A stretch of DNA of 64,000 nt, from positions 186,001-250,000 of the forward strand of contig NZ_JAERVJ010000001.1 of the NCBI RefSeq assembly GCF_016745395.1, written 5' to 3'. Made by a program: the position numbers and the translations under genes. Position 1 is the first letter of the stretch. Every line of letters starts with the position of its first letter. Shown here in pieces: positions 1-64,000 of the stretch. Source of the DNA: Methylocystis sp. Sn-Cys. GTDB lineage: Bacteria; Pseudomonadota; Alphaproteobacteria; Rhizobiales; Beijerinckiaceae. The notes under the pieces are model-generated. The model did not search any database. It saw nothing but the letters and a program-made list of their open reading frames with translations, and was not told the origin of the DNA.

Positions 1-1
1 G

Positions 2-931
2 CATAAGATCAACAATGTGCTGGGGCAGATTCTGCTCGCCAAGCGCATGGGCAAGAAGCGCATCATCGCCGAGACGGGCGCCGGCCAGCATGGCGTCGCC
101 ACGGCTACGGCCTGCGCGCGCTTCGGGCTCGAATGCGTCGTCTATATGGGCGCCGTCGACGTCGAGCGGCAAAAGCCCAACGTCTTCCGCATGAAAATGC
201 TGGGCGCCACGGTGAACCCCGTGCAATCGGGCGCACGCACGCTGAAGGACGCGATGAATGAGGCGTTGCGCGATTGGGTGACCAACGTCTCCAACACTTT
301 CTATTGCATCGGTACGGCCGCCGGGCCGCATCCCTATCCGGGCATGGTGCGCGATTTCCAGTCGATCATCGGCAATGAGACGCGCGCGCAAATGCAGGAG
401 GCGGAGGGGCGCTTGCCCGATTCGCTCGTCGCCTGCATCGGCGGCGGCTCCAACGCCATCGGCCTGTTCCACCCCTTCCTGGACGATCGCGACGTCGAGA
501 TTTACGGCGTCGAGGCGGCCGGCCACGGCGTCTCTGTGCCGAACGGCCATGCGGCGTCGATTGCGGGCGGCCGGCCGGGCGTGCTGCACGGCAATCGCAC
601 TTATCTGCTCATGGACGACGACGGACAGATTCTTGAAGGCCACTCGATTTCGGCGGGCCTGGATTATCCCGGCGTCGGCCCGGAGCATAGCTGGCTGCAC
701 CAGACCGGCCGCGTGAAATATCTCAACGCCACGGATAAGGAGGCGCTCGCCGCCTTCCAGATCTGCTCGAAACTCGAGGGCATCATCCCGGCGCTGGAGC
801 CCTCGCACGCGATCGCAAAAGTTCTCGAGCTTGCGCCGCAAAAGCCGCAAGATCATCTGATGGTGATGAATCTGAGCGGTCGGGGCGACAAGGATATCTT
901 CACCGTCGCGGAGGTTCTCGGCGAGATGTGA
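2..931 (+). CDS. trpB: Tryptophan synthase beta chain, 5' end cut off by the window
   Basis: PLP enzyme that condenses indole, channelled from TrpA, with serine to make tryptophan in the cytoplasm. About 310 codons are visible against the usual 400 or so, so roughly the first 90 residues lie outside the window. The first visible residues are HKINN, whose Lys is the family's Schiff-base lysine. ETGAGQHG follows, and the PLP-phosphate loop GGGSNA is seen near visible residue 145. The frame is clean to TGA. Three bases after the stop begins a hairpin-forming interspersed repeat that may serve as the transcript end. trpA, which commonly follows trpB, is not here. Confidence 0.97.
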
Positions 932-934
932 CCC

Positions 935-1037
935 GTCATTCCCGACGCTCGCTTCGCGAGCGATCGGGAATCCAGAGCAGCATTAGGCTATTTTGGCTCT
1001 GGATTCCCGGTCGGGCTTTCAGCCCGCCGGGAATGAC
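935..1037. repeat. Interspersed repeat family A, copy 1
   Basis: An imperfect inverted repeat whose two ends read GTCATTCCC and GGGAATGAC, with inner arms GGGAATCCAGAGC and GCTCTGGATTCCC. The same element occurs near 29.8 kb and, in the opposite orientation, near 62.4 kb; an interrupted copy lies near 15.7-15.9 kb. It starts three bases after the trpB stop and could fold into a long hairpin in the trpB transcript. Confidence 0.85.
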
Positions 1038-1118
1038 ACATCCCACCGCGCGCTGTCCAAGCGGCAATGGTTTGAGGCGCATTTCGCCCTCGTCCATCCC
1101 AAGGATGAGGGCGAGCCG

Positions 1119-1676
1119 TTACTGCACAGGCTCTTCCGGCTCGCTGAGACCGAAGAGCCGGTTGCCTGTTCGGCGAATCGCCGGCAGGCGCGGATCGTCG
1201 GGGTCCTCCAGCAGCCATTGCGCGCCGACAACCGCGCAATATTGCACGAAGGCGAAGGACATCGGATCGTCGACGTCCGGGCGCATATGCGTCAACAGGC
1301 ACGCGAGCCCCTCGATTCGCGCGCAGTCGACCTGGTTCAATATCTCGCGCACGATCGGCTCGCTCGCCGCGAGACGCCGGATTTCGCGCTCGAAACGGAA
1401 ATCCAGCTCGAAGGGCTGCTCACGCATCAGCGCGCGGACTTCCGCTTCGGATTGCGCGGCCTCGTAACGCTTGCCTGCAATTTCGATCACCTGCGTGCGC
1501 CAGCGCTCCATCATGGCGCGCAGGAAGGCGTCGCGGTCTTCGAAGTGGTGGTAGAAGCTGCCGCGCGTGCGCCGCGCCGCCGCGGTGAGGCGGTCGATCG
1601 TCAGCGCCGCCGGCCCTTCTTCCGCCAGCAGCTTTGCGCCGAGCGCCAGCCAGTCTTCCTTCTTGAAACGACTCAT
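1119..1676 (-). CDS. TetR/AcrR-family transcriptional regulator
   Basis: A 185-residue TetR-type repressor. The N-terminal 50 residues form the usual helix-turn-helix, with TIDRLTAAARRTRGSFYHHF matching the family's recognition-helix region. The C-terminal two thirds is an unassigned ligand-binding helical domain. It is transcribed away from a cytochrome P450 gene, and the roughly 90-bp gap between them holds a palindrome that is a good operator candidate. The likely role is ligand-responsive repression of the P450 and of itself; the ligand is unknown. The ATG is the first one in frame with the HTH. Confidence 0.88.
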   Translation of the reverse strand: MSRFKKEDWLALGAKLLAEEGPAALTIDRLTAAARRTRGSFYHHFEDRDAFLRAMMERWRTQVIEIAGKRYEAAQSEAEVRALMREQPFELDFRFEREIRRLAASEPIVREILNQVDCARIEGLACLLTHMRPDVDDPMSFAFVQYCAVVGAQWLLEDPDDPRLPAIRRTGNRLFGLSEPEEPVQ

Positions 1677-1714
1677 AGGGTTAGGCTCGCACAGCGCGCG
1701 GCTCTTGCCAAAAA

Positions 1715-1730
1715 CATACTATAAGGTATG
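1715..1730. promoter_or_regulatory. Candidate TetR operator between tetR and the P450 gene
   Basis: CATAC and GTATG form a perfect 5-bp inverted repeat around the 6-bp AT-rich spacer TATAAG. It lies in the short divergent region and includes the upstream ATG (1728) of the P450 reading frame, which argues that this ATG is not the real start. Confidence 0.55.
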
Positions 1731-1766
1731 GTATTGCCATTATCGATTCATCAGGGGCGACCCGCG

Positions 1767-3125
1767 ATGCTTCACGATCCCGATTTCATGCCTTTCACCC
1801 CAAATGAGCGTCCGAGTTTTCGCTCGACCCAGCGTAACTTCCTCGAAAACTGGCCGCCAGCGGCGTATCGGGAGGGATTCTGGTCGTTGCGGGGCATTTG
1901 GCCGATCGTGCCGAAAACCATCTATCTGACGGACCCGGCCCTCATTGAAGAAATGCTGCTCACGCGCGCGGAATTTTTCCAACGCGACGTGATGACAATT
2001 CAGGCGCTTTCAGGAGCAATCAACAAGGGCTCGTTGTTTTTTGCAGAGGGCGTCGATTGGAAATGGCAGCGGCGCGCTTTGGCGCCGGCGTTCCGGCACG
2101 AAAATCTTCTGGCGTTGACTCCAATCTTCGCGCGCTGCGCCGGGGAGCTTTGCCAAGCCTGGCGCCGAGAACGGCCGACCGCGCCGATCGACGCCATGAA
2201 AGCGATGTCGGAAGTCACTTTCTCCATCATCGAAAGCGCCGTTCTCGGCGCGCAGGGGACATTCGACCGCGAGCGGTTCCTCACCGCGCTCACGCGGGCG
2301 CTTTCAGGCGTCAATTGGCAGCGCATATTGGCGCTGCTCAGCCTGCCGAACTGGCTGCCCTTTCCGGGATCGTCGCAGATCAACCGGGACATGCGCTACC
2401 TCTATGACGAAACCGCGCGGATCGTCGCCGCGCGCCGCGCCACCCGCGCCCAGACGCTCGCGATCGTCGATCTGATGCTCAACGCGACCGACCCCGAAAG
2501 CGGCAGGGCGATGACGGATTCCGAGCTCATCGGCAATCTCTACGGGCTGATGGTCGCCGGACACGAAACCTCCGCCGTGGCGCTCGGCTGGAGTTTGTGG
2601 CTGCTCGCAAAGGATCAGGCGTCGCAGGAACGGCTGCGCGCGGAGGTCCAAGAGATCGCCGGCGCCGACGACATCGGGCCGGAGACGGTCGAGAGGCTGC
2701 AGTTCACGAAACAGGTCGTTCAGGAGGCGATGCGCCTCTTTCCGCCCGCTGCGGCCATCGGCCGCCAGCCGCGGGAAGATACGACGCTCGGCCCGCATAA
2801 GGTCCTCAAGAAGGAGCCGATCTTTGTCGCGATCTGGGCGCTGCATCGTCACGAGAAATTATGGGACGAGCCGAGCGCCTTCGACCCCGACCGTTTCGCG
2901 CCCGAAAAGGCCAAGGCGCGCCACCGTTGCGCCTATTTGCCCTTCGGCGCGGGCCCGCGCATCTGCATCGGCATGAGCTTCGCTATGCTGGAGATGACAG
3001 CCATCCTTGCGACGCTCGTCCGTGATTTTCGTTTCACGACGGTCGACGGCCATCGGCTGGAGCTTGCCCCTGACTTTACGACGCGGCCAAGGGGAGGCCT
3101 GCCGCTGTGGGTGACGCCGGTTTGA
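1767..3125 (+). CDS. Cytochrome P450
   Basis: A 452-residue heme-thiolate monooxygenase. Visible family marks are the I-helix oxygen-activation motif AGHETSA, the K-helix ExxR (EAMR), and the heme loop FGAGPRICIG with the proximal Cys at about residue 400. No membrane anchor is evident, so it is probably soluble and needs separate redox partners, none of which are nearby. I chose the ATG at 1767 because AGGGGCGA lies six bases upstream; the frame stays open to an earlier ATG at 1728, but that one sits in the putative TetR operator. A GFA-family gene follows after 13 bp, probably in the same transcript. The substrate cannot be told from sequence. Confidence 0.93.
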   Translation: MLHDPDFMPFTPNERPSFRSTQRNFLENWPPAAYREGFWSLRGIWPIVPKTIYLTDPALIEEMLLTRAEFFQRDVMTIQALSGAINKGSLFFAEGVDWKWQRRALAPAFRHENLLALTPIFARCAGELCQAWRRERPTAPIDAMKAMSEVTFSIIESAVLGAQGTFDRERFLTALTRALSGVNWQRILALLSLPNWLPFPGSSQINRDMRYLYDETARIVAARRATRAQTLAIVDLMLNATDPESGRAMTDSELIGNLYGLMVAGHETSAVALGWSLWLLAKDQASQERLRAEVQEIAGADDIGPETVERLQFTKQVVQEAMRLFPPAAAIGRQPREDTTLGPHKVLKKEPIFVAIWALHRHEKLWDEPSAFDPDRFAPEKAKARHRCAYLPFGAGPRICIGMSFAMLEMTAILATLVRDFRFTTVDGHRLELAPDFTTRPRGGLPLWVTPV

Positions 3126-3138
3126 TGAGGGGAGCCGA

Positions 3139-3642
3139 ATGGGACTCACCACCAGAATATCCTCCTGCGCCTGCGGGCGCGTCCGTTGCGAAGCCATCGG
3201 CGAGCCGATCCTGAGCGCCGTTTGCTATTGCGCGGATTGCCAGGAAGGCGGTCGGCGCATCGAAGCGCTCCCCAACGCCGCGCTGGTCCGCGACCCAGAC
3301 GGCGGCACGCCTTATTTGACCTACCGCGACGATCGGTTCCGTTGCGTCTCTGGCGCCGATCTTCTCGAGGAGCATCGGCTGAAACCCAATTCGCCGACGC
3401 GAAGAATGGTCGCTTCCTGCTGCAACTCCGGCATGTTCGTGAAATTCGACCCGGGGTTCTGGGTCTCGACCTATCGGCTCCGATACGACGGAAACCCGCC
3501 GCCGATCGAAATGAGAACCCAAACGCGCCACCGAAAGTCGGAAATGGAATTGCCGTCCGACGCGCCGAGCTATCGGGGATTTCCCTTGAGGCTCTTTTTG
3601 AAATTGGGCGCGGCGAGAATTGCGATGCTGACGGGACATTAG
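3139..3642 (+). CDS. GFA/CENP-V-type zinc-binding protein
   Basis: A 167-residue protein of the glutathione-dependent formaldehyde-activating (GFA/CENP-V) superfamily. The N-terminal SCACGRVRC and the CYCADC motif about 15 residues later give the Cys pairs that bind zinc in this fold; later cysteines (ASCCNS) probably complete the site. Members include S-hydroxymethylglutathione synthases, but most are uncharacterised, so the reaction is not assigned. It sits 13 bp behind the P450 gene after a GAGGGGAG ribosome-binding site, and the two are likely co-transcribed and under the same TetR control. Confidence 0.75.
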   Translation: MGLTTRISSCACGRVRCEAIGEPILSAVCYCADCQEGGRRIEALPNAALVRDPDGGTPYLTYRDDRFRCVSGADLLEEHRLKPNSPTRRMVASCCNSGMFVKFDPGFWVSTYRLRYDGNPPPIEMRTQTRHRKSEMELPSDAPSYRGFPLRLFLKLGAARIAMLTGH

Positions 3643-3768
3643 GGCGGCGAACCCGAGAGATTTGCGGATGCCCCTTCCAGTTGCGTCCCGGGCGAAATGG
3701 CGGCATGTAGGGCGCAAATTTTTCCACAGGCCGCGCCCTCAACGGGCCCTATTCCAGACAGGAAAGAA

Positions 3769-5442
3769 ATGACCGCAGCCGTCGCGACGAAACTCGATCC
3801 CCAAAGCTGGCTCGCCAACGCCAAGGAGGCGCTCGCCGCCGTCGAGGCGCTCTATAATGACGCGCTCGCCAGCGTGCGCGCCCGCGTGACGAAGGACGGC
3901 AAGCTCTCCAACGAGCTGATCGAGGCCGACCAGCACGCCGCCCACGGCCTCTCCTGGTTCGCGACCTATGTGCAGGGCCTTAAAGAGCTCATCGACTACG
4001 CCGAGCGCCTCTCGGCCGAGGGCGCCTATGGCGAGACGGAAGAGCTGCTGAACCAGATCGGCTACGCCGAGCTGCTCGCCCAGGTCTATGGCGGCATTCC
4101 GATGAGCCAGGGCGAATTCGTCCGCCTGTCGGACTTCGGCCTTTCCTCGGCCAAGGTCGCCGCCGCGCGCCCGGCCTGCGTCGACGCGCTCATTCTTTCG
4201 GGCAACACGCCGGCGAACCGCGCCCGCCTCGCCGAGCTGATCGACCATCATTCGGCGGCCGAAACCATCGGCGCCTCCGGCCTCGACGAGACGCTGGAAG
4301 CCATCCGCAGCGAGATGCGCAAATTCGCCGCCGACAATGTCGTGCCCTTCGCGCATGAGTGGCATTCCAAGAACGCCTATATTCCGCTGGAAGTGATCGG
4401 CGGCCTCGCCGAGCTCGGCGTCTTCGGCCTCACCATCCCTGAGGAATATGGCGGCTCGGGCATGGGCAAGATCGCCATGTGCGTCGTCTCCGAGGAGCTG
4501 TCGCGCGCCTATATCGGCGTCGGCTCGCTCGGCACGCGCTCCGAGATTGCGGGCGAACTTATTCTCGTCGGCGGCACGGAAGCGCAGAAGCAGAAATATC
4601 TGCCGGGCATCGCGGCGGGCGAAATCCTCCCCACCGCCGTCTTCACCGAGCCGAACAACGGCTCCGACCTTGCGAATCTGCGCACCCGCGCCGTGCGCGA
4701 GGGCGACGTCTACAAGGTCACCGGCAACAAGACCTGGATCACCCATCCGGTCCGCGCCGACATCATGATGCTGCTGACCCGCACTAACCCCAACGAGAAG
4801 GGCTATAGGGGCCTTTCCATGTTCGTTGCCGAAAAGCCGCGCGGCACGGATGAAAATCCCTTCCCCGCCAACGGGATGACCGGCGGCGAGATCGAGGTGC
4901 TCGGCTATCGCGGCATGAAGGAGTTCGAGATCGGCTTCGATAATTTCGAGGTGCCGGCCGAAAACCTCCTCGGCGGCGAGGAGGGCAAGGGCTTCAAGCA
5001 TCTCATGGAGACCTTCGAATCCGCCCGCATCCAGACCGCCGCCCGCGCGCTGGGCGTGGCGCAATGCGCGCTCGACCTCGGCCTGAAATACGCCAAGGAG
5101 CGCATCCAGTTCGGCAAGCCCTTGTTCGCCTTCCCGCGCGTCTTCAACAAGATCGTGTCGATGGCGGTGGAGGTTCACATCGCCCGCCAGATCACCTATT
5201 TCGCGGCGCGCGAGAAGGACGAGGGCAAGCGCTGCGACCTCGAAGCCGGCATGGCGAAGCTGCTCGGCGCCCGCGTCGCCTGGGCGGCGGCGGACAACGC
5301 CCTGCAGATTCACGGCGGCAACGGCTTCGCGCTGGAATATCCGGTCTCCCGCGTCCTCTGCGACGCCCGCATCCTCAACATCTTCGAGGGCGCGGCGGAG
5401 ATTCAGGCGCAGGTCATCGCCCGGCGCCTGCTGGAGGGGTGA
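3769..5442 (+). CDS. mcd: (2S)-methylsuccinyl-CoA dehydrogenase
   Basis: FAD-dependent acyl-CoA dehydrogenase of the ethylmalonyl-CoA pathway, oxidising methylsuccinyl-CoA to mesaconyl-CoA. At 557 residues it carries the roughly 150-residue N-terminal extension that separates Mcd from ordinary 380-residue acyl-CoA dehydrogenases. The C-terminal core shows the flavin-binding TEPNNGSDLA and the catalytic-base segment IFEGAAEIQ, with Glu at about residue 540. I start at the ATG after AGGAAAGA; the frame is open for another 24 codons upstream, but without a good ribosome site. ccr and ecm of the same pathway lie within 5 kb. The last 82 bases are repeated about 850 bp downstream. Confidence 0.93.
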   Translation: MTAAVATKLDPQSWLANAKEALAAVEALYNDALASVRARVTKDGKLSNELIEADQHAAHGLSWFATYVQGLKELIDYAERLSAEGAYGETEELLNQIGYAELLAQVYGGIPMSQGEFVRLSDFGLSSAKVAAARPACVDALILSGNTPANRARLAELIDHHSAAETIGASGLDETLEAIRSEMRKFAADNVVPFAHEWHSKNAYIPLEVIGGLAELGVFGLTIPEEYGGSGMGKIAMCVVSEELSRAYIGVGSLGTRSEIAGELILVGGTEAQKQKYLPGIAAGEILPTAVFTEPNNGSDLANLRTRAVREGDVYKVTGNKTWITHPVRADIMMLLTRTNPNEKGYRGLSMFVAEKPRGTDENPFPANGMTGGEIEVLGYRGMKEFEIGFDNFEVPAENLLGGEEGKGFKHLMETFESARIQTAARALGVAQCALDLGLKYAKERIQFGKPLFAFPRVFNKIVSMAVEVHIARQITYFAAREKDEGKRCDLEAGMAKLLGARVAWAAADNALQIHGGNGFALEYPVSRVLCDARILNIFEGAAEIQAQVIARRLLEG

Positions 5443-6215
5443 CAAGATTGCTGACCTCCGCCCGGCGCCTCGGGCGGAGGTCTACATTTTCACGAGACCT
5501 TTTATGAATTTCTCATACATAAAATCTCACCGGAAGTTATTCGTAACTTCTGTGCTGCTATCCTGTGGATTTTTGCTTGTTTATGGCGCTGAAAATCGAT
5601 CTGTCACTATCGATCTTCCCGACGCCGACTACCAGCTGACCTATTCCATCCATTGGGGACTGTCGATGGAGGAGCGGTTTTACTTTAAGCGCCGGTGGCT
5701 GCCGATAATCTCACATTCTAGCGACTGGCTCGGCATACCAGAACGGCCCTACAATACGTCAATTATGCTATATTTCTCTCGCGAGAAAAAGACATATTAT
5801 CTTGGACACGGTAATTTTGTTTTTACATTCGATGTCTTAACTGGCGAATTACGTCGGCACTGCAATTCAGAAGGTATTGTCGAATATACCGAATTGTCGG
5901 ATCGCTTTCGTAGAATGACTTATGATGAACGGCGCCGCGAATTGGACCTTCTGACCCCGGGCGCCAAGGAGCGTCCACAGATGGCGAGAAAAAACCTGAC
6001 CGGGGATTATCCGACTGCCCCGCCAGCCTCGCTTTTTTATCGAGGCCTTGATTACGTCGGAGAATTCACGCTGATTTATGAAGAGTCGAAAAGTCAGCGC
6101 GGCAACGACGCGGGCTTCATCCCCTCCTCCAAAGCGCCCGAAAGACCCTATGGATTAAGCGGAACATGTGGATGACAGACACTCCGGCGGCAATCTATAG
6201 GCCGTCCAAGCTGCT
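5443..6215. other. AT-rich insert between mcd and a second copy of its 3' end
   Basis: About 770 bp of visibly lower GC than its surroundings, bounded on the left by the functional mcd 3' end and on the right by a 79-bp diverged copy of that end. The intrinsic terminator expected behind mcd lies only after the second copy. The segment holds one orphan gene. No integrase, transposase or terminal inverted repeat was found in it. Confidence 0.65.
5504..6175 (+). CDS. Orphan exported or membrane-anchored protein of unknown function
   Basis: A 223-residue ORF I cannot assign to a family. Residues 10-28 form a hydrophobic stretch after two Lys/Arg-rich positions (SHRKLFVTS...), consistent with a signal peptide or N-terminal anchor. 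The rest is polar, rich in Tyr, Arg and Phe, with single cysteines near residue 140 and near the end. Codon use is unlike its neighbours, with many A/T third positions in a genome that otherwise favours G/C, which suggests recent acquisition. It lies wholly inside the AT-rich insert between mcd and the repeated mcd end. Expression from the mcd promoter is possible, as no terminator intervenes. Confidence 0.6.
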   Translation: MNFSYIKSHRKLFVTSVLLSCGFLLVYGAENRSVTIDLPDADYQLTYSIHWGLSMEERFYFKRRWLPIISHSSDWLGIPERPYNTSIMLYFSREKKTYYLGHGNFVFTFDVLTGELRRHCNSEGIVEYTELSDRFRRMTYDERRRELDLLTPGAKERPQMARKNLTGDYPTAPPASLFYRGLDYVGEFTLIYEESKSQRGNDAGFIPSSKAPERPYGLSGTCG

Positions 6216-6294
6216 CGACGCCCGCATCCTCAACATCTAGGGCGCGGCGGAAATCCAGGCTCAGATCATCGCCCGGCGCCTGCTGGAGGGCTGA
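6216..6294 (+). pseudogene. Displaced, dead copy of the mcd 3' end
   Basis: Aligns with the last 82 bases of mcd (5361-5442) with five substitutions, four of them synonymous in the mcd frame, and one 3-base deletion. The deletion merges the TTC GAG codons of the catalytic IFEG motif into a TAG stop, so the copy could not encode an active site. The same terminal RRLLEG-stop follows. The mostly silent divergence implies it once evolved as coding sequence, for example as the end of another strain's mcd, rather than being a fresh duplication. Confidence 0.8.
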
Positions 6295-6328
6295 TTTCCT
6301 CCGTCCTTTCAGGTTGGAACGCTATTTG

Positions 6329-6356
6329 CGGGGTCCCTTACGGGGCCCCGTATTTT
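6329..6356 (+). terminator. Rho-independent terminator, probably the original mcd terminator
   Basis: A nine-base stem, CGGGGTCCC pairing with GGGGCCCCG (one G-U), around the loop TTAC, followed by TATTTTG. It lies just after the displaced mcd end and not after the working mcd gene. Confidence 0.75.
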
Positions 6357-6614
6357 GTTGGCTTGCCGACAGCTTTGTCGGCTCGCTGTCGCATGCTCTG
6401 CTCAATGTTTTTGCAGTGCGACAACATGGCGCGGAGCCTTGTTATCCTTCGGGATAGCTTTTCGAGGCAGGTTGGAATTTACTCTGGCGAAAGCTTCTCG
6501 GCGCAATATATGTTGCAACGCACAAGCACGGCGACATACATGAGCTAGAGGTCGGCGCGTCCACGAGCGGGAAAGGTTTTTCCGGCACGATGGTGACGGG
6601 CCAAGGAGGTTACG
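6357..6614. other. Intergenic stretch without a supported gene
   Basis: Two short overlapping forward frames begin here, but neither has a ribosome site, a recognisable domain or convincing codon use. The only clear element is the AAGGAGG ribosome site of the following small membrane protein. Confidence 0.5.
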
Positions 6615-6899
6615 ATGTTGGAAGCAGTCAAAACATATCTCCAGGATTGGTCGGACGCCTGCGAATACGCGAATGAATGCGCCCCGGACCTCTCCTTCCT
6701 CGGCAATGGCGAACCCTTCACGGCGCTGCTGTTCGTGGCGGCCGTGTGCTATCTCGCCTGGGCGGTGAACGAGGCCGGCATCAAGCGCCGCGTGGCCGCG
6801 CTTGCGGGCGTCGCGCCCCAAGCCGCTGGCGATCTGAAGACGGTTGTCGAGAAGCTGACGCCAGCCCCGGCGGCGCCCCCCGAGAAGCTCGCCGCCTGA
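6615..6899 (+). CDS. Small membrane protein of unknown function
   Basis: A 94-residue protein with an acidic, Cys-containing N-terminus, one hydrophobic segment near residues 36-52 (FTALLFVAAVCYLAWAV), then a basic and Ala/Pro-rich C-terminal tail. A strong AAGGAGG lies just before the ATG. I do not recognise the family. It precedes a host-attachment-type protein after a hairpin-containing gap (GGCGCGTC/GACGCGCC, 6919-6939), so the two may or may not share a transcript. Confidence 0.6.
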   Translation: MLEAVKTYLQDWSDACEYANECAPDLSFLGNGEPFTALLFVAAVCYLAWAVNEAGIKRRVAALAGVAPQAAGDLKTVVEKLTPAPAAPPEKLAA

Positions 6900-7010
6900 T
6901 ACAGATGAGACGTGGGTAGGCGCGTCCTTTCGACGCGCCACGGCCACGCTTGCTCTCCCCTCCTCCAGCCGCCACATCCAAGGCGTGAGCTTTTGTGAGC
7001 GAGGGACGCT

Positions 7011-7472
7011 ATGAGCGCAGTTGCTGTCCATAATGGCGCGTGGGTTCTGATCGGCGATGGCCGACGCGCGCTATTCTTCTCCAACCACGGCGACGCCGAA
7101 ATTCTCGACCTGCGCGTGATCGAAACGCGCGTCGAAGAAAATCCGCCGACCCGCGAGCAGGGATCGGATGCGCCGGGTCGCGCCTTCGCCGCCGCCGGCT
7201 CTCACGCGCGCAGCGGCATGGGGAATGTGGACTGGCATGAGCTCGAAGAAGAGCGCTTCGCCCGCGCCATGGCCGACCGCATCAACGCCGCCGCCGAAAG
7301 CGGCGAGCTGAAGGAAATCGTCATCGTCGCCCCGCCCCGGACCTTGGGCGAAATCCGCAAGGATCTGAGCGCCAAGGCGCAAAGCAAGGTCGCCGGCGAG
7401 CTGGACAAGGATTTGACCAAGCACCCGCTGCCGGAAATCGAGAAGGCCCTGGCGCTGAAGCCGCAGGCTTGA
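7011..7472 (+). CDS. Host attachment protein family (PF10116-like)
   Basis: A 153-residue protein resembling the 'protein required for attachment to host cells' family, first named in Agrobacterium. Typical marks are the N-terminal WVLIGDGRRALFF, the central HARSGMG, and the closing segment IVIVAPPRTLGEIRKDLS, which resembles release-factor eRF1-like domains. It has no signal peptide, so a cytosolic role is likely despite the name. Function in a non-pathogen is unknown. It stands alone, followed by a repeat and the convergent ccr gene. Confidence 0.78.
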   Translation: MSAVAVHNGAWVLIGDGRRALFFSNHGDAEILDLRVIETRVEENPPTREQGSDAPGRAFAAAGSHARSGMGNVDWHELEEERFARAMADRINAAAESGELKEIVIVAPPRTLGEIRKDLSAKAQSKVAGELDKDLTKHPLPEIEKALALKPQA

Positions 7473-7599
7473 GCCGACGTCTTCACGCATTGCAGAACCG
7501 CCATGGCCGGGACAAGCCCGGCCATGGCGAGATAGGTTGCCCCTTACGGCAAGGGCGGCCCCGGAAACGGGGTCGTGGGCGGGTTACAGCCCCACCACT

Positions 7600-7672
7600 A
7601 CGTTGCGGCGCGAACCCACCCGGCGGCCGTCGGCCGCCGACCTCCCCCGTAAAGGGGAGGTATTTGGCGCCC
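7600..7672. repeat. Interspersed repeat family C, long form, copy 1
   Basis: Contains CGCGAACCCACCCGGCGG and a CTCCCC/GGGGAG hairpin (cctcccccgtaaaggggagg). The reverse complement matches 53159-53230 over about 70 bp. Here it sits between the 3' ends of the host-attachment gene and ccr, where it could act as a bidirectional hairpin. Confidence 0.75.
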
Positions 7673-7704
7673 ACCGCCCAAGCCTTGCTACTCCCAAGAG
7701 CAGC

Positions 7705-8961
7705 TTACTTTTTCTTGTTGTAAGCCTCGACCACGTCCTCGACCGTATGCAGGCCGGGCTCGGGGGCGTTGATCAGCACGGCCATATTGCCGGGGGCGTG
7801 CTCGTTCTTCCACATCTTCATATGCGCCAGCGGGATCTTGTCCCAGGCGAAGACCTCCGACATGCAGGGGTCGACGCGGCGGTCGATCACGAACTGGTTG
7901 GCGGCGGCCGCCTGTTTCAGATGCGCGAAATGCGAGCCCTGAATGCGCTTCTGGCGCATCCACACATAACGGGCGTCGAAGGTGATGTTGAAGCCCGAGG
8001 TGCCGGCGCAGAACACCACCATGCCGCCGCGCTTGGCGACGAGGCAGGAGACCGGGAAGGTCGCTTCGCCGGGATGTTCGAAGACGATGTCGACGTCCTT
8101 CTTGCCGGTGATGTCCCAGATCGCCTTGCCGAACTTACGCGCTTCCTTGGTCCACTCGACATATTCGGGCGAGTTGACCTTGGGCATCTGGCCCCAGCAC
8201 TTGAAATCCTTGCGGTTGATCACGCCCTTGGCGCCAAGCGACATGACGTAATCGCGCTTGGATTCGTCCGAGATCACGCCGATGGCGTTGGCGCCCGACG
8301 CCGCGCAGATCTGGACGGCGAAGACGCCGAGGCCGCCCGAGGCGCCCCACACCAGCACATTGTGGCCGGGCTTCAGCTCATGCGGCTCATGGCCGAACAG
8401 CATGCGATAGGCGGTGGCGAGCGTCAGCGTATAGCAGGCCGATTCTTCCCAGGTGAGATGCTTGGGGCGCTGCATGAGCTGGCGGTCCTGCACGCGGCAG
8501 AACTGGGCGAAGGAGCCGTCCGGCGTCTCATAGCCCCAGATGCGCTGCGAGGCGGAGAACATCGGATCGCCGCCGTTGCATTCCTCGTCGTCGCCGTCGT
8601 CCTGATTACAATGGACGATGACTTCGTCGCCGACCTTCCAGCGCTTCACCTTGGAGCCGACGGCCCAGACGATGCCCGCCGCGTCGGAGCCGGCGATGTG
8701 ATAGGGGTGCTTGTGCGCGTCGAGCACCGAGATCGGCTCGCCGAGCGCCGCCCAGACGCCGTTGTAGTTGACGCCGGCCGCCATCACGAGAACGAGCACG
8801 TCATGGCTGTCGAGCTCCCAGGTCGGCACGACCTCGAGCTGCATCGCCTGATCCGGCGGGCCGTGACGCTCCTTGCGCACCACCCAGGCGTACATGTTCT
8901 TGGGAACATGGCCGAGCGGCGGAATTTCACCCAACTCGTAAAGATCTTTTTTATCGGTCAA
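7705..8961 (-). CDS. ccr: Crotonyl-CoA carboxylase/reductase
   Basis: Signature enzyme of the ethylmalonyl-CoA pathway: NADPH-dependent reductive carboxylation of crotonyl-CoA to ethylmalonyl-CoA. The 418-residue protein is an MDR-superfamily member with the N-terminal catalytic domain (GVNYNGVWAALG, GSDAAGIV), the long acidic insert rich in Asp typical of CCRs (NQDDGDDEECNGGDPMFS), and the Rossmann motif GASGGLGVFAVQ. The C-terminal GSHFAHL carries the His of the CO2-handling pocket. Its 268-bp upstream region, shared with a DUF2267 gene, holds no other gene. ecm follows on the other strand. Confidence 0.95.
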   Translation of the reverse strand: MTDKKDLYELGEIPPLGHVPKNMYAWVVRKERHGPPDQAMQLEVVPTWELDSHDVLVLVMAAGVNYNGVWAALGEPISVLDAHKHPYHIAGSDAAGIVWAVGSKVKRWKVGDEVIVHCNQDDGDDEECNGGDPMFSASQRIWGYETPDGSFAQFCRVQDRQLMQRPKHLTWEESACYTLTLATAYRMLFGHEPHELKPGHNVLVWGASGGLGVFAVQICAASGANAIGVISDESKRDYVMSLGAKGVINRKDFKCWGQMPKVNSPEYVEWTKEARKFGKAIWDITGKKDVDIVFEHPGEATFPVSCLVAKRGGMVVFCAGTSGFNITFDARYVWMRQKRIQGSHFAHLKQAAAANQFVIDRRVDPCMSEVFAWDKIPLAHMKMWKNEHAPGNMAVLINAPEPGLHTVEDVVEAYNKKK

Positions 8962-9229
8962 CGTCGCGTCTCCTCGGGCGCTTCTTTGGTCGCGGCGGCC
9001 CGTCGGTCGAATTCCTTCAGGGATGACGGCCTCTTCGCGGTCGCCGTCCCGCCGGGCGCATTCATATACGGGGAATTCTTTGGGGTGAAGCTCCCCTTAA
9101 AGCGCCGTTCAGAGACTTAACTAAGGCGATCCGACGCCCGCCCCAGCTTGCGGGCGCGCGGGCGACGCATAATTCTGGACATCGGGGCAGATTGGGCGCG
9201 GGGCGAAGGCTTTTCGAAAGGCGTGCGTC

Positions 9230-9694
9230 ATGAGCGACACCCAGGTATCCGCGCTCGATCACACGGTCCAGCTCACCAATGTCTGGCTCAAGAGCCTGGC
9301 CGAGGACTGCCAATTGGGCGACCGGCCGCACGCCTATAGCGCGCTGCGCGCCGTGCTCCATGCGCTGCGCGACCGGCTGACCCCGGAACAGGCGATGCAT
9401 CTTGGCGCGCAGCTTCCCATGCTGGTGCGCGGGCTTTACTTCGAAGGCTATCGGCTCGCCGACAAGCCCGATGTTCAACGCCGGATCGAGCAATTCGAGG
9501 AGCGCATCGCCATCGAGCTGCCGCCGGGCTTCCCCGTCGACGTGGCCACCGCGGCGCGGGCCGTCTTCGAGGTGTTGTGGCGGGAGCTGGATTTCAACGA
9601 AACGGCGAAGGTCGTGTCCGACCTGCCCATGCCGCTGCGCGAACTGTGGCCGGAGGAGGCGCAGAAGCAGGCGAAGGCGCGGTCGGAGGAGTGA
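9230..9694 (+). CDS. DUF2267 protein
   Basis: A 154-residue protein of the DUF2267 family. Recognisable family segments are ALRAVLHALRDRLTPEQA, the LGAQLPMLVRGLYFEGY block and a helical C-terminal half. The family is predicted cytoplasmic and helical, often seen near stress genes in Hyphomicrobiales; no biochemical role is established. It is divergent from ccr and 80 bp ahead of ecm, so it may be read together with ecm, although a possible separate promoter (TTGTCA near 9728) precedes ecm. Confidence 0.8.
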   Translation: MSDTQVSALDHTVQLTNVWLKSLAEDCQLGDRPHAYSALRAVLHALRDRLTPEQAMHLGAQLPMLVRGLYFEGYRLADKPDVQRRIEQFEERIAIELPPGFPVDVATAARAVFEVLWRELDFNETAKVVSDLPMPLRELWPEEAQKQAKARSEE

Positions 9695-9774
9695 AAGGCG
9701 TTCACGGCGCTGCGTCTAAGGCGTGACTTGTCAAAACGTCCCTCTGTGCTATCGCAGCGGCCAGGAGGAGCCAA

Positions 9775-11763
9775 ATGAACGACAAGTCTGCCGAGAAGAC
9801 CCGGAACGCTGGCCGCGATAAGCCCTGGATGTTCCGCACCTACGCCGGTCACTCGACCGCCGAGGCGTCGAACCGGCTTTATCGCTCCAATCTCGCCAAG
9901 GGGCAGACGGGTCTTTCCATCGCCTTCGACCTGCCGACCCAGACCGGCTACGACAGCGACCACATCCTCTCGCGCGGCGAGGTCGGCAAGGTTGGCGTGC
10001 CGGTCTCGCATCTCGGCGACATGCGCGCCCTCTTCGACGGCATTCCTCTCGCCGAGATGAACACGTCGATGACCATCAACGCCACCGCTGTGTGGCTGAT
10101 GGCGCTTTACATTGCGGCCGCTGAAGAACAAGGCGCGCCGCGCGTAAAGCTGCAGGGCACGACGCAGAACGACATCATCAAGGAATATCTGTCGCGCGGT
10201 TCTTATGTCTTCCCGCCGAAGCAGTCGCTGCGCCTGACGCAGGACCTCATTCTCTTCACCACGAAGGAATGCCCCAAATTCAACCCGATGAACGTCTGCT
10301 CCTACCATTTGCAGGAAGCGGGCGCGACGCCGGCCCAGGAGCTCGCCTATGCGCTGGCCACGGCGGTAGCGATCCTCGACGGCGTGAAGGCCGCCGGCCT
10401 TTCGGAGGCGGATTTCGGCCAGGTCGTCGGGCGCATTTCCTTCTTCGTCAACGCCGGCATGCGCTTCGTCACGGAACTCTCCAAGATGCGCGCCTTCACC
10501 GAGCTGTGGGAGGAGATCACCCGCGACCGTTATGGCGTGAAGGACGAGAAGCTGCGCCGCTTCCGCTACGGCGTGCAGGTCAATTCGCTTGGCCTTACCG
10601 AGCAGCAGCCGGAAAACAACGTCTATCGCATTCTCATCGAAATGCTGGCGGTGGTTCTCTCCAAGAACGCCCGCGCCCGCGCCGTGCAGTTGCCCGCCTG
10701 GAACGAGGCGCTCGGCCTGCCGCGTCCCTTCGACCAGCAATGGTCGCTGCGCATGCAGCAGATCATGGCCTATGAGACCGACCTTCTGGAATATGGCGAC
10801 ATTTTCGACGGCAACCCGGAGATCGCCCGCAAGGTCGCCGAGCTGAAGGAAGAGGCCAAGGCTGAGCTGAAGAAGATCGACGCGCTGGGCGGCGCCGCCG
10901 CGGCCGTCGAGATCGGCTATATGAAGTCGAAGCTTGTCGAATCCAACACCGCGCGTCTCGAGGCGATCGAAGCCGGCGAGCAGACCGTCGTCGGCGTCAA
11001 TAAATTCACCTCGACCGAGCCGTCGCCGCTCGCCACGGGCGAAGATTCGATCATGGTCGTGCCGGAAGGCGTCGAGGCGGAGCAGATCGCGCGGCTAAAC
11101 GCCTGGCGCGAGGCTCGCGACAACAAGGCGGCGCAGGCCGCCATCGACGAGCTCGTCCGCGCCGCCAAGGAAGGCCGCAATATGGTCGAGCCGTCGATCG
11201 CCGCCGCCAAGGCGGGCGTGACGACCGGCGAATGGGGCAATGTGCTGCGCGGCGTCTTCGGCGAATATCGCGCGCCGACCGGCGTCTCCTCGACGGCGCG
11301 CCAGGTCGGCGGCCAGCTCGACGCGGTGCGCGGCGAGGTCGAGCGCGTCTCGCAGAAGATCGGCACGCGCGCCAAATTCCTGGTCGGCAAGCCGGGCCTG
11401 GACGGCCACTCAAACGGCGCCGAGCAGATCGCCGTCCGCGCGCGCGACGCCGGCTTCGACGTGATCTATGCCGGGATCCGCTCCACTCCGGCCGAGCTGG
11501 TCGAGACCGCGAAGAAGGAAGGCGCGCATTGCATCGGCCTTTCCATTCTCTCGGGCTCGCATGTGACGCTCGCCCATGAGGTGATGCGGCTGATGAAGGA
11601 GGAGGGCGTTTCGGCGCCGCTGGTCGTCGGCGGCATCATCCCGCCGGCGGATGAGAAGCTCCTGCTCGAGTCCGGCGTGGCGGCGGTCTATACGCCGAAG
11701 AACTACGACCTCAACGTCATCATGACGGATCTGGCGCATATCATCGAGAAAACGGTGGCGTAA
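9775..11763 (+). CDS. ecm: Ethylmalonyl-CoA mutase
   Basis: Coenzyme-B12-dependent mutase (MeaA type) converting ethylmalonyl-CoA to methylsuccinyl-CoA, the step between Ccr and Mcd. At 662 residues it has the full mutase TIM barrel (AFDLPTQTGYDSD, NTSMTINATAVWL, KLQGTTQNDIIKEY) followed by the B12-binding domain with the DxHxxG motif in GLDGHSNGAEQ near residues 543-548 and the SHVTLAHEV and GGIIPP segments. An AGGAGG lies six bases before the ATG. It is distinct from methylmalonyl-CoA mutase by length and by the single-subunit organisation. Confidence 0.95.
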   Translation: MNDKSAEKTRNAGRDKPWMFRTYAGHSTAEASNRLYRSNLAKGQTGLSIAFDLPTQTGYDSDHILSRGEVGKVGVPVSHLGDMRALFDGIPLAEMNTSMTINATAVWLMALYIAAAEEQGAPRVKLQGTTQNDIIKEYLSRGSYVFPPKQSLRLTQDLILFTTKECPKFNPMNVCSYHLQEAGATPAQELAYALATAVAILDGVKAAGLSEADFGQVVGRISFFVNAGMRFVTELSKMRAFTELWEEITRDRYGVKDEKLRRFRYGVQVNSLGLTEQQPENNVYRILIEMLAVVLSKNARARAVQLPAWNEALGLPRPFDQQWSLRMQQIMAYETDLLEYGDIFDGNPEIARKVAELKEEAKAELKKIDALGGAAAAVEIGYMKSKLVESNTARLEAIEAGEQTVVGVNKFTSTEPSPLATGEDSIMVVPEGVEAEQIARLNAWREARDNKAAQAAIDELVRAAKEGRNMVEPSIAAAKAGVTTGEWGNVLRGVFGEYRAPTGVSSTARQVGGQLDAVRGEVERVSQKIGTRAKFLVGKPGLDGHSNGAEQIAVRARDAGFDVIYAGIRSTPAELVETAKKEGAHCIGLSILSGSHVTLAHEVMRLMKEEGVSAPLVVGGIIPPADEKLLLESGVAAVYTPKNYDLNVIMTDLAHIIEKTVA

Positions 11764-11765
11764 GG

Positions 11766-11825
11766 CCTCCCCTCAACCCTCCCCCGCAAGCGGGTCGCGA
11801 AGCGGGGGAGGAACAGGGAGGGGGT
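11766..11825. repeat. Interspersed repeat family C, short form, copy 1
   Basis: An inverted-repeat element bounded by CCTCCCC and GGGAGGGGG with an inner CCCCCGC...GCGGGGG hairpin, lying between the convergent ecm and UDG-like genes. A related copy spans about 49998-50115. Confidence 0.7.
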
Positions 11826-11828
11826 AAT

Positions 11829-12677
11829 TTAGGCGCGCAACGAGCCCGCCGCCGCCCGCAAATCCCGCCACGCCGCCGGCTTCAACGCCGGGCTCTTCAG
11901 CATCGAATCGAGCCCCGAGAAAACGAAACCGCGCGCCATATGGGCGCCGCTGGCGATGTCGAACGGCTTGCCGCGCAATTTCGCGAGCGGCTCAGTGGTC
12001 GCGAGCATGACGCGCGCCGGGGCGTCGCCGAACAGCAGCAGAACCTCGGGGCGCGCCAGCTCCACGTGGCGGCGTGCGAATGGCGCGAAAGTGGCGGCCT
12101 CGGGCGGCGTCAGATTTCGATCGCCTGGCGGGCGCCAGGGCGAGACATAGGCGAGATAGGCGTTCTCGCGATGGTGACCGGTCGCGGCGAGCATATTGTC
12201 GAGGAGCTTCGCCTGCAGGCCGCTGAAAGCTTCACCCGTCGACTCCTCCGTCGCCCCCGGCGCCGCATCCAGAACCATCAGCCGCGCGCCGGGCGCGCCG
12301 GCGCCGAATAGAAAATGCTGCGCCATGTCGCGGAACGGCGCGTGGGGGAATTCGGCCAGCGCGGCGGCGAGGTCTTGCAGCGTAGTCGCGCTCGCGGCGG
12401 CCGCCTCAGCGGCGCGGACGGCCTCGTCCGGCGCGGCGATGGCGGCGACCCGTGGCCGCGCGGCTTGCGTTTCAGAAGCCAGGGCGGGCAGCGGCGGGGG
12501 TTCTCGACGGGCCGGCGCCGCTGGCGCCTCGACGACCGGCGCAGCCGCTGGGCGCGCGCTATCGGCGTAGCGATCGTGCGGCGCGTCATCAAGCGCGAGA
12601 TCGACGCCGACGGCCGCATACCAATCGAGCAGGGCCAAGAGGGCGCTCGCGGGATTCTCCGGAACTTCGGCGCGCAT
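11829..12677 (-). CDS. Uracil-DNA glycosylase superfamily protein lacking all Fe-S cysteines
   Basis: A 282-residue member of the family 4/5-like UDG fold, which normally removes uracil from DNA. Family order is visible: an N-terminal LLALLDWYAAVGVD, a 60-residue Ala/Pro-rich linker, then LMVLDAAPGATEES in place of the usual GEAPG-x-x-ED motif, and YVSPWRPPGDRNLTP. However, the protein contains no cysteine at all, whereas family 4 enzymes hold a 4Fe-4S cluster with four, and the C-terminal HPAYLL-type motif with its His is replaced by SGLDSMLK. It may be inactive or have another role. The ATG used here begins MRAEVPE, the only methionine close to the conserved start, 118 bp from the divergent response-regulator gene. 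Confidence 0.8.
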   Translation of the reverse strand: MRAEVPENPASALLALLDWYAAVGVDLALDDAPHDRYADSARPAAAPVVEAPAAPARREPPPLPALASETQAARPRVAAIAAPDEAVRAAEAAAASATTLQDLAAALAEFPHAPFRDMAQHFLFGAGAPGARLMVLDAAPGATEESTGEAFSGLQAKLLDNMLAATGHHRENAYLAYVSPWRPPGDRNLTPPEAATFAPFARRHVELARPEVLLLFGDAPARVMLATTEPLAKLRGKPFDIASGAHMARGFVFSGLDSMLKSPALKPAAWRDLRAAAGSLRA

Positions 12678-12795
12678 GGCGAAAACCCTAGCGGAATCCG
12701 CGGGAGGATCAACAGAGAGATGCGACCCCGCGCATTTTGCGTAGCAGATTAGAACTCTTATAGTGTCGCAACAGCAATTTTGGAAAATTTGGCCG

Positions 12796-13737
12796 ATGCA
12801 GGAAACCATTGCGATCGCCGAGGACGAACAGGACCTGCGCGAGCTGCTCGCGGAATTTCTCTCGGGCAATGGCTACCGCGTCCTCGCGGCGGCGAGCGCC
12901 GCCGAGTTTCGCGCGATGGTCGAATTCGAAGCTGTCGATCTCGCCATATTGGACATCAACATGCCGGGCGAAGACGGGCTGTCGCTCGCGCGGTGGCTCA
13001 ACGCCCGCGGCTCCACGAGCATTATCTTCGCGACGGCGGTCGCTTCGGCCATCGACCGCATCGTCGGGCTCGAGTCCGGCGCCGACGATTATATCACCAA
13101 GCCTTATCATATGCGGGAGATGCTGGCGCGCATACGCGGCCTGTTGCGACGTCGCAAGATGGCGCGCGCCGCGCTCGCCGGCAAAAGACTGGCGGCCATC
13201 GCCTCGATCGACATCGTCGGCTACACGCTCCTGATCCAGACCGACGAGCAGAACGGACTTGCGCTCACCGATCGTTTTTTTCGGGACGTGGTCACGCAAT
13301 CTCTTCCGCGCCGCGCGGGAAATCTGTTCAAAATGCTGGGCGACGGCGCGCTCATCGACTTCCCGAGCGTGCAGAACGCCGTCGAATGGGCCCTGGAGTG
13401 CCAGACGGAAACGCGCGCCTACGCCGCCGCCCATGGGCAGGCGCAATCGCTGCGGCTGCGCATTGGCGTCGCCGTCGGCGACGTCGTTGTTCGTAACGGA
13501 GACCGGTTCGGCGAAGTCGTGGCGCTCGCCGCCCGCATTCAGGAAGCTGCGCCGGCCGGGTCGGTAATGATTTCGGATGTCGCGCGCGCCATGACGCGCG
13601 GCAAAATTCGCGAGGATTTCGTCGCGAGGCGACATGCGCTCAAGAATATCGCCGAGCCGATGGAATTATGGCTGCACGAGGGGCCGAGCGCAGCAATCGC
13701 GGCAAGCGCGTCCAACGGAGAAAGCGCGGTTAGATGA
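12796..13737 (+). CDS. Receiver domain fused to a class III nucleotide cyclase domain
   Basis: A 313-residue signalling protein. Residues 1-120 are a CheY-like receiver with acidic pocket EDE, phospho-acceptor Asp in LAILDINMPGEDG and the Lys of TKPY. Residues 135-300 are a class III adenylate/guanylate cyclase domain: the two metal Asp are in SIDIVGYT and MLGDGALIDF, with the Lys of FKMLGDG. The transition-state Asn normally four residues before the Arg of VNxAAR is Ala here (VALAAR), so activity may be low. The ATG overlaps the next gene's start by ATGA at the 3' end, so it is translationally coupled to the hybrid kinase that probably phosphorylates it. The frame is also open from a GTG at 12763. 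Confidence 0.88.
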   Translation: MQETIAIAEDEQDLRELLAEFLSGNGYRVLAAASAAEFRAMVEFEAVDLAILDINMPGEDGLSLARWLNARGSTSIIFATAVASAIDRIVGLESGADDYITKPYHMREMLARIRGLLRRRKMARAALAGKRLAAIASIDIVGYTLLIQTDEQNGLALTDRFFRDVVTQSLPRRAGNLFKMLGDGALIDFPSVQNAVEWALECQTETRAYAAAHGQAQSLRLRIGVAVGDVVVRNGDRFGEVVALAARIQEAAPAGSVMISDVARAMTRGKIREDFVARRHALKNIAEPMELWLHEGPSAAIAASASNGESAVR

Positions 13738-15707
13738 GCATCCAGCAAAAAGCGACGACCAACGCCGTTTCGGATGGCGGCGCTTTGTTGCGCGCCCTGT
13801 TCGACGCGATCCCGGGCCGGGCGGCGTTTCTCGATGTCGAGCTGCGTTACCGTTACGTCAATCGTGAGTTTCTCGCGAGCCTCGGAACCACGGAAGATTG
13901 CGTCGTCGGCAAATGCGTCGAGGAGGTTCTCGGCCCTGAGGCGAGCGCGTCCTATCGGGCGGCGATGCCAGGGCTTGTCGCCGGCAAACCGCAACATCTG
14001 CGCCGCACAATCGAGGAAGACGGCGTGCGCCGCTCGCTCGAAGAGGAGCTCAAACCTTTCGCGCCCGGCGGCGCAATGCAGGGCGTCGTCTGCGTCGCGC
14101 ATCATGTCGCCGAACCGCAGGAATGCGAAACGACACATGCCGAATGGCTCGAGTCGCACAAGGCGCGCGAAGCCATCCATTCCGCTGTTGTCGATTCCGC
14201 GCTCGACTGCATCGTCGTCATCGATGCGCAAGGCCATGTCGTCGAGTTCAACCCGGCGGCGGCGGCCACCTTCGGCTATTCCCGCGAAGAGGCGATCGGC
14301 AAGACCGTGGCCGAGCTGATCGTGCCCCCCGAAATGCGCGCCAGTCACGATGCCGGCCTGGCGCGCTTCCGGTCGGGCGGGCCATCCTCGGTCATCGGCA
14401 AACGCGTCGAGCTCGAGGCCATGTGCGCCAATGGCTCGCGCATTCCGATCGAGCTGGCGATCACCGCAGTCGGCTCCGGGCCGAGCGCGCTTTTTACCGC
14501 GCATCTTCGCGATCTGCGTCCCACGCGGGAAGCGCAGGCGCAAATCGAACGGCAGCGAGAAGCCCTCTATCAGAGCGAAAAACTCGCAGCCCTCGGGTCT
14601 CTCCTCGCCGGCGTGGCGCACGAGCTCAACAATCCGCTCTCTATCGTCATCGGACAGGCGCTGATGCTGCGCGAGGCGGCGCAAGCGCACGCCATTCTCG
14701 ATAAGCAGTTCGAGGAATTCGCCGACCGTGGAACGAAAATAGAAACCGCAGCCAACCGCTGCGCCCGCATCGTGAAAATCTTTCTCGCCATGGCCCGCCA
14801 GCGGGAGGCCGAGCGTGGGCGCGTCGAGATCCCGGAACTCGTCGAGCGTGTGCTCGAACTTTTGTCCTATGGGCTACGCACGGCCGGCATCGAGGTGACG
14901 AAGGATATTCCAGCCGATCTGCCGCCGCTTCTCGCCGACAGCGACCAGCTCCATCAGGTGCTGCTCAATCTCGTGGTGAACGCCAAGCAGGCGCTGGAAG
15001 CGCAGCCGGCGCCGCGCCGGATCGCCATCGTCGCGCGCGCGGAGCCGTCGACGCAGAAGCTCGAAATCCTGATTTCAGACAATGGTCCGGGCGTTCCCGA
15101 GGCCATTCGCAATCGCATTTTCGATCCTTTTTTCACGACGAAGCCACAGGGCGTCGGAACCGGCATCGGGCTCGCCGTTTCGCGCGGCCTCATCGAGGCT
15201 CATGGCGGCTCGCTCGTTCTGGAGCCGCAACAGCCGGGGATGGGCGCAGTTTTCATGGTAAGACTGCCGATCGAGGCGACCGAGACCGCCGTTGTCACGA
15301 CCGGTTCGGCCCCGTCGCAACCGGCGACGCGACAGCGGCGCGCGCTGATCGTCGATGACGAGGTCGAAATCGCCGGCCTGCTCGCGGAGATTTTGCGCCG
15401 GCTCGCCTTCGACTGCGAGATAGCGACGAGCGGCGAGCAGGCAAAGCAGGCGCTCGCCGAAAAGGCGGTCGATCTCATCCTATGCGACATCCGCATGCCC
15501 AACGGCGACGGCCCGGCGCTCTACGACTGGCTTGGCGTCGAACGTCCGCAGATGACGAATCGCATCGCCTTCGTGACCGGCGACATTCTGGGCCCCGCGG
15601 CCGACCGCTTCATCGCGCGTTCGGGCTGCCCCGTTGTCGAGAAGCCCTTCGCGCCGGAAGAAATCCGCCAGGTCGTCGACTTGTTGTGCGATGAAACCGG
15701 CGCGTGA
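13734..15707 (+). CDS. PAS-domain hybrid histidine kinase with C-terminal receiver
   Basis: A 657-residue soluble sensor kinase. Two PAS domains occupy about residues 15-125 and 145-270 (FNPAAAATFGYSREEAIGKT is typical of the second). The HisKA H-box VAHELNNPLSIV is near residue 300, the HATPase N-box VVNAKQALE near 420, and the G-boxes DNGPGVPE and GTGIGLAVS near 455-480. A receiver with LCDIRMPNGDG and VEKPF closes the protein. There is no membrane segment, so it likely senses an intracellular cue through PAS. It overlaps the receiver-cyclase gene by four bases and is the obvious partner. No metal- or heme-binding PAS signature was recognised. Confidence 0.92.
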   Translation: MSIQQKATTNAVSDGGALLRALFDAIPGRAAFLDVELRYRYVNREFLASLGTTEDCVVGKCVEEVLGPEASASYRAAMPGLVAGKPQHLRRTIEEDGVRRSLEEELKPFAPGGAMQGVVCVAHHVAEPQECETTHAEWLESHKAREAIHSAVVDSALDCIVVIDAQGHVVEFNPAAAATFGYSREEAIGKTVAELIVPPEMRASHDAGLARFRSGGPSSVIGKRVELEAMCANGSRIPIELAITAVGSGPSALFTAHLRDLRPTREAQAQIERQREALYQSEKLAALGSLLAGVAHELNNPLSIVIGQALMLREAAQAHAILDKQFEEFADRGTKIETAANRCARIVKIFLAMARQREAERGRVEIPELVERVLELLSYGLRTAGIEVTKDIPADLPPLLADSDQLHQVLLNLVVNAKQALEAQPAPRRIAIVARAEPSTQKLEILISDNGPGVPEAIRNRIFDPFFTTKPQGVGTGIGLAVSRGLIEAHGGSLVLEPQQPGMGAVFMVRLPIEATETAVVTTGSAPSQPATRQRRALIVDDEVEIAGLLAEILRRLAFDCEIATSGEQAKQALAEKAVDLILCDIRMPNGDGPALYDWLGVERPQMTNRIAFVTGDILGPAADRFIARSGCPVVEKPFAPEEIRQVVDLLCDETGA

Positions 15708-15711
15708 CGCC

Positions 15712-15926
15712 ATTTCGGTTTGAACAGCTCGCATTGGGGCTTGGGAGCGCTGGTTTTGCTCAGCGCCCGTCATTGCGAGGGAAGCGAAGCAATCCAGGGC
15801 AGCGATGCGGCCCTGGATTGCTTCGTCGGCTCCGCCTCCTCGCAATCACGGCGGTAATTCCCGATTGCTCGCTGCGGAGCGTCGGGAGTGATACCGAACC
15901 CATCAAGCGGATCTCGTATGAGGCGC
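15712..15926. repeat. Interspersed repeat family A, interrupted copy carrying a family B element
   Basis: The outer flanks match family A: on the left TTTGAACAGCTCGCATTGGGG, trimmed here to TTTGAACAGCTCGCATTGG, and on the right CCGAACCCATCAAGCGGATC, both shared with the copy near 62.4 kb. The centre of A is replaced by a complete family B hairpin at 15768-15850. This reads as one repeat inserted in another. Confidence 0.65.
15768..15850. repeat. Interspersed repeat family B, copy 1
   Basis: Inverted repeat with ends CGTCATTGCGAG and CTCGCAATcACG and inner arms GCAATCCAGGGC/GCCCTGGATTGC. Further copies are near 26.3, 33.6 and 56.6 kb and a half copy near 62.5 kb. It is nested within a family A element here. 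Confidence 0.85.
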
Positions 15927-15928
15927 GC

Positions 15929-16147
15929 TCAACAGCAACGTAGCGCGCGCCGGCCCCCTTCGCCGAAACGGCTTGCTTGCCGCTCCAGGAAGAATTCCTC
16001 CCGCGTCATCATCCGCCGCTCGTCATGTTTGTCGCGCATATGCGCGACATAGGCGTCGTAATCGCCCTGCCCGACCATCAGCCGCGCGCCGTCGCGCAAT
16101 TTGTTCGCGAGCTTTGCGAGATCAAGCCCTGGCAGGCAGCAGTTCAT
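15929..16147 (-). CDS. Small YbdD/YjiX-family protein (DUF466)
   Basis: A 72-residue protein of the YbdD/YjiX family, small cytoplasmic partners encoded next to CstA/BtsT transporters. Family marks are ARLMVGQGDYDAYVAHM and the C-terminal MTREEFFLERQASRFG. The start codon lies inside the last codons of the transporter frame (26-bp overlap), so translation is coupled. Its partner is frameshifted in this sequence, which raises the question whether this gene is still useful. The frame remains open upstream but reads through the transporter's coding region, so I chose the ATG giving MNCCLPG. Confidence 0.85.
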   Translation of the reverse strand: MNCCLPGLDLAKLANKLRDGARLMVGQGDYDAYVAHMRDKHDERRMMTREEFFLERQASRFGEGGRRALRCC

Positions 16148-18201
16148 CTTCGCTTTCCCGGGTGGTGGCGGCCTCGGCGGCGCGCGCCTGCCGTATCGAT
16201 GACAGGGCGAAGCCCAGAATGGCGAGCACGAGCACGATGTACATCGCGCAGAGACCCGCATCCACGTAATCGTTGAAGATCACGCGGCGCATCTGTTCGA
16301 GAGTCTTCGCCGGCGCGAGAATCTCGCTCCTGTCGGCGGCGGCGGCGAATTTCCGCGCATGGGCGAGGAAGCCGATCTTCGGATCGTCATGGAAGATTTT
16401 TTCGAGCCCGGCCGTCATGGTGCAGATGTAGAGCCATGTCGTGGGGATGATGGCGACGAAGGCGTAGCGCTCGCGCTTCATGCGGAACAGCACGACCGTG
16501 CAGAGCGTGAGCGCCATCGCCGCCAGCATTTGATTGGCGATGCCGAACAAAGGCCAGAGCGTGTTGATGCCGCCCAAGGGATCGATGACGCCCTGATAGA
16601 GGAAATAGCCCCAGCCGGCGACGGCGATCGCCGTCGCCGCGAGATTGGGGCCCCAGGCTCTTGTGTTGCGGAAGGCCGGAACGAATGTGCCGACGAGATC
16701 CTGAATCATGAAGCGGGCGACGCGCGTGCCGGCGTCGATCGTCGTCAAGATGAACAGGGCTTCGAACAGGATGGCGAAATGATACCAGAAGGACATGGCG
16801 GCGGAGCCGCCGATGACCGAGGACAGGATCGTCGCCATGCCGACCGCGAGCGTCGGCGCGCCGCCGGTGCGCGAGAGCACGCTCTTCTCGCCGACATCAT
16901 GCGCGACGCCCGCGAGCGTTTCCGGCGTCACGGGAAAGCCCCATGAGGAAATGGCGGCCGCCGCGGTTTCTGGCGTCGCGCCGATCACAGCCGGAGCGCT
17001 GTTCATGGCGAAATAGACCCCGGGCTCCAGGCAGCTCGCGGCGATCAGCGCCATGATGGCGACGAAGCTCTCTCAGCATGGCGCCATAGCCGATGAAGCG
17101 GGTCTGCGTCTCGTCGGCGATCATCTTCGGCGTCGTGCCGGAGGAGACGAGCGCGTGGAAGCCCGAGACGGCGCCGCAGGCGATGGTGATGAAGAGGAAG
17201 GGGAACACGCTGCCGGCGAAGACCGGCCCCGTGCCGTCGATGAAGCGCGTCACCGCCGGCATTTTCAACTCCGGCCAGACGACGAAGATGCCGAGCGCCA
17301 GCGACAGGATCGTGCCGATCTTCAGGAAGGTCGAAAGATAGTCGCGCGGCGCGAGCAGCAGCCACACCGGCAAGACAGAGGCGACGAAGCCATAGCCGAT
17401 CAGCATGAAGGCCAGCGTCTCGCCCTTATAGCTGAAGAGCGGCGCGAGCGTCGCGCTCTCGGCGACAGTGCGGCCGAAGGCGATGCTCGCGAGAAGCAGA
17501 ACAAAGCCGATGATCGACATTTCGCCGATGCGGCCGGGCCGGATGTAGCGGCCATAGACGCCCATGAAGACCGCGATGGGGAGCGTGGCGAAAACAGTGA
17601 AGGAGCCCCACGGACTATCCGCCAGCGCCTTGACGACGACGAGCGCCAGCACCGCGAGCAGAATAATCATGATGGAGAGAATGCCCGCCATCGCGATGAC
17701 GCCGGGGATGGGGCCCATCTCCGTCTTGATGAGATCGCCGAGCGAGCGGCCGTCGCGGCGCGTCGAGATGAAAAGGACGAGAAAATCCTGCACCGCGCCG
17801 GCGAGAATGACGCCGGTCAAAAGCCAGAGCGTTCCCGGCAAATAGCCCATTTGCGCGGCGAGCACGGGACCGACCAGCGGACCTGCGCCGGCGATGGCCG
17901 CGAAGTGATGGCCGAACAGCACCCATTTATCCGTCGGCACATAATCGAGCCCGTCGTTGCGACGGTGCGCGGGCGTGCTGCGGCTGGCGTCGAGGCCGAG
18001 CACAGTGTCCGCGATGAAACGCGAATAAAAACGATAGCCGATGGCGTAAACGCCGATCGCCGCCGTGACCAGCCACATGGCGTTGACCGGCTCGCCGCGC
18101 GCGCTCGCAAGCGTATAGAGCGAAAAAAGCGCAAGGGCGAAAACGGCGGCCCAACCGAAGGCGGCGGGGGCGCCGCGCCCCCGGGCAATAGAAACGGACA
18201 T
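16122..18201 (-). pseudogene. CstA/BtsT-family transporter interrupted by one frameshift
   Basis: Multi-pass inner-membrane carrier of the CstA family (pyruvate or peptide uptake in characterised members), about 690 residues when the two frames are joined. The N-terminal frame (from 18201) covers DYVPTDKWVLFGHHFAAIAG, GPVLAAQMGYLPG and ITIACGAVSGFHALVSSGTT. It leaves the true frame at about 17073, after GYGAML, and the second frame resumes with ESFVAIMALIAASCLEPG and runs to 16122. Bases CTG-A-GAG at the junction suggest loss of two bases from CTG-ATG-GAG, next to a short GA repeat. No internal stop or other damage is seen, so this may be a recent mutation or a sequence error. Confidence 0.85.
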
Positions 18202-18357
18202 GTCACATACTCTCAGTCGCGGCCCAAGCGCCCCCCAAGCGAGATCGGTCCCTTCGGCGCGGCCAGAGAAGGCGGCACCTTAAGAGACGGCCGGACGCGC
18301 TTCAACCTGCATAGGGCGAAAACATGCGCCGTGGAAGCCGCCCGCACGGAACGGCTG

Positions 18358-19653
18358 TCAAAAGGCGAGCCGCACCGTGCGCTGAAGGCTATAGCCGAAG
18401 CTTGTCACGCCGAACGCGCCGCACCCTGAGATGTCGATGTTGGAATCTCCGGTGAACGTCACCGTATCGGCGATGAGCTGCATGCACCCGCTCGACGTCG
18501 CCGCGCCGCCGTTGAACGACACGCTGGCTTCGGGAAGATAAACCACGCCTTTGAAGGTCTGCGAGGAGCCGCCGTTCAACTTGAACGGCGTCCCCGTCGC
18601 CATCGAGCGGTCGCCATATATGACGACGCCGGGGACGCCGGCTGTCGCGCCCGGCAGGGGCGCCTCGAGATCGACTTGCGCGCCGCCGTTGATGGTCGCA
18701 TTCGCCCAACCGGTCCCCAAGTGTTGCGTAAAGACGATCGTCACGCCGACGCCGGTCACCTGCGCCTGGCTGTTGATGGAGAGCTGGCCGCCGTCGATGA
18801 CATAAAGACCCGGGTTCAGCGTCACGGGCCCTTTGGAGCCGCTGTTGGTGTTGATCGACAGGCCGTTGCAATAGACGCCGGGGTTGAGTGGGCCGCCGTC
18901 ATTGGTCGAAAATCCATTGTGGTCGCAGCCGGAGAAGCTCGGCAGAGGGAGCGACTCATAGGGGTCCGGCAGGCGCGGCTGCCCGGTCAGTTGGATGGCG
19001 TTGAGCGTCCCGCCGCCCTGCACAGCGATATTGCCGTTCACGCTGACCATCCGCGCCGATAGTTGCGCCGAGCCACTCACCTGGAGCGCATCGCTCGCGC
19101 CGGAATTGCCGTAAATGTCGCAGCTCTGGAGCGTGACATTGGCGTTGCCGGTCCAGTCGAGCGCCTCCACGGCGGATTGGTTGAGCGACAGGACGCAACC
19201 TGCGCCGCCGCCGCTGACGCTCGCCTGGGTCTGCGCCGCCGTCGCCGAAGCGGAGATCGGGATGGCGTCCACCTGTGCAAGCTTCATGATGATCGTGGGG
19301 ACGCGTGCGGCGGCGCTCACCACATAGCCGCCCGTGTGGTCATTGGCGGCAACGGTCACGCCAATCGCGGTCGCCGTCCAACCGAGCTGGGCGTAGACGA
19401 TGTTTTGCGCAATCGCTTGCTGCGCCGTGAGCGAGGTCGTCGCATCGGCCTGTGCAATCGCAATCGAGGCGGAATCGACCGCTCTCTGGAGCCGCGATTT
19501 CATGACCGTGGCGTTGCGATAGTCGAGCGCGGCGCCCACCATCAGAAAGGCGGGGATGAAGGCCAAACCGAAGATAACGCCGGTCGAGCCGGAGTCCTCC
19601 CGAAAGAATGATCCTCGCGCCGAAAACGCTTTCCGCCCTGCTGACAGTTTCAT
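18358..19653 (-). CDS. TadG-like pilus-associated protein with a large exported domain
   Basis: A 431-residue protein. Residues 22-45 form the hydrophobic TadE/TadG segment after a Gly-Ser-Thr-Gly turn (GSTGVIFGLAFIPAFLMVGA), followed by the family's DYRNATVMKSRLQRAVDSASIA helix. This indicates a single N-terminal anchor with the rest in the periplasm or outside. The remaining 330 residues are Gly/Asn/Ser/Thr-rich with six or more spaced Cys and repeated short strands, which looks like a right-handed beta-helix. No tad pilus genes are nearby. I chose the ATG giving MKLSAGRK; an earlier ATG (19722) and a TTG (19782) keep the frame open. The 5' region is AT-rich. Confidence 0.7.
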   Translation of the reverse strand: MKLSAGRKAFSARGSFFREDSGSTGVIFGLAFIPAFLMVGAALDYRNATVMKSRLQRAVDSASIAIAQADATTSLTAQQAIAQNIVYAQLGWTATAIGVTVAANDHTGGYVVSAAARVPTIIMKLAQVDAIPISASATAAQTQASVSGGGAGCVLSLNQSAVEALDWTGNANVTLQSCDIYGNSGASDALQVSGSAQLSARMVSVNGNIAVQGGGTLNAIQLTGQPRLPDPYESLPLPSFSGCDHNGFSTNDGGPLNPGVYCNGLSINTNSGSKGPVTLNPGLYVIDGGQLSINSQAQVTGVGVTIVFTQHLGTGWANATINGGAQVDLEAPLPGATAGVPGVVIYGDRSMATGTPFKLNGGSSQTFKGVVYLPEASVSFNGGAATSSGCMQLIADTVTFTGDSNIDISGCGAFGVTSFGYSLQRTVRLAF

Positions 19654-19866
19654 CTTGCTCGCCCAAAAAAAAGACGCGGCCCCGCCGAGAAAGACCGCGC
19701 CATCATGCCGCGAAGCAAGCATAGTCAATTTTTTGGAAATCAAATTCCCGAATGCTTGCAAGGGTTTGCAAGTTGTATTCAAGACTGCGAAGTTTTGTAT
19801 ACTAAATGAGGATGTTTTTGCGTAAAGTTTGAGTTGTTTTTGAAATACTGTGGAATTCTCGAAAAG
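19654..19866. other. AT-rich control region upstream of the TadG-like gene
   Basis: About 210 bp with many A/T runs, unlike the surrounding DNA. It contains the palindrome CTTGCAAG at 19755 and a near-copy TTTGCAAG exactly ten bases further on, a spacing of one helical turn that suggests a dimeric regulator site. No ORF with support was seen. Confidence 0.45.
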
Positions 19867-19891
19867 GCGGCCGACGCAAAGCGCCGGCCGC
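19867..19891 (-). terminator. Terminator behind metH
   Basis: GCGGCCG and CGGCCGC form a perfect seven-base stem around an 11-base loop, 8 bases past the metH stop. On the minus strand it is followed by CCTTTTC; on the plus strand a run of six T follows, so it may work in both directions. Confidence 0.65.
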
Positions 19892-19898
19892 GCCTTTT

Positions 19899-23617
<3,719 letters not shown>

Positions 23618-23621
<4 letters not shown>

Positions 23622-24517
23622 GCGTCTGCTTTCTCGCGAAGGGGACGAACGCCGAGAAGATGGCATATGGCGAAGACCATATCGGCGCGGTTGTTGGTGT
23701 AGAAATGAAACTCCTCGACGCCGGCGCGAGCGAGGCCCATCACCTGCTCGACAGCGGTCGTCGCGGCGACGAGCGCGCGGGTCTCTTGATCTTCGTCGAG
23801 GCCCTCGAAACGCTCGGCGACCCAGCGCGGCACGCTTGCGCCAGCCTTTGCCGCGAAATTGGCGACCTGCTTGAAATTGCGGATCGGCATGATCCCTGGC
23901 ACGATCGGGATCGTTATGCCGCGCGCGCGCGCCTTGTCGAGAAAGCGGAAATAGACGTCGTTGTCGAAGAAGAATTGCGTGATGGCGCGCGTCGCGCCCG
24001 CATCGATCTTCGCCTGCAGCGCGTCGAGATCCTGTTCGATGGAGCGGCTCTCGGGATGGCCCTCCGGATAGGTCGACACCGAAATCTCGAAATCATGCAG
24101 ACGCCGAATGCCGTTCACGAGATCAGAGGAGCTGGCGTAGCCCTTGGGGTTTGGTTCGAACGCCGTGCCGACGCCTGTCGGCGGATCGCCGCGCAACGCC
24201 ACAATGTGGCGCACGCCAGCCTCCCAATAGGCGCTCAAAATCTCGTCGATCTCTTCTCTCGAGGAAGACACGCAAGTGAGATGCGCCGCCGGCTTCATGA
24301 TGGTCTCGCGGGCGATGCGCGCGACGATCGCATGGGTGCGCTCACGCGTCGAGCCGCCCGCGCCATAGGTGACGGAAACGAAATGCGGCCTCAACGCTTC
24401 GAGACGCTTCACCGACGCCCAAAGCTGCGTCTCCATCTCCGCCGTCTTGGGCGGAAAGAATTCATAAGAGATATTGAACCGCGTGCCGGAGGCGGTCGGA
24501 TGCAGCGCGTTGAACAT
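23618..24517 (-). CDS. metF: 5,10-methylenetetrahydrofolate reductase
   Basis: FAD-dependent reductase that makes 5-methyltetrahydrofolate, the methyl donor used by MetH. The 299 residues form one TIM barrel with the N-terminal YEFFPPKT motif (catalytic Glu), [20 protein letters not shown] and the FAD-contacting ALRGDPP and ITQFFFDN segments. It overlaps the upstream regulator by one base (TGATG) and the downstream metH by four, so the three genes form one translationally coupled operon. No truncation or unusual residues were seen. Confidence 0.96.
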
Positions 24518-25527
24518 CAGGCGGTCTCATAGGAAGAAGCAGGAATCGGATCGGCGATCATGCGCGGATCGCGCGCGAGCCATAGTGAAACAGTCAGCTT
24601 TGCGCCCTCGCCGGCCGCGGGCGAAAGCGCGCGGTGCATCACCGTCTCCAAGCCCGCCTGGGCGAGAAGGTCGGCGATCTCGCTCTCGGAAAAGCCGAGG
24701 CGGCGATGGGCGTGCTTGTCGCGCAGGGCCTCTTCCTGATGGGGCGCGAAGTCGACGACAAGCAGACGCCCGCCGGGCGCCAATACGCGCGCCGCCTCGC
24801 GCAGCGCGCGGGCGGGATCGTCAAGATAATGCAGAACCTGATGCATGATCGCGAGATCGACGGAGTTGCGCTCGATCGGCAAAGCGTAAATGTCGCCCTG
24901 GCGCAACTGAACATTGCGCAACCCCGTCTCCTCCATGCGTCCGCGCGCGACGGCAAGCATGGCGGTCGAAAGATCGACGCCGATAGCGCGTTCCGCGAGC
25001 GGTGCAAAAAGCTCCAGCATACGCCCGGCGCCAGCGCCGAGATCGAGAAGGGAGCGCACCGGCGCGTCGCCCACGGCCGCGCGCATGGCGTCCTCGACGC
25101 GCGCCTCGGGCACATGCAGCGAGCGGATATCGTCCCATTCGGCGGCGTGGGCGGCGAAATAGCGGGCGGCGTTTTCGGCGCGGGCCTGGCGCACGTCTTC
25201 GAGGCGCGACTGATCCTCGGCGAGAACCGTGTCTTTGGGATCGAGCCAGGCGGCGATGTCGCGCGCCATGGCGCCCGCCTGTCCGGAGGGCGACAGTCGG
25301 AAGAATGCCCAGGCGCCTTCACGCCGGCGCTCGACCAGGCCTGCCTCTACCAGAAGCTTCAGATGGCGGGAAACGCGCGGCTGCGACTGGCCAAGAATGG
25401 TGACGACCTCGCTGACGGTAAGCTCGGACTGCGAAAGCAGGGCGAGCAGCCGCAGCCGCGTCTCTTCCGCGGCGGCGTTGAGCGCCGCGAGCGCGGGGTC
25501 CAGCCTTAGGGAATTGGGGGCGGTCAT
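24517..25527 (-). CDS. sahR: ArsR-family regulator fused to a SAM-methyltransferase-like domain (SahR type)
   Basis: A 336-residue protein. Residues 10-95 are an ArsR winged helix (LTVSEVVTILGQSQPRVSRH as recognition region). Residues 150-310 are a class I methyltransferase fold with LLDLGAGAGRMLELF as the nucleotide-binding loop. This architecture is that of SahR, described as a repressor that senses S-adenosylhomocysteine and controls methionine-cycle genes in Proteobacteria. Heading the metF-metH operon fits that role exactly. A palindrome 20 bp before its start is the likely operator, implying autoregulation. I start at the ATG giving MTAPNSLR; the longer frame has no ribosome site and contains the operator. 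Confidence 0.85.
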   Translation of the reverse strand: MTAPNSLRLDPALAALNAAAEETRLRLLALLSQSELTVSEVVTILGQSQPRVSRHLKLLVEAGLVERRREGAWAFFRLSPSGQAGAMARDIAAWLDPKDTVLAEDQSRLEDVRQARAENAARYFAAHAAEWDDIRSLHVPEARVEDAMRAAVGDAPVRSLLDLGAGAGRMLELFAPLAERAIGVDLSTAMLAVARGRMEETGLRNVQLRQGDIYALPIERNSVDLAIMHQVLHYLDDPARALREAARVLAPGGRLLVVDFAPHQEEALRDKHAHRRLGFSESEIADLLAQAGLETVMHRALSPAAGEGAKLTVSLWLARDPRMIADPIPASSYETA

Positions 25528-25546
25528 GCGGCCTCTGCTGCGAGAT

Positions 25547-25562
25547 ATAAAGATATCTATAT
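25547..25562. promoter_or_regulatory. Candidate SahR operator
   Basis: A 16-base imperfect palindrome centred on the perfect AGATATCT, flanked by ATAA and ATAT, just upstream of the regulator start in an otherwise GC-rich region. Its position and AT-rich symmetry suit an ArsR-type dimer. Confidence 0.55.
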
Positions 25563-25631
25563 GCGTTGATCGCACATCGCGCAAGGCGCAAATGCGGCAG
25601 GGGGCCAATGGCCCACTTCGACAGGGCCCCA

Positions 25632-25831
25632 AATTCAGGTTAGCGAGCAGACATGTTCCAGCGTCACGGCCGCGCTTGTCGCGGCCCCTTCACGCCGCGC
25701 CGACGTGAGAAGCTGAGAGCATGAGCCGGAATAACGCCGCTTCTTCTGCCCGCGTGTCGCAATGTCCCGGCGTGGATGCCCGCGACAAGCGCGGGCATGA
25801 CGCGGCTGCGCAGGGTTTGTTAACCTGGATT
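25632..25831. repeat. Family D element, copy 1, with MITE-like terminal inverted repeats
   Basis: A 200-bp element whose ends, AATTCAGGTTA and TAACCTGGATT, are inverted repeats matching at 10 of 11 positions. The inner sequence contains GCCGCGCTTGTCGCGGC and GCCCGCGACAAGCGCGGGC hairpins. About 190 bp of it recurs at 44656-44845. No coding capacity is apparent. Confidence 0.75.
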
Positions 25832-25865
25832 CGGAGCCCTGGCTGCTTCAACTTGTCGCTTGACG

Positions 25866-26258
25866 GAAACGGGAAACGGGAGCAACATTTCCCTTACATC
25901 GCAACCGCTTCGGCAAATAGAGGCGGGATCGCTCGGGCGGGACCTCGATGCGGCAGCGATACAGGAGACGCCGGCGGACTCCCTGTCACCGGCGGAGCGG
26001 TCGAGCAACTTTAGTTGCGGAGGAGCATGACGCCACCGGGTCAGATCATTTGACCGGCGTTTGGTTCCGGTCAAAGCGGGAAGCCAGGCTCAGCGCTGCC
26101 TGACATGTCCCGTTCCGAAAAATTCCTTAGCATTTGAGGACAGCTCGCCGCGAAGGCCAAGCAGCGAGCGTTCCTTCCCGAAACTGGACATCATACCAGC
26201 CGCTTCCGAGAGAAGCATTGGGCCCCGTTCGCACAAGGCGACGGGGCCTTTGCTTTTT
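25866..26258 (+). ncRNA. Possible structured RNA of unknown class
   Basis: A stretch without a supported gene that carries several strong stem-loops and ends in an intrinsic terminator. Stems seen: GGGAAA/TTTCCC (25871-25893); TTTGACCGG/CCGGTCAAA, nine perfect pairs with a nine-base loop (26049-26075); a two-tier hairpin CGGGA-CAGGC/GCCTG-TCCCG (26077-26112). The gene downstream is on the other strand, so the terminator serves no known gene. TTGACG at 25860 could be a -35 element, but the -10 is weak. It does not show tmRNA, RNase P, SRP or cobalamin-riboswitch signatures that I could recognise. Confidence 0.4.
26221..26258 (+). terminator. Strong intrinsic terminator without an assigned gene
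   Basis: GGCCCCGT pairs with ACGGGGCC across a 12-base loop and is followed by TTTGCTTTTT. It ends the putative RNA region and precedes a family B repeat. Confidence 0.75.
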
Positions 26259-26267
26259 AGGGCGCCA

Positions 26268-26351
26268 CGTCATTGCGAGCGAAGCGAAACAATCCAGGGC
26301 GGCTACAGGGGCTCTGGATTGCTTCGTCGGCTTCGCCTCCTCGCAATGACG
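26268..26351. repeat. Interspersed repeat family B, copy 2
   Basis: CGTCATTGCGAGCGAAGCG at one end and CTCGCAATGACG at the other, with AATCCAGGGC inside pairing to GCTCTGGATT. Lies between two convergent terminators. Confidence 0.85.
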
Positions 26352-26371
26352 GCCCCTGATAAACCTCCAAA

Positions 26372-26398
26372 AAGAAACGGCCGCCCGGAGGCGGCCGT
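26372..26398 (-). terminator. Terminator of the CoA-transferase gene
   Basis: Perfect nine-base stem ACGGCCGCC/GGCGGCCGT with a four-base loop; on the minus strand it is followed by TTCTTTTT. It lies 22 bp after the stop codon. Confidence 0.8.
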
Positions 26399-26420
26399 CG
26401 CAATCGCCGAAGCCCTCGCT

Positions 26421-28382
26421 TTACGCCGGCGCCTTTTCCTCTTCGGCCGCGACCACTTCGAGGAAGGTCTCGGCCGCCTCGCGGCGCTCGAAGACGTGGG
26501 GCTGCAGGCCGCGCTTGGCCATGGCTTCCTTCATCTTCATGCGCGCGAAGGCGCTCGTCGCATAGCGCGTCGTCGTCAGATAATAATGCTGGCTCAGATA
26601 TTCGATCATCTCGGCGTAGTCGTCGTAGAGCGCCTCGGCGATCCGCGCGCCATCGTGGTTGACCACCGAATTCACGCGCTTGCCGACCTTCTGGCAGGCC
26701 GCGACGAGCGCCTGGCGCATTTCGTCGACGTCCTTCTTGGTGCGCGCGTTCCAGCCCTCGAGATTGAGGAAGAGAATATTGCGCGCGGCGTCGTAGCTGA
26801 TGCGCTGATCGAGATTGAGGTTGAGCAGATCGTTGATCAGGCCCATGGGCTCGTCGATGAAGATGCGACGGTCCATGAGCTGCGGATCGTTGATGATCGG
26901 CTTGAAGTCCATGAAGGGCAGAATGTGCTTGTCGATGTCGATGCCGGGCGCGACCTCGACCAGCTCCAGACCATTCTCCTTGAGCTGGAACACGCAGCGC
27001 TCGGTGACGTAATAGACCGGCTGCTTGCGCTTCTGCGCGAATTTGCCGGAGAAGGTCGTCTGTTCGACGGAATTCAGGAACTTCTTGTTGCGGCCTTCCT
27101 GAAGGATATTGACCTTGCCGTCGGCGATCTCGACGCGCAGTCCGCCATTGGTGAAGGTGCCGGCGAAGACCACGAGCCGCGCGTTCTGGCTGATGTTGAT
27201 GAAGCCGCCGCAGCCGTTGAGGCGCCCGCCGAACTTCGAGGTGTTGACGTTGCCCTGCAGGTCACATTCGGCCATGCCGAGGCAGGTCATGTCGAGACCG
27301 CCGCCGTCATAGAAATCGAACTGCTGGTTCTGCTGGATAATGCTGTCGGCGTTGGTCGCGGCGCCGAAGCTCGAACCCGAGGCGAGCACGCCGCCGATGG
27401 CGCCGGCTTCCGTCGTCAGCGTGATATAGGGCGTGAGCTTTTCTTCATTGGCGACGGCGGCGATGCCCTCCGGCGCGCCGACGCCGAGGTTGACGACGCC
27501 ATTCGGCGGCAGCTCGAAGGAGGCGCGGCGCGCGATGACCTTGCGTTCGTCGAGCGGCATCTTCGAGAGCTTCTCGACCGGCACGCGCACTTCGCCGGCG
27601 AGCGCCGCATTGTACATGACGCCGTAGTTCATACGGTGCATTTCGGGCTGATCGGCGACCACCACGGCCGAGACCAGAATGCCCGGCACATGCACGTCCT
27701 TGGGCTTGATCGACCCCTGCTCGACGATGCGCTCGACCTGCGCGATGACAAGGCCGCCATTATTGTGCGCAGCCATCGCCTGGGCGAGATTGTCGAGGAC
27801 GAGCGCCTCCTTCTCCATGCTGATATTGCCGGAAGGATCGGCCGAAGTGCCGCGGATGAAGGCGACGTCGATCTTGGTCGAGATGTAGAAGAGCCACTCC
27901 TCGCCCTGGATGTTGTGATATTTGACAATGTCTTCGGTGGTGACGTCGTTCACCTTGCCGCCGCCGAAGCGCGGATCGACATAAGTATAAAGACCGACTT
28001 TCGAGAACAGGCCGGGCTGGCCGGCGGCGCAGGCGCGGTAGAGCTGCGAGATGACGCCCTGGGGCAGGTTGTAGCCCAGAATCTTGTTCTCCTGGGCGGC
28101 CTGGGCGACCTTGGGCATGCGGCCGAAATTGGCGGCGATGACGCGCTTGAGCAGGCCCTCGTGATGGAAGCGGCCGGTGCCGAGGCCCTTGGAGTCGCCG
28201 GCGCCGGCGGTCATGATCAAGGTCAGGTCGCGCGGATGCTGGGACTCGACGAAACGCTTCTCCAGCGCGGCGTGGAGCGCCTCGGGAATGCAGCTCTGAA
28301 CGAAGCCCGTGGTGGTCACGACATCATTGTCGCGGATGAGCGCAATCGCCTCGTCGGCGCTGATGACCTTGTTATTCGCCAT
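26421..28382 (-). CDS. Family I CoA-transferase with a C-terminal extension
   Basis: A 653-residue acyl-CoA:carboxylate CoA-transferase of the propionate/acetate CoA-transferase type, moving CoA between acyl-CoA and a free acid via a glutamyl-CoA thioester. The alpha-type half (VVTTTGFVQSCIPEAL, TAGAGDSKGLGTGR) and beta-type half are fused. The catalytic Glu lies in TTEAGAIGG at about residue 325, close to its position in the Clostridium propionicum enzyme. Related enzymes end near 520-530 residues; here about 120 further residues follow (from LNLEGWNAR, with YYLTTTRYATSAFARMK), a separate domain of unknown role. It has its own terminator and is a single-gene unit. A role in acetate, propionate or polyhydroxybutyrate metabolism is plausible. 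Confidence 0.85.
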   Translation of the reverse strand: MANNKVISADEAIALIRDNDVVTTTGFVQSCIPEALHAALEKRFVESQHPRDLTLIMTAGAGDSKGLGTGRFHHEGLLKRVIAANFGRMPKVAQAAQENKILGYNLPQGVISQLYRACAAGQPGLFSKVGLYTYVDPRFGGGKVNDVTTEDIVKYHNIQGEEWLFYISTKIDVAFIRGTSADPSGNISMEKEALVLDNLAQAMAAHNNGGLVIAQVERIVEQGSIKPKDVHVPGILVSAVVVADQPEMHRMNYGVMYNAALAGEVRVPVEKLSKMPLDERKVIARRASFELPPNGVVNLGVGAPEGIAAVANEEKLTPYITLTTEAGAIGGVLASGSSFGAATNADSIIQQNQQFDFYDGGGLDMTCLGMAECDLQGNVNTSKFGGRLNGCGGFINISQNARLVVFAGTFTNGGLRVEIADGKVNILQEGRNKKFLNSVEQTTFSGKFAQKRKQPVYYVTERCVFQLKENGLELVEVAPGIDIDKHILPFMDFKPIINDPQLMDRRIFIDEPMGLINDLLNLNLDQRISYDAARNILFLNLEGWNARTKKDVDEMRQALVAACQKVGKRVNSVVNHDGARIAEALYDDYAEMIEYLSQHYYLTTTRYATSAFARMKMKEAMAKRGLQPHVFERREAAETFLEVVAAEEEKAPA

Positions 28383-28610
28383 TTCCTGTGGGTTCCCCTC
28401 GACTCCGCTCTTGTAAGCGGCGCCGGCTGCGGCCGCCTCGGCGGACTTTTTGCTGAAATGATGGGCGCAAGCGTAGAGACCGCGCCTTGTAAGCGCAATA
28501 GCGACGATGCCGCATGATTTCTAGGGCTCTTTTCGGATAGGCGGAGAGAACAAATCTATGAATGGCGCGCGGGGATCGACCCACGCGCCCATCACGCGAG
28601 CACGCGCCGG

Positions 28611-29639
28611 TCAGCCATTTTGTGCTTGCGCGACGTCGACGACGATCTTTCCGAAGGGCCCGCGCGCCAGATGGGCGAGAGCCTCGGGCAGCGCGTCGAA
28701 GGGGTAGCGCCGGTCGATCACGGGCTGCAGGCCGATCGTCTCGACCGCCGCAACGAAATCCTCGGTGGCGCGGCGATGGCCGACGAAAACGCCCCTGATA
28801 ACAAGTTGCTTGAGCATGAGGGGAAGCGCTGGCGCCGTGAGGTCGAGGCCCTCTATGATGCCGATGATCGAAATCTGGCCGCCGACGGCGGCCGCCTCCA
28901 CGGACTTGCGGAGATTTGCCCCGCCGGCGATTTCGAGGATGTGGTCGGCCCCGCGCCCGTTGGTGGCCTCGATCACCGCCTTCGCCCAATCGCCAGCGGT
29001 GCGATTGACGCCGATGTCGGCGCCGAGCGCCTTGGCCCGTTCGAGCTTGCCGTCGTCGCTGGAGGTGACGATCACCCTTGCGCCATGCGCCCGCGCGATC
29101 TGCACGCCGAATAGCGCGACGCCGCCCGTGCCCTGCACGAGGACGGTCTGACCGGCGCGAAGCCGCCCCGCTTCGACCAGCGCGGTCCAGGCGGTGACGC
29201 CGGCGACCGGCAGCGTGCTCGCCTGCGCGTCGGAGAGGCTCCGCGGCGCCCGGAGCAGCCAATCGGCGGGCAGAGCGACGAACTCCGCCAGCACGCCCGG
29301 CAGCGGCCCGCCCATGGTCGTCGTATAGGGCCGCGCCGCCGACCCCGGCGGCAGCCCGTCGATCCAACCGGGCACGTAGCTCGATATGACGCGGTCGCCG
29401 ACGCTGAAACGCGTGACGCCGGCGCCGCAGGACGCCACCCTCCCGGCGAAATCAGAACCGGGCGTGAAGGGAAAGTCGAAGCCGCCGCCGAACTTTCCGT
29501 CGATGACGAGCTGGTCGCGATAATTCAGGGAAACATTCGCGACCTGAACCAGCACGTCGCCGGGGCCCGGCTCGGGGCGGGCCAATTCAACGAGCTTCAG
29601 ATTATCGCGGCCGAAAGAATCGATCGTCCAAGCCTTCAT
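28611..29639 (-). CDS. Zinc-independent MDR oxidoreductase
   Basis: A 342-residue NAD(P)-dependent member of the medium-chain dehydrogenase/reductase superfamily, quinone-oxidoreductase-like branch. Marks are LNYRDQLVIDGKFG, TPGSDFAGRV and the Rossmann motif QGTGGVALFGVQIA. The Cys/His ligands of the catalytic and structural zinc sites of true alcohol dehydrogenases are absent. The substrate is not predictable. It faces a LysR-type gene across 277 bp, an arrangement in which the regulator usually controls the oxidoreductase, but that regulator is frameshifted and a repeat has entered the intergenic region. Confidence 0.85.
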   Translation of the reverse strand: MKAWTIDSFGRDNLKLVELARPEPGPGDVLVQVANVSLNYRDQLVIDGKFGGGFDFPFTPGSDFAGRVASCGAGVTRFSVGDRVISSYVPGWIDGLPPGSAARPYTTTMGGPLPGVLAEFVALPADWLLRAPRSLSDAQASTLPVAGVTAWTALVEAGRLRAGQTVLVQGTGGVALFGVQIARAHGARVIVTSSDDGKLERAKALGADIGVNRTAGDWAKAVIEATNGRGADHILEIAGGANLRKSVEAAAVGGQISIIGIIEGLDLTAPALPLMLKQLVIRGVFVGHRRATEDFVAAVETIGLQPVIDRRYPFDALPEALAHLARGPFGKIVVDVAQAQNG

Positions 29640-29734
29640 TCCAATGCTCCTGTCTCGATGCGGAGCTGGAACGATAAATGCGCTAAAGGGCTACAGTTGC
29701 GCTGATTGCCCTGCATATTGTATCGTTTTGAGAG

Positions 29735-29905
29735 CCAATGATACGAGATCCGTTTGATCGGTTCAGTGTCATTCCCGACGCTCGCGGAGCGAGCGAGCGG
29801 GAATCCAGAGCAAAATCAGCGTTTCTGTGGCTCTGGATTCCCGGTCGGGCTTTCAGCCCGCTGGGAATGACACGCCCCAACGCGAGCTGTTCAACCGGAA
29901 ATGGA
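29735..29905. repeat. Interspersed repeat family A, copy 2 (full length)
   Basis: Core GTCATTCCC...GGGAATGAC at 29768-29871 with the long outer flanks also seen near 15.9 and 62.5 kb (GATACGAGATCCGTTTGAT on the left). It fills most of the divergent region between the oxidoreductase and the LysR gene, and its right edge reaches to within a few bases of the LysR ribosome site. Confidence 0.8.
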
Positions 29906-29916
29906 ATGAGGCGCTG

Positions 29917-30815
29917 ATGGACCGTCTCAGCCTCACGTCAATTTTCCTGGCTTGCGCGGAGGCGGGCGGTTTTTCGGCCGCCGGCCGGGCGCTCAACCTA
30001 TCGCGATCCTCGGTGGGCAAAGCCATCGCGCGGCTCGAGGCGCAGCTCGGGGTTCGCCTCTTCCATCGCACCACGCGCAGCCAAAGCCTGACGGAAGACG
30101 GCCAGCTTTACTATGAGCACGCGCGGCGCGCGATGGCCGAGCTCGATGCGGCGCGAGGCGTAATGGCCTCGGGCCGGCGGGAGCCGGCGGGCGTCCTGCG
30201 GGTCACGGCGCCTGTCTGCCTTGGCCGCCACTGCATTGCGCCATTGCTCTTGAGATTTGCGGCGGCGCATCCGCGCCTCGAGCTCGCGATCTCCTTCTCC
30301 GACCGGCCCGTCGATCTGATCGAGGAAGGCTATGATCTTGCGGTCCGCATCGCCGCGAGTCTGGATTCGACCGGCGTCGCCGGCCGGCGCCTCGGCGCGC
30401 AGAGGATGACAATTTGCGCCGCGCCCGACTATCTGGCGCGGCGCGGCGCGCCGGCGACGCCGGCCGATCTCGAAAACCACGATCGCTGATCTACACGCGC
30501 GCCAACGCCATGCGCCATTGGCGCTTTCCCGGCGCCTGCGGGCGCGTCCCCGCTTTCGCGACAACGGCCCGCGCGCGTTTCGACGATCTCGACGCGCTTG
30601 CCAGCGCCGCCGTCATGGGGTTCGGCCTGGCCTGGCTCCCATCTTATCTGGCGAAGAAGTGGCTGGAGACCGGCGCTCTGGTCGAGGTGATGCCAAACGA
30701 GCCGCCCGTCATGTTCGACATCATGCTGCTCTGGCCGCAAGGGCCGCAAATGCCGATGCGCGTCAGGCGGGCAATCGACTTTCTCGTCGCGGAGGCGCCC
30801 GCCGTCCTGGGTTAA
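29917..30815 (+). pseudogene. LysR-family regulator interrupted by one frameshift
   Basis: A LysR-type regulator of about 299 residues if the two frames are joined. The first frame gives the winged HTH (IFLACAEAGGFSAAGRALNL, SRSSVGKAIARLEAQLGVRLF) and most of the effector domain (LRVTAPVCLGRHCIAPLL). It stops at 30487 after DLENHDR. The other frame continues without a gap with LIYTRANAMRHWRFPGA and ends normally in a C-terminal effector subdomain. One base seems to be missing at about 30484-30486. GAGG lies six bases before the ATG. Truncation would remove about a third of the effector-binding domain, but DNA binding might persist. Confidence 0.85.
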
Positions 30816-30817
30816 GG

Positions 30818-31198
30818 CTAGTTGCCCCTATAAACGCAGCCTTCGAAACAGCTATCGCGGAAAATGCCGATCTCGCAGAGGCCGGGGAGCGCGGGCGCGA
30901 GGTCGCGCCAGATATAAAGGCACAGGTTTTCGAGCGTCGGCTTGCCGAGACCTTCCAGATCATTGAGGAAGGAATGGTCGAGCTTCTCGCGCAGCTCGGC
31001 GAGCCGGCGGCCGAGCTTGCCGAGGTCCATGACCCATTGCTCCTCGCCATGGCGCTCGCCGCGCAGGGTCACGCGGACGCGGAAGGAGTGCCCGTGGAGG
31101 TTGCGGTATTTGCCGCCGTCCTTCGCCTCGGGGTCGTAGAGGGCGTGCGCCGCCTCGAAATAGAATTCGCGGAAGACCTCGAAACTCGCCACCGTCAC
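30818..31198 (-). CDS. queD: QueD/6-pyruvoyltetrahydropterin synthase family protein
   Basis: A 126-residue member of the QueD family, which makes 6-carboxytetrahydropterin from dihydroneopterin triphosphate, the first queuosine-pathway step after GTP cyclohydrolase. The zinc His are in FEAAH and LHGHSF, Asp-His of the relay in KLDHSFLND, and the C-terminal Glu/Cys region reads FEGCVYRG. The catalytic Cys found four residues before the HGH motif in E. coli QueD (KCGRLHGH) is Tyr here (KYRNLHGH). It overlaps queE by four bases, so a role in 7-deazaguanine synthesis is well supported by context, but the mechanism may differ. Confidence 0.85.
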   Translation of the reverse strand: MTVASFEVFREFYFEAAHALYDPEAKDGGKYRNLHGHSFRVRVTLRGERHGEEQWVMDLGKLGRRLAELREKLDHSFLNDLEGLGKPTLENLCLYIWRDLAPALPGLCEIGIFRDSCFEGCVYRGN

Positions 31199-31827
31199 TT
31201 CACCCCGATCATTTTGTGCGTCTGCAGCGACAGCCGCCAGCGCGGATGAGCGAGGCAGTAGTCGACCGCGGCCCTCGTATTGCGCAGAATCTCCGGGCCG
31301 TCCATGGGCTGCAACAGAAAATGCCGGAAGTCGAGGCTTTCATATAGAGCCGGATCGGCTCCTTCCTGCGGATAGACGAGCTTCAATTCGTCTCCGCGCG
31401 TCTGCGCGAGCGTCGTTCCGGCTTTGGGGGAGACGCAAATCCAGTCCAAACCGGGCGTTGCGGGGAGCGTCCCATTGGTTTCGACCGCGATCTCGAACCC
31501 CTCGGCGTGCAGCGCGTCCACGAGAGCCGCGTCGATTTGAAGCATGGGTTCGCCGCCGGTCAGCACGGCGAACCGCCCCTCGCGGCCCGGCCCCCAAAGC
31601 GCGGCAAGATGCGCGGCGAGCGCCTGGGCGTCGCCGAATTTCGCCCCGCCCTCGCCGCCCGTCCCGATGAAATCCGTATCGCAAAAACGGCATTGCGCCG
31701 CGGCGCGATCCTGCTCCCGTCCGCTCCACAGGTTGCACCCTGCGAAGCGGCAGAAGACGGCGGCGCGGCCCGCGTGCCGTCCCTCGCCCTGCAGCGTCTT
31801 GAAAGCTTCCTTGACCGCGTAGACCAC
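31195..31827 (-). CDS. queE: 7-carboxy-7-deazaguanine synthase
   Basis: Radical-SAM enzyme contracting 6-carboxytetrahydropterin to 7-carboxy-7-deazaguanine. The 210-residue protein shows the QueE-specific long cluster motif, with the first Cys in FCRFAGCNLWSG and the last two in QCRFCDT. LTGGEPMLQ is the SAM-binding GGE motif and AVETNGTLP is also typical. It is the upstream gene of a queE-queD pair. The remaining genes queC and queF are not in the window. Confidence 0.93.
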   Translation of the reverse strand: MVYAVKEAFKTLQGEGRHAGRAAVFCRFAGCNLWSGREQDRAAAQCRFCDTDFIGTGGEGGAKFGDAQALAAHLAALWGPGREGRFAVLTGGEPMLQIDAALVDALHAEGFEIAVETNGTLPATPGLDWICVSPKAGTTLAQTRGDELKLVYPQEGADPALYESLDFRHFLLQPMDGPEILRNTRAAVDYCLAHPRWRLSLQTHKMIGVK

Positions 31828-31843
31828 CGGCTTTCCGTCCTAC

Positions 31844-32221
31844 TCAGCCCTTCTGCGGCAGCGCATCGTCCTTGTCCTTCTGCTCCGGCGGCTGGGGGCT
31901 GGGGTCGAGGCTGCGGATGTAGCTCGTGATGTCGTCGATCTCCCTGCGCGAGAGATGCATATCCGGCATCGGCGGGTGCGGGTCGATGAGGAAATTGCCG
32001 ATTTGCTTTTTGTCGGCGCGCCGCTTGGCGATGTCGAAAAAGGAGGGCGCGTCGGCGACCGCCGTCGTCTGATCGCCGGAGACGACATGGCAGCTCGCGC
32101 ACCAGCGCTTGGCGATGACCGCGCCCTTTTGCGCATCTCCGGCGGCGAGAGCGGGCGCAGCGAAAAGCGCGGCGCTCGCAGCAAGGCTGATGAAGACGGG
32201 GGCGCGTGAATATGATGCCAT
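31844..32221 (-). CDS. Small periplasmic class I cytochrome c
   Basis: A 125-residue mono-heme cytochrome. An N-terminal Sec signal ends near residue 26 (ALFAAPALAAGD). The heme motif CASCH follows directly, and the axial Met is probably in PMPDMHLS. The C-terminal tail after residue 105 is charged and proline-rich. I chose the ATG preceded by AAGGA rather than the open frame upstream, because only this start gives a proper signal peptide. It likely shuttles electrons in the periplasm; the partner is not indicated by neighbours, as the que genes downstream are unrelated. Confidence 0.85.
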   Translation of the reverse strand: MASYSRAPVFISLAASAALFAAPALAAGDAQKGAVIAKRWCASCHVVSGDQTTAVADAPSFFDIAKRRADKKQIGNFLIDPHPPMPDMHLSRREIDDITSYIRSLDPSPQPPEQKDKDDALPQKG

Positions 32222-32651
32222 GCGTCGGTCCTTATGCGCGGGGCCGGGGCCCTGATTCGCCCCATCGGCCGCTGGGGATGTAAGCACAACTCCCAAGGGG
32301 CGAGAAACGCACAGCGTTAATCTCTCGGTAGGATTCGGGCCGAATGGCAGGGCCCAAGCCTGCCGCCTGCTGCAATTTTGCAACAGTAGTTGTGTTGTTG
32401 TTGCAACAGGCGCCGAAGATTAGATTTAACAGCCGCGAACATGGCTCAGAAGCCCCTTTTCAGCCATAAAAGCTGAGATAAGCTCCCCCCTGTCACTTGC
32501 TCCTCCAAGACGCGGGAAGACACCTTCGGCGGCGACCTCGCCCCGTGGGCGCGCTCTCCTATTTTTCGTTGCGCGTCGAGGATGCCGGCCGGTGCGTGTG
32601 TCGCGTTCAGGCGCCGGCTTTGGCGTCTCGGGTCGAGGAAGTCGGATAATT
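32222..32651. other. Intergenic region between divergent cytochrome c and ExoR-like genes
   Basis: About 430 bp with no supported gene. It contains two TTGCAACA boxes (32378 and 32401); the second extends to the perfect palindrome TGTTGCAACA at 32399-32408, preceded by a TGT-TGT-TG run. These may form an operator or promoter for one or both neighbours. Confidence 0.45.
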
Positions 32652-33542
32652 ATGGTCGGATCCGCGCAAAAATATTTTACTCTCGCCGCACCGCAAACGA
32701 CAAAGCGTGTGGCGCTTCCGCTCGGCCTCTTCGCGGCGAGCTTCGCCATGCTCGTGACCGCCTTCGTCGCCCCCGCCCCGGCGCTCGACGCCCCCTCCGC
32801 GCGCGCGCCGGAGACAACGCCGCTTCCCATCTTCAAGAATCCCCGCGCCGCTCTGCGCGCCGGGCTGGAGAGCTATCACGCCGGCGACGCGGCCACCTCG
32901 GTCGCCGCGCTGCGCTACGCCGCCGAAGGCGGCGAGCCGCTGGCGCAGTGGAAGCTCGGCCGGATGTACGCCGACGGCGACGGCGTCAACCGCGACGACG
33001 CCAAGGCTTACGACTATTTCTCGAAGATCGTCGACCATTTCGCCGAGGAGGAGCCGGACCCGCGCGAGCGCTCCATGGCGGCGAACGCCTTTGTGGCGGT
33101 CGGCCTCTATCTGCGCGACGGCCTGACCTCGGCCAAGATCGAGCCCGATCTCGACCGCGCCTTTGATCTCTTCCGCTACGCGGCGACCTATTTCCGCAAC
33201 GCCGACGCGCAGTTTTATCTCGCCCGCATGTATCTCGACGGCGCAGGCGTGAAGAAAGACATGCGGCAGGGCGTCAATTGGCTCGAGCTTGCCGCGCGCA
33301 AAGGCCATGCGCAAGCGCAAGCCATGCTTGGCCGATTGATGTTCAACGGCGAGGCGGGCGGCGGCGCGCAGAAAGCGCGCGGACTGATGTATTTGACGCT
33401 CGCCCGCGACGCTGCGGCGGGCGGCGGGGTCAACGAGCAATGGATCGTCGACTCGCACGCAAAGGCGCTGGCGACCGCCAACGAGGCGGAACGCAAAGCC
33501 GCCGTCGCTTTGCTCGAAGACTATCTGCGCGAGCGGAACTAA
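32652..33542 (+). CDS. ExoR-like periplasmic Sel1-repeat protein
   Basis: A 296-residue exported protein with a hydrophobic N-terminal segment (about residues 20-42) followed by Sel1-type repeats: YAAEGGEPLAQWKLGRMYA, YAATYFRNADAQFYLARMYL and LAARKGHAQAQAMLGRLMF. Overall organisation resembles ExoR of Sinorhizobium, a periplasmic inhibitor of the ExoS-ChvI two-component system that controls exopolysaccharide and motility. Neither exoS nor chvI is in the window, so the name is only a likeness. The ATG giving MVGSAQK is preferred because it places the signal sequence at the N-terminus. Confidence 0.72.
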   Translation: MVGSAQKYFTLAAPQTTKRVALPLGLFAASFAMLVTAFVAPAPALDAPSARAPETTPLPIFKNPRAALRAGLESYHAGDAATSVAALRYAAEGGEPLAQWKLGRMYADGDGVNRDDAKAYDYFSKIVDHFAEEEPDPRERSMAANAFVAVGLYLRDGLTSAKIEPDLDRAFDLFRYAATYFRNADAQFYLARMYLDGAGVKKDMRQGVNWLELAARKGHAQAQAMLGRLMFNGEAGGGAQKARGLMYLTLARDAAAGGGVNEQWIVDSHAKALATANEAERKAAVALLEDYLRERN

Positions 33543-33554
33543 TTGAGCGCCCGC

Positions 33555-33635
33555 CGTCATTGCGAGGAGCGAAGCGACGAAGCAATCCAGAGCCGTGTGG
33601 CGGCCCTGGATTGCTTCGCTTCGCTCGCAATGACG
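33555..33635. repeat. Interspersed repeat family B, copy 3
   Basis: CGTCATTGCGAGGAGCGAAG at the left, GCTCGCAATGACG at the right and AATCCAGAGC/GCCCTGGATT inside. It lies between the 3' ends of the ExoR-like gene and the Blh gene. Confidence 0.85.
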
Positions 33636-33656
33636 GCGAGGCCTATTCGTGTGAGG

Positions 33657-34538
33657 CTACTCCTCGGACGCTGCGGCGCCTTTGAATTTTACCGGGACAA
33701 GGAGCCGGCGGACGCCGTCCGGTCCCGGCGGCGGGAAGCGGCCGGCGCGGATATTCACTTGGATGGATGGCAGCAGAAGACGGGGCGCCGCTAGCGCCTG
33801 ATCCCGCTTCTGGCGGTCTGCGACGAACTCATCTTCACTCACCCCTTCCTTTATCTGCACGTTTTTCGCGCGCTCCTCGGCGACCGTCGCCTCCCAACGA
33901 TAGAAATCACGGCCGGGCGCTTTGTAGTCGTGGCACATGAAAAGGCGCGTCTGCGGCGGCAGGGCCAGCAGGCGGCGGATCGACCGGTAAAGCGCCCGCG
34001 CGTCTCCCCCCGGGAAATCAGCGCGGGCGGTTCCGTAATCCGGCATGAACAGCGTATCCCCGACAAAGACGGCGTCGCCGATCTTGTAGGAGACGCAGGC
34101 GGGCGTATGCCCCGGCGTATACAAGACCTCTATGTCGATCTCGCCGAGCGGCAGGCGCTCGCCGTCCTTGAACAGCCGGTCGAAGTCGCGGCCCGCGGGC
34201 GCGATGTCGTCAGCCAAAAATACTGGGCGGAATATGTCCTGGACCTCGATGATATGCTCGCCGATGCCGACTTGCGAGTCGGTGGCGGCTTTCACTATTG
34301 GCGCGGCCGAGAGATGGTCGGCATGTGCATGGGTTTCGAGAACCCACGCGATCGTCAGCCCTTCTTCGCGCGCGACGGATAAAACGGTTTCGATCCCGCG
34401 TGTGTCGGCAATGCCCCCGCCCGGCTCGAAATCGAGCACGGGGTCGATAATCGCGGCCGTCTTGGTCGCTGGATCGGACACGAGATAGGTGATGGTAAAG
34501 GTGGCTTCGTCGAAGAACCCCCTGATCGTCGCCGACAT
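33657..34538 (-). CDS. blh: Blh/persulfide-dioxygenase-like metallo-beta-lactamase-fold hydrolase
   Basis: A 293-residue MBL-fold protein. The metal motif is THAHADHL, with further ligands in TPGHTPACVSY and GDTLF, and MCHDY near the C-terminal third, as in the glyoxalase-II/ETHE1 branch. Blh proteins of this kind accompany BigR in Agrobacterium and Xylella and act on glutathione persulfide or related sulfane sulfur. It is divergent from a TauE exporter across 92 bp that contains the shared sulfide-regulon motif. The ATG giving MSATIRGFF is the family start. No rhodanese domain is fused; a separate rhodanese lies near 49.7 kb. Confidence 0.82.
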   Translation of the reverse strand: MSATIRGFFDEATFTITYLVSDPATKTAAIIDPVLDFEPGGGIADTRGIETVLSVAREEGLTIAWVLETHAHADHLSAAPIVKAATDSQVGIGEHIIEVQDIFRPVFLADDIAPAGRDFDRLFKDGERLPLGEIDIEVLYTPGHTPACVSYKIGDAVFVGDTLFMPDYGTARADFPGGDARALYRSIRRLLALPPQTRLFMCHDYKAPGRDFYRWEATVAEERAKNVQIKEGVSEDEFVADRQKRDQALAAPRLLLPSIQVNIRAGRFPPPGPDGVRRLLVPVKFKGAAASEE

Positions 34539-34572
34539 GTTTTCTCTCCGTCGCGCGCTTGCTTGCCGCAAG

Positions 34573-34597
34573 CATATATGCGAACTATCTAAATAAG
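34573..34597. promoter_or_regulatory. Candidate sulfide-regulon operator, blh/tauE site
   Basis: Reads CATATATGCGAACTATCTAA followed by ATAAG, one of four sites aligning without gaps (others at 43255, 44582 and 44950). On the blh strand it overlaps a possible promoter TTGCTT-16 bp-TATATG. It could serve both divergent genes. Confidence 0.6.
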
Positions 34598-34630
34598 CAA
34601 TATCTAATGTTGTGATCCAGAGGATCGCCG

Positions 34631-35419
34631 ATGCTGACGCCGTTTGTGATGAAACTTGCCGCCGGCGCGCTCTCCGGCGTCTTCGTCGGCTTTACGCTCG
34701 GACTCATCGGCGGCGGCGGCTCGGTTCTCGCCGTGCCGCTTCTCGTCTATTTCGTCGGCGTGCCGGAGCCTCATATCGCCATCGGCACGAGCTCTGTCGC
34801 TGTGTCGGTCAACGCCGTCTTCAACCTCGTCAACCACGCCCGATCGGGCGCGATCAAATGGCGTTGCGCCTCGGTCTTCGCCCTTTTCGGCGCGTTCGGC
34901 GCCTTTGGCGGCTCGAGCCTCGGCAAGCTCATCAATGGCGAGAAGCTGCTCGCCCTCTTCGGGCTTTTGATGCTTGTCGTCGGCGCGCTGATGTTCCTGA
35001 ACCGACGCGGGCAGGGCCATCCCCAGGTGCGGCTGAGCCGCGAGAATTTCCCGCGCCTCGCCGCAACGGGCGCCGCGACCGGCGCGCTTTCCGGGTTCTT
35101 CGGCGTCGGCGGCGGCTTTCTGATCGTTCCGGCCCTGATGTTCGCGGCCAATCTGCCGATCCTCAACGCGATCGGCTCCTCGCTTGTTTCGGTCACGGCC
35201 TTCGGCGTAACGACGGCGGCTAACTATGCGGTCTCCGGTCTGGTCGACTGGGCGCTCGCGGGCGCGATCCTCGGCGGCGGCGTCATCGGCGGCATGATCG
35301 GCGCGGCGACCGCGCGCCGCCTTTCCGCCCAGCGCGGCACGCTGGCGACAGCCTTCGCCGGGATCGTCGTCACTGTCGCGCTTTATGTTATCTGGCGGTC
35401 GGTCGGGTCGCTGGCCTGA
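34631..35419 (+). CDS. TauE/SafE-family anion exporter
   Basis: A 262-residue inner-membrane protein with about eight hydrophobic segments arranged as two related halves. Family glycine motifs are GLIGGGGSVLAVPLLVYFVG in the first half and GFFGVGGGFLIVPALM in the second. Members export sulfite or other organosulfur anions. Divergent from the persulfide-related blh gene and sharing its control region, it probably removes sulfite produced by persulfide oxidation. The stop abuts the stop of the convergent exonuclease gene. Confidence 0.85.
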   Translation: MLTPFVMKLAAGALSGVFVGFTLGLIGGGGSVLAVPLLVYFVGVPEPHIAIGTSSVAVSVNAVFNLVNHARSGAIKWRCASVFALFGAFGAFGGSSLGKLINGEKLLALFGLLMLVVGALMFLNRRGQGHPQVRLSRENFPRLAATGAATGALSGFFGVGGGFLIVPALMFAANLPILNAIGSSLVSVTAFGVTTAANYAVSGLVDWALAGAILGGGVIGGMIGAATARRLSAQRGTLATAFAGIVVTVALYVIWRSVGSLA

Positions 35420-36199
35420 TCAGCCGAGCTGAGCAAATATCGCCACATGGTCGGAGGGCTTCTCCCCGGCCCGCATCGCCTTGACGATCTCCACCCCCTC
35501 GAGCCGGTCGGCGGCCTGCGGCGAGAGCAGCAGATGGTCGATGCGGATACCCTTGTTCTTCTGCCAGGCGCCCGCCTGATAATCCCAGAAGGTATAAAGC
35601 CCGGCGCCATCGGTGACGGCGCGCAGCGCATCCGCATAGCCGAGGTTCAGGAGCCGCCGATAGGCCTTTCGGCTCTGCGGCAGGAACAGCGCGTCGCTGG
35701 CCCAGGCGGCCGGGTCGTGGACGTCGCAAGGCTCCGGGATGATGTTGTAATCGCCCGCGAGCACCGTCGCCTCCTCGAGCTGCAGGAGCGCAGCCGCGTG
35801 GCGCGTCAGCGCCTCCATGAAGGCGAGCTTATAGTCGTATTTGGGCGTGTCCGCGGGATTGCCGTTGGGCGCATAAATGCTCGCGACGCGCAGGGCCCCG
35901 CCATCGTGCGAGATCACGGCCTCGATGTAGCGCGATTGCCCCTCATGATCGAAATCGGGCAGGCCGACGCGCGATTCCTCGATCGGATGTTTGGAGAGGA
36001 TCGCCACCCCGTTGAAGGTCTTCTGCCCATGCAGAATGACATTATAGCCCGCGTCTTCGACCTCCATGCGCGGGAAGGCGCTCTCCTCGCATTTGAGCTC
36101 CTGCAGGCAGAGGACGTCCGGCGCGGTCTCCTTCAAAAATGCCAAGAGCGGCATGAGCCGCTGCCGGACGGAATTCACGTTCCAGGTCGCGATGCGCAA
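35420..36199 (-). CDS. xthA: Exodeoxyribonuclease III
   Basis: AP endonuclease/3'-5' exonuclease of base-excision repair, 259 residues. Motifs of the family are WNVNSVRQR, LQELK (metal Glu), the SIYAPNG loop, GDYNIIPE, and the closing DHLLLS and SDHVAI with the catalytic His. The start is a TTG: AGGAG lies seven bases upstream and the protein then begins at the conserved (M)RIATWNV; no ATG is available nearby without a long non-conserved extension. It is the last gene of a same-strand run behind a cytochrome-like gene, with a 40-bp gap. Confidence 0.92.
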   Translation of the reverse strand: MRIATWNVNSVRQRLMPLLAFLKETAPDVLCLQELKCEESAFPRMEVEDAGYNVILHGQKTFNGVAILSKHPIEESRVGLPDFDHEGQSRYIEAVISHDGGALRVASIYAPNGNPADTPKYDYKLAFMEALTRHAAALLQLEEATVLAGDYNIIPEPCDVHDPAAWASDALFLPQSRKAYRRLLNLGYADALRAVTDGAGLYTFWDYQAGAWQKNKGIRIDHLLLSPQAADRLEGVEIVKAMRAGEKPSDHVAIFAQLG

Positions 36200-36239
36200 G
36201 AAAGACTCCTGATAGAGCGCGGCGGGCCCGCTCGTTCGG

Positions 36240-36758
36240 TCACTGCAGCCGATAGGCGGCGTGACAGGCGTTACAGGCTTGCACGACCTGGCTAAGCTCG
36301 GCAAGCGCCGGACGCGGATCGCCGCCCTGCTTCAACTTTGCCGCCTCTTCGGCAAATTTCGTCGCCTGCGCATGCATGGCCATGCCGAGCCCCTGCATGG
36401 CTTCCGGCATATGGCTCGCCATCATCATCGGCATCTCGCCGAGGCCGCCCGACTTTGCATTCGGCTTGCAGGCGGCCGAGCCCGGCGAGCCCATGCCGAG
36501 ATGCGTCTCGGCGATTTTCGCCGCGCCCTCGCCGTCGCTTTTGGCGAGCGCCGCGAGAATGTCCGCGACCGCCTGCTGATGGCCGCGCATATTCGTGAGC
36601 ATATGCGCCTTCATCGGCGGCGGCATGTCGACCTCGATGCGCGAGTCCGTCGCCATCTTGGACATCATCTGCATGTGATCGTGATGGTCCTGCGCCATGG
36701 CGCCAACGGCGAGAAGCGACAGGCCGCAAATCATCGCAACAGGGAATAGAACCCGCAT
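36240..36758 (-). CDS. Exported cytochrome c'/c556-like protein
   Basis: A 172-residue protein with a signal peptide (cleavage likely after VGAMAQ near residue 22). The single heme motif CNACH lies at the very C-terminus, followed by AAYRL, the arrangement of four-helix cytochromes c' and c556. The mature N-terminus is rich in Met and His (DHHDHMQMMSKM and further Met clusters), which is unusual and recalls copper-binding periplasmic proteins. It lies 65 bp behind a copper/cupredoxin membrane fusion gene, so a role in copper or redox handling is a reasonable guess. Confidence 0.72.
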   Translation of the reverse strand: MRVLFPVAMICGLSLLAVGAMAQDHHDHMQMMSKMATDSRIEVDMPPPMKAHMLTNMRGHQQAVADILAALAKSDGEGAAKIAETHLGMGSPGSAACKPNAKSGGLGEMPMMMASHMPEAMQGLGMAMHAQATKFAEEAAKLKQGGDPRPALAELSQVVQACNACHAAYRLQ

Positions 36759-36823
36759 CTCTTTCTCCCCACTCGAATGGCTGAGCCTAGCGCGCTTTCT
36801 CCAAGACCCGCCAGAGCAAATCG

Positions 36824-38410
36824 TCACGGCCGCGCTTTCGGCGGCAGCGTCAGAACCTGACCCTTTTTCAGTCTCCCTTCATGCACGCCCGGATTTGCCG
36901 CAGCGATCTCACGCCAGCGCGCGACGCTGCCGTATTTTTTCTTGGCGATGCGTGTCAGCGTATCGCCGCGCTGGACGACATATGTCTCGACAGTCGCCGT
37001 CGCTGGTTCCGCCTCCAGCGGGCAAGGCGCAGCGGACGGCGCGGCTTCTTTCGGCGCCGGCGGCGGCGTGCCGGGCTCCACCACGTCGAATTCGCCGCGC
37101 ATCATGCCCATCCAGCAGCTCCAGGGAATCACGCCGGCTTTTTGTGGCGTGAAGTCGATGGTCTGGAGCCCCGGCTTCAAATCGAATTCGAGGCCAAGCG
37201 CCGGCACGACAATGCGATGATTGCACTGGGTGATGCGCGTGGCGTTGATCACCCATTTGACCGGCGCGCCGCGAATGAGCGTGAAGCGGGAAGGCGTGAA
37301 ACCGAGCGCATTCGCCTCCATCTCGATCGTCTGCGCGGCGGGAGCGGGCGCCGGGACGCTCGTTGCGATCGGCGCGGCGCCTCGCTGCATCCGCGCCACG
37401 ACAGAATCGAGATCGACGCCCCAGCCAGTGAGGATGAGCCCGCGATTGATCATCACCGCGCCGAGCGCGACGACGATCACGCCCGAGGATTTCAGCAGGC
37501 GGTGCGTCAGCGCATTCGAGAGCATCGAGGCGATGACGCCGAAGGCGAGCATGACCGGCAGCGTGCCGAGCCCGAAGGCCAGCAGCATTTTCGCGCCCTC
37601 AATGGCGCTGCCGGTTCCCGCGGCCATCACATACATCGCCTGCAAGGGGCCGCAGGCGATCATCAAGCCGTTGAGGAGACCAATGACAAAGGGTCGGTGA
37701 CGTCCGCTCGCCTCGCGATGCACCCAGCGTTCGAGCGGCGCAGGCAGGGCGAGGCGAAAGCGCCGCAGCGGCGCGAACAGGCCCAGCATATTGAGCCCGA
37801 AGATGATGAGAAAAGCGCCCGCCGCCACGCCCGCCGCACCCCGCAACAGCGGCGTGAAGGCGATGATGGCGCCCAGCGCGCCGAAGCCAGCGCCGATCGC
37901 TGTATAGGACAGCGTTTTGCCGGCGCCGAAAGCGAGATGCGAAAGGAGCGACGAGCGGCCCGCGCGCGCATCCCCGGCCGTGTAGCTCACGACGAAGGCG
38001 CCGCACATGCCGATGCAGTGGAAGCCCGTGACGAGCCCGAGAAGGAAGATGAGCCACAGGCTCATATGCTGCGCAATGTCGGGGGAGCCGTGCGCGCTGA
38101 TCCATTGGGTGTCGACGTAGATCAGCCCTGCGAGACCGGCAGCGGCGGCGCCGAATAATGCAAGCCGTTGCAGCAGCGGCTTTTCGCGCCGCTCACCAGT
38201 TTCGACGCGATAACCATTTTCCTCGACGCTGTCACGTATCGCGTCGAAACTTAACGCCTGAGGATCGAAGTCGACCGTGACCGTTTCGGTCGGATAGCTG
38301 GCGACGGCGCGGCGCACGCCAGGAAGTCTTCGCAGACTCCTTTCGATAATGTGCTCGCACCCATGACAATGCATGCCATGGGCGCGAAAAATGACCGTCT
38401 CGTCGCCCAA
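36824..38410 (-). CDS. Four-part membrane fusion: HMA, UreH/SafE-like membrane domain, cupredoxin-like domain, LysM
   Basis: A 528-residue protein. Residues 1-70 are a heavy-metal-associated domain with the metal motif MHCHGC. Residues 110-330 carry about six hydrophobic helices with the signature GFHCIGMCGAFV of the UreH/SafE/CcdA-like membrane family (COG2836 type). Residues about 360-440 look like a cupredoxin, with likely copper ligands in CNHRIV and SCWMGMM. Residues 478-525 are a LysM domain (YVVQRGDTLTRIAKKKYGS). HMA-membrane-cupredoxin proteins are known near cytochrome oxidase assembly genes; the added LysM is unusual and would place the C-terminus at the peptidoglycan. It is encoded just after the cyd and DUF2892 genes. 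Confidence 0.82.
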   Translation of the reverse strand: MGDETVIFRAHGMHCHGCEHIIERSLRRLPGVRRAVASYPTETVTVDFDPQALSFDAIRDSVEENGYRVETGERREKPLLQRLALFGAAAAGLAGLIYVDTQWISAHGSPDIAQHMSLWLIFLLGLVTGFHCIGMCGAFVVSYTAGDARAGRSSLLSHLAFGAGKTLSYTAIGAGFGALGAIIAFTPLLRGAAGVAAGAFLIIFGLNMLGLFAPLRRFRLALPAPLERWVHREASGRHRPFVIGLLNGLMIACGPLQAMYVMAAGTGSAIEGAKMLLAFGLGTLPVMLAFGVIASMLSNALTHRLLKSSGVIVVALGAVMINRGLILTGWGVDLDSVVARMQRGAAPIATSVPAPAPAAQTIEMEANALGFTPSRFTLIRGAPVKWVINATRITQCNHRIVVPALGLEFDLKPGLQTIDFTPQKAGVIPWSCWMGMMRGEFDVVEPGTPPPAPKEAAPSAAPCPLEAEPATATVETYVVQRGDTLTRIAKKKYGSVARWREIAAANPGVHEGRLKKGQVLTLPPKARP

Positions 38411-38452
38411 AGATCCACGCCTCGCCGCCGGCGTCGACTGAAAACGAATCTG

Positions 38453-38638
38453 CTATTTGCCCAGCGTATTCATGCCCAGAAGCTTGTAGGCCGGACAGAA
38501 ATTGATGAAGGCCGTAGCGAGGGGCACAAGTCCGATAAAGCCCCAGGCCGTCTTCGGACCGATAAAGGCAAGGCTGAGCAGCACGAGACCCGCAATGATA
38601 CGGATGATTTTATCCGTCTGGCCGATATTCGCTTCCAT
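38453..38638 (-). CDS. DUF2892 small membrane protein (YgaP-type membrane domain), first of two
   Basis: A 61-residue protein with two hydrophobic helices around a Gly-Pro turn (IIAGLVLLSLAFIGPKTAWG) and a conserved FCPAYKLLG ending. It corresponds to the membrane part of YgaP, where it is fused to a rhodanese. Here it stands alone between cydX and the HMA fusion gene. A GTG one codon upstream could also start it; the ATG is preceded by AAGGTAGGG. A role in sulfane-sulfur export or handling is inferred from YgaP and from the neighbourhood. Confidence 0.8.
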   Translation of the reverse strand: MEANIGQTDKIIRIIAGLVLLSLAFIGPKTAWGFIGLVPLATAFINFCPAYKLLGMNTLGK

Positions 38639-38738
38639 CACGACCCTACCTTGGTTTTTGTTCCCAAAAGATATGCGTCGCCGCGGCCAATGCCATCAGC
38701 GACTTTGTCGCCAAAAGGCCGCGGCGCATCGTCGCGTT

Positions 38739-38843
38739 TTACTTGCGGCGCTCGTCGTCGTCGTCGAGCTCCAGCCACATGGCGTTGAGGATGCCAAAGG
38801 CGCAGGCGAGCCCTAGGCCGAGGATCCAGGAAAAATACCACAT
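38739..38843 (-). CDS. cydX: Cytochrome bd oxidase small subunit CydX
   Basis: A 34-residue single-helix subunit that stabilises heme binding in the bd oxidase. The sequence starts MWYFSWILGLGLACAFGILN, nearly the family consensus, followed by AMWLE and an acidic tail. GAAAGGAG lies seven bases before the ATG. It follows cydB by 13 bp, as expected. Confidence 0.93.
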   Translation of the reverse strand: MWYFSWILGLGLACAFGILNAMWLELDDDDERRK

Positions 38844-38856
38844 GCCGCTTCTCCTT

Positions 38857-39993
38857 TCAGTAATAGTGATCGTCGCCTTTTTCGATCGCCGCCTCGCGCA
38901 CCGCGCCGCGCAACACCCAATAGACCCATGAGGTATAGGTAAGCACGATCGGGAGGAAGAAGAGGGCCGCGACGAGCATGAGGCCGAGAGTGGCCTGGCT
39001 CGACGACGCATCCCACACGGTCAGGCTCTCGTCCGGATGGGAGGACGAGGGGAGCAGGAAGGGAAACAGGCTGAAGCCCGCCGTCGTCACGACGCCCGCG
39101 ACAGAGACGCTCGAGGCCAATATAGCGAGCGGCGAACCGATCGCCAGCAGGATCGCGGCGCCGAGCGCGCCGAGAAGGGCGGCGAGCGGCGCAAATGCGG
39201 CAAGCGGAAAGCGTGCGTAATTGAGGAGCCACTCGCCGGCGCCGGCCACGACTGTCTTGCCGAAGGGGTTGGACGGGCCGGCGTAATTAACGTCCGACTC
39301 GATTCGATAGCCCTCGATTCCGGTGGCGATCCAGAGCCCTCCCGCCAGAAGCAGCAAGACAAGCGCCAGCGCGGCGGCCGCGCCGATGCCCCGCGCCCGC
39401 GCGTTGATCTCGCCTTCCGTCTTTCCCGCGAGCCAGGCGGCCCCCTGCATGAACAACATCACCGCGCTCACGATCCCGCAAAGCAGCGCGAAGGGATGCA
39501 GCAAGCTGAGAAGGTCGCCCTCATATTGGAAGCGCAGCGACTGATCGAAATGGAAGGGGACGCCCAGCAGCAGATTGCCGAAAGCGACGCCGAACAACAC
39601 CGACGGCAAGGCGCCCGAGACAAAAAACAGCCAGTCCCAGGTCGCGCGCCAGAGCGGCTCGTCCCGCTTGCTGCGAAAGGTGATGGAGACAGGTCGCAGG
39701 ATAAAGCCGATCAGCACCAGCAGCATCGCCAGATAGAAGCCCGAGAAGGAGGCGGCGTAGAGCGGCGGCCAGGCGGCGAAGACCGCGCCGCCGCCGAGAA
39801 TGAACCAGACCTGATTGCCTTCCCACACCGGGCCGATCGTATTGATCAACACGCGGCGCTCGACATCCTTCTTGGCCACGAAGGGGTGCAGCAGGGCGAC
39901 GCCGAGGTCGAAGCCGTCGAAGATGGCGAAGCCGACGAGCAGCACGCCGAGGAGCGCCCACCAAATGAAGCGCAGGGTCGCATAATCGAACAT
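38857..39993 (-). CDS. cydB: Cytochrome bd ubiquinol oxidase subunit II
   Basis: A 378-residue multi-pass inner-membrane subunit of the quinol-oxidising bd-type terminal oxidase. The start (FIWWALLGVLLVGFAIFDGF, DLGVALLHP) and the GPVWEGNQVWFILGGGAVFA block are diagnostic. It is 12 bp behind cydA and 13 bp ahead of cydX, in one transcription unit. bd oxidases have high oxygen affinity and, in characterised bacteria, are not inhibited by sulfide, which matters given the sqr gene upstream. Confidence 0.96.
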   Translation of the reverse strand: MFDYATLRFIWWALLGVLLVGFAIFDGFDLGVALLHPFVAKKDVERRVLINTIGPVWEGNQVWFILGGGAVFAAWPPLYAASFSGFYLAMLLVLIGFILRPVSITFRSKRDEPLWRATWDWLFFVSGALPSVLFGVAFGNLLLGVPFHFDQSLRFQYEGDLLSLLHPFALLCGIVSAVMLFMQGAAWLAGKTEGEINARARGIGAAAALALVLLLLAGGLWIATGIEGYRIESDVNYAGPSNPFGKTVVAGAGEWLLNYARFPLAAFAPLAALLGALGAAILLAIGSPLAILASSVSVAGVVTTAGFSLFPFLLPSSSHPDESLTVWDASSSQATLGLMLVAALFFLPIVLTYTSWVYWVLRGAVREAAIEKGDDHYY

Positions 39994-40005
39994 ATGGCGT
40001 TCCTT

Positions 40006-41580
40006 TTAGCGCGAGGCGTCGAAGGCGGGTTGCGCTTCGGGCAAAGCGCCGGCCAGCGGTGGGGCTGCAGGCGCGGGATGCGGGCCCTTGCGAATATATT
40101 TGAGGAGCAGCGCCACATCGACAGCGGCGAGCGCCGTGTAGAAGATGACAAAGGCCGCGAGGCTCGCCGCGACATTGGAGGCGGGCACGCTCGAAACGCC
40201 GACGAAGGTCGGCATCACGCCGTCGATGATCCAGGGCTGGCGGCCATATTCGGCGACGATCCAACCGAGCTCGGCCGCGATCCAGGGCAGGGGAAGGCTG
40301 AACATGGTCAGCCGCAGGAACCACGGCTGGCCGCAGCGCCGCTGGCTGGAGAGATAAAAGGCGACGCCGAAAAGCGCGATGAAATAGAAGCCGAGCGCCA
40401 CCATGATGCGGAAGCTCCAGAAGAGAACCGGCACGTCGGGGACGGTCGAGAGCGCCGCCTGCTTGATCTCGTCCTCGGTGGCGTTCTCGATGTCGGGGCG
40501 AATGCGCTTGAGCAGCAGCGAATGGCCGACGTCGCGCATCGAGCCTTCGAGCTGCGGCGGCACGGAAACGCCAACGCGGCCGCCCTCCTGGGTCATCCAT
40601 ATATAGCCGGGAAGTCCGTTGCGGATGCGCTCTGCATTGTGCTCGACAAGCGGCTTGATGCCTTCGACGGGCTTGTCGAATGAGCGCGTCGCGATGAGGC
40701 CCAGGACATAGGGGATTTCAATCGCATATTTGGTCGTCTGGGTCTCGAGATCGGGCAGGCCGAAGAGCGTGAAGGACGCCGGCGCGGGCTCCGTCTCCCA
40801 CATCGCCTCGATGGCGGCGATCTTCATCTTCTGGTTCTCACCCGCCGTATAGCCGCTCTCGTCGCCGAGCACGACGACCGACAAGGCGGACGCAAGGCCG
40901 AAACTCGCGGCGACCGTCAGCGAACGGCGCGCAATCTCGATGTGCTTCTTGCGCAGGATGTAATAGGCGCCGATCGACATCACGAACATGGAGCCGGTCA
41001 CATAGCCGGCGCTGACCGTGTGGACGAATTTCGACTGCGCCACCGGATTGAACAGCACCTCCAGGAAGGAGCTGAGCTCCATGCGCATCGTCTGCGGATT
41101 GAAGGCGGCGCCGACGGGATTGGACATCCAGGCGTTGGCGACGAGAATCCAGAGCGCCGAGAAATTGGAGCCGAGCGCGACGAGCCAGGTGACGACAAGA
41201 TGCTGCACCTTGGTGAGCCGCTTCCAGCCGAAGAAAAAGAGGCCGACGAAAGTCGCCTCCATGAAAAAGGCCATGAGCCCTTCGATGGCCAGCGGCGCGC
41301 CGAAAATATCGCCGACATAATGGGAGTAATAAGCCCAGTTCGTTCCGAACTGGAATTCCATGGTGATGCCGGTCGCGACGCCCATCACGAAATTGATGCC
41401 GAACAGCGTGCCCCAGAATTTGACCGCGTCGCGCCAGACTTCGCGCCCCGTCATCACATAGACGCTCTCCATGATGGCGAGCAGCAAGGCGAGACCCAAA
41501 GTGAGCGGCACAAAGAGGAAGTGGTATAGAGCCGTCAGCGCGAATTGCAGACGGGAAAGTGTGACGACGTCGAAGTCCAT
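40006..41580 (-). CDS. cydA: Cytochrome bd ubiquinol oxidase subunit I
   Basis: The 524-residue heme-bearing subunit (hemes b558, b595 and d). The heme His are visible in ALYHFLFVPLTLGL and FVHTVSAGYVTGS; the quinol-loop segment with ENQKMKIAAIEAMWET is of the long, E. coli-like type, in keeping with the length. WSFRIMVALGF contains the axial-Met region. I start at MDFDVVTL, the family start, rather than eight codons upstream. It is preceded by cydP and sqr on the same strand. Confidence 0.96.
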   Translation of the reverse strand: MDFDVVTLSRLQFALTALYHFLFVPLTLGLALLLAIMESVYVMTGREVWRDAVKFWGTLFGINFVMGVATGITMEFQFGTNWAYYSHYVGDIFGAPLAIEGLMAFFMEATFVGLFFFGWKRLTKVQHLVVTWLVALGSNFSALWILVANAWMSNPVGAAFNPQTMRMELSSFLEVLFNPVAQSKFVHTVSAGYVTGSMFVMSIGAYYILRKKHIEIARRSLTVAASFGLASALSVVVLGDESGYTAGENQKMKIAAIEAMWETEPAPASFTLFGLPDLETQTTKYAIEIPYVLGLIATRSFDKPVEGIKPLVEHNAERIRNGLPGYIWMTQEGGRVGVSVPPQLEGSMRDVGHSLLLKRIRPDIENATEDEIKQAALSTVPDVPVLFWSFRIMVALGFYFIALFGVAFYLSSQRRCGQPWFLRLTMFSLPLPWIAAELGWIVAEYGRQPWIIDGVMPTFVGVSSVPASNVAASLAAFVIFYTALAAVDVALLLKYIRKGPHPAPAAPPLAGALPEAQPAFDASR

Positions 41581-41706
41581 TGCGACTGTCCTGCGTTGGC
41601 GCAAGCTGCCGGAAAGGGAGACGCGCCCCTCCGGTCAGAGCCTGCTCGGCGGCCTTGCGAGATGTCTCCTGGCTCGCGGGAAGCGAGAGACACCGCAATA
41701 TTCGAA

Positions 41707-41868
41707 TCAGCGCGGTTGCGGCTTCTCCAGGAGCGCCGCAGCCATGTCGGCCGGCGTCACATGGATGCGATGCGCCGGGCTGAAGAACAGAAAATAAAGC
41801 AAGAAGATTGCCGCAACTTTGACAATGATCGCGACGGTCAGTTCGCGGCGGAGGGTGCTGCGCGGCAT
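41707..41868 (-). CDS. cydP: CydP-like small membrane protein of bd oxidase loci
   Basis: A 53-residue protein found between sqr and cydA. It has a basic N-terminus (MPRSTLRRELTVAIIVKVAA), one hydrophobic helix ending FLLYFLFFSPAHR, and a short periplasmic tail. This matches the CydP type of accessory protein encoded beside cydAB. GAGGAA lies about ten bases before the ATG. Its position 65 bp after sqr and 126 bp before cydA ties the two together. Confidence 0.8.
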   Translation of the reverse strand: MPRSTLRRELTVAIIVKVAAIFLLYFLFFSPAHRIHVTPADMAAALLEKPQPR

Positions 41869-41933
41869 TTGGCGTTGATTCCTCGGTCGTCTGGCGGCCC
41901 GGCGCGGCCGATGGTCGCGCCGGGCCGGCTGTA

Positions 41934-43214
41934 TCAGAGAACGCGACGCAAGCGCTCGATTCCGATCAGCTTCATGATGTAGCGTTCGTAAACCGGCTCG
42001 CTCTGTCCGTTGCGCACCTTACGCAAGAAGTATTTCTCATATGCGACTTTCGCCCAGTGCACCCAGCGGCCCTGGCTCGACCAGTTGACGTTGCGCGGCG
42101 GAATTTGCGGCTGGGCGACGAAGGCGACGCCGCGATCGCCGAAATCCGCGAGGCAAACGGCGTTCCAGGTGCCTTCTTCCTTCGGCTCCTTACCGTTGAT
42201 GACCGCCGCGATGTTGTGGGCGGTCGCCGTCACCATCGATTCGATCATATAGCCCGTTTTGGGCATGCCCGTCGCGACAGGAGTCGGCTCGGCCGGCGGG
42301 ATGGCGACGCAGACGCCGACGCCGAAGACGTTTTTGAAGGTCGGATTGCGCTGGTTCTTGTCGATGATGACGAAGCCGCGCGGGTTAACCAATCCTTCAA
42401 TTCCCATCAAGGCGTCGATGCCCGTGAAGGCCGGCATCATCATCGCGAATTTGAAGGGGAGCTCATGCTCCTTCTTCACCGAGCCGTCGTCGTTCAGCTC
42501 CTGGCATTTCAGGACGCCCGGCTCCACCGAGGTGGTTTTGGCGTTGGTGATCCATTTGACGTCGCGATCACGAAAAGCCGATTCGAGCAGGCCCTTGGTG
42601 TCGCCGACGCCGCCGAGACCCAGATGGCCGATGTAGGGTTCGGAAGTGACAAAGGTCATCGGCACCTTGTGGCGGATGCCGCGCTTGCGCAGATCCGACA
42701 CGATGATCATCGCATATTCGTAGGCGGGGCCGAAGCACGAGACAGCCGGCGACGCGCCGATAACGATCGGGCCGGGATTTTCGCAGAATTCTTCCCAGGC
42801 CTTCGAGGCGATTTCGGCGTGCTGCAGCGTGCAGATCGAATGCGTATGGCCGCCATGCGGGCCCAGCCCTGGGATTTCGCCGAAAGCGAGCTTGGGCCCC
42901 GTCGCAATGACGAGATAGTCATAGGAAATGCTCTCGCCGTCATTGAGCTCGATGCGGTTTTCCGCCGGATGCACGCGCTTGGCGCCGACATCCGTGAAGT
43001 CGATGTTCTTCTTCTTGAAGACCGGCGCGAGCGGCACCTTCAATTCATCGGGCTTGCGCCAATTGACCGCAAGCCAGGGATTTGACGGCGTGAACTGAAA
43101 GTTCGGCAGATCGGAAATAACGGTGACCTTGTGCTCCTTCTTCAAGGATTCGCGCACTTCGATCGCCGCCGCGACGCCGCCGATGCCGGCGCCGAGAACC
43201 ACCACGTGAGCCAT
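41934..43214 (-). CDS. sqr: Sulfide:quinone oxidoreductase
   Basis: A 426-residue FAD enzyme, peripheral on the inner membrane, oxidising sulfide to sulfane sulfur and passing electrons to quinone. The FAD motif is VVVLGAGIGGVAAA; FTPSNPWLAVNW, ATGPKLAF and SEPYIGHLG are typical of bacterial SQRs such as that of Acidithiobacillus ferrooxidans. The three redox cysteines correspond to C128 (SICT), C160 (VSCFGPAYEYAM) and C354 (NAVCLADFGDRG). The C-terminal amphipathic ending is present. cydP and cydAB follow on the same strand, so quinol can be reoxidised by the bd oxidase encoded next door. The sulfide-regulon motif lies about 40-65 bases upstream. Confidence 0.95.
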   Translation of the reverse strand: MAHVVVLGAGIGGVAAAIEVRESLKKEHKVTVISDLPNFQFTPSNPWLAVNWRKPDELKVPLAPVFKKKNIDFTDVGAKRVHPAENRIELNDGESISYDYLVIATGPKLAFGEIPGLGPHGGHTHSICTLQHAEIASKAWEEFCENPGPIVIGASPAVSCFGPAYEYAMIIVSDLRKRGIRHKVPMTFVTSEPYIGHLGLGGVGDTKGLLESAFRDRDVKWITNAKTTSVEPGVLKCQELNDDGSVKKEHELPFKFAMMMPAFTGIDALMGIEGLVNPRGFVIIDKNQRNPTFKNVFGVGVCVAIPPAEPTPVATGMPKTGYMIESMVTATAHNIAAVINGKEPKEEGTWNAVCLADFGDRGVAFVAQPQIPPRNVNWSSQGRWVHWAKVAYEKYFLRKVRNGQSEPVYERYIMKLIGIERLRRVL

Positions 43215-43254
43215 CTGACATCCTCCCACAGTCGCGGCAGACTGCCGCGCGCTC

Positions 43255-43279
43255 GTTATATTCGAACTAGCTAAATTAG
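43255..43279 (-). promoter_or_regulatory. Candidate sulfide-regulon operator, sqr site
   Basis: Plus strand GTTATATTCGAACTAGCTAA then ATTAG, aligned without gaps to the sites at 34573, 44582 and 44950. On the sqr strand it overlaps a possible -10 TATAAC. It is the only AT-rich patch in the gap between the regulator gene and sqr. Confidence 0.65.
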
Positions 43280-43296
43280 GAGATGCTCACAGCGAC

Positions 43297-43965
43297 TTAG
43301 TCACGCTCAGCGTCGCAAAGCGCGCGCAAAGCCCCTGCGTCGGTGATTTCTGTTCCTCCGCGCGATAGTTTGACCCAGCCCGAACGCTCGAACGTCTTGA
43401 GCGTGCGCCCGACAACTTCCCGCGCCGTTCCAAGATCGGCCGCGAGCGCCTGCTGAGTGACGCAAATGCGATTGTCGGCGCCGCGCAAGGCGAGCAGCCG
43501 CTCGGCGAGCCGCACATTGATGCGCGTGCAGACGATCTCTTCGATGCGGCACATCAGCGTGGCGATGCGCCGGCTGTAGCCGTCGAAAACGAGCGCGCGA
43601 AAGCCTTCCGAAGCGTTCATCAATGCGGCGAAGCGCTCGGCAGGCACGATATAAGCGACGACATCCGTCTCGGCGACGCCCTCCGCCGCATAGGCGTCGT
43701 CGGAGAGCAGCGAAGCGGTCGTGAGAATGCAGGTCTCATTGGTCGAGACGCGGTAGAGCACGATCTCGCGCCCCGATTCCGTCACGCGCTGGACGCGGAC
43801 GGTTCCCGACACGATCAAGGGAAACTGTACACACTGGTCGCCGGGACGGAAAAGCACAGCGCCGCGCGGGATTTGCTTGCGGATGGCCGCGTCGCGCAGC
43901 ATCGCCTTGGTCGGCCCGTCGAGCGCGCGCAGGAGGGGGACATCCTCGATCCAGTCAGACGCCAT
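43297..43965 (-). CDS. Crp/Fnr-family transcriptional regulator
   Basis: A 222-residue regulator with an N-terminal cyclic-nucleotide-binding-like barrel (RGAVLFRPGDQCVQFPLIVSG) and a C-terminal winged HTH in which QQALAADLGTAREVVGRTL is the recognition region. It lacks the N-terminal four-Cys cluster motif of true FNR; single Cys occur in QCVQF, ETCIL, LMCRI and IVCTR, so thiol sensing is possible. It lies between the DUF2892 and sqr genes, in the same orientation, and may add an oxygen or redox input to the sqr-cyd unit. Confidence 0.85.
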   Translation of the reverse strand: MASDWIEDVPLLRALDGPTKAMLRDAAIRKQIPRGAVLFRPGDQCVQFPLIVSGTVRVQRVTESGREIVLYRVSTNETCILTTASLLSDDAYAAEGVAETDVVAYIVPAERFAALMNASEGFRALVFDGYSRRIATLMCRIEEIVCTRINVRLAERLLALRGADNRICVTQQALAADLGTAREVVGRTLKTFERSGWVKLSRGGTEITDAGALRALCDAERD

Positions 43966-44029
43966 TTTTGGTCCTCACGTCGAACCCGCCCAAAGGCGAC
44001 GGCGCCGCGACGCCGTGAGCCCTGGCAAG

Positions 44030-44230
44030 TCAGAAGGCCGATCCCGGTCTTACGCCGATGCGCTTGAGTATCAAGGCCAAAGGGCAAAAGCCGGTAAAGG
44101 AGGCCTGCAACATATTCGCCCCGACAAAAGCAGCGAGAGCCATCCACCAGGGCGAAAACAGATAAGCCAGCGTTACGCTCGCGAGCACCATCGCGCCGGC
44201 GACAGCCATGACCATGCGATCGACGTTCAT
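44030..44230 (-). CDS. DUF2892 small membrane protein, second copy
   Basis: A 66-residue protein with two hydrophobic segments (VMAVAGAMVLASVTLAYLF and a second around WWMALAAFVGANML) and the conserved FTGFCPLALILKRIG, the membrane part of YgaP-type rhodaneses. It follows the BigR-type gene. An alternative ATG four codons upstream (44242) overlaps the regulator's stop as TGATG; I prefer the internal ATG because GGAG lies seven bases before it, but either gives the same protein body. A link to sulfane sulfur is inferred from the context and from YgaP. Confidence 0.8.
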   Translation of the reverse strand: MNVDRMVMAVAGAMVLASVTLAYLFSPWWMALAAFVGANMLQASFTGFCPLALILKRIGVRPGSAF

Positions 44231-44241
44231 GGAACGCTCCA

Positions 44242-44592
44242 TCAGTTGCGCGCCCGCGGGCGCTTCTTGGGCCGGCTGCGCGCATTGCATTCGTCCGCGC
44301 AGAACAATTCGTAAAGCAAGCCGATAAAACGCGAGACGTTGTCATCGGCGAGCGAATAGAAGATCGACTGCGACTCGCGCCGCGTTTTGACGAGCTTGTC
44401 GTCACGCAGCCGGGCGAGATGCTGCGAGAGGGAAGACTGGCTGAGGCCAATCGTCTCCTGGAGCTTGTTCACCGACAGCTCGCCCTTGTGCAATTCGCAC
44501 AGGACCATGAGCCGGTGTCGATTGGCGAGGGCCTTCAAGAAGCTTTCAGCCTCTTCGGCCTTTGGCGCAAGATCGGCTGGGTCTATATTCAT
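44242..44592 (-). CDS. bigR: BigR/SqrR-type ArsR-family persulfide sensor
   Basis: A 116-residue winged-helix repressor. The recognition helix region is LSVNKLQETIGLSQSSLSQH, and the wing reads KTRRESQSIFYSL. Cys32 (LMVLCELH) and Cys98 (ELFCADEC) are 66 residues apart, exactly the spacing of the two reactive cysteines of BigR (42 and 108) that form a disulfide or polysulfide link to release DNA. A third Cys is at 102. A shared AT-rich motif overlaps its start codon, suggesting autorepression. A consensus promoter would start transcription at about the ATG, so the mRNA may be leaderless. A longer frame from a TTG (44628) is less likely because it would cover that promoter. Confidence 0.88.
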   Translation of the reverse strand: MNIDPADLAPKAEEAESFLKALANRHRLMVLCELHKGELSVNKLQETIGLSQSSLSQHLARLRDDKLVKTRRESQSIFYSLADDNVSRFIGLLYELFCADECNARSRPKKRPRARN

Positions 44593-44606
44593 GATCTCTA
44601 AATTAA
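44582..44606 (-). promoter_or_regulatory. Candidate sulfide-regulon operator, bigR site
   Basis: Plus strand TCTATATTCATGATCTCTAA then ATTAA, aligned to the sites at 34573, 43255 and 44950. It spans the bigR start codon and the -10 element of its predicted promoter. Confidence 0.6.
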
Positions 44607-44628
44607 GTTTGACGCATATATGTGTCAA
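44600..44628 (-). promoter_or_regulatory. Predicted sigma-70-type promoter of bigR
   Basis: On the minus strand TTGACA, a 17-base spacer and TAATTT, seven bases before the ATG. The -35 half lies in a near-perfect 20-base palindrome, TTGACGCATATATGTGTCAA on the plus strand (44609-44628), which might be a second regulator site. Confidence 0.6.
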
Positions 44629-44655
44629 GCATCAAATTGACCGCGGAGGACTGTC

Positions 44656-44845
44656 AATTCAGGTTGATGAGCAGACGCGTTCCCGCGTCATGGCCGCGCT
44701 TGTCGCGGCCATCCACGCCGCGCCGACGCAGAAAGCTGCGAACATGAGCGGGAGCAACGCCGCTTCTTCTCCCCGCGTGTCGTAATGTTCCGGCGTGGAT
44801 GCCCGCGACAAGCGCGGGCATGACGCGGCTGCATAGGGTTTGTTA
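44656..44845. repeat. Family D element, copy 2
   Basis: About 190 bp matching 25632-25822 along its whole length, starting AATTCAGGTTG and ending GGGTTTGTTA. The right-hand terminal inverted repeat seen in copy 1 is not conserved here. It sits in the 408-bp gap between bigR and the RND operon; no gene was found in this gap. Confidence 0.75.
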
Positions 44846-44949
44846 GCTCGGCCCCGATCGACCGCGCCCACTCATGCTACATTCGGCGGACCGGATCAGA
44901 TCGTTCCGAATGCAAGCGCCAACAGCAGCAGCTTTTAAATTCGTTCTTG

Positions 44950-44974
44950 CTAATTTACGTGTATCGAATATATC
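44950..44974 (+). promoter_or_regulatory. Candidate sulfide-regulon operator, RND operon site
   Basis: CTAATTTACGTGTATCGAAT followed by ATATC, the reverse complement of the motif at 34573, 43255 and 44582 and in the same orientation relative to its gene as at sqr and bigR. It overlaps a possible promoter TTGCTA-16 bp-TATATC, 27-50 bases before the adaptor gene. Confidence 0.6.
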
Positions 44975-45000
44975 TGAGCAGCGACAGCGTGGGAGACTTC

Positions 45001-45969
45001 ATGAATCGCTTCCGACTCGCTTTTCTTTTGATCACCCTCGCGGCGCCGTCCGCCGTCTGCGCCGGCGAAACCGCCGTTCACATCGCGCCGATCGACGATA
45101 TGAAGGCGGTCGTCGCTTCCGTCGAACCCGCGCATCAGCTTATCGCCCGCGCCCGCATCGGCGGCACAGTGACGACGCTCAAGATCAAGGAAGGCGACAA
45201 TGTCGCCGCCGGAGCCGAGATCGCGCTTGTTGCGGACCAGAAGCTTTTCTTGCAGATGCAGTCCCTCGATCAGCGCATTCGCGCCCAGCAGGCGCAGCGC
45301 GACAAGGCCCAAAGCGACTTCGATCGCGCGCAGGAGCTTCTACGCCGCGGCACCTCGACAAAAGTGATGGCCGATCAGGCGAAGACCGCGCTCGACGTCG
45401 CCGAGCGCACTCTCGCCGCGCTGCAATCCGACCGCGGCGTCATCGAGCAGCAGACGGCGGAAGGCTCGGTGAAGGCGCCGGGCGCCGGCCGCATCCTGAC
45501 GATCCCCGTCTCCATCGGCCGCGTGGTGATGCCGGGTGAAACCATCGCGACGCTCGCCGAGGACAGATACATCCTGCGCCTGCAACTGCCGGAGCGCCAC
45601 GCCCGCTTCATGCGCGCGGGCGATCGCGTCGAGATCGGCGAACGCGGCGTCAACACGGGCGCCGGCGCCCGCAAGGAAGGGCGCGTGCGCATCGTCTATC
45701 CCGAAATCCAGGGCGGCCGCGTGATTGCCGACGTCGATGTGAAAGGGCTGGATAATTATTTCGTCGGCGAGCGCGCCCGCGTCTATGTGACGACCGGCAA
45801 GCGCGACACGATCCTTGCGCCGAAATCCGCGATCTACCGGCGGGCGGGCGTCGATTTCGTGCGCCTCGCGGACGGCGCCGAAGTGGTCGTGCAGACCGGC
45901 GACGCGCATGGCGACGCGATCGAGATTCTCTCGGGCCTGCATGACGGCGATGTGGTGCACACGCCATGA
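45001..45969 (+). CDS. RND pump periplasmic adaptor (HlyD/AcrA family)
   Basis: A 322-residue membrane-fusion protein. A signal peptide ends near residue 20 (APSAVCAGE; the Cys is not in a good lipobox). The lipoyl half-motifs flank a coiled-coil of roughly residues 80-125 (LQMQSLDQRIRAQQAQRDKA...), and GRVVMPGETIATLAED is typical of the second lipoyl half. The ATG after GGGAG gives the signal peptide. It overlaps the pump gene by four bases. The operon has no outer-membrane channel gene, so a TolC-like partner must be encoded elsewhere. Confidence 0.88.
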   Translation: MNRFRLAFLLITLAAPSAVCAGETAVHIAPIDDMKAVVASVEPAHQLIARARIGGTVTTLKIKEGDNVAAGAEIALVADQKLFLQMQSLDQRIRAQQAQRDKAQSDFDRAQELLRRGTSTKVMADQAKTALDVAERTLAALQSDRGVIEQQTAEGSVKAPGAGRILTIPVSIGRVVMPGETIATLAEDRYILRLQLPERHARFMRAGDRVEIGERGVNTGAGARKEGRVRIVYPEIQGGRVIADVDVKGLDNYFVGERARVYVTTGKRDTILAPKSAIYRRAGVDFVRLADGAEVVVQTGDAHGDAIEILSGLHDGDVVHTP

Positions 45970-48900
45970 GCCAGGAAAAGGAAAACGCCGAGGAATTCCA
46001 CCCCGGCATCAGCGGCACGCTGACGCGGACCTTCATCAATTCGCCGCTGACGCCGCTTCTGCTCCTTGCCTCGATTCTCGTCGGCCTCATCGCGCTGCAG
46101 GCGCTGCCGCGCGAGGAGGAGCCGCAAATCTCCGTGCCCATGGTCGACATCATGGTGCAGGCGAACGGCTACAAGGCGGAAGACGCGATCGAGCTCATCA
46201 CCCGTCCGCTCGAAGACATCATCAAGGGCGTCAATGGCGTCGAACATGTCTATTCGCAGACGCGCGACGATCAGGTGATGGTGACGGCGCGCTTCTTCGT
46301 CGGCACGCCGCAGGACAACGCCGTGCTGCGCGTGCACGATAAGATTCGCGCCAACATACTCGACTTGCCCAAAGGGATTCCCGAGCCGGTCATCATCGGC
46401 CGCGGCATCGACGACGTCGCCATTGTGGTTCTCACACTCTCCGCCAAGCCCGAGCGCGCCACTCAATGGACGGATAACGGCCTCTATCAGGTTGCAGCGG
46501 AACTGCAGCACGACCTCACCAAGGTCGAGAATGTAGGCTTGAGCTATATCGTCGGCGGCAGCCCCAATCAGATTCGCGTCGAGGCCGATCCGGAGCGCCT
46601 GTCGCAATATGGCGTGACGCTCAACCAGCTCATCGACAAGCTCACCAACGCCAACCGTTCCTTCATGGTCGGCGCCTTCCGCGAGGACAACCACTCCATC
46701 CCCGTCGTCGCCGGTCAGACGCTGCAGGGCGTGCCGGACATCGGCCTGCTGCTGCTGACGACGCGCGACGGGCGCCCGGTCTATGTGAAAGACGTGGCGA
46801 ATGTCATCGTCGGCGCCGCCGAGCCCGACAAGCGCAGTTGGACGATGACCAAGGAGAAAGACGGCGCGCTCTTGAAGCGCCCGGCCGTCAGCATCGCCAT
46901 CGCGAAGCGCAAGGGCGCCAATGCGGTGATCGTCGCCGAGGACGTGTTGCATCGGCTGGAGTCGGTCAAAGGCCGCATCGTCCCCGAAGATTTGGAGATC
47001 GCCGTCACCCGCAACTATGGCGAGACCGCCACGGAGAAGGCGAACGAGCTTCTCTTCCATCTGGCGCTCGCGACCGTCTCCATCGTTCTGCTCATCGTCG
47101 TGATGGTGGGCTGGCGCGAAGGCGTCGTCGTCTTCGTCATCATCCCGACGACGATCCTGCTGACCCTCTTCGCCTCCTGGCTGATGGGCTACACGATCAA
47201 CCGCGTCAGCCTGTTCGCGCTTATTTTCTCCATCGGCATTCTCGTCGACGACGCCATCGTCGTCGTGGAGAACATTGTTCGCCACTGGCAAATGCGTGGC
47301 GATCGCAGCCTGATCGACACCGCCGTTGAGGCCGTCGCGGAAGTCGGCAATCCGACCATCGTCGCGACCCTGACGATCATCGCCGCGCTTCTGCCGATGA
47401 TGTTCGTCTCGGGTCTGATGGGGCCCTATATGAGCCCCATTCCGGCCAACGCCTCGCTGGCCATGGTCTTCTCCTTCTTCGTCGCCATGACGATCACGCC
47501 CTGGCTTCTGTTGAAGATCGCCGGCAAGCGTTTCGAACAGGAGGGCGGCGCGGGCCATGACCACTCCCACGAACGCGGCGCCATGGGCAATTTCTACGCC
47601 CGCATCGCCACGCCCTTGCTGCAGGGCCGCAAGCGCTCGCAACGCTTTCTCACCGCTGTCGGCGTGGCGACGCTGCTCTCGCTCGGCCTCTTCGCCACGA
47701 AGAGCGTGCGCGTGAAGCTGCTGCCGTTCGACAATAAGTCGGAAGTCGCGGTGGTCGTCGATCTGCCGCGCGGGGCTTCGCTCGAGGAGGCGGATCGCGT
47801 GCTGACAGCCGCGGCCGAGCGCCTCAAGGACATTCCCGAGCTCACCTCCATCCAGTCCTATGCCGGCGCGGCGGCGCCCTTCAACTTCAACGGCCTTGTG
47901 CGCCATTATTACGTGCGCTCGGCGCCGGAGATGGGCGATCTCGCGATCAACCTCCTGCCCAAGGACGAGCGCAAGCGCGCCAGCCACCCGATCGCTCTGG
48001 AGATTCGCGAGAAGCTCAAGGGCCTCCCCATGCCCGAGCATACAGCGATCAAGGTCGTCGAAGTGCCGCCCGGCCCACCCGTGCTCTCGACGCTTCTCGC
48101 TGAAGTCTATGGGCCGGACGCGCAGACGCGGCGCGACCTCGCGACCAAGCTGCGCAAGGCCTTCGACGCGGTCGATTTCGTGGTGGACACGGATGACAGC
48201 TTCGGCCAGCGCGCGGAGCGGCTGCGCTTTGCGATCGACCAGGAGGCGCTCGAATATCACGGCGTCGAGGAGCGCGCGGTCTATGACACGATCGGCGCTC
48301 TCGTGGGCGGCGTGAAGATCGGCTTCTCGCAACGCGGCGGCGGGGCCAAGCCCATCGACATCACCGTCGCTTTGCCACGCTCACAGATGACGCCCGGCGA
48401 GCGCATTCTCTCGACGCCGCTTCCCGCCGGCGGCACGGTGCGACAGGGCGCCAATGTCGAACTCGGCGATGTGGTGAAGGCGACGCGCGAGCTCGGTTCC
48501 TATCCCATCTTCCGCCACAACGGCCGCTTCGCCGAAATGGTAAGCGCCGAGGTCGCCGGCCGTTTCGAGGCGCCGATCTACGGCATGTTCGCGGTCGAGG
48601 ACGAGATCAACAAGATCGACTGGGGCCCCTCGGGCGCGCCGACGATCAAATATCACGGCCAGCCGCTCGACGACGCGAAGCCGACCTTCCTTTGGGACGG
48701 CGAGTGGGAGGTGACCTATGTGACCTTCCGCGACATGGGCGCGGCCTTCATGGTCGCTCTGCTCGGCATCTATCTGCTCGTCGTCGCGCAATTCGGCTCG
48801 TTCAAGCTGCCGCTGGTCATTCTGGCGCCAGTGCCGCTCACGCTCGTCGGCATTGTGCTGGGCCATTGGCTCTTCAACGCCGCCTTCACGGCGACGTCGA

Positions 48901-49244
48901 TGATCGGCTTCATCGCGCTCGCCGGCATCGTCGTGCGCAATTCGATCCTGCTCGTCGACTTCATCCGCCATCTGCGCGAGCGCGGCATGTCGCTACGCGA
49001 AGCATTGGTCGAGGCGGGCGCGGTGCGCTTCAAGCCGATCTTCCTCACCGCCGCGGCGGCGATCATCGGCGCGGCCTTCATCCTCACCGACCCGATCTTC
49101 CAAGGTCTCGCCATCTCGCTCGTCTTCGGCCTGGCGTCCTCGACGGCGCTGACGCTGCTCGTGATCCCGGCCATCTATGTCGTCCTGCGCGACGACCAAC
49201 GCCCACCGGCGCCAGGCGCGCCGCAAGGAGGGAAGCTCGCATGA
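45966..49244 (+). CDS. RND-family efflux permease
   Basis: A 1092-residue inner-membrane proton-driven exporter with the standard two-fold layout: a first helix at 22-40, a large periplasmic loop, six helices near 350-530, a second periplasmic loop and six terminal helices from about 920. The proton-relay Asp pair is in GILVDDAIVVVENI. A His-rich insert (GHDHSHERGAMG) links the halves. It is not clearly of the CzcA or AcrB subclass. The operon also encodes an AhpD-like protein and a rhodanese, and its promoter carries the sulfide-regulon motif, so the substrate may be a sulfur compound; this is inference. Confidence 0.9.
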   Translation: MSQEKENAEEFHPGISGTLTRTFINSPLTPLLLLASILVGLIALQALPREEEPQISVPMVDIMVQANGYKAEDAIELITRPLEDIIKGVNGVEHVYSQTRDDQVMVTARFFVGTPQDNAVLRVHDKIRANILDLPKGIPEPVIIGRGIDDVAIVVLTLSAKPERATQWTDNGLYQVAAELQHDLTKVENVGLSYIVGGSPNQIRVEADPERLSQYGVTLNQLIDKLTNANRSFMVGAFREDNHSIPVVAGQTLQGVPDIGLLLLTTRDGRPVYVKDVANVIVGAAEPDKRSWTMTKEKDGALLKRPAVSIAIAKRKGANAVIVAEDVLHRLESVKGRIVPEDLEIAVTRNYGETATEKANELLFHLALATVSIVLLIVVMVGWREGVVVFVIIPTTILLTLFASWLMGYTINRVSLFALIFSIGILVDDAIVVVENIVRHWQMRGDRSLIDTAVEAVAEVGNPTIVATLTIIAALLPMMFVSGLMGPYMSPIPANASLAMVFSFFVAMTITPWLLLKIAGKRFEQEGGAGHDHSHERGAMGNFYARIATPLLQGRKRSQRFLTAVGVATLLSLGLFATKSVRVKLLPFDNKSEVAVVVDLPRGASLEEADRVLTAAAERLKDIPELTSIQSYAGAAAPFNFNGLVRHYYVRSAPEMGDLAINLLPKDERKRASHPIALEIREKLKGLPMPEHTAIKVVEVPPGPPVLSTLLAEVYGPDAQTRRDLATKLRKAFDAVDFVVDTDDSFGQRAERLRFAIDQEALEYHGVEERAVYDTIGALVGGVKIGFSQRGGGAKPIDITVALPRSQMTPGERILSTPLPAGGTVRQGANVELGDVVKATRELGSYPIFRHNGRFAEMVSAEVAGRFEAPIYGMFAVEDEINKIDWGPSGAPTIKYHGQPLDDAKPTFLWDGEWEVTYVTFRDMGAAFMVALLGIYLLVVAQFGSFKLPLVILAPVPLTLVGIVLGHWLFNAAFTATSMIGFIALAGIVVRNSILLVDFIRHLRERGMSLREALVEAGAVRFKPIFLTAAAAIIGAAFILTDPIFQGLAISLVFGLASSTALTLLVIPAIYVVLRDDQRPPAPGAPQGGKLA

Positions 49245-49624
49245 CCAATGATTGGCCCGAACTCGCCAAGACGCTCTCGGCAGACCTTCGCAATCTGCGC
49301 GTCGGCGCGCCCGATGTGATGAAGACCTTCTCCGCCATGGCGACGACCGCCGGCGCCCCCGGCGCGCTCGACGCCAAGACGAAGGAGCTGATCGCCGTCG
49401 CTGTGAGCGTCGCGGTGCGCTGCGACGATTGCATCGCCTTCCACACAAAGGCCGCCTGCCAGCGCGGCGCGACGCGCGAGGAGATTTTGGAGACGCTCGG
49501 CATGGCGATCTACATGGGGGCCGGCCCCTCGGTGATGTACGCGAGCCATGCGCTTTCGGCTTTCAATCAATTTGCCGGCGGCGAAGCCGGCGGCGCGCAA
49601 ACCCCTCAAGCGAAAACCGCTTGA
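49241..49624 (+). CDS. Carboxymuconolactone decarboxylase/AhpD-like protein
   Basis: A 127-residue helical protein of the CMD/AhpD superfamily. The redox motif CDDCIAFH (CxxC followed by His) marks the thiol-active branch, related to AhpD alkylhydroperoxidases. AAGGAGGG precedes the ATG, which overlaps the permease stop as ATGA. Placement between an RND pump and a rhodanese suggests it reduces or relays a thiol, persulfide or peroxide rather than acting on aromatic lactones. Confidence 0.85.
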   Translation: MTNDWPELAKTLSADLRNLRVGAPDVMKTFSAMATTAGAPGALDAKTKELIAVAVSVAVRCDDCIAFHTKAACQRGATREEILETLGMAIYMGAGPSVMYASHALSAFNQFAGGEAGGAQTPQAKTA

Positions 49625-49646
49625 GCAAGAAGAAAGGAAGAAGAAA

Positions 49647-49991
49647 ATGCTGTCAGGCCTGATGTCCAAGCTCACCGGAGGCGGCGGCGAATTGCCGACG
49701 ATCGAGCATGAGGATTTCGCCCGCCTCGTGAAAGAAGGCTCCTGCGCCATCGTCGATGTGCGCGAGCCGCATGAATATGCCGCCGGCCATGTGCCGGGCG
49801 CGCGCAATCTGCCGCTCTCGCAATTCGATCCGTCGAAGCTGCCGGCAGGCGATTGCGTGATCATCTGCCAGGCGGGCGGTCGCTCGGCCAAGGCGCTGGG
49901 GCAGGCGATCCAGGCCGGCCGCAAGAATGTGCGCCATTATGCGCCGGGCACCGGCGGCTGGCGCGCGCGCGGCGGCGCGGTGCAGGCGTAA
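49647..49991 (+). CDS. Single-domain rhodanese
   Basis: A 114-residue sulfurtransferase. The N-terminal 20 residues are Gly/Ser-rich; the rhodanese core follows with IVDVREPHEYAAGHVPGARN and the active loop CQAGGRS carrying the persulfide Cys. No membrane segment or signal peptide is present, so it is cytoplasmic. As the last gene of the RND operon it may pass sulfane sulfur from or to the neighbouring thiol protein. Two separate DUF2892 proteins in the region resemble the membrane half of YgaP, so the YgaP parts appear split here. Confidence 0.9.
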   Translation: MLSGLMSKLTGGGGELPTIEHEDFARLVKEGSCAIVDVREPHEYAAGHVPGARNLPLSQFDPSKLPAGDCVIICQAGGRSAKALGQAIQAGRKNVRHYAPGTGGWRARGGAVQA

Positions 49992-49997
49992 CGCGGC

Positions 49998-50115
49998 TTC
50001 CCCTCCCCAACCCTCCCCCGCTGCGCGGGAGAGGGAGCAGATCGTCGCCTTCATCAGCAATGCCGATCATGAGCGTCCCCTCTCCCGCGTCAGCGGGGGA
50101 GGGACAGGGAGGGGG
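49998..50115. repeat. Interspersed repeat family C, short form, copy 2
   Basis: Ends CCCCTCCCCAACCCTCCCCC and GGGGGAGGGACAGGGAGGGGG-like, with an inner CTCTCCCGC/GCGGGAGAG hairpin. It separates the convergent rhodanese and carbonic anhydrase genes. Confidence 0.7.
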
Positions 50116-50148
50116 CCCGCTTAATTGCTTTCCGTTCGCTTCTAGAAA

Positions 50149-50739
50149 TCAGGCAGCACGCCCGATCTCCGACGCCCCCGGCACTTCGTTCAGCTTGCCG
50201 GTCTTCACATCATAGATATAGCCGTAGATCGGTATGTTCTTCGGGACCAGCGGATGCGAGCGGATGCGCGCGACGTCCTGCGCGACGCTCTCTTCCTGAT
50301 TCTTGATCGTGTGCCATTTGATGAAATGACCCGCCGAGCAGCCGCCGCCATGCTGCGGGTTCGACCATTTCAACGTCGCCATGTCGAGCGAGGCGGTCGC
50401 GAGGTTGTCGTCGAGCAGCTCGCTCATCACCTCGTCACAGAAAAGCTCCATGCCGCAATTGGTGTGATGGATCACGAACCACTCATTCGTGCCGAGCAGC
50501 TTGTGGGAAATAACCAACGAGCGGATCGCGTCGTCGGACGCACGGCCGCCGGCGTTGCGGATCACATGGGCGTCGCCTTCCGAAAGGCCGGCGTATTTCG
50601 CCGGGTCGAGACGCGCATCCATGCAGGTCAGAATCGCGAAACCGCGCGCCGGCGGCAAAGCGAGATCGCCCTTCGAGCCGAAGCCCGACACGTAAGCGGC
50701 GTTGGCGGACAAAACTTCGTCGACGATCCTGCTCATCAT
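50149..50739 (-). CDS. Beta-class carbonic anhydrase
   Basis: A 196-residue zinc enzyme interconverting CO2 and bicarbonate. The zinc Cys/Asp pair is in LTCMDARLD and the His and second Cys in [27 protein letters not shown] is the conserved central block. It has no signal peptide. Two adjacent ATG codons can start it; GGGAG precedes both. A useful role here would be bicarbonate or CO2 supply to Ccr and other carboxylases, but no operon link exists. It is divergent from the alpha/beta-hydrolase gene, with a 209-bp shared control region. Confidence 0.92.
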
Positions 50740-50948
50740 TTTCTCCCACAAGGCCAAACAAGCTTGTTCTGATTTTTCACGTCGCCCGAGCCTGTAAGCA
50801 CGGCGCTCCGGCGTTTCATTCAAGCAAATAAGGAATATTGTTTCCGTGACAAAGTCCCCGGTCGGCGCATAGAGAAGAAAAAACGTGGCAGTTCGAGGGT
50901 TGTTACAATATAACATCCACCCCAAGGGCTGCTGCGGCCCCGCTGAAC

Positions 50949-51845
50949 ATGGTTGACCAAATGTCTGAACTTGCCGATCTCTTCCCCGGTTTCGCCTCGC
51001 ATTGGATCGATACGCAGGCCGGCAAAATCTTCGCGCGGTCTCACGGCGCCGGACCGGCGCTCGTCCTGCTCCACGGCTTCGGCGAAACGCATGTGGCCTG
51101 GCGCAGCATTGCGCCGAAGCTCGCCGAGCGCTTCAGCGTCGTCGCCATGGATCTGCGCGGCTATGGCTGGTCGGCGGCGCCCGAGAGCGAGAAGGGCGAG
51201 GCCTATACGAAGCGCGAGATGGCCGACGACGTCGTCAAGGTCATGGAGGCGCTCGGCCATGTGCAATTCGCGCTTGTCGGCCACGACCGCGGCGCGCGCG
51301 TCGGCCTGCGCCTGGCGCTCGATCATCCAGGACGGCTGACGAAGCTCGCGCTGATCAATATCGCGCCCATCGACGACAATTTCGGCGCCGGCGACCTCTG
51401 GCGTCTGGGCCGGGCGCGCTTCCTCGCGACCGAGGCTCCGCGCCCCGAGGAGCTGATCGCCCTCGACCCGAACGACTTCCTCGAGGATGCGCTGAAAAGC
51501 TCGACCAAGGAGAAGTCGCTCGACGTCTTCGGCGCGGCGGCGCTTGCGCATTATCGCGCCGCCTTCAACGACCCCGCGCGCATTCACGCCTTTTGCGAGG
51601 ACTTCCGCGCCGGCGCGACCATCGACAAGGAGGCGCTGCTCGCCGACAAGGCTGCAGGCAAGAAGCTCCTGACGCCGACGCTCATCCTCTATGGCGAAAC
51701 GACCTTCCCCTCTGAGGGCCCCTCGCTTGTCGACGCCTGGAAGGAATGGGGCGACGACGTGACCGGCGCCGCCGTCGACGCCGGTCTCTACGCCATGGAG
51801 GAGGCGCCCGAGGCGACGCTGCAAGCCCTGGAACGCTTCCTTTGA
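50949..51845 (+). CDS. Alpha/beta-hydrolase, haloacetate-dehalogenase-like, missing the catalytic His
   Basis: A 298-residue alpha/beta-hydrolase. The oxyanion segment [13 protein letters not shown] and the nucleophile elbow GHDRGAR with Asp as nucleophile place it with fluoroacetate dehalogenase and epoxide-hydrolase relatives. Where these have a Gly-His pair near the end (as in CGHFLPEEAPE), this protein reads [12 protein letters not shown], so the catalytic His is Leu. The halide-pocket YWHW-like segment is also absent. It may be inactive or do something else. No ribosome site is evident; a second ATG four codons in is possible. The stop overlaps the next gene's TTG start. Confidence 0.8.
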
Positions 51846-52714
51846 CGAAGCGCCGCGGCGTTCTCGGCGGCAAAACAGTCGCCGTGGCGCTCGGCGGCGG
51901 AGGCGCGCGCGGCCTCGCCCATATCAGCGTGCTGCAGGCGCTCGACGACATGGGCGTGCGGCCGGTCGCCATGGCGGGAACCTCGATCGGCGCCATTATC
52001 GGCGCCGCTTATGCCGCGGGCTTCTCGGGCGCGGAGCTACGCGCCCATACCGAGGCGATCCTGAGCAACCGGCTCGGCCTCGCGCGCAAGCTGCTTTACG
52101 CACGGGCGCGCCGCCGCCAGCCGCTTCTGACGCGTCTCGCGCATCCACTGCTCTTCGACGGCGTGCGTTTTCTGGACGCCTTCTGGCCCGAGGGCATGCC
52201 GGAACGCTTCGAAGACCTCGACATACCCATGACCGTGGTAGCGACAGACTTTCGTCGCCGCTGCGAGGCGGTGTTTTCCAAAGGGTCGCTGCGCACGGCC
52301 ATCGCCGGCTCCATGGCGATTCCGGGCGTGGTGCGCCCGCCCAAAAGCGAGCTCGGCTATCTGGTCGACGGCGGCCTCGTCAATCCGCTGCCTTACGACC
52401 ATCTGCAGGGGAAGGCCGACATCATCGTCGCGGTGAATGTCTCCGGCAATTCGGGCATGGAAAGCGAGACCCGTGCGCCCTCGCCCTTCCAGACGATGAT
52501 CGTCGCGACCCAGATCCTCATGAACTCCATCAGCTCGCGCATGATCGAGGAGAACCCGCCCGACGTGCTGCTTGCGCCGGGCGTGCATCAATATCTGGCG
52601 CTCGACCTCTTCAAGGCCTCGCGCATTTTTACAGCGGGCGACGCCTGCCGCGACAAGTTGCGCGAGGGGCTGTTGAAGGCCGCCGAGCGGCTCGAACCTC
52701 AGCGCCGCGACTGA
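51842..52714 (+). CDS. Patatin-like phospholipase
   Basis: A 290-residue serine acyl hydrolase of the patatin/RssA type. The oxyanion loop GGGGARGLAH, nucleophile GTSIG and catalytic Asp in VDGGLVNPLP are all present, so it should be active on lipid acyl esters. No signal peptide was seen. The start is uncertain: a TTG overlapping the stop of the preceding hydrolase gives [10 protein letters not shown] just before the conserved core, and the upstream frame is not conserved-looking. The two genes are probably translationally coupled. Its 3' end overlaps the convergent tadA by 16 bp. Confidence 0.85.
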   Translation: MTKRRGVLGGKTVAVALGGGGARGLAHISVLQALDDMGVRPVAMAGTSIGAIIGAAYAAGFSGAELRAHTEAILSNRLGLARKLLYARARRRQPLLTRLAHPLLFDGVRFLDAFWPEGMPERFEDLDIPMTVVATDFRRRCEAVFSKGSLRTAIAGSMAIPGVVRPPKSELGYLVDGGLVNPLPYDHLQGKADIIVAVNVSGNSGMESETRAPSPFQTMIVATQILMNSISSRMIEENPPDVLLAPGVHQYLALDLFKASRIFTAGDACRDKLREGLLKAAERLEPQRRD

Positions 52715-53145
52715 AAGAAATCGCGCAGCAATGTCGCCGCCTCGCTCTCGCGGATGCCGCCATAGACGTCCGGCGCGTGATGGCAGGTCGGCTGAGAAAA
52801 GAAGCGCGGCCCGTGCTCCACGCCGCCGCCCTTCGGATCGTCGGCTGAGAAATAAAGCCTCCGGATGCGCGCGAAGGAGATCGCGGCGGCGCACATGGCG
52901 CAGGGCTCCAGCGTGACATAGAGATCGCAGTCGATCAGCCGCTCGCTGCCAATCGCCTCGCAGGCGGCGCGAATCGCCAGCATTTCGGCATGCGCCGTGG
53001 GGTCTTTGTCGCGCAGCGTGCGATTGCCGGCGGTTGCGACGATCCGCCCGGCGCGCAAGATGGCGGCTCCGACAGGCACTTCCTCGGCTTGCGCCGCCGC
53101 ACGAGCGGCGTCGAAGGCGGCTGCGAAGGGGTCAGGCGCCATCAT
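52699..53145 (-). CDS. tadA: tRNA-specific adenosine deaminase
   Basis: Zinc enzyme that converts the wobble adenosine of tRNA-Arg(ACG) to inosine; usually essential. The 148-residue protein shows the deaminase motifs TAHAEMLAI (zinc His, catalytic Glu) and EPCAMCAAA (zinc Cys pair), and VEVGAAIL-like VPVGAAIL at the substrate side. Two adjacent ATG codons are possible starts; the longer frame upstream is repeat sequence. RluB-like and RsmD genes that also act on RNA follow on the other strand. Confidence 0.93.
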   Translation of the reverse strand: MMAPDPFAAAFDAARAAAQAEEVPVGAAILRAGRIVATAGNRTLRDKDPTAHAEMLAIRAACEAIGSERLIDCDLYVTLEPCAMCAAAISFARIRRLYFSADDPKGGGVEHGPRFFSQPTCHHAPDVYGGIRESEAATLLRDFFQSRR

Positions 53146-53158
53146 TGGCCAACGCGGC

Positions 53159-53301
53159 GGCGCCAAATACCTCCCCTTTACGGGGAGGTCGGCGGTCGCA
53201 GACCGCCGGGTGGGGTTCGCGCAGCAATGACGACGGTTGGAGCAAACCCCACGCGACCCCGCTTCGCGGGGCCACCCTCCCCATAAAGGGGAGGGATTGG
53301 C
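53159..53301. repeat. Interspersed repeat family C, long form, copy 2
   Basis: Left half GCCAAATACCTCCCCTTTAC through GGGTGGGGTTCGCGC matches the reverse complement of 7600-7672. The right half mirrors it (CCCCACGCGACCCCG...CATAAAGGGGAGGG), so the whole is a 140-bp imperfect inverted repeat between tadA and the pseudouridine synthase gene. Confidence 0.75.
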
Positions 53302-53417
53302 GGACGTAGAGAGTCGCGCCAATCTCGCCACTAGGTTGGCGTCTCATCTCTCCATACATTTCGTTTATCTCCGTCGATCGCGCTTCAAAGCCATCTCGGC
53401 GCCTGCTATCAAAGATC

Positions 53418-55445
53418 ATGGCCGACAAAAAACCAACCAAGCGCTCCGGCGCGCCCGGCGGCGACCGCCCCATGCGCCGCCGCGACTCCAAGACCGCTGC
53501 GCGCGACGGCGCGCCCAAGAAATTCGATTCGGACAAACCGAAATTCAATAAGCCGCGCGGCGAAAAAGCCGCCAAGCCGCAATTCGATAAGCCGCGGCCC
53601 GCAGCCAAGCGGACGAAGCCGATCCCCGCGCCGGTCGAAAAAACCAGCGCTTTCGAAGGCGAGCGGATCGCCAAGGCGATGGCGCGCGCCGGCGTCTGCT
53701 CGCGCCGGGACGCCGAAGAATGGATTGCGGAAGGCCGCATCGCCGTCAATGGCGAGACGCTCACGAGCCCGGCCGTCAATGTCACCGAAGCCGACAAGAT
53801 CACCATCGACGGCGAGCCGATGCAGGCGCGCGAGCGCACGCGGCTCTTTTTGTTTCATAAGCCGCAGGGACTCGTCACCACGGCGAGCGATCCGGAAGGA
53901 CGCCCGACCGTCTTCGCCTATCTCGATGAAAAGCACCCCGATCTTCCCCGCCTCGTCAGCGTCGGTCGGCTCGACATCAACACCGAAGGCCTGCTGCTTC
54001 TCACCAACGACGGCGGCCTCGCGCGCACGCTGGAATTGCCGGCGACCGGCTGGACGCGGCGCTATCGCGTGCGCGTGCATGGCGAAATCGATCAGGCGCA
54101 GCTCGACGAGCTGAAGAAAGGCGTCACCGTCGAGGACGTCACTTACGCTCCGATCGAGGCGCGGCTCGAGCGCGTGCAGGGCGGCAACGCCTGGATCGCC
54201 TTGAGCCTCACCGAGGGCAAGAACCGCGAAGTCAAGCGCGTGATGGAGCATCTCGGCCTCGACGTCACGCGCCTGATCCGCGTCTCCTATGGGCCTTTCC
54301 AGCTCGGTGAGCTGGGCGAGGGCGTTGTCGAGGAAGTGAAGCTCAAAACGCTGCGCGAGCAATTGGGCAAGAGTCTCGCGGAGCTTGCGGGCGCTGATTT
54401 TGCCTCGCCCTTGCGCGAGGCGACCCCGACCGAACAGCAGGAGCAGCGCGAACGCACTGAAAAGCGGTCCCGCAAACATGTTTCCGTGCTGCGCAAGCAG
54501 CGCGACGAGAATGCCGAAAAAGGTCCACGCGCGCGCATCGAGCGCACCGCCACGGCCGACCGCAAGGGCCGCGCCGTCGCCGTTGAGCGCGTGACGCTGA
54601 CGCGCCGCAAACCTGCGGCCGAGGACGAAGCGCCGTCGCGCAACGCCAAGCGTTTCGACGCGATGCGCACGGGCCGCCGCCCCAGACGTGACGAGGCGGA
54701 GGCCGAGCGGCCCGCGCGCGGCGCCGCAAGGGGCGCGCGCGGCGAGGGCTTTGGGCGAGACGATCGGCGCGGCGCCGAAAACCGCCACCCGCGTTTCGAA
54801 GGAGAGCGCGAGTCTGGGCGCGGCGCCGCAAGGGGCGCTCGCGGCGAAGGTTTCGCGCGGGATGATCGACACGGCGCTGAAAATCGCCGCCCGCGTTTCG
54901 AGGGTGAGCGCGAGTCTTCACGTGGCCCCGCGAGAGGCGGGCGCGGCGAAGGTTTCGCGCGGGACGATCGCCGCAGCGGCGAAAATCGCCGTCCGCGTTT
55001 CGAGGGTGAGCGCGGCGAACGCGCCGCCCGGCCGCCGCGAGAGCGTGACACGCAAGCGCGGCGCGACCATGGCGACGCAACGGCTGCGCGCGGTCATGCG
55101 CGCACGCGCACGCATGAAGGCGACCAGCCTCGCGCCGAACGCCGCCCGCCTCGTCGTGATGGGGAAGCTCCCCGTCGCGCGCGCGGGGCAGACGAACGGG
55201 AGGCGCGGCCGCGCAAGTTCGAGGGCCCGCGCGCCGAGCGCGGCTTTGCGCGCGGCGGGGACGAGCGCAAATCGCAGCGTCCGCGCAGCGGCGAAGGCCG
55301 GACCTCAGGCGAAGGCGCGCCTCGCGGCGCCCGCAGCGGCGGGCCGCGCAAGGGCCCGCCGAAAGGCCCGCCAAAGGGCCGCGGCCCCGGCAAAGGCCCG
55401 AGCAAAGGTCCGTCGAGAGGACCGCGCAAGCCGCGCGGAGAATAA
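53418..55445 (+). CDS. RluB-type pseudouridine synthase with a long basic repeat tail
   Basis: A 675-residue protein. After a basic 75-residue N-terminus comes an S4 RNA-binding domain (RIAKAMARAGVCSRRDAEEW, about 80-135), then the RsuA/RluB catalytic domain with VGRLDINTEGLLLLTNDG (catalytic Asp) and KNREVKRVMEHLG, ending near residue 320. E. coli RluB is about 290 residues; here over 300 more follow, rich in Arg, Gly, Glu and Pro. Within it three tandem units of about 29 residues occur (GEGFARDDRRSGENRRPRFE and variants), and the end is Gly/Pro/Lys-rich (KGPPKGPPKGRGPGKGP). It is likely disordered and RNA-binding. rsmD follows after three bases. Confidence 0.88.
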   Translation: MADKKPTKRSGAPGGDRPMRRRDSKTAARDGAPKKFDSDKPKFNKPRGEKAAKPQFDKPRPAAKRTKPIPAPVEKTSAFEGERIAKAMARAGVCSRRDAEEWIAEGRIAVNGETLTSPAVNVTEADKITIDGEPMQARERTRLFLFHKPQGLVTTASDPEGRPTVFAYLDEKHPDLPRLVSVGRLDINTEGLLLLTNDGGLARTLELPATGWTRRYRVRVHGEIDQAQLDELKKGVTVEDVTYAPIEARLERVQGGNAWIALSLTEGKNREVKRVMEHLGLDVTRLIRVSYGPFQLGELGEGVVEEVKLKTLREQLGKSLAELAGADFASPLREATPTEQQEQRERTEKRSRKHVSVLRKQRDENAEKGPRARIERTATADRKGRAVAVERVTLTRRKPAAEDEAPSRNAKRFDAMRTGRRPRRDEAEAERPARGAARGARGEGFGRDDRRGAENRHPRFEGERESGRGAARGARGEGFARDDRHGAENRRPRFEGERESSRGPARGGRGEGFARDDRRSGENRRPRFEGERGERAARPPRERDTQARRDHGDATAARGHARTRTHEGDQPRAERRPPRRDGEAPRRARGADEREARPRKFEGPRAERGFARGGDERKSQRPRSGEGRTSGEGAPRGARSGGPRKGPPKGPPKGRGPGKGPSKGPSRGPRKPRGE

Positions 55446-55448
55446 GCC

Positions 55449-56006
55449 ATGCGCATCGTCGGCGGCGCGCTACGCGGCCGCGCGCTCGCGAGCCCGCGCT
55501 CGCAAGCGATCCGCCCGACAACGGACCGCTTGCGCGAATCTGTCTTCGACATTCTCGCCCATGGTTTCGACGATCCGATCACCGGCGCCGCGGTGATCGA
55601 CCTTTTCGCCGGCACCGGCGCGCTGGGCTTGGAAGCGCTCTCGCGCGGCGCCGCGGGCGCGCTTTTCGTCGACGACGGAACGGAAGCGCGCGCGCTTCTG
55701 CGCGCCAATATCGAGACGCTGGGCCTGGGCGGCGTCACCCGTATCTTTCGCCGTGACGCGACAAAGCTCGGCCTCGCGCCGCCGGGCGAAATCTTCTCGC
55801 TCGCCTTTCTCGACCCGCCCTATGGCAAGGGGCTCGCTGAGCCGGCGTTGCGCACGTTGATCGAAGGCCGCTGGCTTACTGATGATGCGCTTGTCGTCAT
55901 CGAAGAGGCCGCCAACGCGGCGATCGAATTGCCGTCTTCTCTCGAGCTGGAAGACGCGCGCCGATATGGCGACACGCAATTCGTGTTTGCGCGCGTTGCG
56001 CGTTGA
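55449..56006 (+). CDS. rsmD: 16S rRNA (guanine-N2)-methyltransferase RsmD
   Basis: Methylates G966 of 16S rRNA. The 185-residue class I methyltransferase shows MRIVGGALRGR at the start, RPTTDRLRESVFDIL, the SAM loop IDLFAGTGALGLEALSRGA and the catalytic DPPYGKG. It follows the pseudouridine synthase by three bases, making an rRNA-modification pair that is common in alphaproteobacteria. Confidence 0.93.
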   Translation: MRIVGGALRGRALASPRSQAIRPTTDRLRESVFDILAHGFDDPITGAAVIDLFAGTGALGLEALSRGAAGALFVDDGTEARALLRANIETLGLGGVTRIFRRDATKLGLAPPGEIFSLAFLDPPYGKGLAEPALRTLIEGRWLTDDALVVIEEAANAAIELPSSLELEDARRYGDTQFVFARVAR

Positions 56007-56090
56007 GTGGCGCGTTGGCGAAGTTGATCAAGCGAATCGCGCTGCATCTTTTTCAAGCCTGATGGGACTCGTGCGAGCGCAAGGCGACAG

Positions 56091-56466
56091 TTGCTGGATA
56101 CATCGAAACGAGCGTTCATCATCCGCGTGAAGAGGCCAGATGGCGAAGAAGCGCCGGACTCGGACACATCTTATCTGCGTCGTCTTGTGTTAGCTGACGC
56201 CAAACGCAACATCGCTGTTCCTGCCGCGGCGCCTGTGTTGGAAGAAGCGTCTGTCGATGCCGAGACGGCAGAAGCAGTAGGAAGCGGCGGCCGACGAGGC
56301 GACAGAGGCCGTCTCAGAGGACGCGCCAGACGATGCCGCGACGGCGGAGGCAGCATCGGAGGACGCGCCGGACGATGCCGAAGTGACCGAGGCTGAATCG
56401 GACGACGCCGAGGTCGACGCTGTTGAGGCCAAGAAAGCGCCGAAAAAAGCATCGGCCAAAGCCTGA
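56091..56466 (+). pseudogene. Acidic Ala/Glu/Asp-rich small protein gene with a frameshift
   Basis: Two forward frames join to a protein of about 124 residues. The first, from a TTG with AAGG upstream, gives MLDTSKRAFIIRVKRPDGEE and reaches AETAEAV at about 56279. There the frame breaks, and the other frame continues with an acidic stretch containing two copies of SEDAPDDA and the basic end KKAPKKASAKA before TGA at 56464. Removing one T at the GCAGTAGG junction restores a single frame. The second part has strong G/C third-position bias, supporting real coding. Start and status are uncertain; the minus-strand frames here are Ser/Ala-rich shadows. Confidence 0.45.
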
Positions 56467-56556
56467 CGCGCAAAGGGCGGCGTATAACGCCGCCCACATC
56501 TCTACTCGCTGTCGTTACCGGCCTACGGAAGGGTCGTGGTATGAAAAGCATCGTTC

Positions 56557-56639
56557 CGTCATTGCGAGCGAAGCGAAGCAATCCAGGGCCGCTGTGGCTG
56601 CCCTGGATTGCTTCGTCGCTTAAGCTCCTCGCAATGACG
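56557..56639. repeat. Interspersed repeat family B, copy 4
   Basis: CGTCATTGCGAGCGAAGCG at the left, GCTCCTCGCAATGACG at the right and AATCCAGGGC/GCCCTGGATT inside. It ends eight bases before the mutS stop. Confidence 0.85.
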
Positions 56640-56646
56640 AGAGGCG

Positions 56647-59307
56647 CTATGATTTTCTCTTCAATTCATATAACGCCGCCAGCGCATCGCGCGGACTCAT
56701 CTCGTCAGGATCGATCTTCGCAAGCGCCTCTCTGAGCGCGTCCTTGGGCTGCATCGTCTCCGCCACATGTTTGAACAGCGGCAGATCGTCGATCAGCGCC
56801 TCGACCGGCGCGCGTCGGTCGGCCGCCTCCAACTCGGCGAGAATGGCGTGCGCGCGCGTCACAACGCTCGCGGGCAGCCCGGCAAGCTGCGCGACATGCA
56901 CGCCATAGGAACGATCGGCCGCGCCTTTCACGACCTCGTGCAGAAACACTATTTCGCCTGCGTGATCGGTCACCTTCATGGTGAGATTGACCAGCCGCGC
57001 CATGCGTTTTGTCAGTTGCGTCAGCTCGTGGAAATGCGTGGCGAAAATTGCGCGGGAGCAATTGATCTCATGCAAATGCTCCATCGTCGCCCAGGCGATG
57101 GAGAGGCCGTCGAAGGTCGCCGTGCCGCGGCCGATCTCGTCGAGAATGACGAGCGAGCGCGACGTCGCGCAATTGAGGATCGCGGCGGTCTCCACCATCT
57201 CGACCATGAAGGTCGAACGCCCGCGCGCGAGATCATCCGAAGCGCCGACGCGCGAGAAGAGACGATCGACGACGCCGAGACGCGCCTCTTGCGCCGGCAC
57301 GTAAGAGCCCGCCTGCGCAAGAAGCGCGATCAGCGCATTCTGGCGCAGGAACGTCGATTTGCCCGCCATGTTCGGGCCCGTCACAATGGCGATGCGGCCG
57401 GCTTTGTCGCCGGAGAGTTCGCAGTCATTGGCGGCGAAGGCCTTGCCTTGCGCTTGCAACGACGCCTCCACGACCGGATGACGGCCGCCGATAATGACGA
57501 ACTCGAGCGAATGATCGACATGCGGTCGGGTCCAGCCGCGTTTCTCGGCGACCTCGGCGAGCGCGCTGGCGACATCGAGCCGCGCGAAGGATTGCGCCAG
57601 CGCCTGTAGATTGTCCGAGCCGGCGAGAATCTCTCCGGCGAGCGCGTCGAAGATGGCGAGCTCACGCGCCAGTGCGCGATCGGCGGCGGATGCGATCTTG
57701 CTCTGTAGCTCGACGAGTTCCTGCGTCGAAAAGCGCATCGCGTCGGCCATGGTCTGGCGATGCGTGAAGGTCGAATCGAAGGGCGGGCGCAACAGCTTCT
57801 CGCCCTGCGCCGCAGGCGCTTCGAGGAAGAAGCCGAGAAAATTATTGTGCTTGATTTTGAGCTTCGCGCCGGTCTGCTCCGAGTAGCGCGCTTGCAGCGA
57901 GGCGATCACCACGCGGCTCTCGTCGCGCAGCGAACGCGCTTCGTCGAGTTCGGCGTCGCGACCCTCGCGGATAAAGTCGCCGTTGCGTTTGTCGAGCGGC
58001 GGGCTGTCCTTCAGGCTTGTCGCAATTTCGTGAGCGAGCGCAGCGTCGGCGGTTGCCAGCGTCGCCGCTTCGCGGGCGATCTCCGCCGGCGCCTCGGCGC
58101 CTGAGAAGATCGCCGCAATGTCGCGGGCAGCCGAAAGCGCCGCCCCGACGCTCGCGACGTCGCGCGGCCCGCCGCGCTGCAATGCGAGACGCGAAACGGC
58201 GCGCGCAAGATCCGGCGCACGTGCGAGCTTGGCGCGCAAGGACGCGCGGATCTCCGGCTTCTCGAGAAAGAAAGCGACCGCGTCGAGCCGCGCGTCGATC
58301 AAAAAAGGATCGGTGGAGGGCGCGGCCAGCCGCTCGGCGAGAAGCCGCGCGCCAGCGGATGTCACGGTCAGATCGACAACCGAAAGCAGCGATCCCTCGC
58401 GTGCGCCGGACAGCGTGCGGGACAGCTCCAGATTGGCCCGCGTCGCCGCGTCGATATCGAGCGTAGCGCTTTCGCGCAGGCTCATCGGCCGCGACAGCGC
58501 CGGGCGGCCGCCTTTTTGCGTGCGCTCGACGTAAAGGATCGCCGTCGCCGCCGCGGCAAGCTCCGCCTCGCTCAGCGCGCCAAAACCTTCGAGCGTCGAA
58601 ACGCCATAGAAATCCATGAGCCGCCGCGCCGCGTCGCCGGCGTCTCGCCCCAGCGGAGCGACGGGCGCGCCGAGCCCTGAGAAGATCGTTGCGAGCGCCT
58701 CTTCCCGGCACAGCGTTTCGGCGGCGACGATCTCGCGCGGCTCCAACCGCGCCAGCGTGGAGGACAATTCGCTTTGCGCGCAATCGGCTACCGTAAACAC
58801 GCCCGTCGAAATATCGACGCTTGCGACGCCATATCGCCACGCCCCATCGCCGCGCGCGCGGGCGACGGCGGCGAATGCATTGGCGCGCGCAGGGTCGAGC
58901 AGCGCGTCTTCGGTGATCGTGCCTGGCGTTACGAGGCGCACCACGTCGCGCTTCACGACGGACTTCGCGCCGCGCTTCTTGGCTTCGGCCGGGTCTTCGA
59001 TCTGCTCGCAGACGGCGACGCGGAAGCCGAGGGCGATGAGCTTTTGCAGATAATCATTGGCGCGCTCGACCGGCACGCCGCACATTGGAATATCTTCGCC
59101 GAGATGCTTGCCGCGTTTGGTGAGCATGATGCCCAGCGCGCGCGAGGCGATTTCGGCGTCCTCAAAAAACAGCTCGTAGAAATCGCCCATGCGGTAGAAG
59201 AGCAGGCAATCGGCGTTTACCGATTTGATCTCGATAAATTGTGCGATCATCGGCGTCGCGCGCGCCGCGCCGGTCTGATCCTGCCCTTGCTCCGCTACTT
59301 TTTCCAT
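56647..59307 (-). CDS. mutS: DNA mismatch repair protein MutS
   Basis: Mismatch-recognising ATPase, 886 residues. The N-terminal mismatch-binding domain has the Phe-x-Glu motif in [14 protein letters not shown]; the connector and lever domains follow; the C-terminal ATPase has Walker [11 protein letters not shown], the signature region [16 protein letters not shown] [12 protein letters not shown] and the ATHFHEL loop. The C-terminal segment resembles the short tetramerisation region. Its 5' neighbour on the other side of a 100-bp gap is a membrane microprotein operon. mutL is not in the window. Confidence 0.97.
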
Positions 59308-59407
59308 GGCCGCACTTTAGCGGCGGCCCGGCGGCGGCGCCATTCGAGGCGCCGCTTTCATTGTGGAGCGCGCAGAAAAACCCCGGATCGAAGACCCGGG
59401 GCTGCGC

Positions 59408-59488
59408 CTACCTCCAGAGCGCCAGGAGGATGATGATCGGGATCGGCACCCCGAGGAGCCAGAGCAGAACGGAACGGCCTACGCCCAT
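59408..59488 (-). CDS. 26-residue membrane microprotein
   Basis: MGVGRSVLLWLLGVPIPIII followed by LLALWR: a single hydrophobic helix with an internal Pro pair and basic residues near each end. A strong AGGAGG lies seven bases before the ATG, and the ORF follows the 293-residue membrane protein gene by nine bases. Unusual codon or composition features that would suggest chance were not seen, and the ribosome site is among the best in the window. Function unknown; probably a subunit or partner of the upstream membrane protein. Confidence 0.65.
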   Translation of the reverse strand: MGVGRSVLLWLLGVPIPIIILLALWR

Positions 59489-59497
59489 TTTCGCCTC

Positions 59498-60379
59498 CTA
59501 CCAACGCATGGCGGATGAGAAGCCCAGATTCTCGTCGCGGTGACGCCCGCCAAGAGTGGCGCCGCCCCAGGCGGAGGCCGCCGCGAGCAGCATCGCCGCT
59601 GCGGCGACGAAGCTCGCGATGATCCCGGCCTTGCGGGCCTTGTCGGCAAGTTCCTTGGCGCGCGCGTGATCGTCCTTCACCTGCTGCGCGACGGCGTCGA
59701 CCCGGGCGCCGGCGTCGGCGGGAGAGACGCCGCTGGTGGACGCCAGCACGTTCTGGAGATAGCTGCGATCCTCGCCGCTGATCTCGCCTGTCGCCTGGCC
59801 GCGCGCGACGATGCGCGAGACGATCTGCCGCGTCTCGGCCTCATTGGTCCCTGACGGAGCCGCCCCGGCCCGCGCGCCGCCGTCGCCGCGCATCAGCGTA
59901 TCGACGCGATAATCGACCGGGTTGGTCATCCCGCTCTGCTGCGCCTGCTGGGTCGCCTTTTCCACGCCGGCTTTGCCGAGGTTGTAGAGAGACGAACCAG
60001 CCGCGAAGGCGACGATGAGAATAGCTGTCGCCCAGACCACGAGCCCATGCGCGCCATCGCGCACTTCCGCCTCGTCGCGCGGCGCATCGATATTGCGCCG
60101 GCGCAGCCGCCCGCAGACATAGCCGCCGGCCGCATAGCTCGCGACCGTCACCCAAAGCACCCAGAGCGCCAGCGCGAGGGCGTGGGTAAAGGGCGAGGAG
60201 CCCTCATAGGGCGACGCAAGCGACAACCCGATTCCGGAGCCGAAGGCCGCCATGACGAAGGAGATGGCCGTCGTTACGGCGACGCCCGCGAGAATGGCGC
60301 CCCAATCGACGGCGGTGAAACGCGAGAGCGCGAGGCGCTCGGCGGTGGGCTCCAGGCCCCGCCCGATGACGTCTGCCAT
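59498..60379 (-). CDS. Four-helix membrane protein of unknown function
   Basis: A 293-residue protein with hydrophobic segments near residues 24-48 (WGAILAGVAVTTAISFVMAA), 70-90, 115-132 and 260-282. Between the third and fourth lies about 120 mostly hydrophilic residues with a predicted helical run of charged residues (VKDDHARAKELADKARKAG). Related proteins are common in Hyphomicrobiales, sometimes called PhnA-like without evidence. It is the centre of a three-gene operon with a 24-residue protein nine bases upstream and a 26-residue protein nine bases downstream. A signalling or envelope-stress role is possible but unproven. Confidence 0.75.
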   Translation of the reverse strand: MADVIGRGLEPTAERLALSRFTAVDWGAILAGVAVTTAISFVMAAFGSGIGLSLASPYEGSSPFTHALALALWVLWVTVASYAAGGYVCGRLRRRNIDAPRDEAEVRDGAHGLVVWATAILIVAFAAGSSLYNLGKAGVEKATQQAQQSGMTNPVDYRVDTLMRGDGGARAGAAPSGTNEAETRQIVSRIVARGQATGEISGEDRSYLQNVLASTSGVSPADAGARVDAVAQQVKDDHARAKELADKARKAGIIASFVAAAAMLLAAASAWGGATLGGRHRDENLGFSSAMRW

Positions 60380-60388
60380 GGCGACCTC

Positions 60389-60463
60389 CTACCGCAGACC
60401 GAGGAGCGACAGGATCGCCATGACGATCACGACCAGACCGATAAGATAGATGATGTTGTGCAT
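60389..60463 (-). CDS. 24-residue membrane microprotein
   Basis: MHNIIYLIGLVVIVMAILSL followed by LGLR: one hydrophobic helix and a basic end. AAGGGAGG precedes the ATG by seven bases. It is the first gene of the microprotein/membrane-protein operon, nine bases ahead of the 293-residue gene. Very similar short proteins are frequent in related bacteria by my recollection, but no role is established. Confidence 0.65.
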   Translation of the reverse strand: MHNIIYLIGLVVIVMAILSLLGLR

Positions 60464-60590
60464 CACGGCCTCCCTTCGGCGCGCAGTTGCGCCGGGAGCT
60501 GAAAAGAGATGCGACAACGCGGGAGAGGGGTGAATGTTCCGGCGCGCGGGCGGGGGCGAGGAGGCCAGGGTGCGCGCCGCTTGCGTTGGA

Positions 60591-61547
60591 TTACGATGAG
60601 ATCCCGCGCGCCTGTCGGCGCAAACCTTGAGGCGGAACGCCAAAGGTTTGGACAAATGCGCGACGCATCCTTTCAGGGTCGCCGAAGCCCACTCTGTCGG
60701 CGATGATCTCGATGGGTTCGACTCCCGCCTCCACCCGTTCGCGCGCAACTTCGAGCCGCAGCCGCTCGATGGCTTTGGCGGGGCTCAAGCCCGTTGCCGC
60801 CGCAAAGGCGCGGCTGAAGTGGCGCGGGCTCATGCACGCTTCTTCCGCGAGCTTTTCGACCGTCCAACGTCGATCGAGCCGGCCGCGCACTTTCTCGAGC
60901 AGAGATGCGAAGCGATGGTCGGGACTATCGAGTTCGAGCAGCGTCGAAAATTGCGACTGACCGCCGGGCCGTCGATAATAAACGACCATCTCCTGCGCCA
61001 CGCGCTTGGCGATCTCCTCGCCCAAATCCTCGGCCGCCAAAGCAAGGGCCAGATCGACGCCGGCGCTGACGCCCGCCGACGTCCAGACCCGCCCCTGGCG
61101 GATGTAAATTCGATCGGCCCGGGTCTGAACTTGCGGAAACTGCCGCGCGAAAGCCGGCGCGGCGCGCCAATGGGTCGTCACGGAGAGTCCGTCGAGCAGC
61201 CCGGCGGCGGCGAGGATGAAGGCGCCGGAGCAGACGCTGCAGAGCCGGCGCGCGCGTCGGTCGGCGTCGCGAACGGCGTCTAGGGTTTCATTGCACGCCA
61301 TGGCGGTTCGTGCGCCCTCGCCGCCGACGACGATCAATGTGTCGATCGTCTCGATCTCGCAAAGCGCTTCGACCGGCAATTCGACGCCCGAGGAGGCGCG
61401 CACGCGCCCCTTTTCCTTCGCGGCCAAAACGATGCGATAGGCGCCGCCAGCGACAAAACGCGACGCGATCTCGAAGACCGCAATGGGGCCGGCCGCGTCG
61501 AGGAGCTGAAAGTCCTCGTAAAGGAAAAAGGCCACGGTCCGGATCAT
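60591..61547 (-). CDS. GlxA-like AraC-family regulator with a DJ-1/PfpI domain
   Basis: A 318-residue regulator. Residues 1-185 are a DJ-1/PfpI-like domain (LYEDFQLLDAAGPIAVFEIA; nucleophile-region CSGAFILAAAGLLDG), and the C-terminal 110 residues contain two AraC helix-turn-helices (EACMSPRHFSRAFAAATG and the second near IADRVGFGDPERMRRAF). GlxA-type regulators sense small molecules through this domain; a catalytic role is not known. It is divergent from an isonitrile-hydratase-like gene, whose protein has the same fold, across 81 bp and probably controls it. Confidence 0.88.
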   Translation of the reverse strand: MIRTVAFFLYEDFQLLDAAGPIAVFEIASRFVAGGAYRIVLAAKEKGRVRASSGVELPVEALCEIETIDTLIVVGGEGARTAMACNETLDAVRDADRRARRLCSVCSGAFILAAAGLLDGLSVTTHWRAAPAFARQFPQVQTRADRIYIRQGRVWTSAGVSAGVDLALALAAEDLGEEIAKRVAQEMVVYYRRPGGQSQFSTLLELDSPDHRFASLLEKVRGRLDRRWTVEKLAEEACMSPRHFSRAFAAATGLSPAKAIERLRLEVARERVEAGVEPIEIIADRVGFGDPERMRRAFVQTFGVPPQGLRRQARGISS

Positions 61548-61628
61548 GGCCTAAAATGAGGGAAAAAGGTCGTTTCGACAATGACGCGCCGAAGGTGAAA
61601 TAGGAGCGCCCGAAAATGGAGGCGCCCC

Positions 61629-62348
61629 ATGAGCACACGCCCTTTCACCATCGTCTTCGCGCTCTATGACGGAATGACCCAGCTCGATTTCACCGGCCCG
61701 CATGAATTTCTGAGCCGGACGCCCGGGGCAGTGACCCTTGTCGCCAGCCGCGACGGCGGCTCGGTGAAATCCGACCGGCTCGAATTCGGCGGGACAGTTC
61801 CGCTGACGACCGTTTCAGACTGCGACCTGCTTTGCGTCCCAGGCGGCCTCTCGGCCACCGCAGTCGCGCTCGACCGGGTCTTCATTGCGGAGATTCGTCG
61901 CCTAGGGCTCGGCGCACGCTATGTGACGTCGGTCTGCACCGGCTCGCTGATCCTCGGCGCGGCGGGGCTTCTGAAAGGGAAGCGCGCAGCCTGTCACTGG
62001 GCCTGGCGCGATCTCCTGCCGCTCTTCGGCGCTATCCCACAAGCCGACCGGGTGGTGCGCGACGGCGACATCATCACCGGCGGCGGCGTGACGGCGGGGA
62101 TGGATTTCGCCTTGACCGTCCTCGCCGAAATCGCCGGCGCCGATGTAGCGCAGGCGATCCAGCTCGGCCTCGAATATGATCCCCAACCGCCCTTTCATGC
62201 GGGCTCGCCCCAATCGGCGCCGCCGCAAGTCCTCGCCCGCTTTCAGGCGACCGCCGCCCCGCTTATCGAAAAACGGCGCGCCCAGGCCGAGGAGGCCGCG
62301 CGGCTATTGGTTGGGGATGAGTCCACGATTGGTGCCATTTCCGTTTGA
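61629..62348 (+). CDS. DJ-1/PfpI-family protein, isonitrile-hydratase-like
   Basis: A 239-residue protein resembling InhA of Pseudomonas putida, which hydrates isonitriles to N-substituted formamides. The nucleophile Cys lies in TSVCTGSLILGAAGLL, the Asp of the active site in LDFTGPHEFL, and the ACHWAW and ITGGGVTAGMDF blocks are family features. Whether isonitriles are the substrate is not certain, since the family also contains chaperone-like and protease-like proteins. It is paired with a divergent GlxA-like regulator. A family A repeat begins at the stop codon region. Confidence 0.78.
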   Translation: MSTRPFTIVFALYDGMTQLDFTGPHEFLSRTPGAVTLVASRDGGSVKSDRLEFGGTVPLTTVSDCDLLCVPGGLSATAVALDRVFIAEIRRLGLGARYVTSVCTGSLILGAAGLLKGKRAACHWAWRDLLPLFGAIPQADRVVRDGDIITGGGVTAGMDFALTVLAEIAGADVAQAIQLGLEYDPQPPFHAGSPQSAPPQVLARFQATAAPLIEKRRAQAEEAARLLVGDESTIGAISV

Positions 62349-62502
62349 ACGGCTCGCTTTGGGGCGTGTCATTCCCGGCGGGCTGAAAGCCCGACCGGGA
62401 ATCCAGAGCCGCAATAGCGCTGGTTCGGCTCTGGATTCCCGATCGCTCGCTTTGCGAGCGTCGGGAATGACACCGAACCAAGCGAGCGGATCTCGTATGA
62501 GA
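62338..62502. repeat. Interspersed repeat family A, copy 3 (inverted)
   Basis: Core 62368-62471 reads GTCATTCCCGGCGGGCTGAA first, the reverse orientation of the copies at 0.9 and 29.8 kb. The right flank (CCGAACCAAGCGAGCGGATC) matches the flank at 15.9 kb. The left edge overlaps the end of the isonitrile-hydratase-like gene, so the last codons lie in the repeat. Confidence 0.8.
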
Positions 62503-62535
62503 CGGAAGTCACACTTTAGTCCGTCGTTAGACTCC

Positions 62536-62562
62536 CGTCATTGCGAGCGAAGCGAAGCAATG
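62536..62562. repeat. Interspersed repeat family B, half copy
   Basis: CGTCATTGCGAGCGAAGCGA followed by AGCAATG: only the left arm of a family B element, directly after a family A copy and before the cobS stop. Confidence 0.7.
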
Positions 62563-62597
62563 AGGGGTCGCGCTTCCCAAAATGCCGAGGCCGTCCC

Positions 62598-63596
62598 TTA
62601 GGTCATCACCACATTCACCGCGCTCTCCGGCAGCTCCTTGCCGAAGCAGCGCTGGTAGAATTCCGCGACCAGCGGGCGCTCCAGCTCGTCGCATTTATTC
62701 AGGAAGGTCAGGCGGAAGGCGAAGCCGACGTCGTTGAAGATTTCGGCGTTCTCGGCCCAGGTGATGACCGTGCGCGGGCTCATGACGGTCGAGAGGTCGC
62801 CGGCCATGAAGGCGTTGCGGGTCAGGTCGGCCACACGCACCATTTTATTGGCGACGTCGCGCGTCTCCTTGGAGACGCCATAGGATTTGACCTTCGAGAT
62901 CACGATATTGGTCTCGGCGTCATGCGACAGATAATTCAGCGTGGTGACGATCGACCAGCGGTCCATCTGCGCCTGATTGATCTGCTGCACGCCGTGATAC
63001 AGGCCCGAGGTGTCGCCAAGACCCACCGTATTGGCGGTGGCGAAGAGGCGGAAGCCCGGGTGGGGGCGAATGACGCGGTTTTGGTCGAGGAGCGTCAGGC
63101 GGCCGGAGACCTCCAGCACGCGCTGGATAACGAACATCACATCGGGACGGCCCGCGTCATATTCGTCGAAGCAGAGCGCGACATTGTGCTGGACCGCCCA
63201 GGGCAGAATGCCGTCGCGGAACTCCGTGACCTGCTTGCCGTCCTTGAGCACGATCGCATCCTTGCCGACGAGATCGATACGCGAAATATGGCTGTCGAGA
63301 TTGACCCGCACGAAGGGCCAGTTGAGCCGCGCCGCCACCTGCTCGATATGGGTGGATTTGCCGGTGCCATGATAGCCCGTGACCATCACGCGGCGATTGC
63401 GCGCAAAACCCGCGAGAATGGCGAGAGTCGTCTGCCGGTCGAAGAGATAGTCCGGATCGATGTCCGGCACATGCTCGTTGCGCTCGGAAAAGGCCGGAAC
63501 CACGAGATCCGTGTCGATCCCAAAAACCTCGCGCGCCGAAACCTTGATGTCGGGCACGCTTTCGAGACCCGAGCCGGATTTAACTTCTTCGACCAA
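62598..63596 (-). CDS. cobS: Cobaltochelatase subunit CobS
   Basis: AAA+ ATPase subunit of the aerobic cobaltochelatase, which with CobN and CobT inserts cobalt into hydrogenobyrinic acid a,c-diamide. The 332-residue protein has Walker [11 protein letters not shown], Walker B-like [12 protein letters not shown] and [14 protein letters not shown] (sensor region). Vitamin B12 is needed by Ecm and MetH of this window. cobT, often next to cobS, does not follow; a repeat cluster does. Upstream, 34 bp away, is a J-domain gene, an order seen in other alphaproteobacteria. Confidence 0.95.
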
Positions 63597-63630
63597 AACC
63601 GTCCTCCGTCTGGCGGGCCGGCACTCGCGC

Positions 63631-64000
63631 TCAGGCGAGCCGCGCGGCCCTCAGCGTCTTATAGGCATGAATGATTTCCCGCAATTTCTCCTCGCGGGAG
63701 CGATCGCCGCCATTGGCGTCGGGATGATGACGCTTGACGAGCTCCTTATAGCGCGCCCGCACCGCCTCGGGTCCAGCGGTCTCGTCGAGATCGAGCGCCG
63801 CGAAAGCCCGCATCGTCACCGGCGAATAACGCGGCTCGCGCTTCTCGGGGGCGCGCCGATGGAATTTGGCGCGGTTCATCCCCAGCGGGTCCGCCGTCGG
63901 GCCGCCCTCCTCGCGAAAGCCCGTCGCGCCGCGGCGCGTGCCCATCGCCCAGGTCGGGCGGTGGCCAATGGTCGCGTCCTTCATGTAGCGGGCGACGTCG
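63631..64000 (-). CDS. J-domain (DnaJ-like) protein, C-terminal part
   Basis: The window ends inside this gene, which runs in from beyond position 64000. The visible 123 codons include [16 protein letters not shown] and a C-terminal J domain whose HPD motif is in [11 protein letters not shown] domains normally stand at the N-terminus, but alphaproteobacterial proteins of this kind, encoded just before cobS, carry it at the C-terminus. It probably stimulates DnaK ATP hydrolysis; the client is unknown. An ATG at 63984 is in frame, but the conserved sequence continues upstream of it. Confidence 0.85.

Follow-up and report, generated by a model that had tools for sequence, protein, structure and literature searches.

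A 22-bp box at four control regions suggests a BigR/SqrR-type sulfide regulon joining cytochrome bd and an RND pump

The host of the 64,000-nucleotide stretch of DNA analyzed here (the window) is probably a methane-eater, and the way in which a methanotroph copes with sulfide is a largely open question according to the excerpt available of PMC10205796. A preliminary description of the window proposed that a single ArsR-family sensor controls four units, each preceded by the same AT-rich motif. The locus raises the question of whether this motif is the operator of one persulfide-responsive switch, and which genes that switch would reach.

Gene content and the candidate sensor

The candidate regulator, bigR (44242..44592, minus strand), encodes an ArsR-family protein of 116 aa that profile matches and PDB relatives mark as a probable sulfane-sulfur sensor. 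It has the ArsR/SmtB winged helix (Pfam HTH_5, 36.4 bits with a cut-off of 22; NCBIfam HTH_metalloreg, 88.5 with a cut-off of 55), and its PDB relatives include BigR (3pqj), SqrR (6o8k), and YgaV (3cuo). As judged from its sequence, it falls in the same BigR/SqrR subfamily but is not a strict BigR by the NCBIfam equivalog model, for which it scores below the cut-off (96.2 bits versus 155). The two cysteines previously placed 66 residues apart are indeed Cys32 and Cys98; they align with cysteines of the SqrR chain, and both are kept in all 55 aligned BigR sequences.

On the same strand as bigR lie a YgaP-like transmembrane protein (ygaP-TM, 44030..44230, minus; Pfam PF11127), a Crp/FNR-family regulator between ygaP-TM and sqr (43297..43965, minus; Pfam PF00027 and PF13545), and sqr itself (41934..43214, minus), whose product resembles the sulfide-quinone reductase 3sz0 in PDB over its full length (residues 7-428, 2e-153). 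The genes behind sqr are those of a cytochrome bd oxidase, an arrangement that is new here: cydA for subunit I (40006..41604, minus; Pfam PF01654), cydB for subunit II (38857..39993, minus; Pfam PF02322), and a cydX-like small subunit (38739..38843, minus; Pfam PF08173, 1.5e-16). An open frame for a 53-aa peptide without a Pfam match (41707..41868, minus), which we take to be perhaps CydP-like, precedes cydA. A second small YgaP-like_TM protein (38453..38638, minus; Pfam PF11127, 6.5e-23) and, beyond cydX, a gene that Pfam resolves into an HMA-DsbD_2-cupredoxin-LysM fusion (36824..38401, minus) follow on the same strand. The gene order at this fusion is kept in many mapped genus genomes, and a box in front of it was found in none of 19 genomes; its membership in the regulon is uncertain.

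The divergent blh/tauE pair comprises a stand-alone persulfide dioxygenase-like protein of 293 aa with a metallo-beta-lactamase fold (33657..34538, minus; Pfam Lactamase_B; best PDB matches 9g8t, 4efz, and 4ysk) and a sulfite exporter of the TauE/SafE family (34631..35419, plus; Pfam PF01925, 2.6e-50). The former covers only positions 142-420 of the 423 in the NCBIfam Blh model (349 bits versus a cut-off of 625); it consists of the dioxygenase part and lacks the N-terminal DUF442 sulfurtransferase domain of true Blh. The fourth unit encodes an RND periplasmic adaptor, mfp (45001..45969, plus; NCBIfam TIGR01730, 114.9 bits, cut-off 94.9), an RND permease of the AcrB/AcrD/AcrF Pfam family, rnd (45966..49244, plus; PF00873, 6.2e-146), and, downstream, a rhodanese-domain protein (49548..49991, plus; Pfam PF00581) whose gene lacks a separate box in all 19 genomes covered. 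Because cytochrome bd and the rhodanese lie in them, the units are fuller than originally described.

Sequence and architecture of the predicted operators

All four motif sites were found where they had been reported, at blh/tauE, sqr, bigR, and the RND operon, and they share an exact 22-bp core, TATATKCR-N7-TAAATWA, at 34575-34596 (+), 43257-43278 (+), 44584-44605 (+), and 44951-44972 (-). The gapless common pattern thus stands, but its variable stretch is seven bases and not six. The 25-bp stretches are AT patches as claimed (20-28% G+C versus 64.3% for the window), and their orientation relative to sqr, bigR, blh, and the RND operon is the same at all four; tauE is divergent from blh, so the box between them is reversed as seen from tauE.

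By comparing the core with the literal SqrR consensus ATTC-N8-GAAT, we could discard the latter as the operator, since its 46 genomic sites all fall outside the cluster; its absence there indicates that the operator would be a variant, and the near variant ATKC-N8-TAAW is present in the cluster boxes. In some other Alphaproteobacteria, the literal consensus occurs at the corresponding position, across the start of bigR.

The predicted operators at bigR and at the RND operon each consist of two overlapping boxes in opposite orientation, 15 bp apart with 7 bp in common, and this pairing is new here. At bigR, box 1 (44584..44605, plus; exact match) and box 2 (44599..44620, minus; one mismatch) are both conserved; box 1 spans a -10-like TAATTT as well as the start codon (codons ATG AAT ATA), and the location of the bigR start codon within its predicted operator is also new. 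A predicted bigR promoter, TTGACA-N17-TAATTT (44600..44628, minus), lies inside and beside the operator; TTGAC followed 17-18 bases on by TAATTT or TAAATT was seen by eye at bigR in 19 of 19 and 8 of 8 genus genomes. This promoter is absent from the list of a simple scan, which returned 3 promoters versus 2.7 expected and 17 terminators versus 13.8 expected; no RNA family reached the gathering threshold in the window. At the RND operon, box 1 (44936..44957, plus) has two mismatches to the strict pattern and none to a relaxed one, and box 2 (44951..44972, minus) matches exactly. The predicted operator upstream of sqr is a single box (43257..43278, plus; exact). Between blh and tauE, the exact box (34575..34596, plus) is accompanied by a weak, degenerate second box (34590..34611, minus) that is offset by 15 bp, shares TAAATAA with the first, and has about four mismatches, counted by eye from the consensus CTAAATAAGCAAtatCTAATgTt.

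Box conservation and rival explanations

Exact core matches in the 4.02-Mb genome number four, the cluster sites only, with no exact or one-mismatch match elsewhere in the source genome that would add a regulon site. Within the window, allowing up to 3 mismatches gave 7 box matches (mean of 0.56 and largest value of 3 in 100 shuffles). Allowing up to 2 mismatches over the genome gave 8, of which 6 are in the cluster and the other two on contigs C14 and C15; a reversed control pattern gave 5 and 6, and loose matching alone is therefore unremarkable. On the point of random scatter over the genome, raised in the preliminary description, exact matches are confined to the cluster but loose ones are no commoner than the control. 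Since the motif was derived from the four sites, the evidence free of circularity comes from other genomes, where it recurs.

Among 39 genus genomes, the pattern exceeded the reversed control in 30, tied in 1, and fell below it in 8, the source genome being one of the 8. A box is found at bigR in all 31 BigR-bearing genus genomes (23 mapped plus 8 more), in front of mfp at the RND operon in 20 of the 22 genomes mapped, and upstream of blh in 19 of 19, one of these with 2 mismatches. The suggested motif search in relatives thus recovered the bigR, blh, and RND boxes, but the sqr box recurs in only 9 of 22 genomes (missing in 13) and is clade-specific. Before nine other cluster genes (cydA, cydB, the rhodanese gene, the DsbD-like fusion, carbonic anhydrase, and others) an own box was rejected, as none with up to 2 mismatches was found in the 12 to 23 genus genomes covered for each. 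Across 9 to 19 genomes, identity is 92-98% in the box arms, compared with 49-73% in the inner seven bases. In the left flank it is 39-45% at blh/tauE, sqr, and RND; at bigR, where this flank is part of the coding sequence, it is 73%. The right flank, at 61-66%, contains the second box at bigR, RND, and partly blh/tauE, and the crp coding end at sqr.

Two arrangements serve as natural experiments that, at the sequence level, support the regulon. In G031, blh/tauE, bigR-sqr-cydAB, and the RND operon are at least 250 kb apart and a box is present at each of the three loci; in G021 and G026, the RND genes lie behind a boxed sqr-cydAB and mfp has no box of its own. BigR, SQR, and RND occur all together in 31 of the 39 genus genomes and are all missing in 7, five of which are only 64-81% complete; in one genome SQR and RND are present but no BigR was detected. 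The same box at the same genes in relatives makes the proposed switch very likely real, and we put a probability of about 0.86 on the 22-bp box being the operator of the repressor encoded by bigR, governing all four units via persulfide. The single-sensor proposal is hence supported in silico by boxes that follow targets unlinked from bigR, by the boxless mfp behind boxed sqr-cydAB, by the co-occurrence of the three proteins, and by the invariant cysteines.

Similarity of the sites could also arise if they were AT-rich promoter elements only (-10 or UP-like), alike because promoters are AT-rich. The bigR box does overlap the promoter-like TTGACA-N17-TAATTT, loose matches in the source genome do not exceed the control, and the reversed pattern is likewise enriched in control regions near starts among the named loci (9 of 19 matches), so that AT-rich promoter sequence accounts for part of the wider signal. 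Against this, the nine boxless cluster genes, the conservation of the arms down to their C and G letters, and the confinement of exact matches in 4 Mb to these sites render chance promoter similarity very unlikely within the genus, while it does contribute to the wider signal. That the Crp/FNR-type regulator binds the box we regard as exceedingly improbable: it is present in 21 of 23 mapped genus genomes, yet it is near the RND genes in only 1 of the best 80 named loci, where boxes adjoin bigR, and the box looks unlike the consensus of Crp/FNR sites.

Shared control by more than one regulator, with a BigR paralog on contig C2 binding these sites by itself or in a mixed dimer, seems unlikely, though it has points in its favor. 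At 65% identity, the paralog retains the two sensor cysteines and has a recognition helix very similar by eye; no box with up to 2 mismatches was found in the 18 kb of its neighborhood, leaving it without an obvious target of its own, and two such repressors on shared sites are discussed for Hyphomicrobium in the portion available of PMC12423496. A second BigR-like match, however, occurs in only 8 of the 39 genus genomes, and boxes persist in single-BigR genomes such as G031, G010, and G022.

A further alternative keeps BigR as the regulator of the RND operon and assigns the pump to a metal such as copper, which sulfide would disturb in a methanotroph that probably depends on copper; a PF02461 match is present in the genome, the HMA/cupredoxin fusion lies within the cluster, and transition metal homeostasis is reported as affected by sulfide in A. 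baumannii in the available text of PMC7315123. The adaptor gives a weak match to the CzcB family model (83.5 bits, cut-off 319), and the permease scores 255 bits with the CusA/CzcA model (cut-off 701), but the permease has higher scores, 429.7 and 333.8 bits, with two subfamilies of multidrug RND pumps; no subfamily cut-off is reached. Frequent neighbors of the permease are bigR, ygaP-TM, and sqr, also in taxa that are not known as methanotrophs. We consider the metal explanation rather improbable.

Among the best 80 named loci, this RND type lies close to bigR in 54, a recurrent adjacency that is new here, and close to a YgaP-like homologue in 60; cydA, cydB, blh, and tauE are each near this RND type in 1 of the best 80 loci outside the genus, and so in other families the gene set is linked only in part. 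A tentative reading is that a distinct RND subfamily, traveling with BigR and a small YgaP-type protein across Alphaproteobacteria, may be devoted to exporting sulfane sulfur or products derived from it, such as polysulfide or organic persulfide, and that here one persulfide sensor would couple expression of the pump to the respiration of sulfide via SQR and cytochrome bd.

Proposed circuit and known systems

Binding, release by persulfide, and the direction of control are modeled on the BigR/SqrR literature, and the joint reading of cydABX with sqr would follow from gene order. When sulfane sulfur is low, BigR dimers would occupy the box at the four control regions, over or beside promoters, repressing four groups of genes: bigR itself along with ygaP-TM and the Crp-like gene; sqr and the cydABX genes that follow it; the blh/tauE pair; and mfp-rnd-rhodanese. 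Upon sulfide entry, persulfides would bridge Cys32 and Cys98, BigR would leave the DNA, and all units would be turned on. SQR would then pass electrons from sulfide into the quinone pool and cytochrome bd, an oxidase known for sulfide resistance, would reoxidize the pool; the dioxygenase would convert persulfide to sulfite for export by TauE, and the RND pump would expel what we can only guess to be a sulfur-related or stress-related compound. The box thus seems to tag genes that the bacterium would switch on against toxic sulfide. The locus offers a concrete circuit in which a single sensor would act through a defined operator on an electron path from sulfide to oxygen by way of cytochrome bd and on an RND pump, which in Alphaproteobacteria is often beside the sensor. 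The operator sequence permits regulon prediction in further genomes.

The proposed switch belongs to the already known BigR/SqrR kind. SqrR of Rhodobacter capsulatus is likewise an ArsR-type repressor with two cysteines and controls sqr and a rhodanese, as stated in the excerpt of PMC9995734. Its operator is of the kind ATTC-N8-GAAT in the section available of PMC9774250, whereas the predicted operator here is ATKC-N8-TAAW, with overlapping pairs at bigR and RND, and the boxed units also include cytochrome bd, PDO/TauE, and the RND pump. BigR of Xylella fastidiosa and Agrobacterium tumefaciens has its cysteines at the same spacing of 66 residues (Cys42/Cys108 there, C32/C98 here), and its operon combines the gene for a persulfide/sulfur dioxygenase with that for a TauE-related exporter (PMC5823870, in part). 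Blh there carries the DUF442 sulfurtransferase domain that blh lacks here, and the units here are divided among four control regions. In Acinetobacter baumannii, BigR governs the PDO operon, the SQR operon is under FisR, and cydAB is induced by sulfide, an induction not linked to BigR in the available text of PMC7315123; here, sqr and cydAB come after a BigR-type box. The sHdrR/SoxR-type repressors of Hyphomicrobium and relatives are of the same ArsR subfamily as BigR here, and a neighborhood survey names sqr, pdo, rhodanese, TauE, and RND pumps as their likely targets (PMC12423496). In the portion of that survey available, the targets rest on gene neighborhood, whereas here a shared operator sequence joins the units, even where they are unlinked.

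A predicted BigR operator at four control regions

The preliminary description had placed one AT-rich motif at blh/tauE, sqr, bigR and the RND operon, and sequence checks confirmed all four sites at its coordinates in the window. They have in common a 22-bp core, TATATKCR-N7-TAAATWA, which lies at 34575-34596 (blh/tauE), 43257-43278 (sqr) and 44584-44605 (bigR) on the forward strand and at 44951-44972 on the reverse strand (RND operon). Across the whole 4.02-Mb genome these four are the only exact matches. With up to two mismatches there are 8 genome matches, 6 of them in the cluster, against 5 and 6 for the reversed control pattern, and only the exact and one-mismatch class stands apart from the control in the source genome. 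At the same threshold, the core exceeded the reversed control in 30 of the 39 genus genomes, tied in 1 and fell below it in 8, the source genome included (counted from the places listed). Matches to a more palindromic variant, TAWATTC-N8-TAAWTTA, with zero or one mismatch all lie inside the cluster in the source genome; the blh/tauE site differs from it at two positions, as do several unrelated genome places.

The bigR and RND operators are each a pair of oppositely oriented boxes, set 15 bp apart and with a 7-bp overlap. A similar pair, its second box weaker, was seen by eye at blh/tauE, and a single box was discerned by eye at sqr. In several genomes the DNA separating the bigR operator from the RND operator holds an extra degenerate, nearly symmetric box (e.g. 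TATATTACGTATATCTAATTTA), ~100–150 bp upstream of bigR in stretches L009, L010, L011, L012, L016 and L024, and also at L090:12195; this extra box was not seen in the window.

By analogy with SqrR, BigR and their relatives, as described in excerpts from PMC9774250, PMC9995734, PMC5823870, PMC10451225 and PMC12423496, BigR would repress the boxed units and be released by persulfide. The sensor, an ArsR protein of 116 aa, carries Cys32 and Cys98, and its PDB relatives include HlyU, SqrR, BigR and YgaV; it passes the general ArsR model and falls below the strict NCBIfam BigR model (96 versus 155 bits). Both sensor cysteines are kept in 55/55 BigR sequences (54 from named loci, plus the window), and a third, Cys102, is not kept in this set.

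Conservation and rearrangement within the genus

Boxes were called with the relaxed pattern at up to two mismatches within 250 bp upstream of a gene. Of the 31 BigR-bearing genus genomes, 23 (the mapped genomes) supplied stretches as long as 20 kb and the remaining 8 supplied short ones. A box precedes bigR in 23/23 mapped and 8/8 short-stretch genomes. The motif search in relatives proposed in the preliminary description bore out the sites at blh (19/19), tauE (19/20) and mfp, the RND adaptor gene (20/22), and the sqr site in part (9/22). The bigR and mfp regions of genome G002 overlap one another, and a box of one may have been counted for the other, although both box pairs are present. No box was called in the mapped genomes at cydA (0/20), cydB (0/20), dsbD (0/19), crp (0/21), ygaP (0/23), rnd (0/21), rhodanese (0/19), carbonic anhydrase (0/12) or exo/endo phosphatase (0/19). 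In alignments of the four sites (blh/tauE, n = 19; sqr, n = 9; bigR, n = 19; RND, n = 16 genomes), arm identity is 92–98%, while the seven inner bases reach 49–73%. The left 30-base flank is coding at bigR, with 73% identity there and 39–45% at the other three sites; in the right 30-base flank, at 61–66%, lie the second boxes of bigR and RND, the weak box of blh/tauE and, at sqr, the end of crp.

Loci that have been taken apart or joined provide natural tests. In genome G031, blh/tauE (L076), bigR-ygaP-crp-sqr-cydAB (L077) and mfp-rnd-rhodanese (L078) lie at least 250 kb apart, with a box at each. Where the RND genes are placed after cydB (G021 and G026), boxes with up to two mismatches occur only at blh, bigR and sqr in the stretches examined, and mfp has none. 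In G025, G033 and G034, a single control region is common to the divergent bigR and RND genes. The sqr gene lacks a box in nine genomes as well as in G007, G025 and G033, and in those nine it lies on the same strand behind bigR-ygaP-crp and might be transcribed from the promoter of bigR; in G010 a four-mismatch remnant remains at the sqr position.

BigR, SQR and RND are all present in 31 of the 39 genus genomes and all absent from 7, of which only two are ≥98% complete; the other five are 64–81% complete, so their absences carry little weight. As the genus genomes are relatives of one another, such counts are not independent. Genome G011 has SQR and RND with no BigR detected, but the RND match starts 675 bases and the sqr match 914 bases into its contig, and bigR may therefore sit in a gap. 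The source genome encodes a BigR paralog (C2:44440-44742; L087:8462-8884), 140 aa long, which is extended at its N terminus, keeps both sensor cysteines and could share the four sites. A second BigR-like match occurs in 8/39 genus genomes, and boxes remain where it is absent. No box with up to two mismatches lies within 18 kb of the paralog (L087), and its neighbors look by eye like genes for an ABC transporter and threonyl-tRNA synthetase.

Gene content and distribution beyond the genus

The genes past sqr, including cytochrome bd, were missing from the preliminary description. The sqr product is a near full-length match to solved sulfide:quinone reductases, and past it on the same strand follow a small peptide, cydA, cydB, a cydX-like gene, a small YgaP-type protein and a fusion protein; gene order suggests that these are co-read with sqr. 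The 53-aa peptide (41707-41868, reverse strand) has no Pfam match and is perhaps a CydP-like subunit. The fusion, near the cytochrome bd genes (36824-38401, reverse strand), joins heavy-metal-associated, DsbD-like membrane, cupredoxin and LysM domains in a single protein. The Blh of this cluster consists of the dioxygenase alone, with no sulfurtransferase domain. The RND operon encodes an adaptor, a permease of the AcrB/AcrD/AcrF Pfam family that missed every NCBIfam subfamily cut-off, and a rhodanese; its closest named relatives among the matches listed are from Beijerinckiaceae/Rhizobiales. A single strong match in the genome to PF02461, the Pfam family for subunit A of methane and ammonia monooxygenases, makes a methanotrophic host likely, perhaps of Methylocystis or a genus near it.

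Named genomes were scanned with the RND alignment, and in the DNA flanking the best 80 of 575 confirmed relatives (E ≤ 1e-6; some loci cut by contig ends) we found ygaP-TM, a small YgaP-like membrane protein gene, in 60/80, sqr in 29/80, rhodanese in 17/80 and bigR in 54/80, but cydA, cydB, blh, tauE and crp in 1/80 each. Starting instead from bigR, we examined 20 bigR-like loci in other families of the order: RND and tauE were each nearby in 2 of them, blh in 3 and sqr in 1. The bigR-ygaP-RND pairing is thus wider than the genus, yet far from general, and these low counts make the full gene set a feature of the genus and of L110, from genome G046 in another family of the order. L110 carries tauE, bigR, cydBA, sqr, rhodanese, ygaP-TM, mfp and rnd in a different order, with no box at up to two mismatches of the relaxed pattern. 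Among the named loci, 47/60 boxes with up to two mismatches fall in bigR/mfp/sqr control regions versus 1.7 expected if uniform (32/75 loci). The reversed pattern is also enriched there, but less (9/19 versus 0.5 expected; 9/75 loci), so AT-rich promoters account for part, not all, of the signal.

PMC12423496 already counts RND pumps as likely targets of regulators of this type, so the regulator-RND link is not new. According to PMC7315123, cytochrome bd is refractory to H2S. Titles and abstract openings in a limited literature set yielded no description of this regulon in a methanotroph. Our analysis adds operator evidence, unlinked and operon-joined cases, and a cytochrome bd link in a probable methanotroph.

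The bigR start codon and the SqrR operator class

The bigR start, ATGAAT, lies within the box in 19/19 aligned and 8/8 further genus genomes, and among four more distant members it is found in G033 and G007 and not in G025 and G034. In the same 19 and 8 genomes, TTGAC is followed 17–18 bases on by TAATTT or TAAATT (by eye). In the window this promoter-like pair, TTGACA-N17-TAATTT (44590-44628, reverse strand), has a -10-like element ending 7 bases before the start codon, which suggests that the bigR transcript may be leaderless or carry a very short leader. In-frame ATGAAT starts also occur outside the genus, in 17/74 bigR-like loci, ~12 of which have an operator-like sequence by eye. The SqrR site quoted in an excerpt from PMC9774250, ATTC-N8-GAAT, is absent in its literal form from the window's cluster; among the named loci, 16/27 literal matches fall in the bigR/mfp/sqr control regions (14/75 loci). 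Mesorhizobial relatives carry this literal form at the equivalent place over the bigR start, which would tie the box described here to the SqrR operator class.
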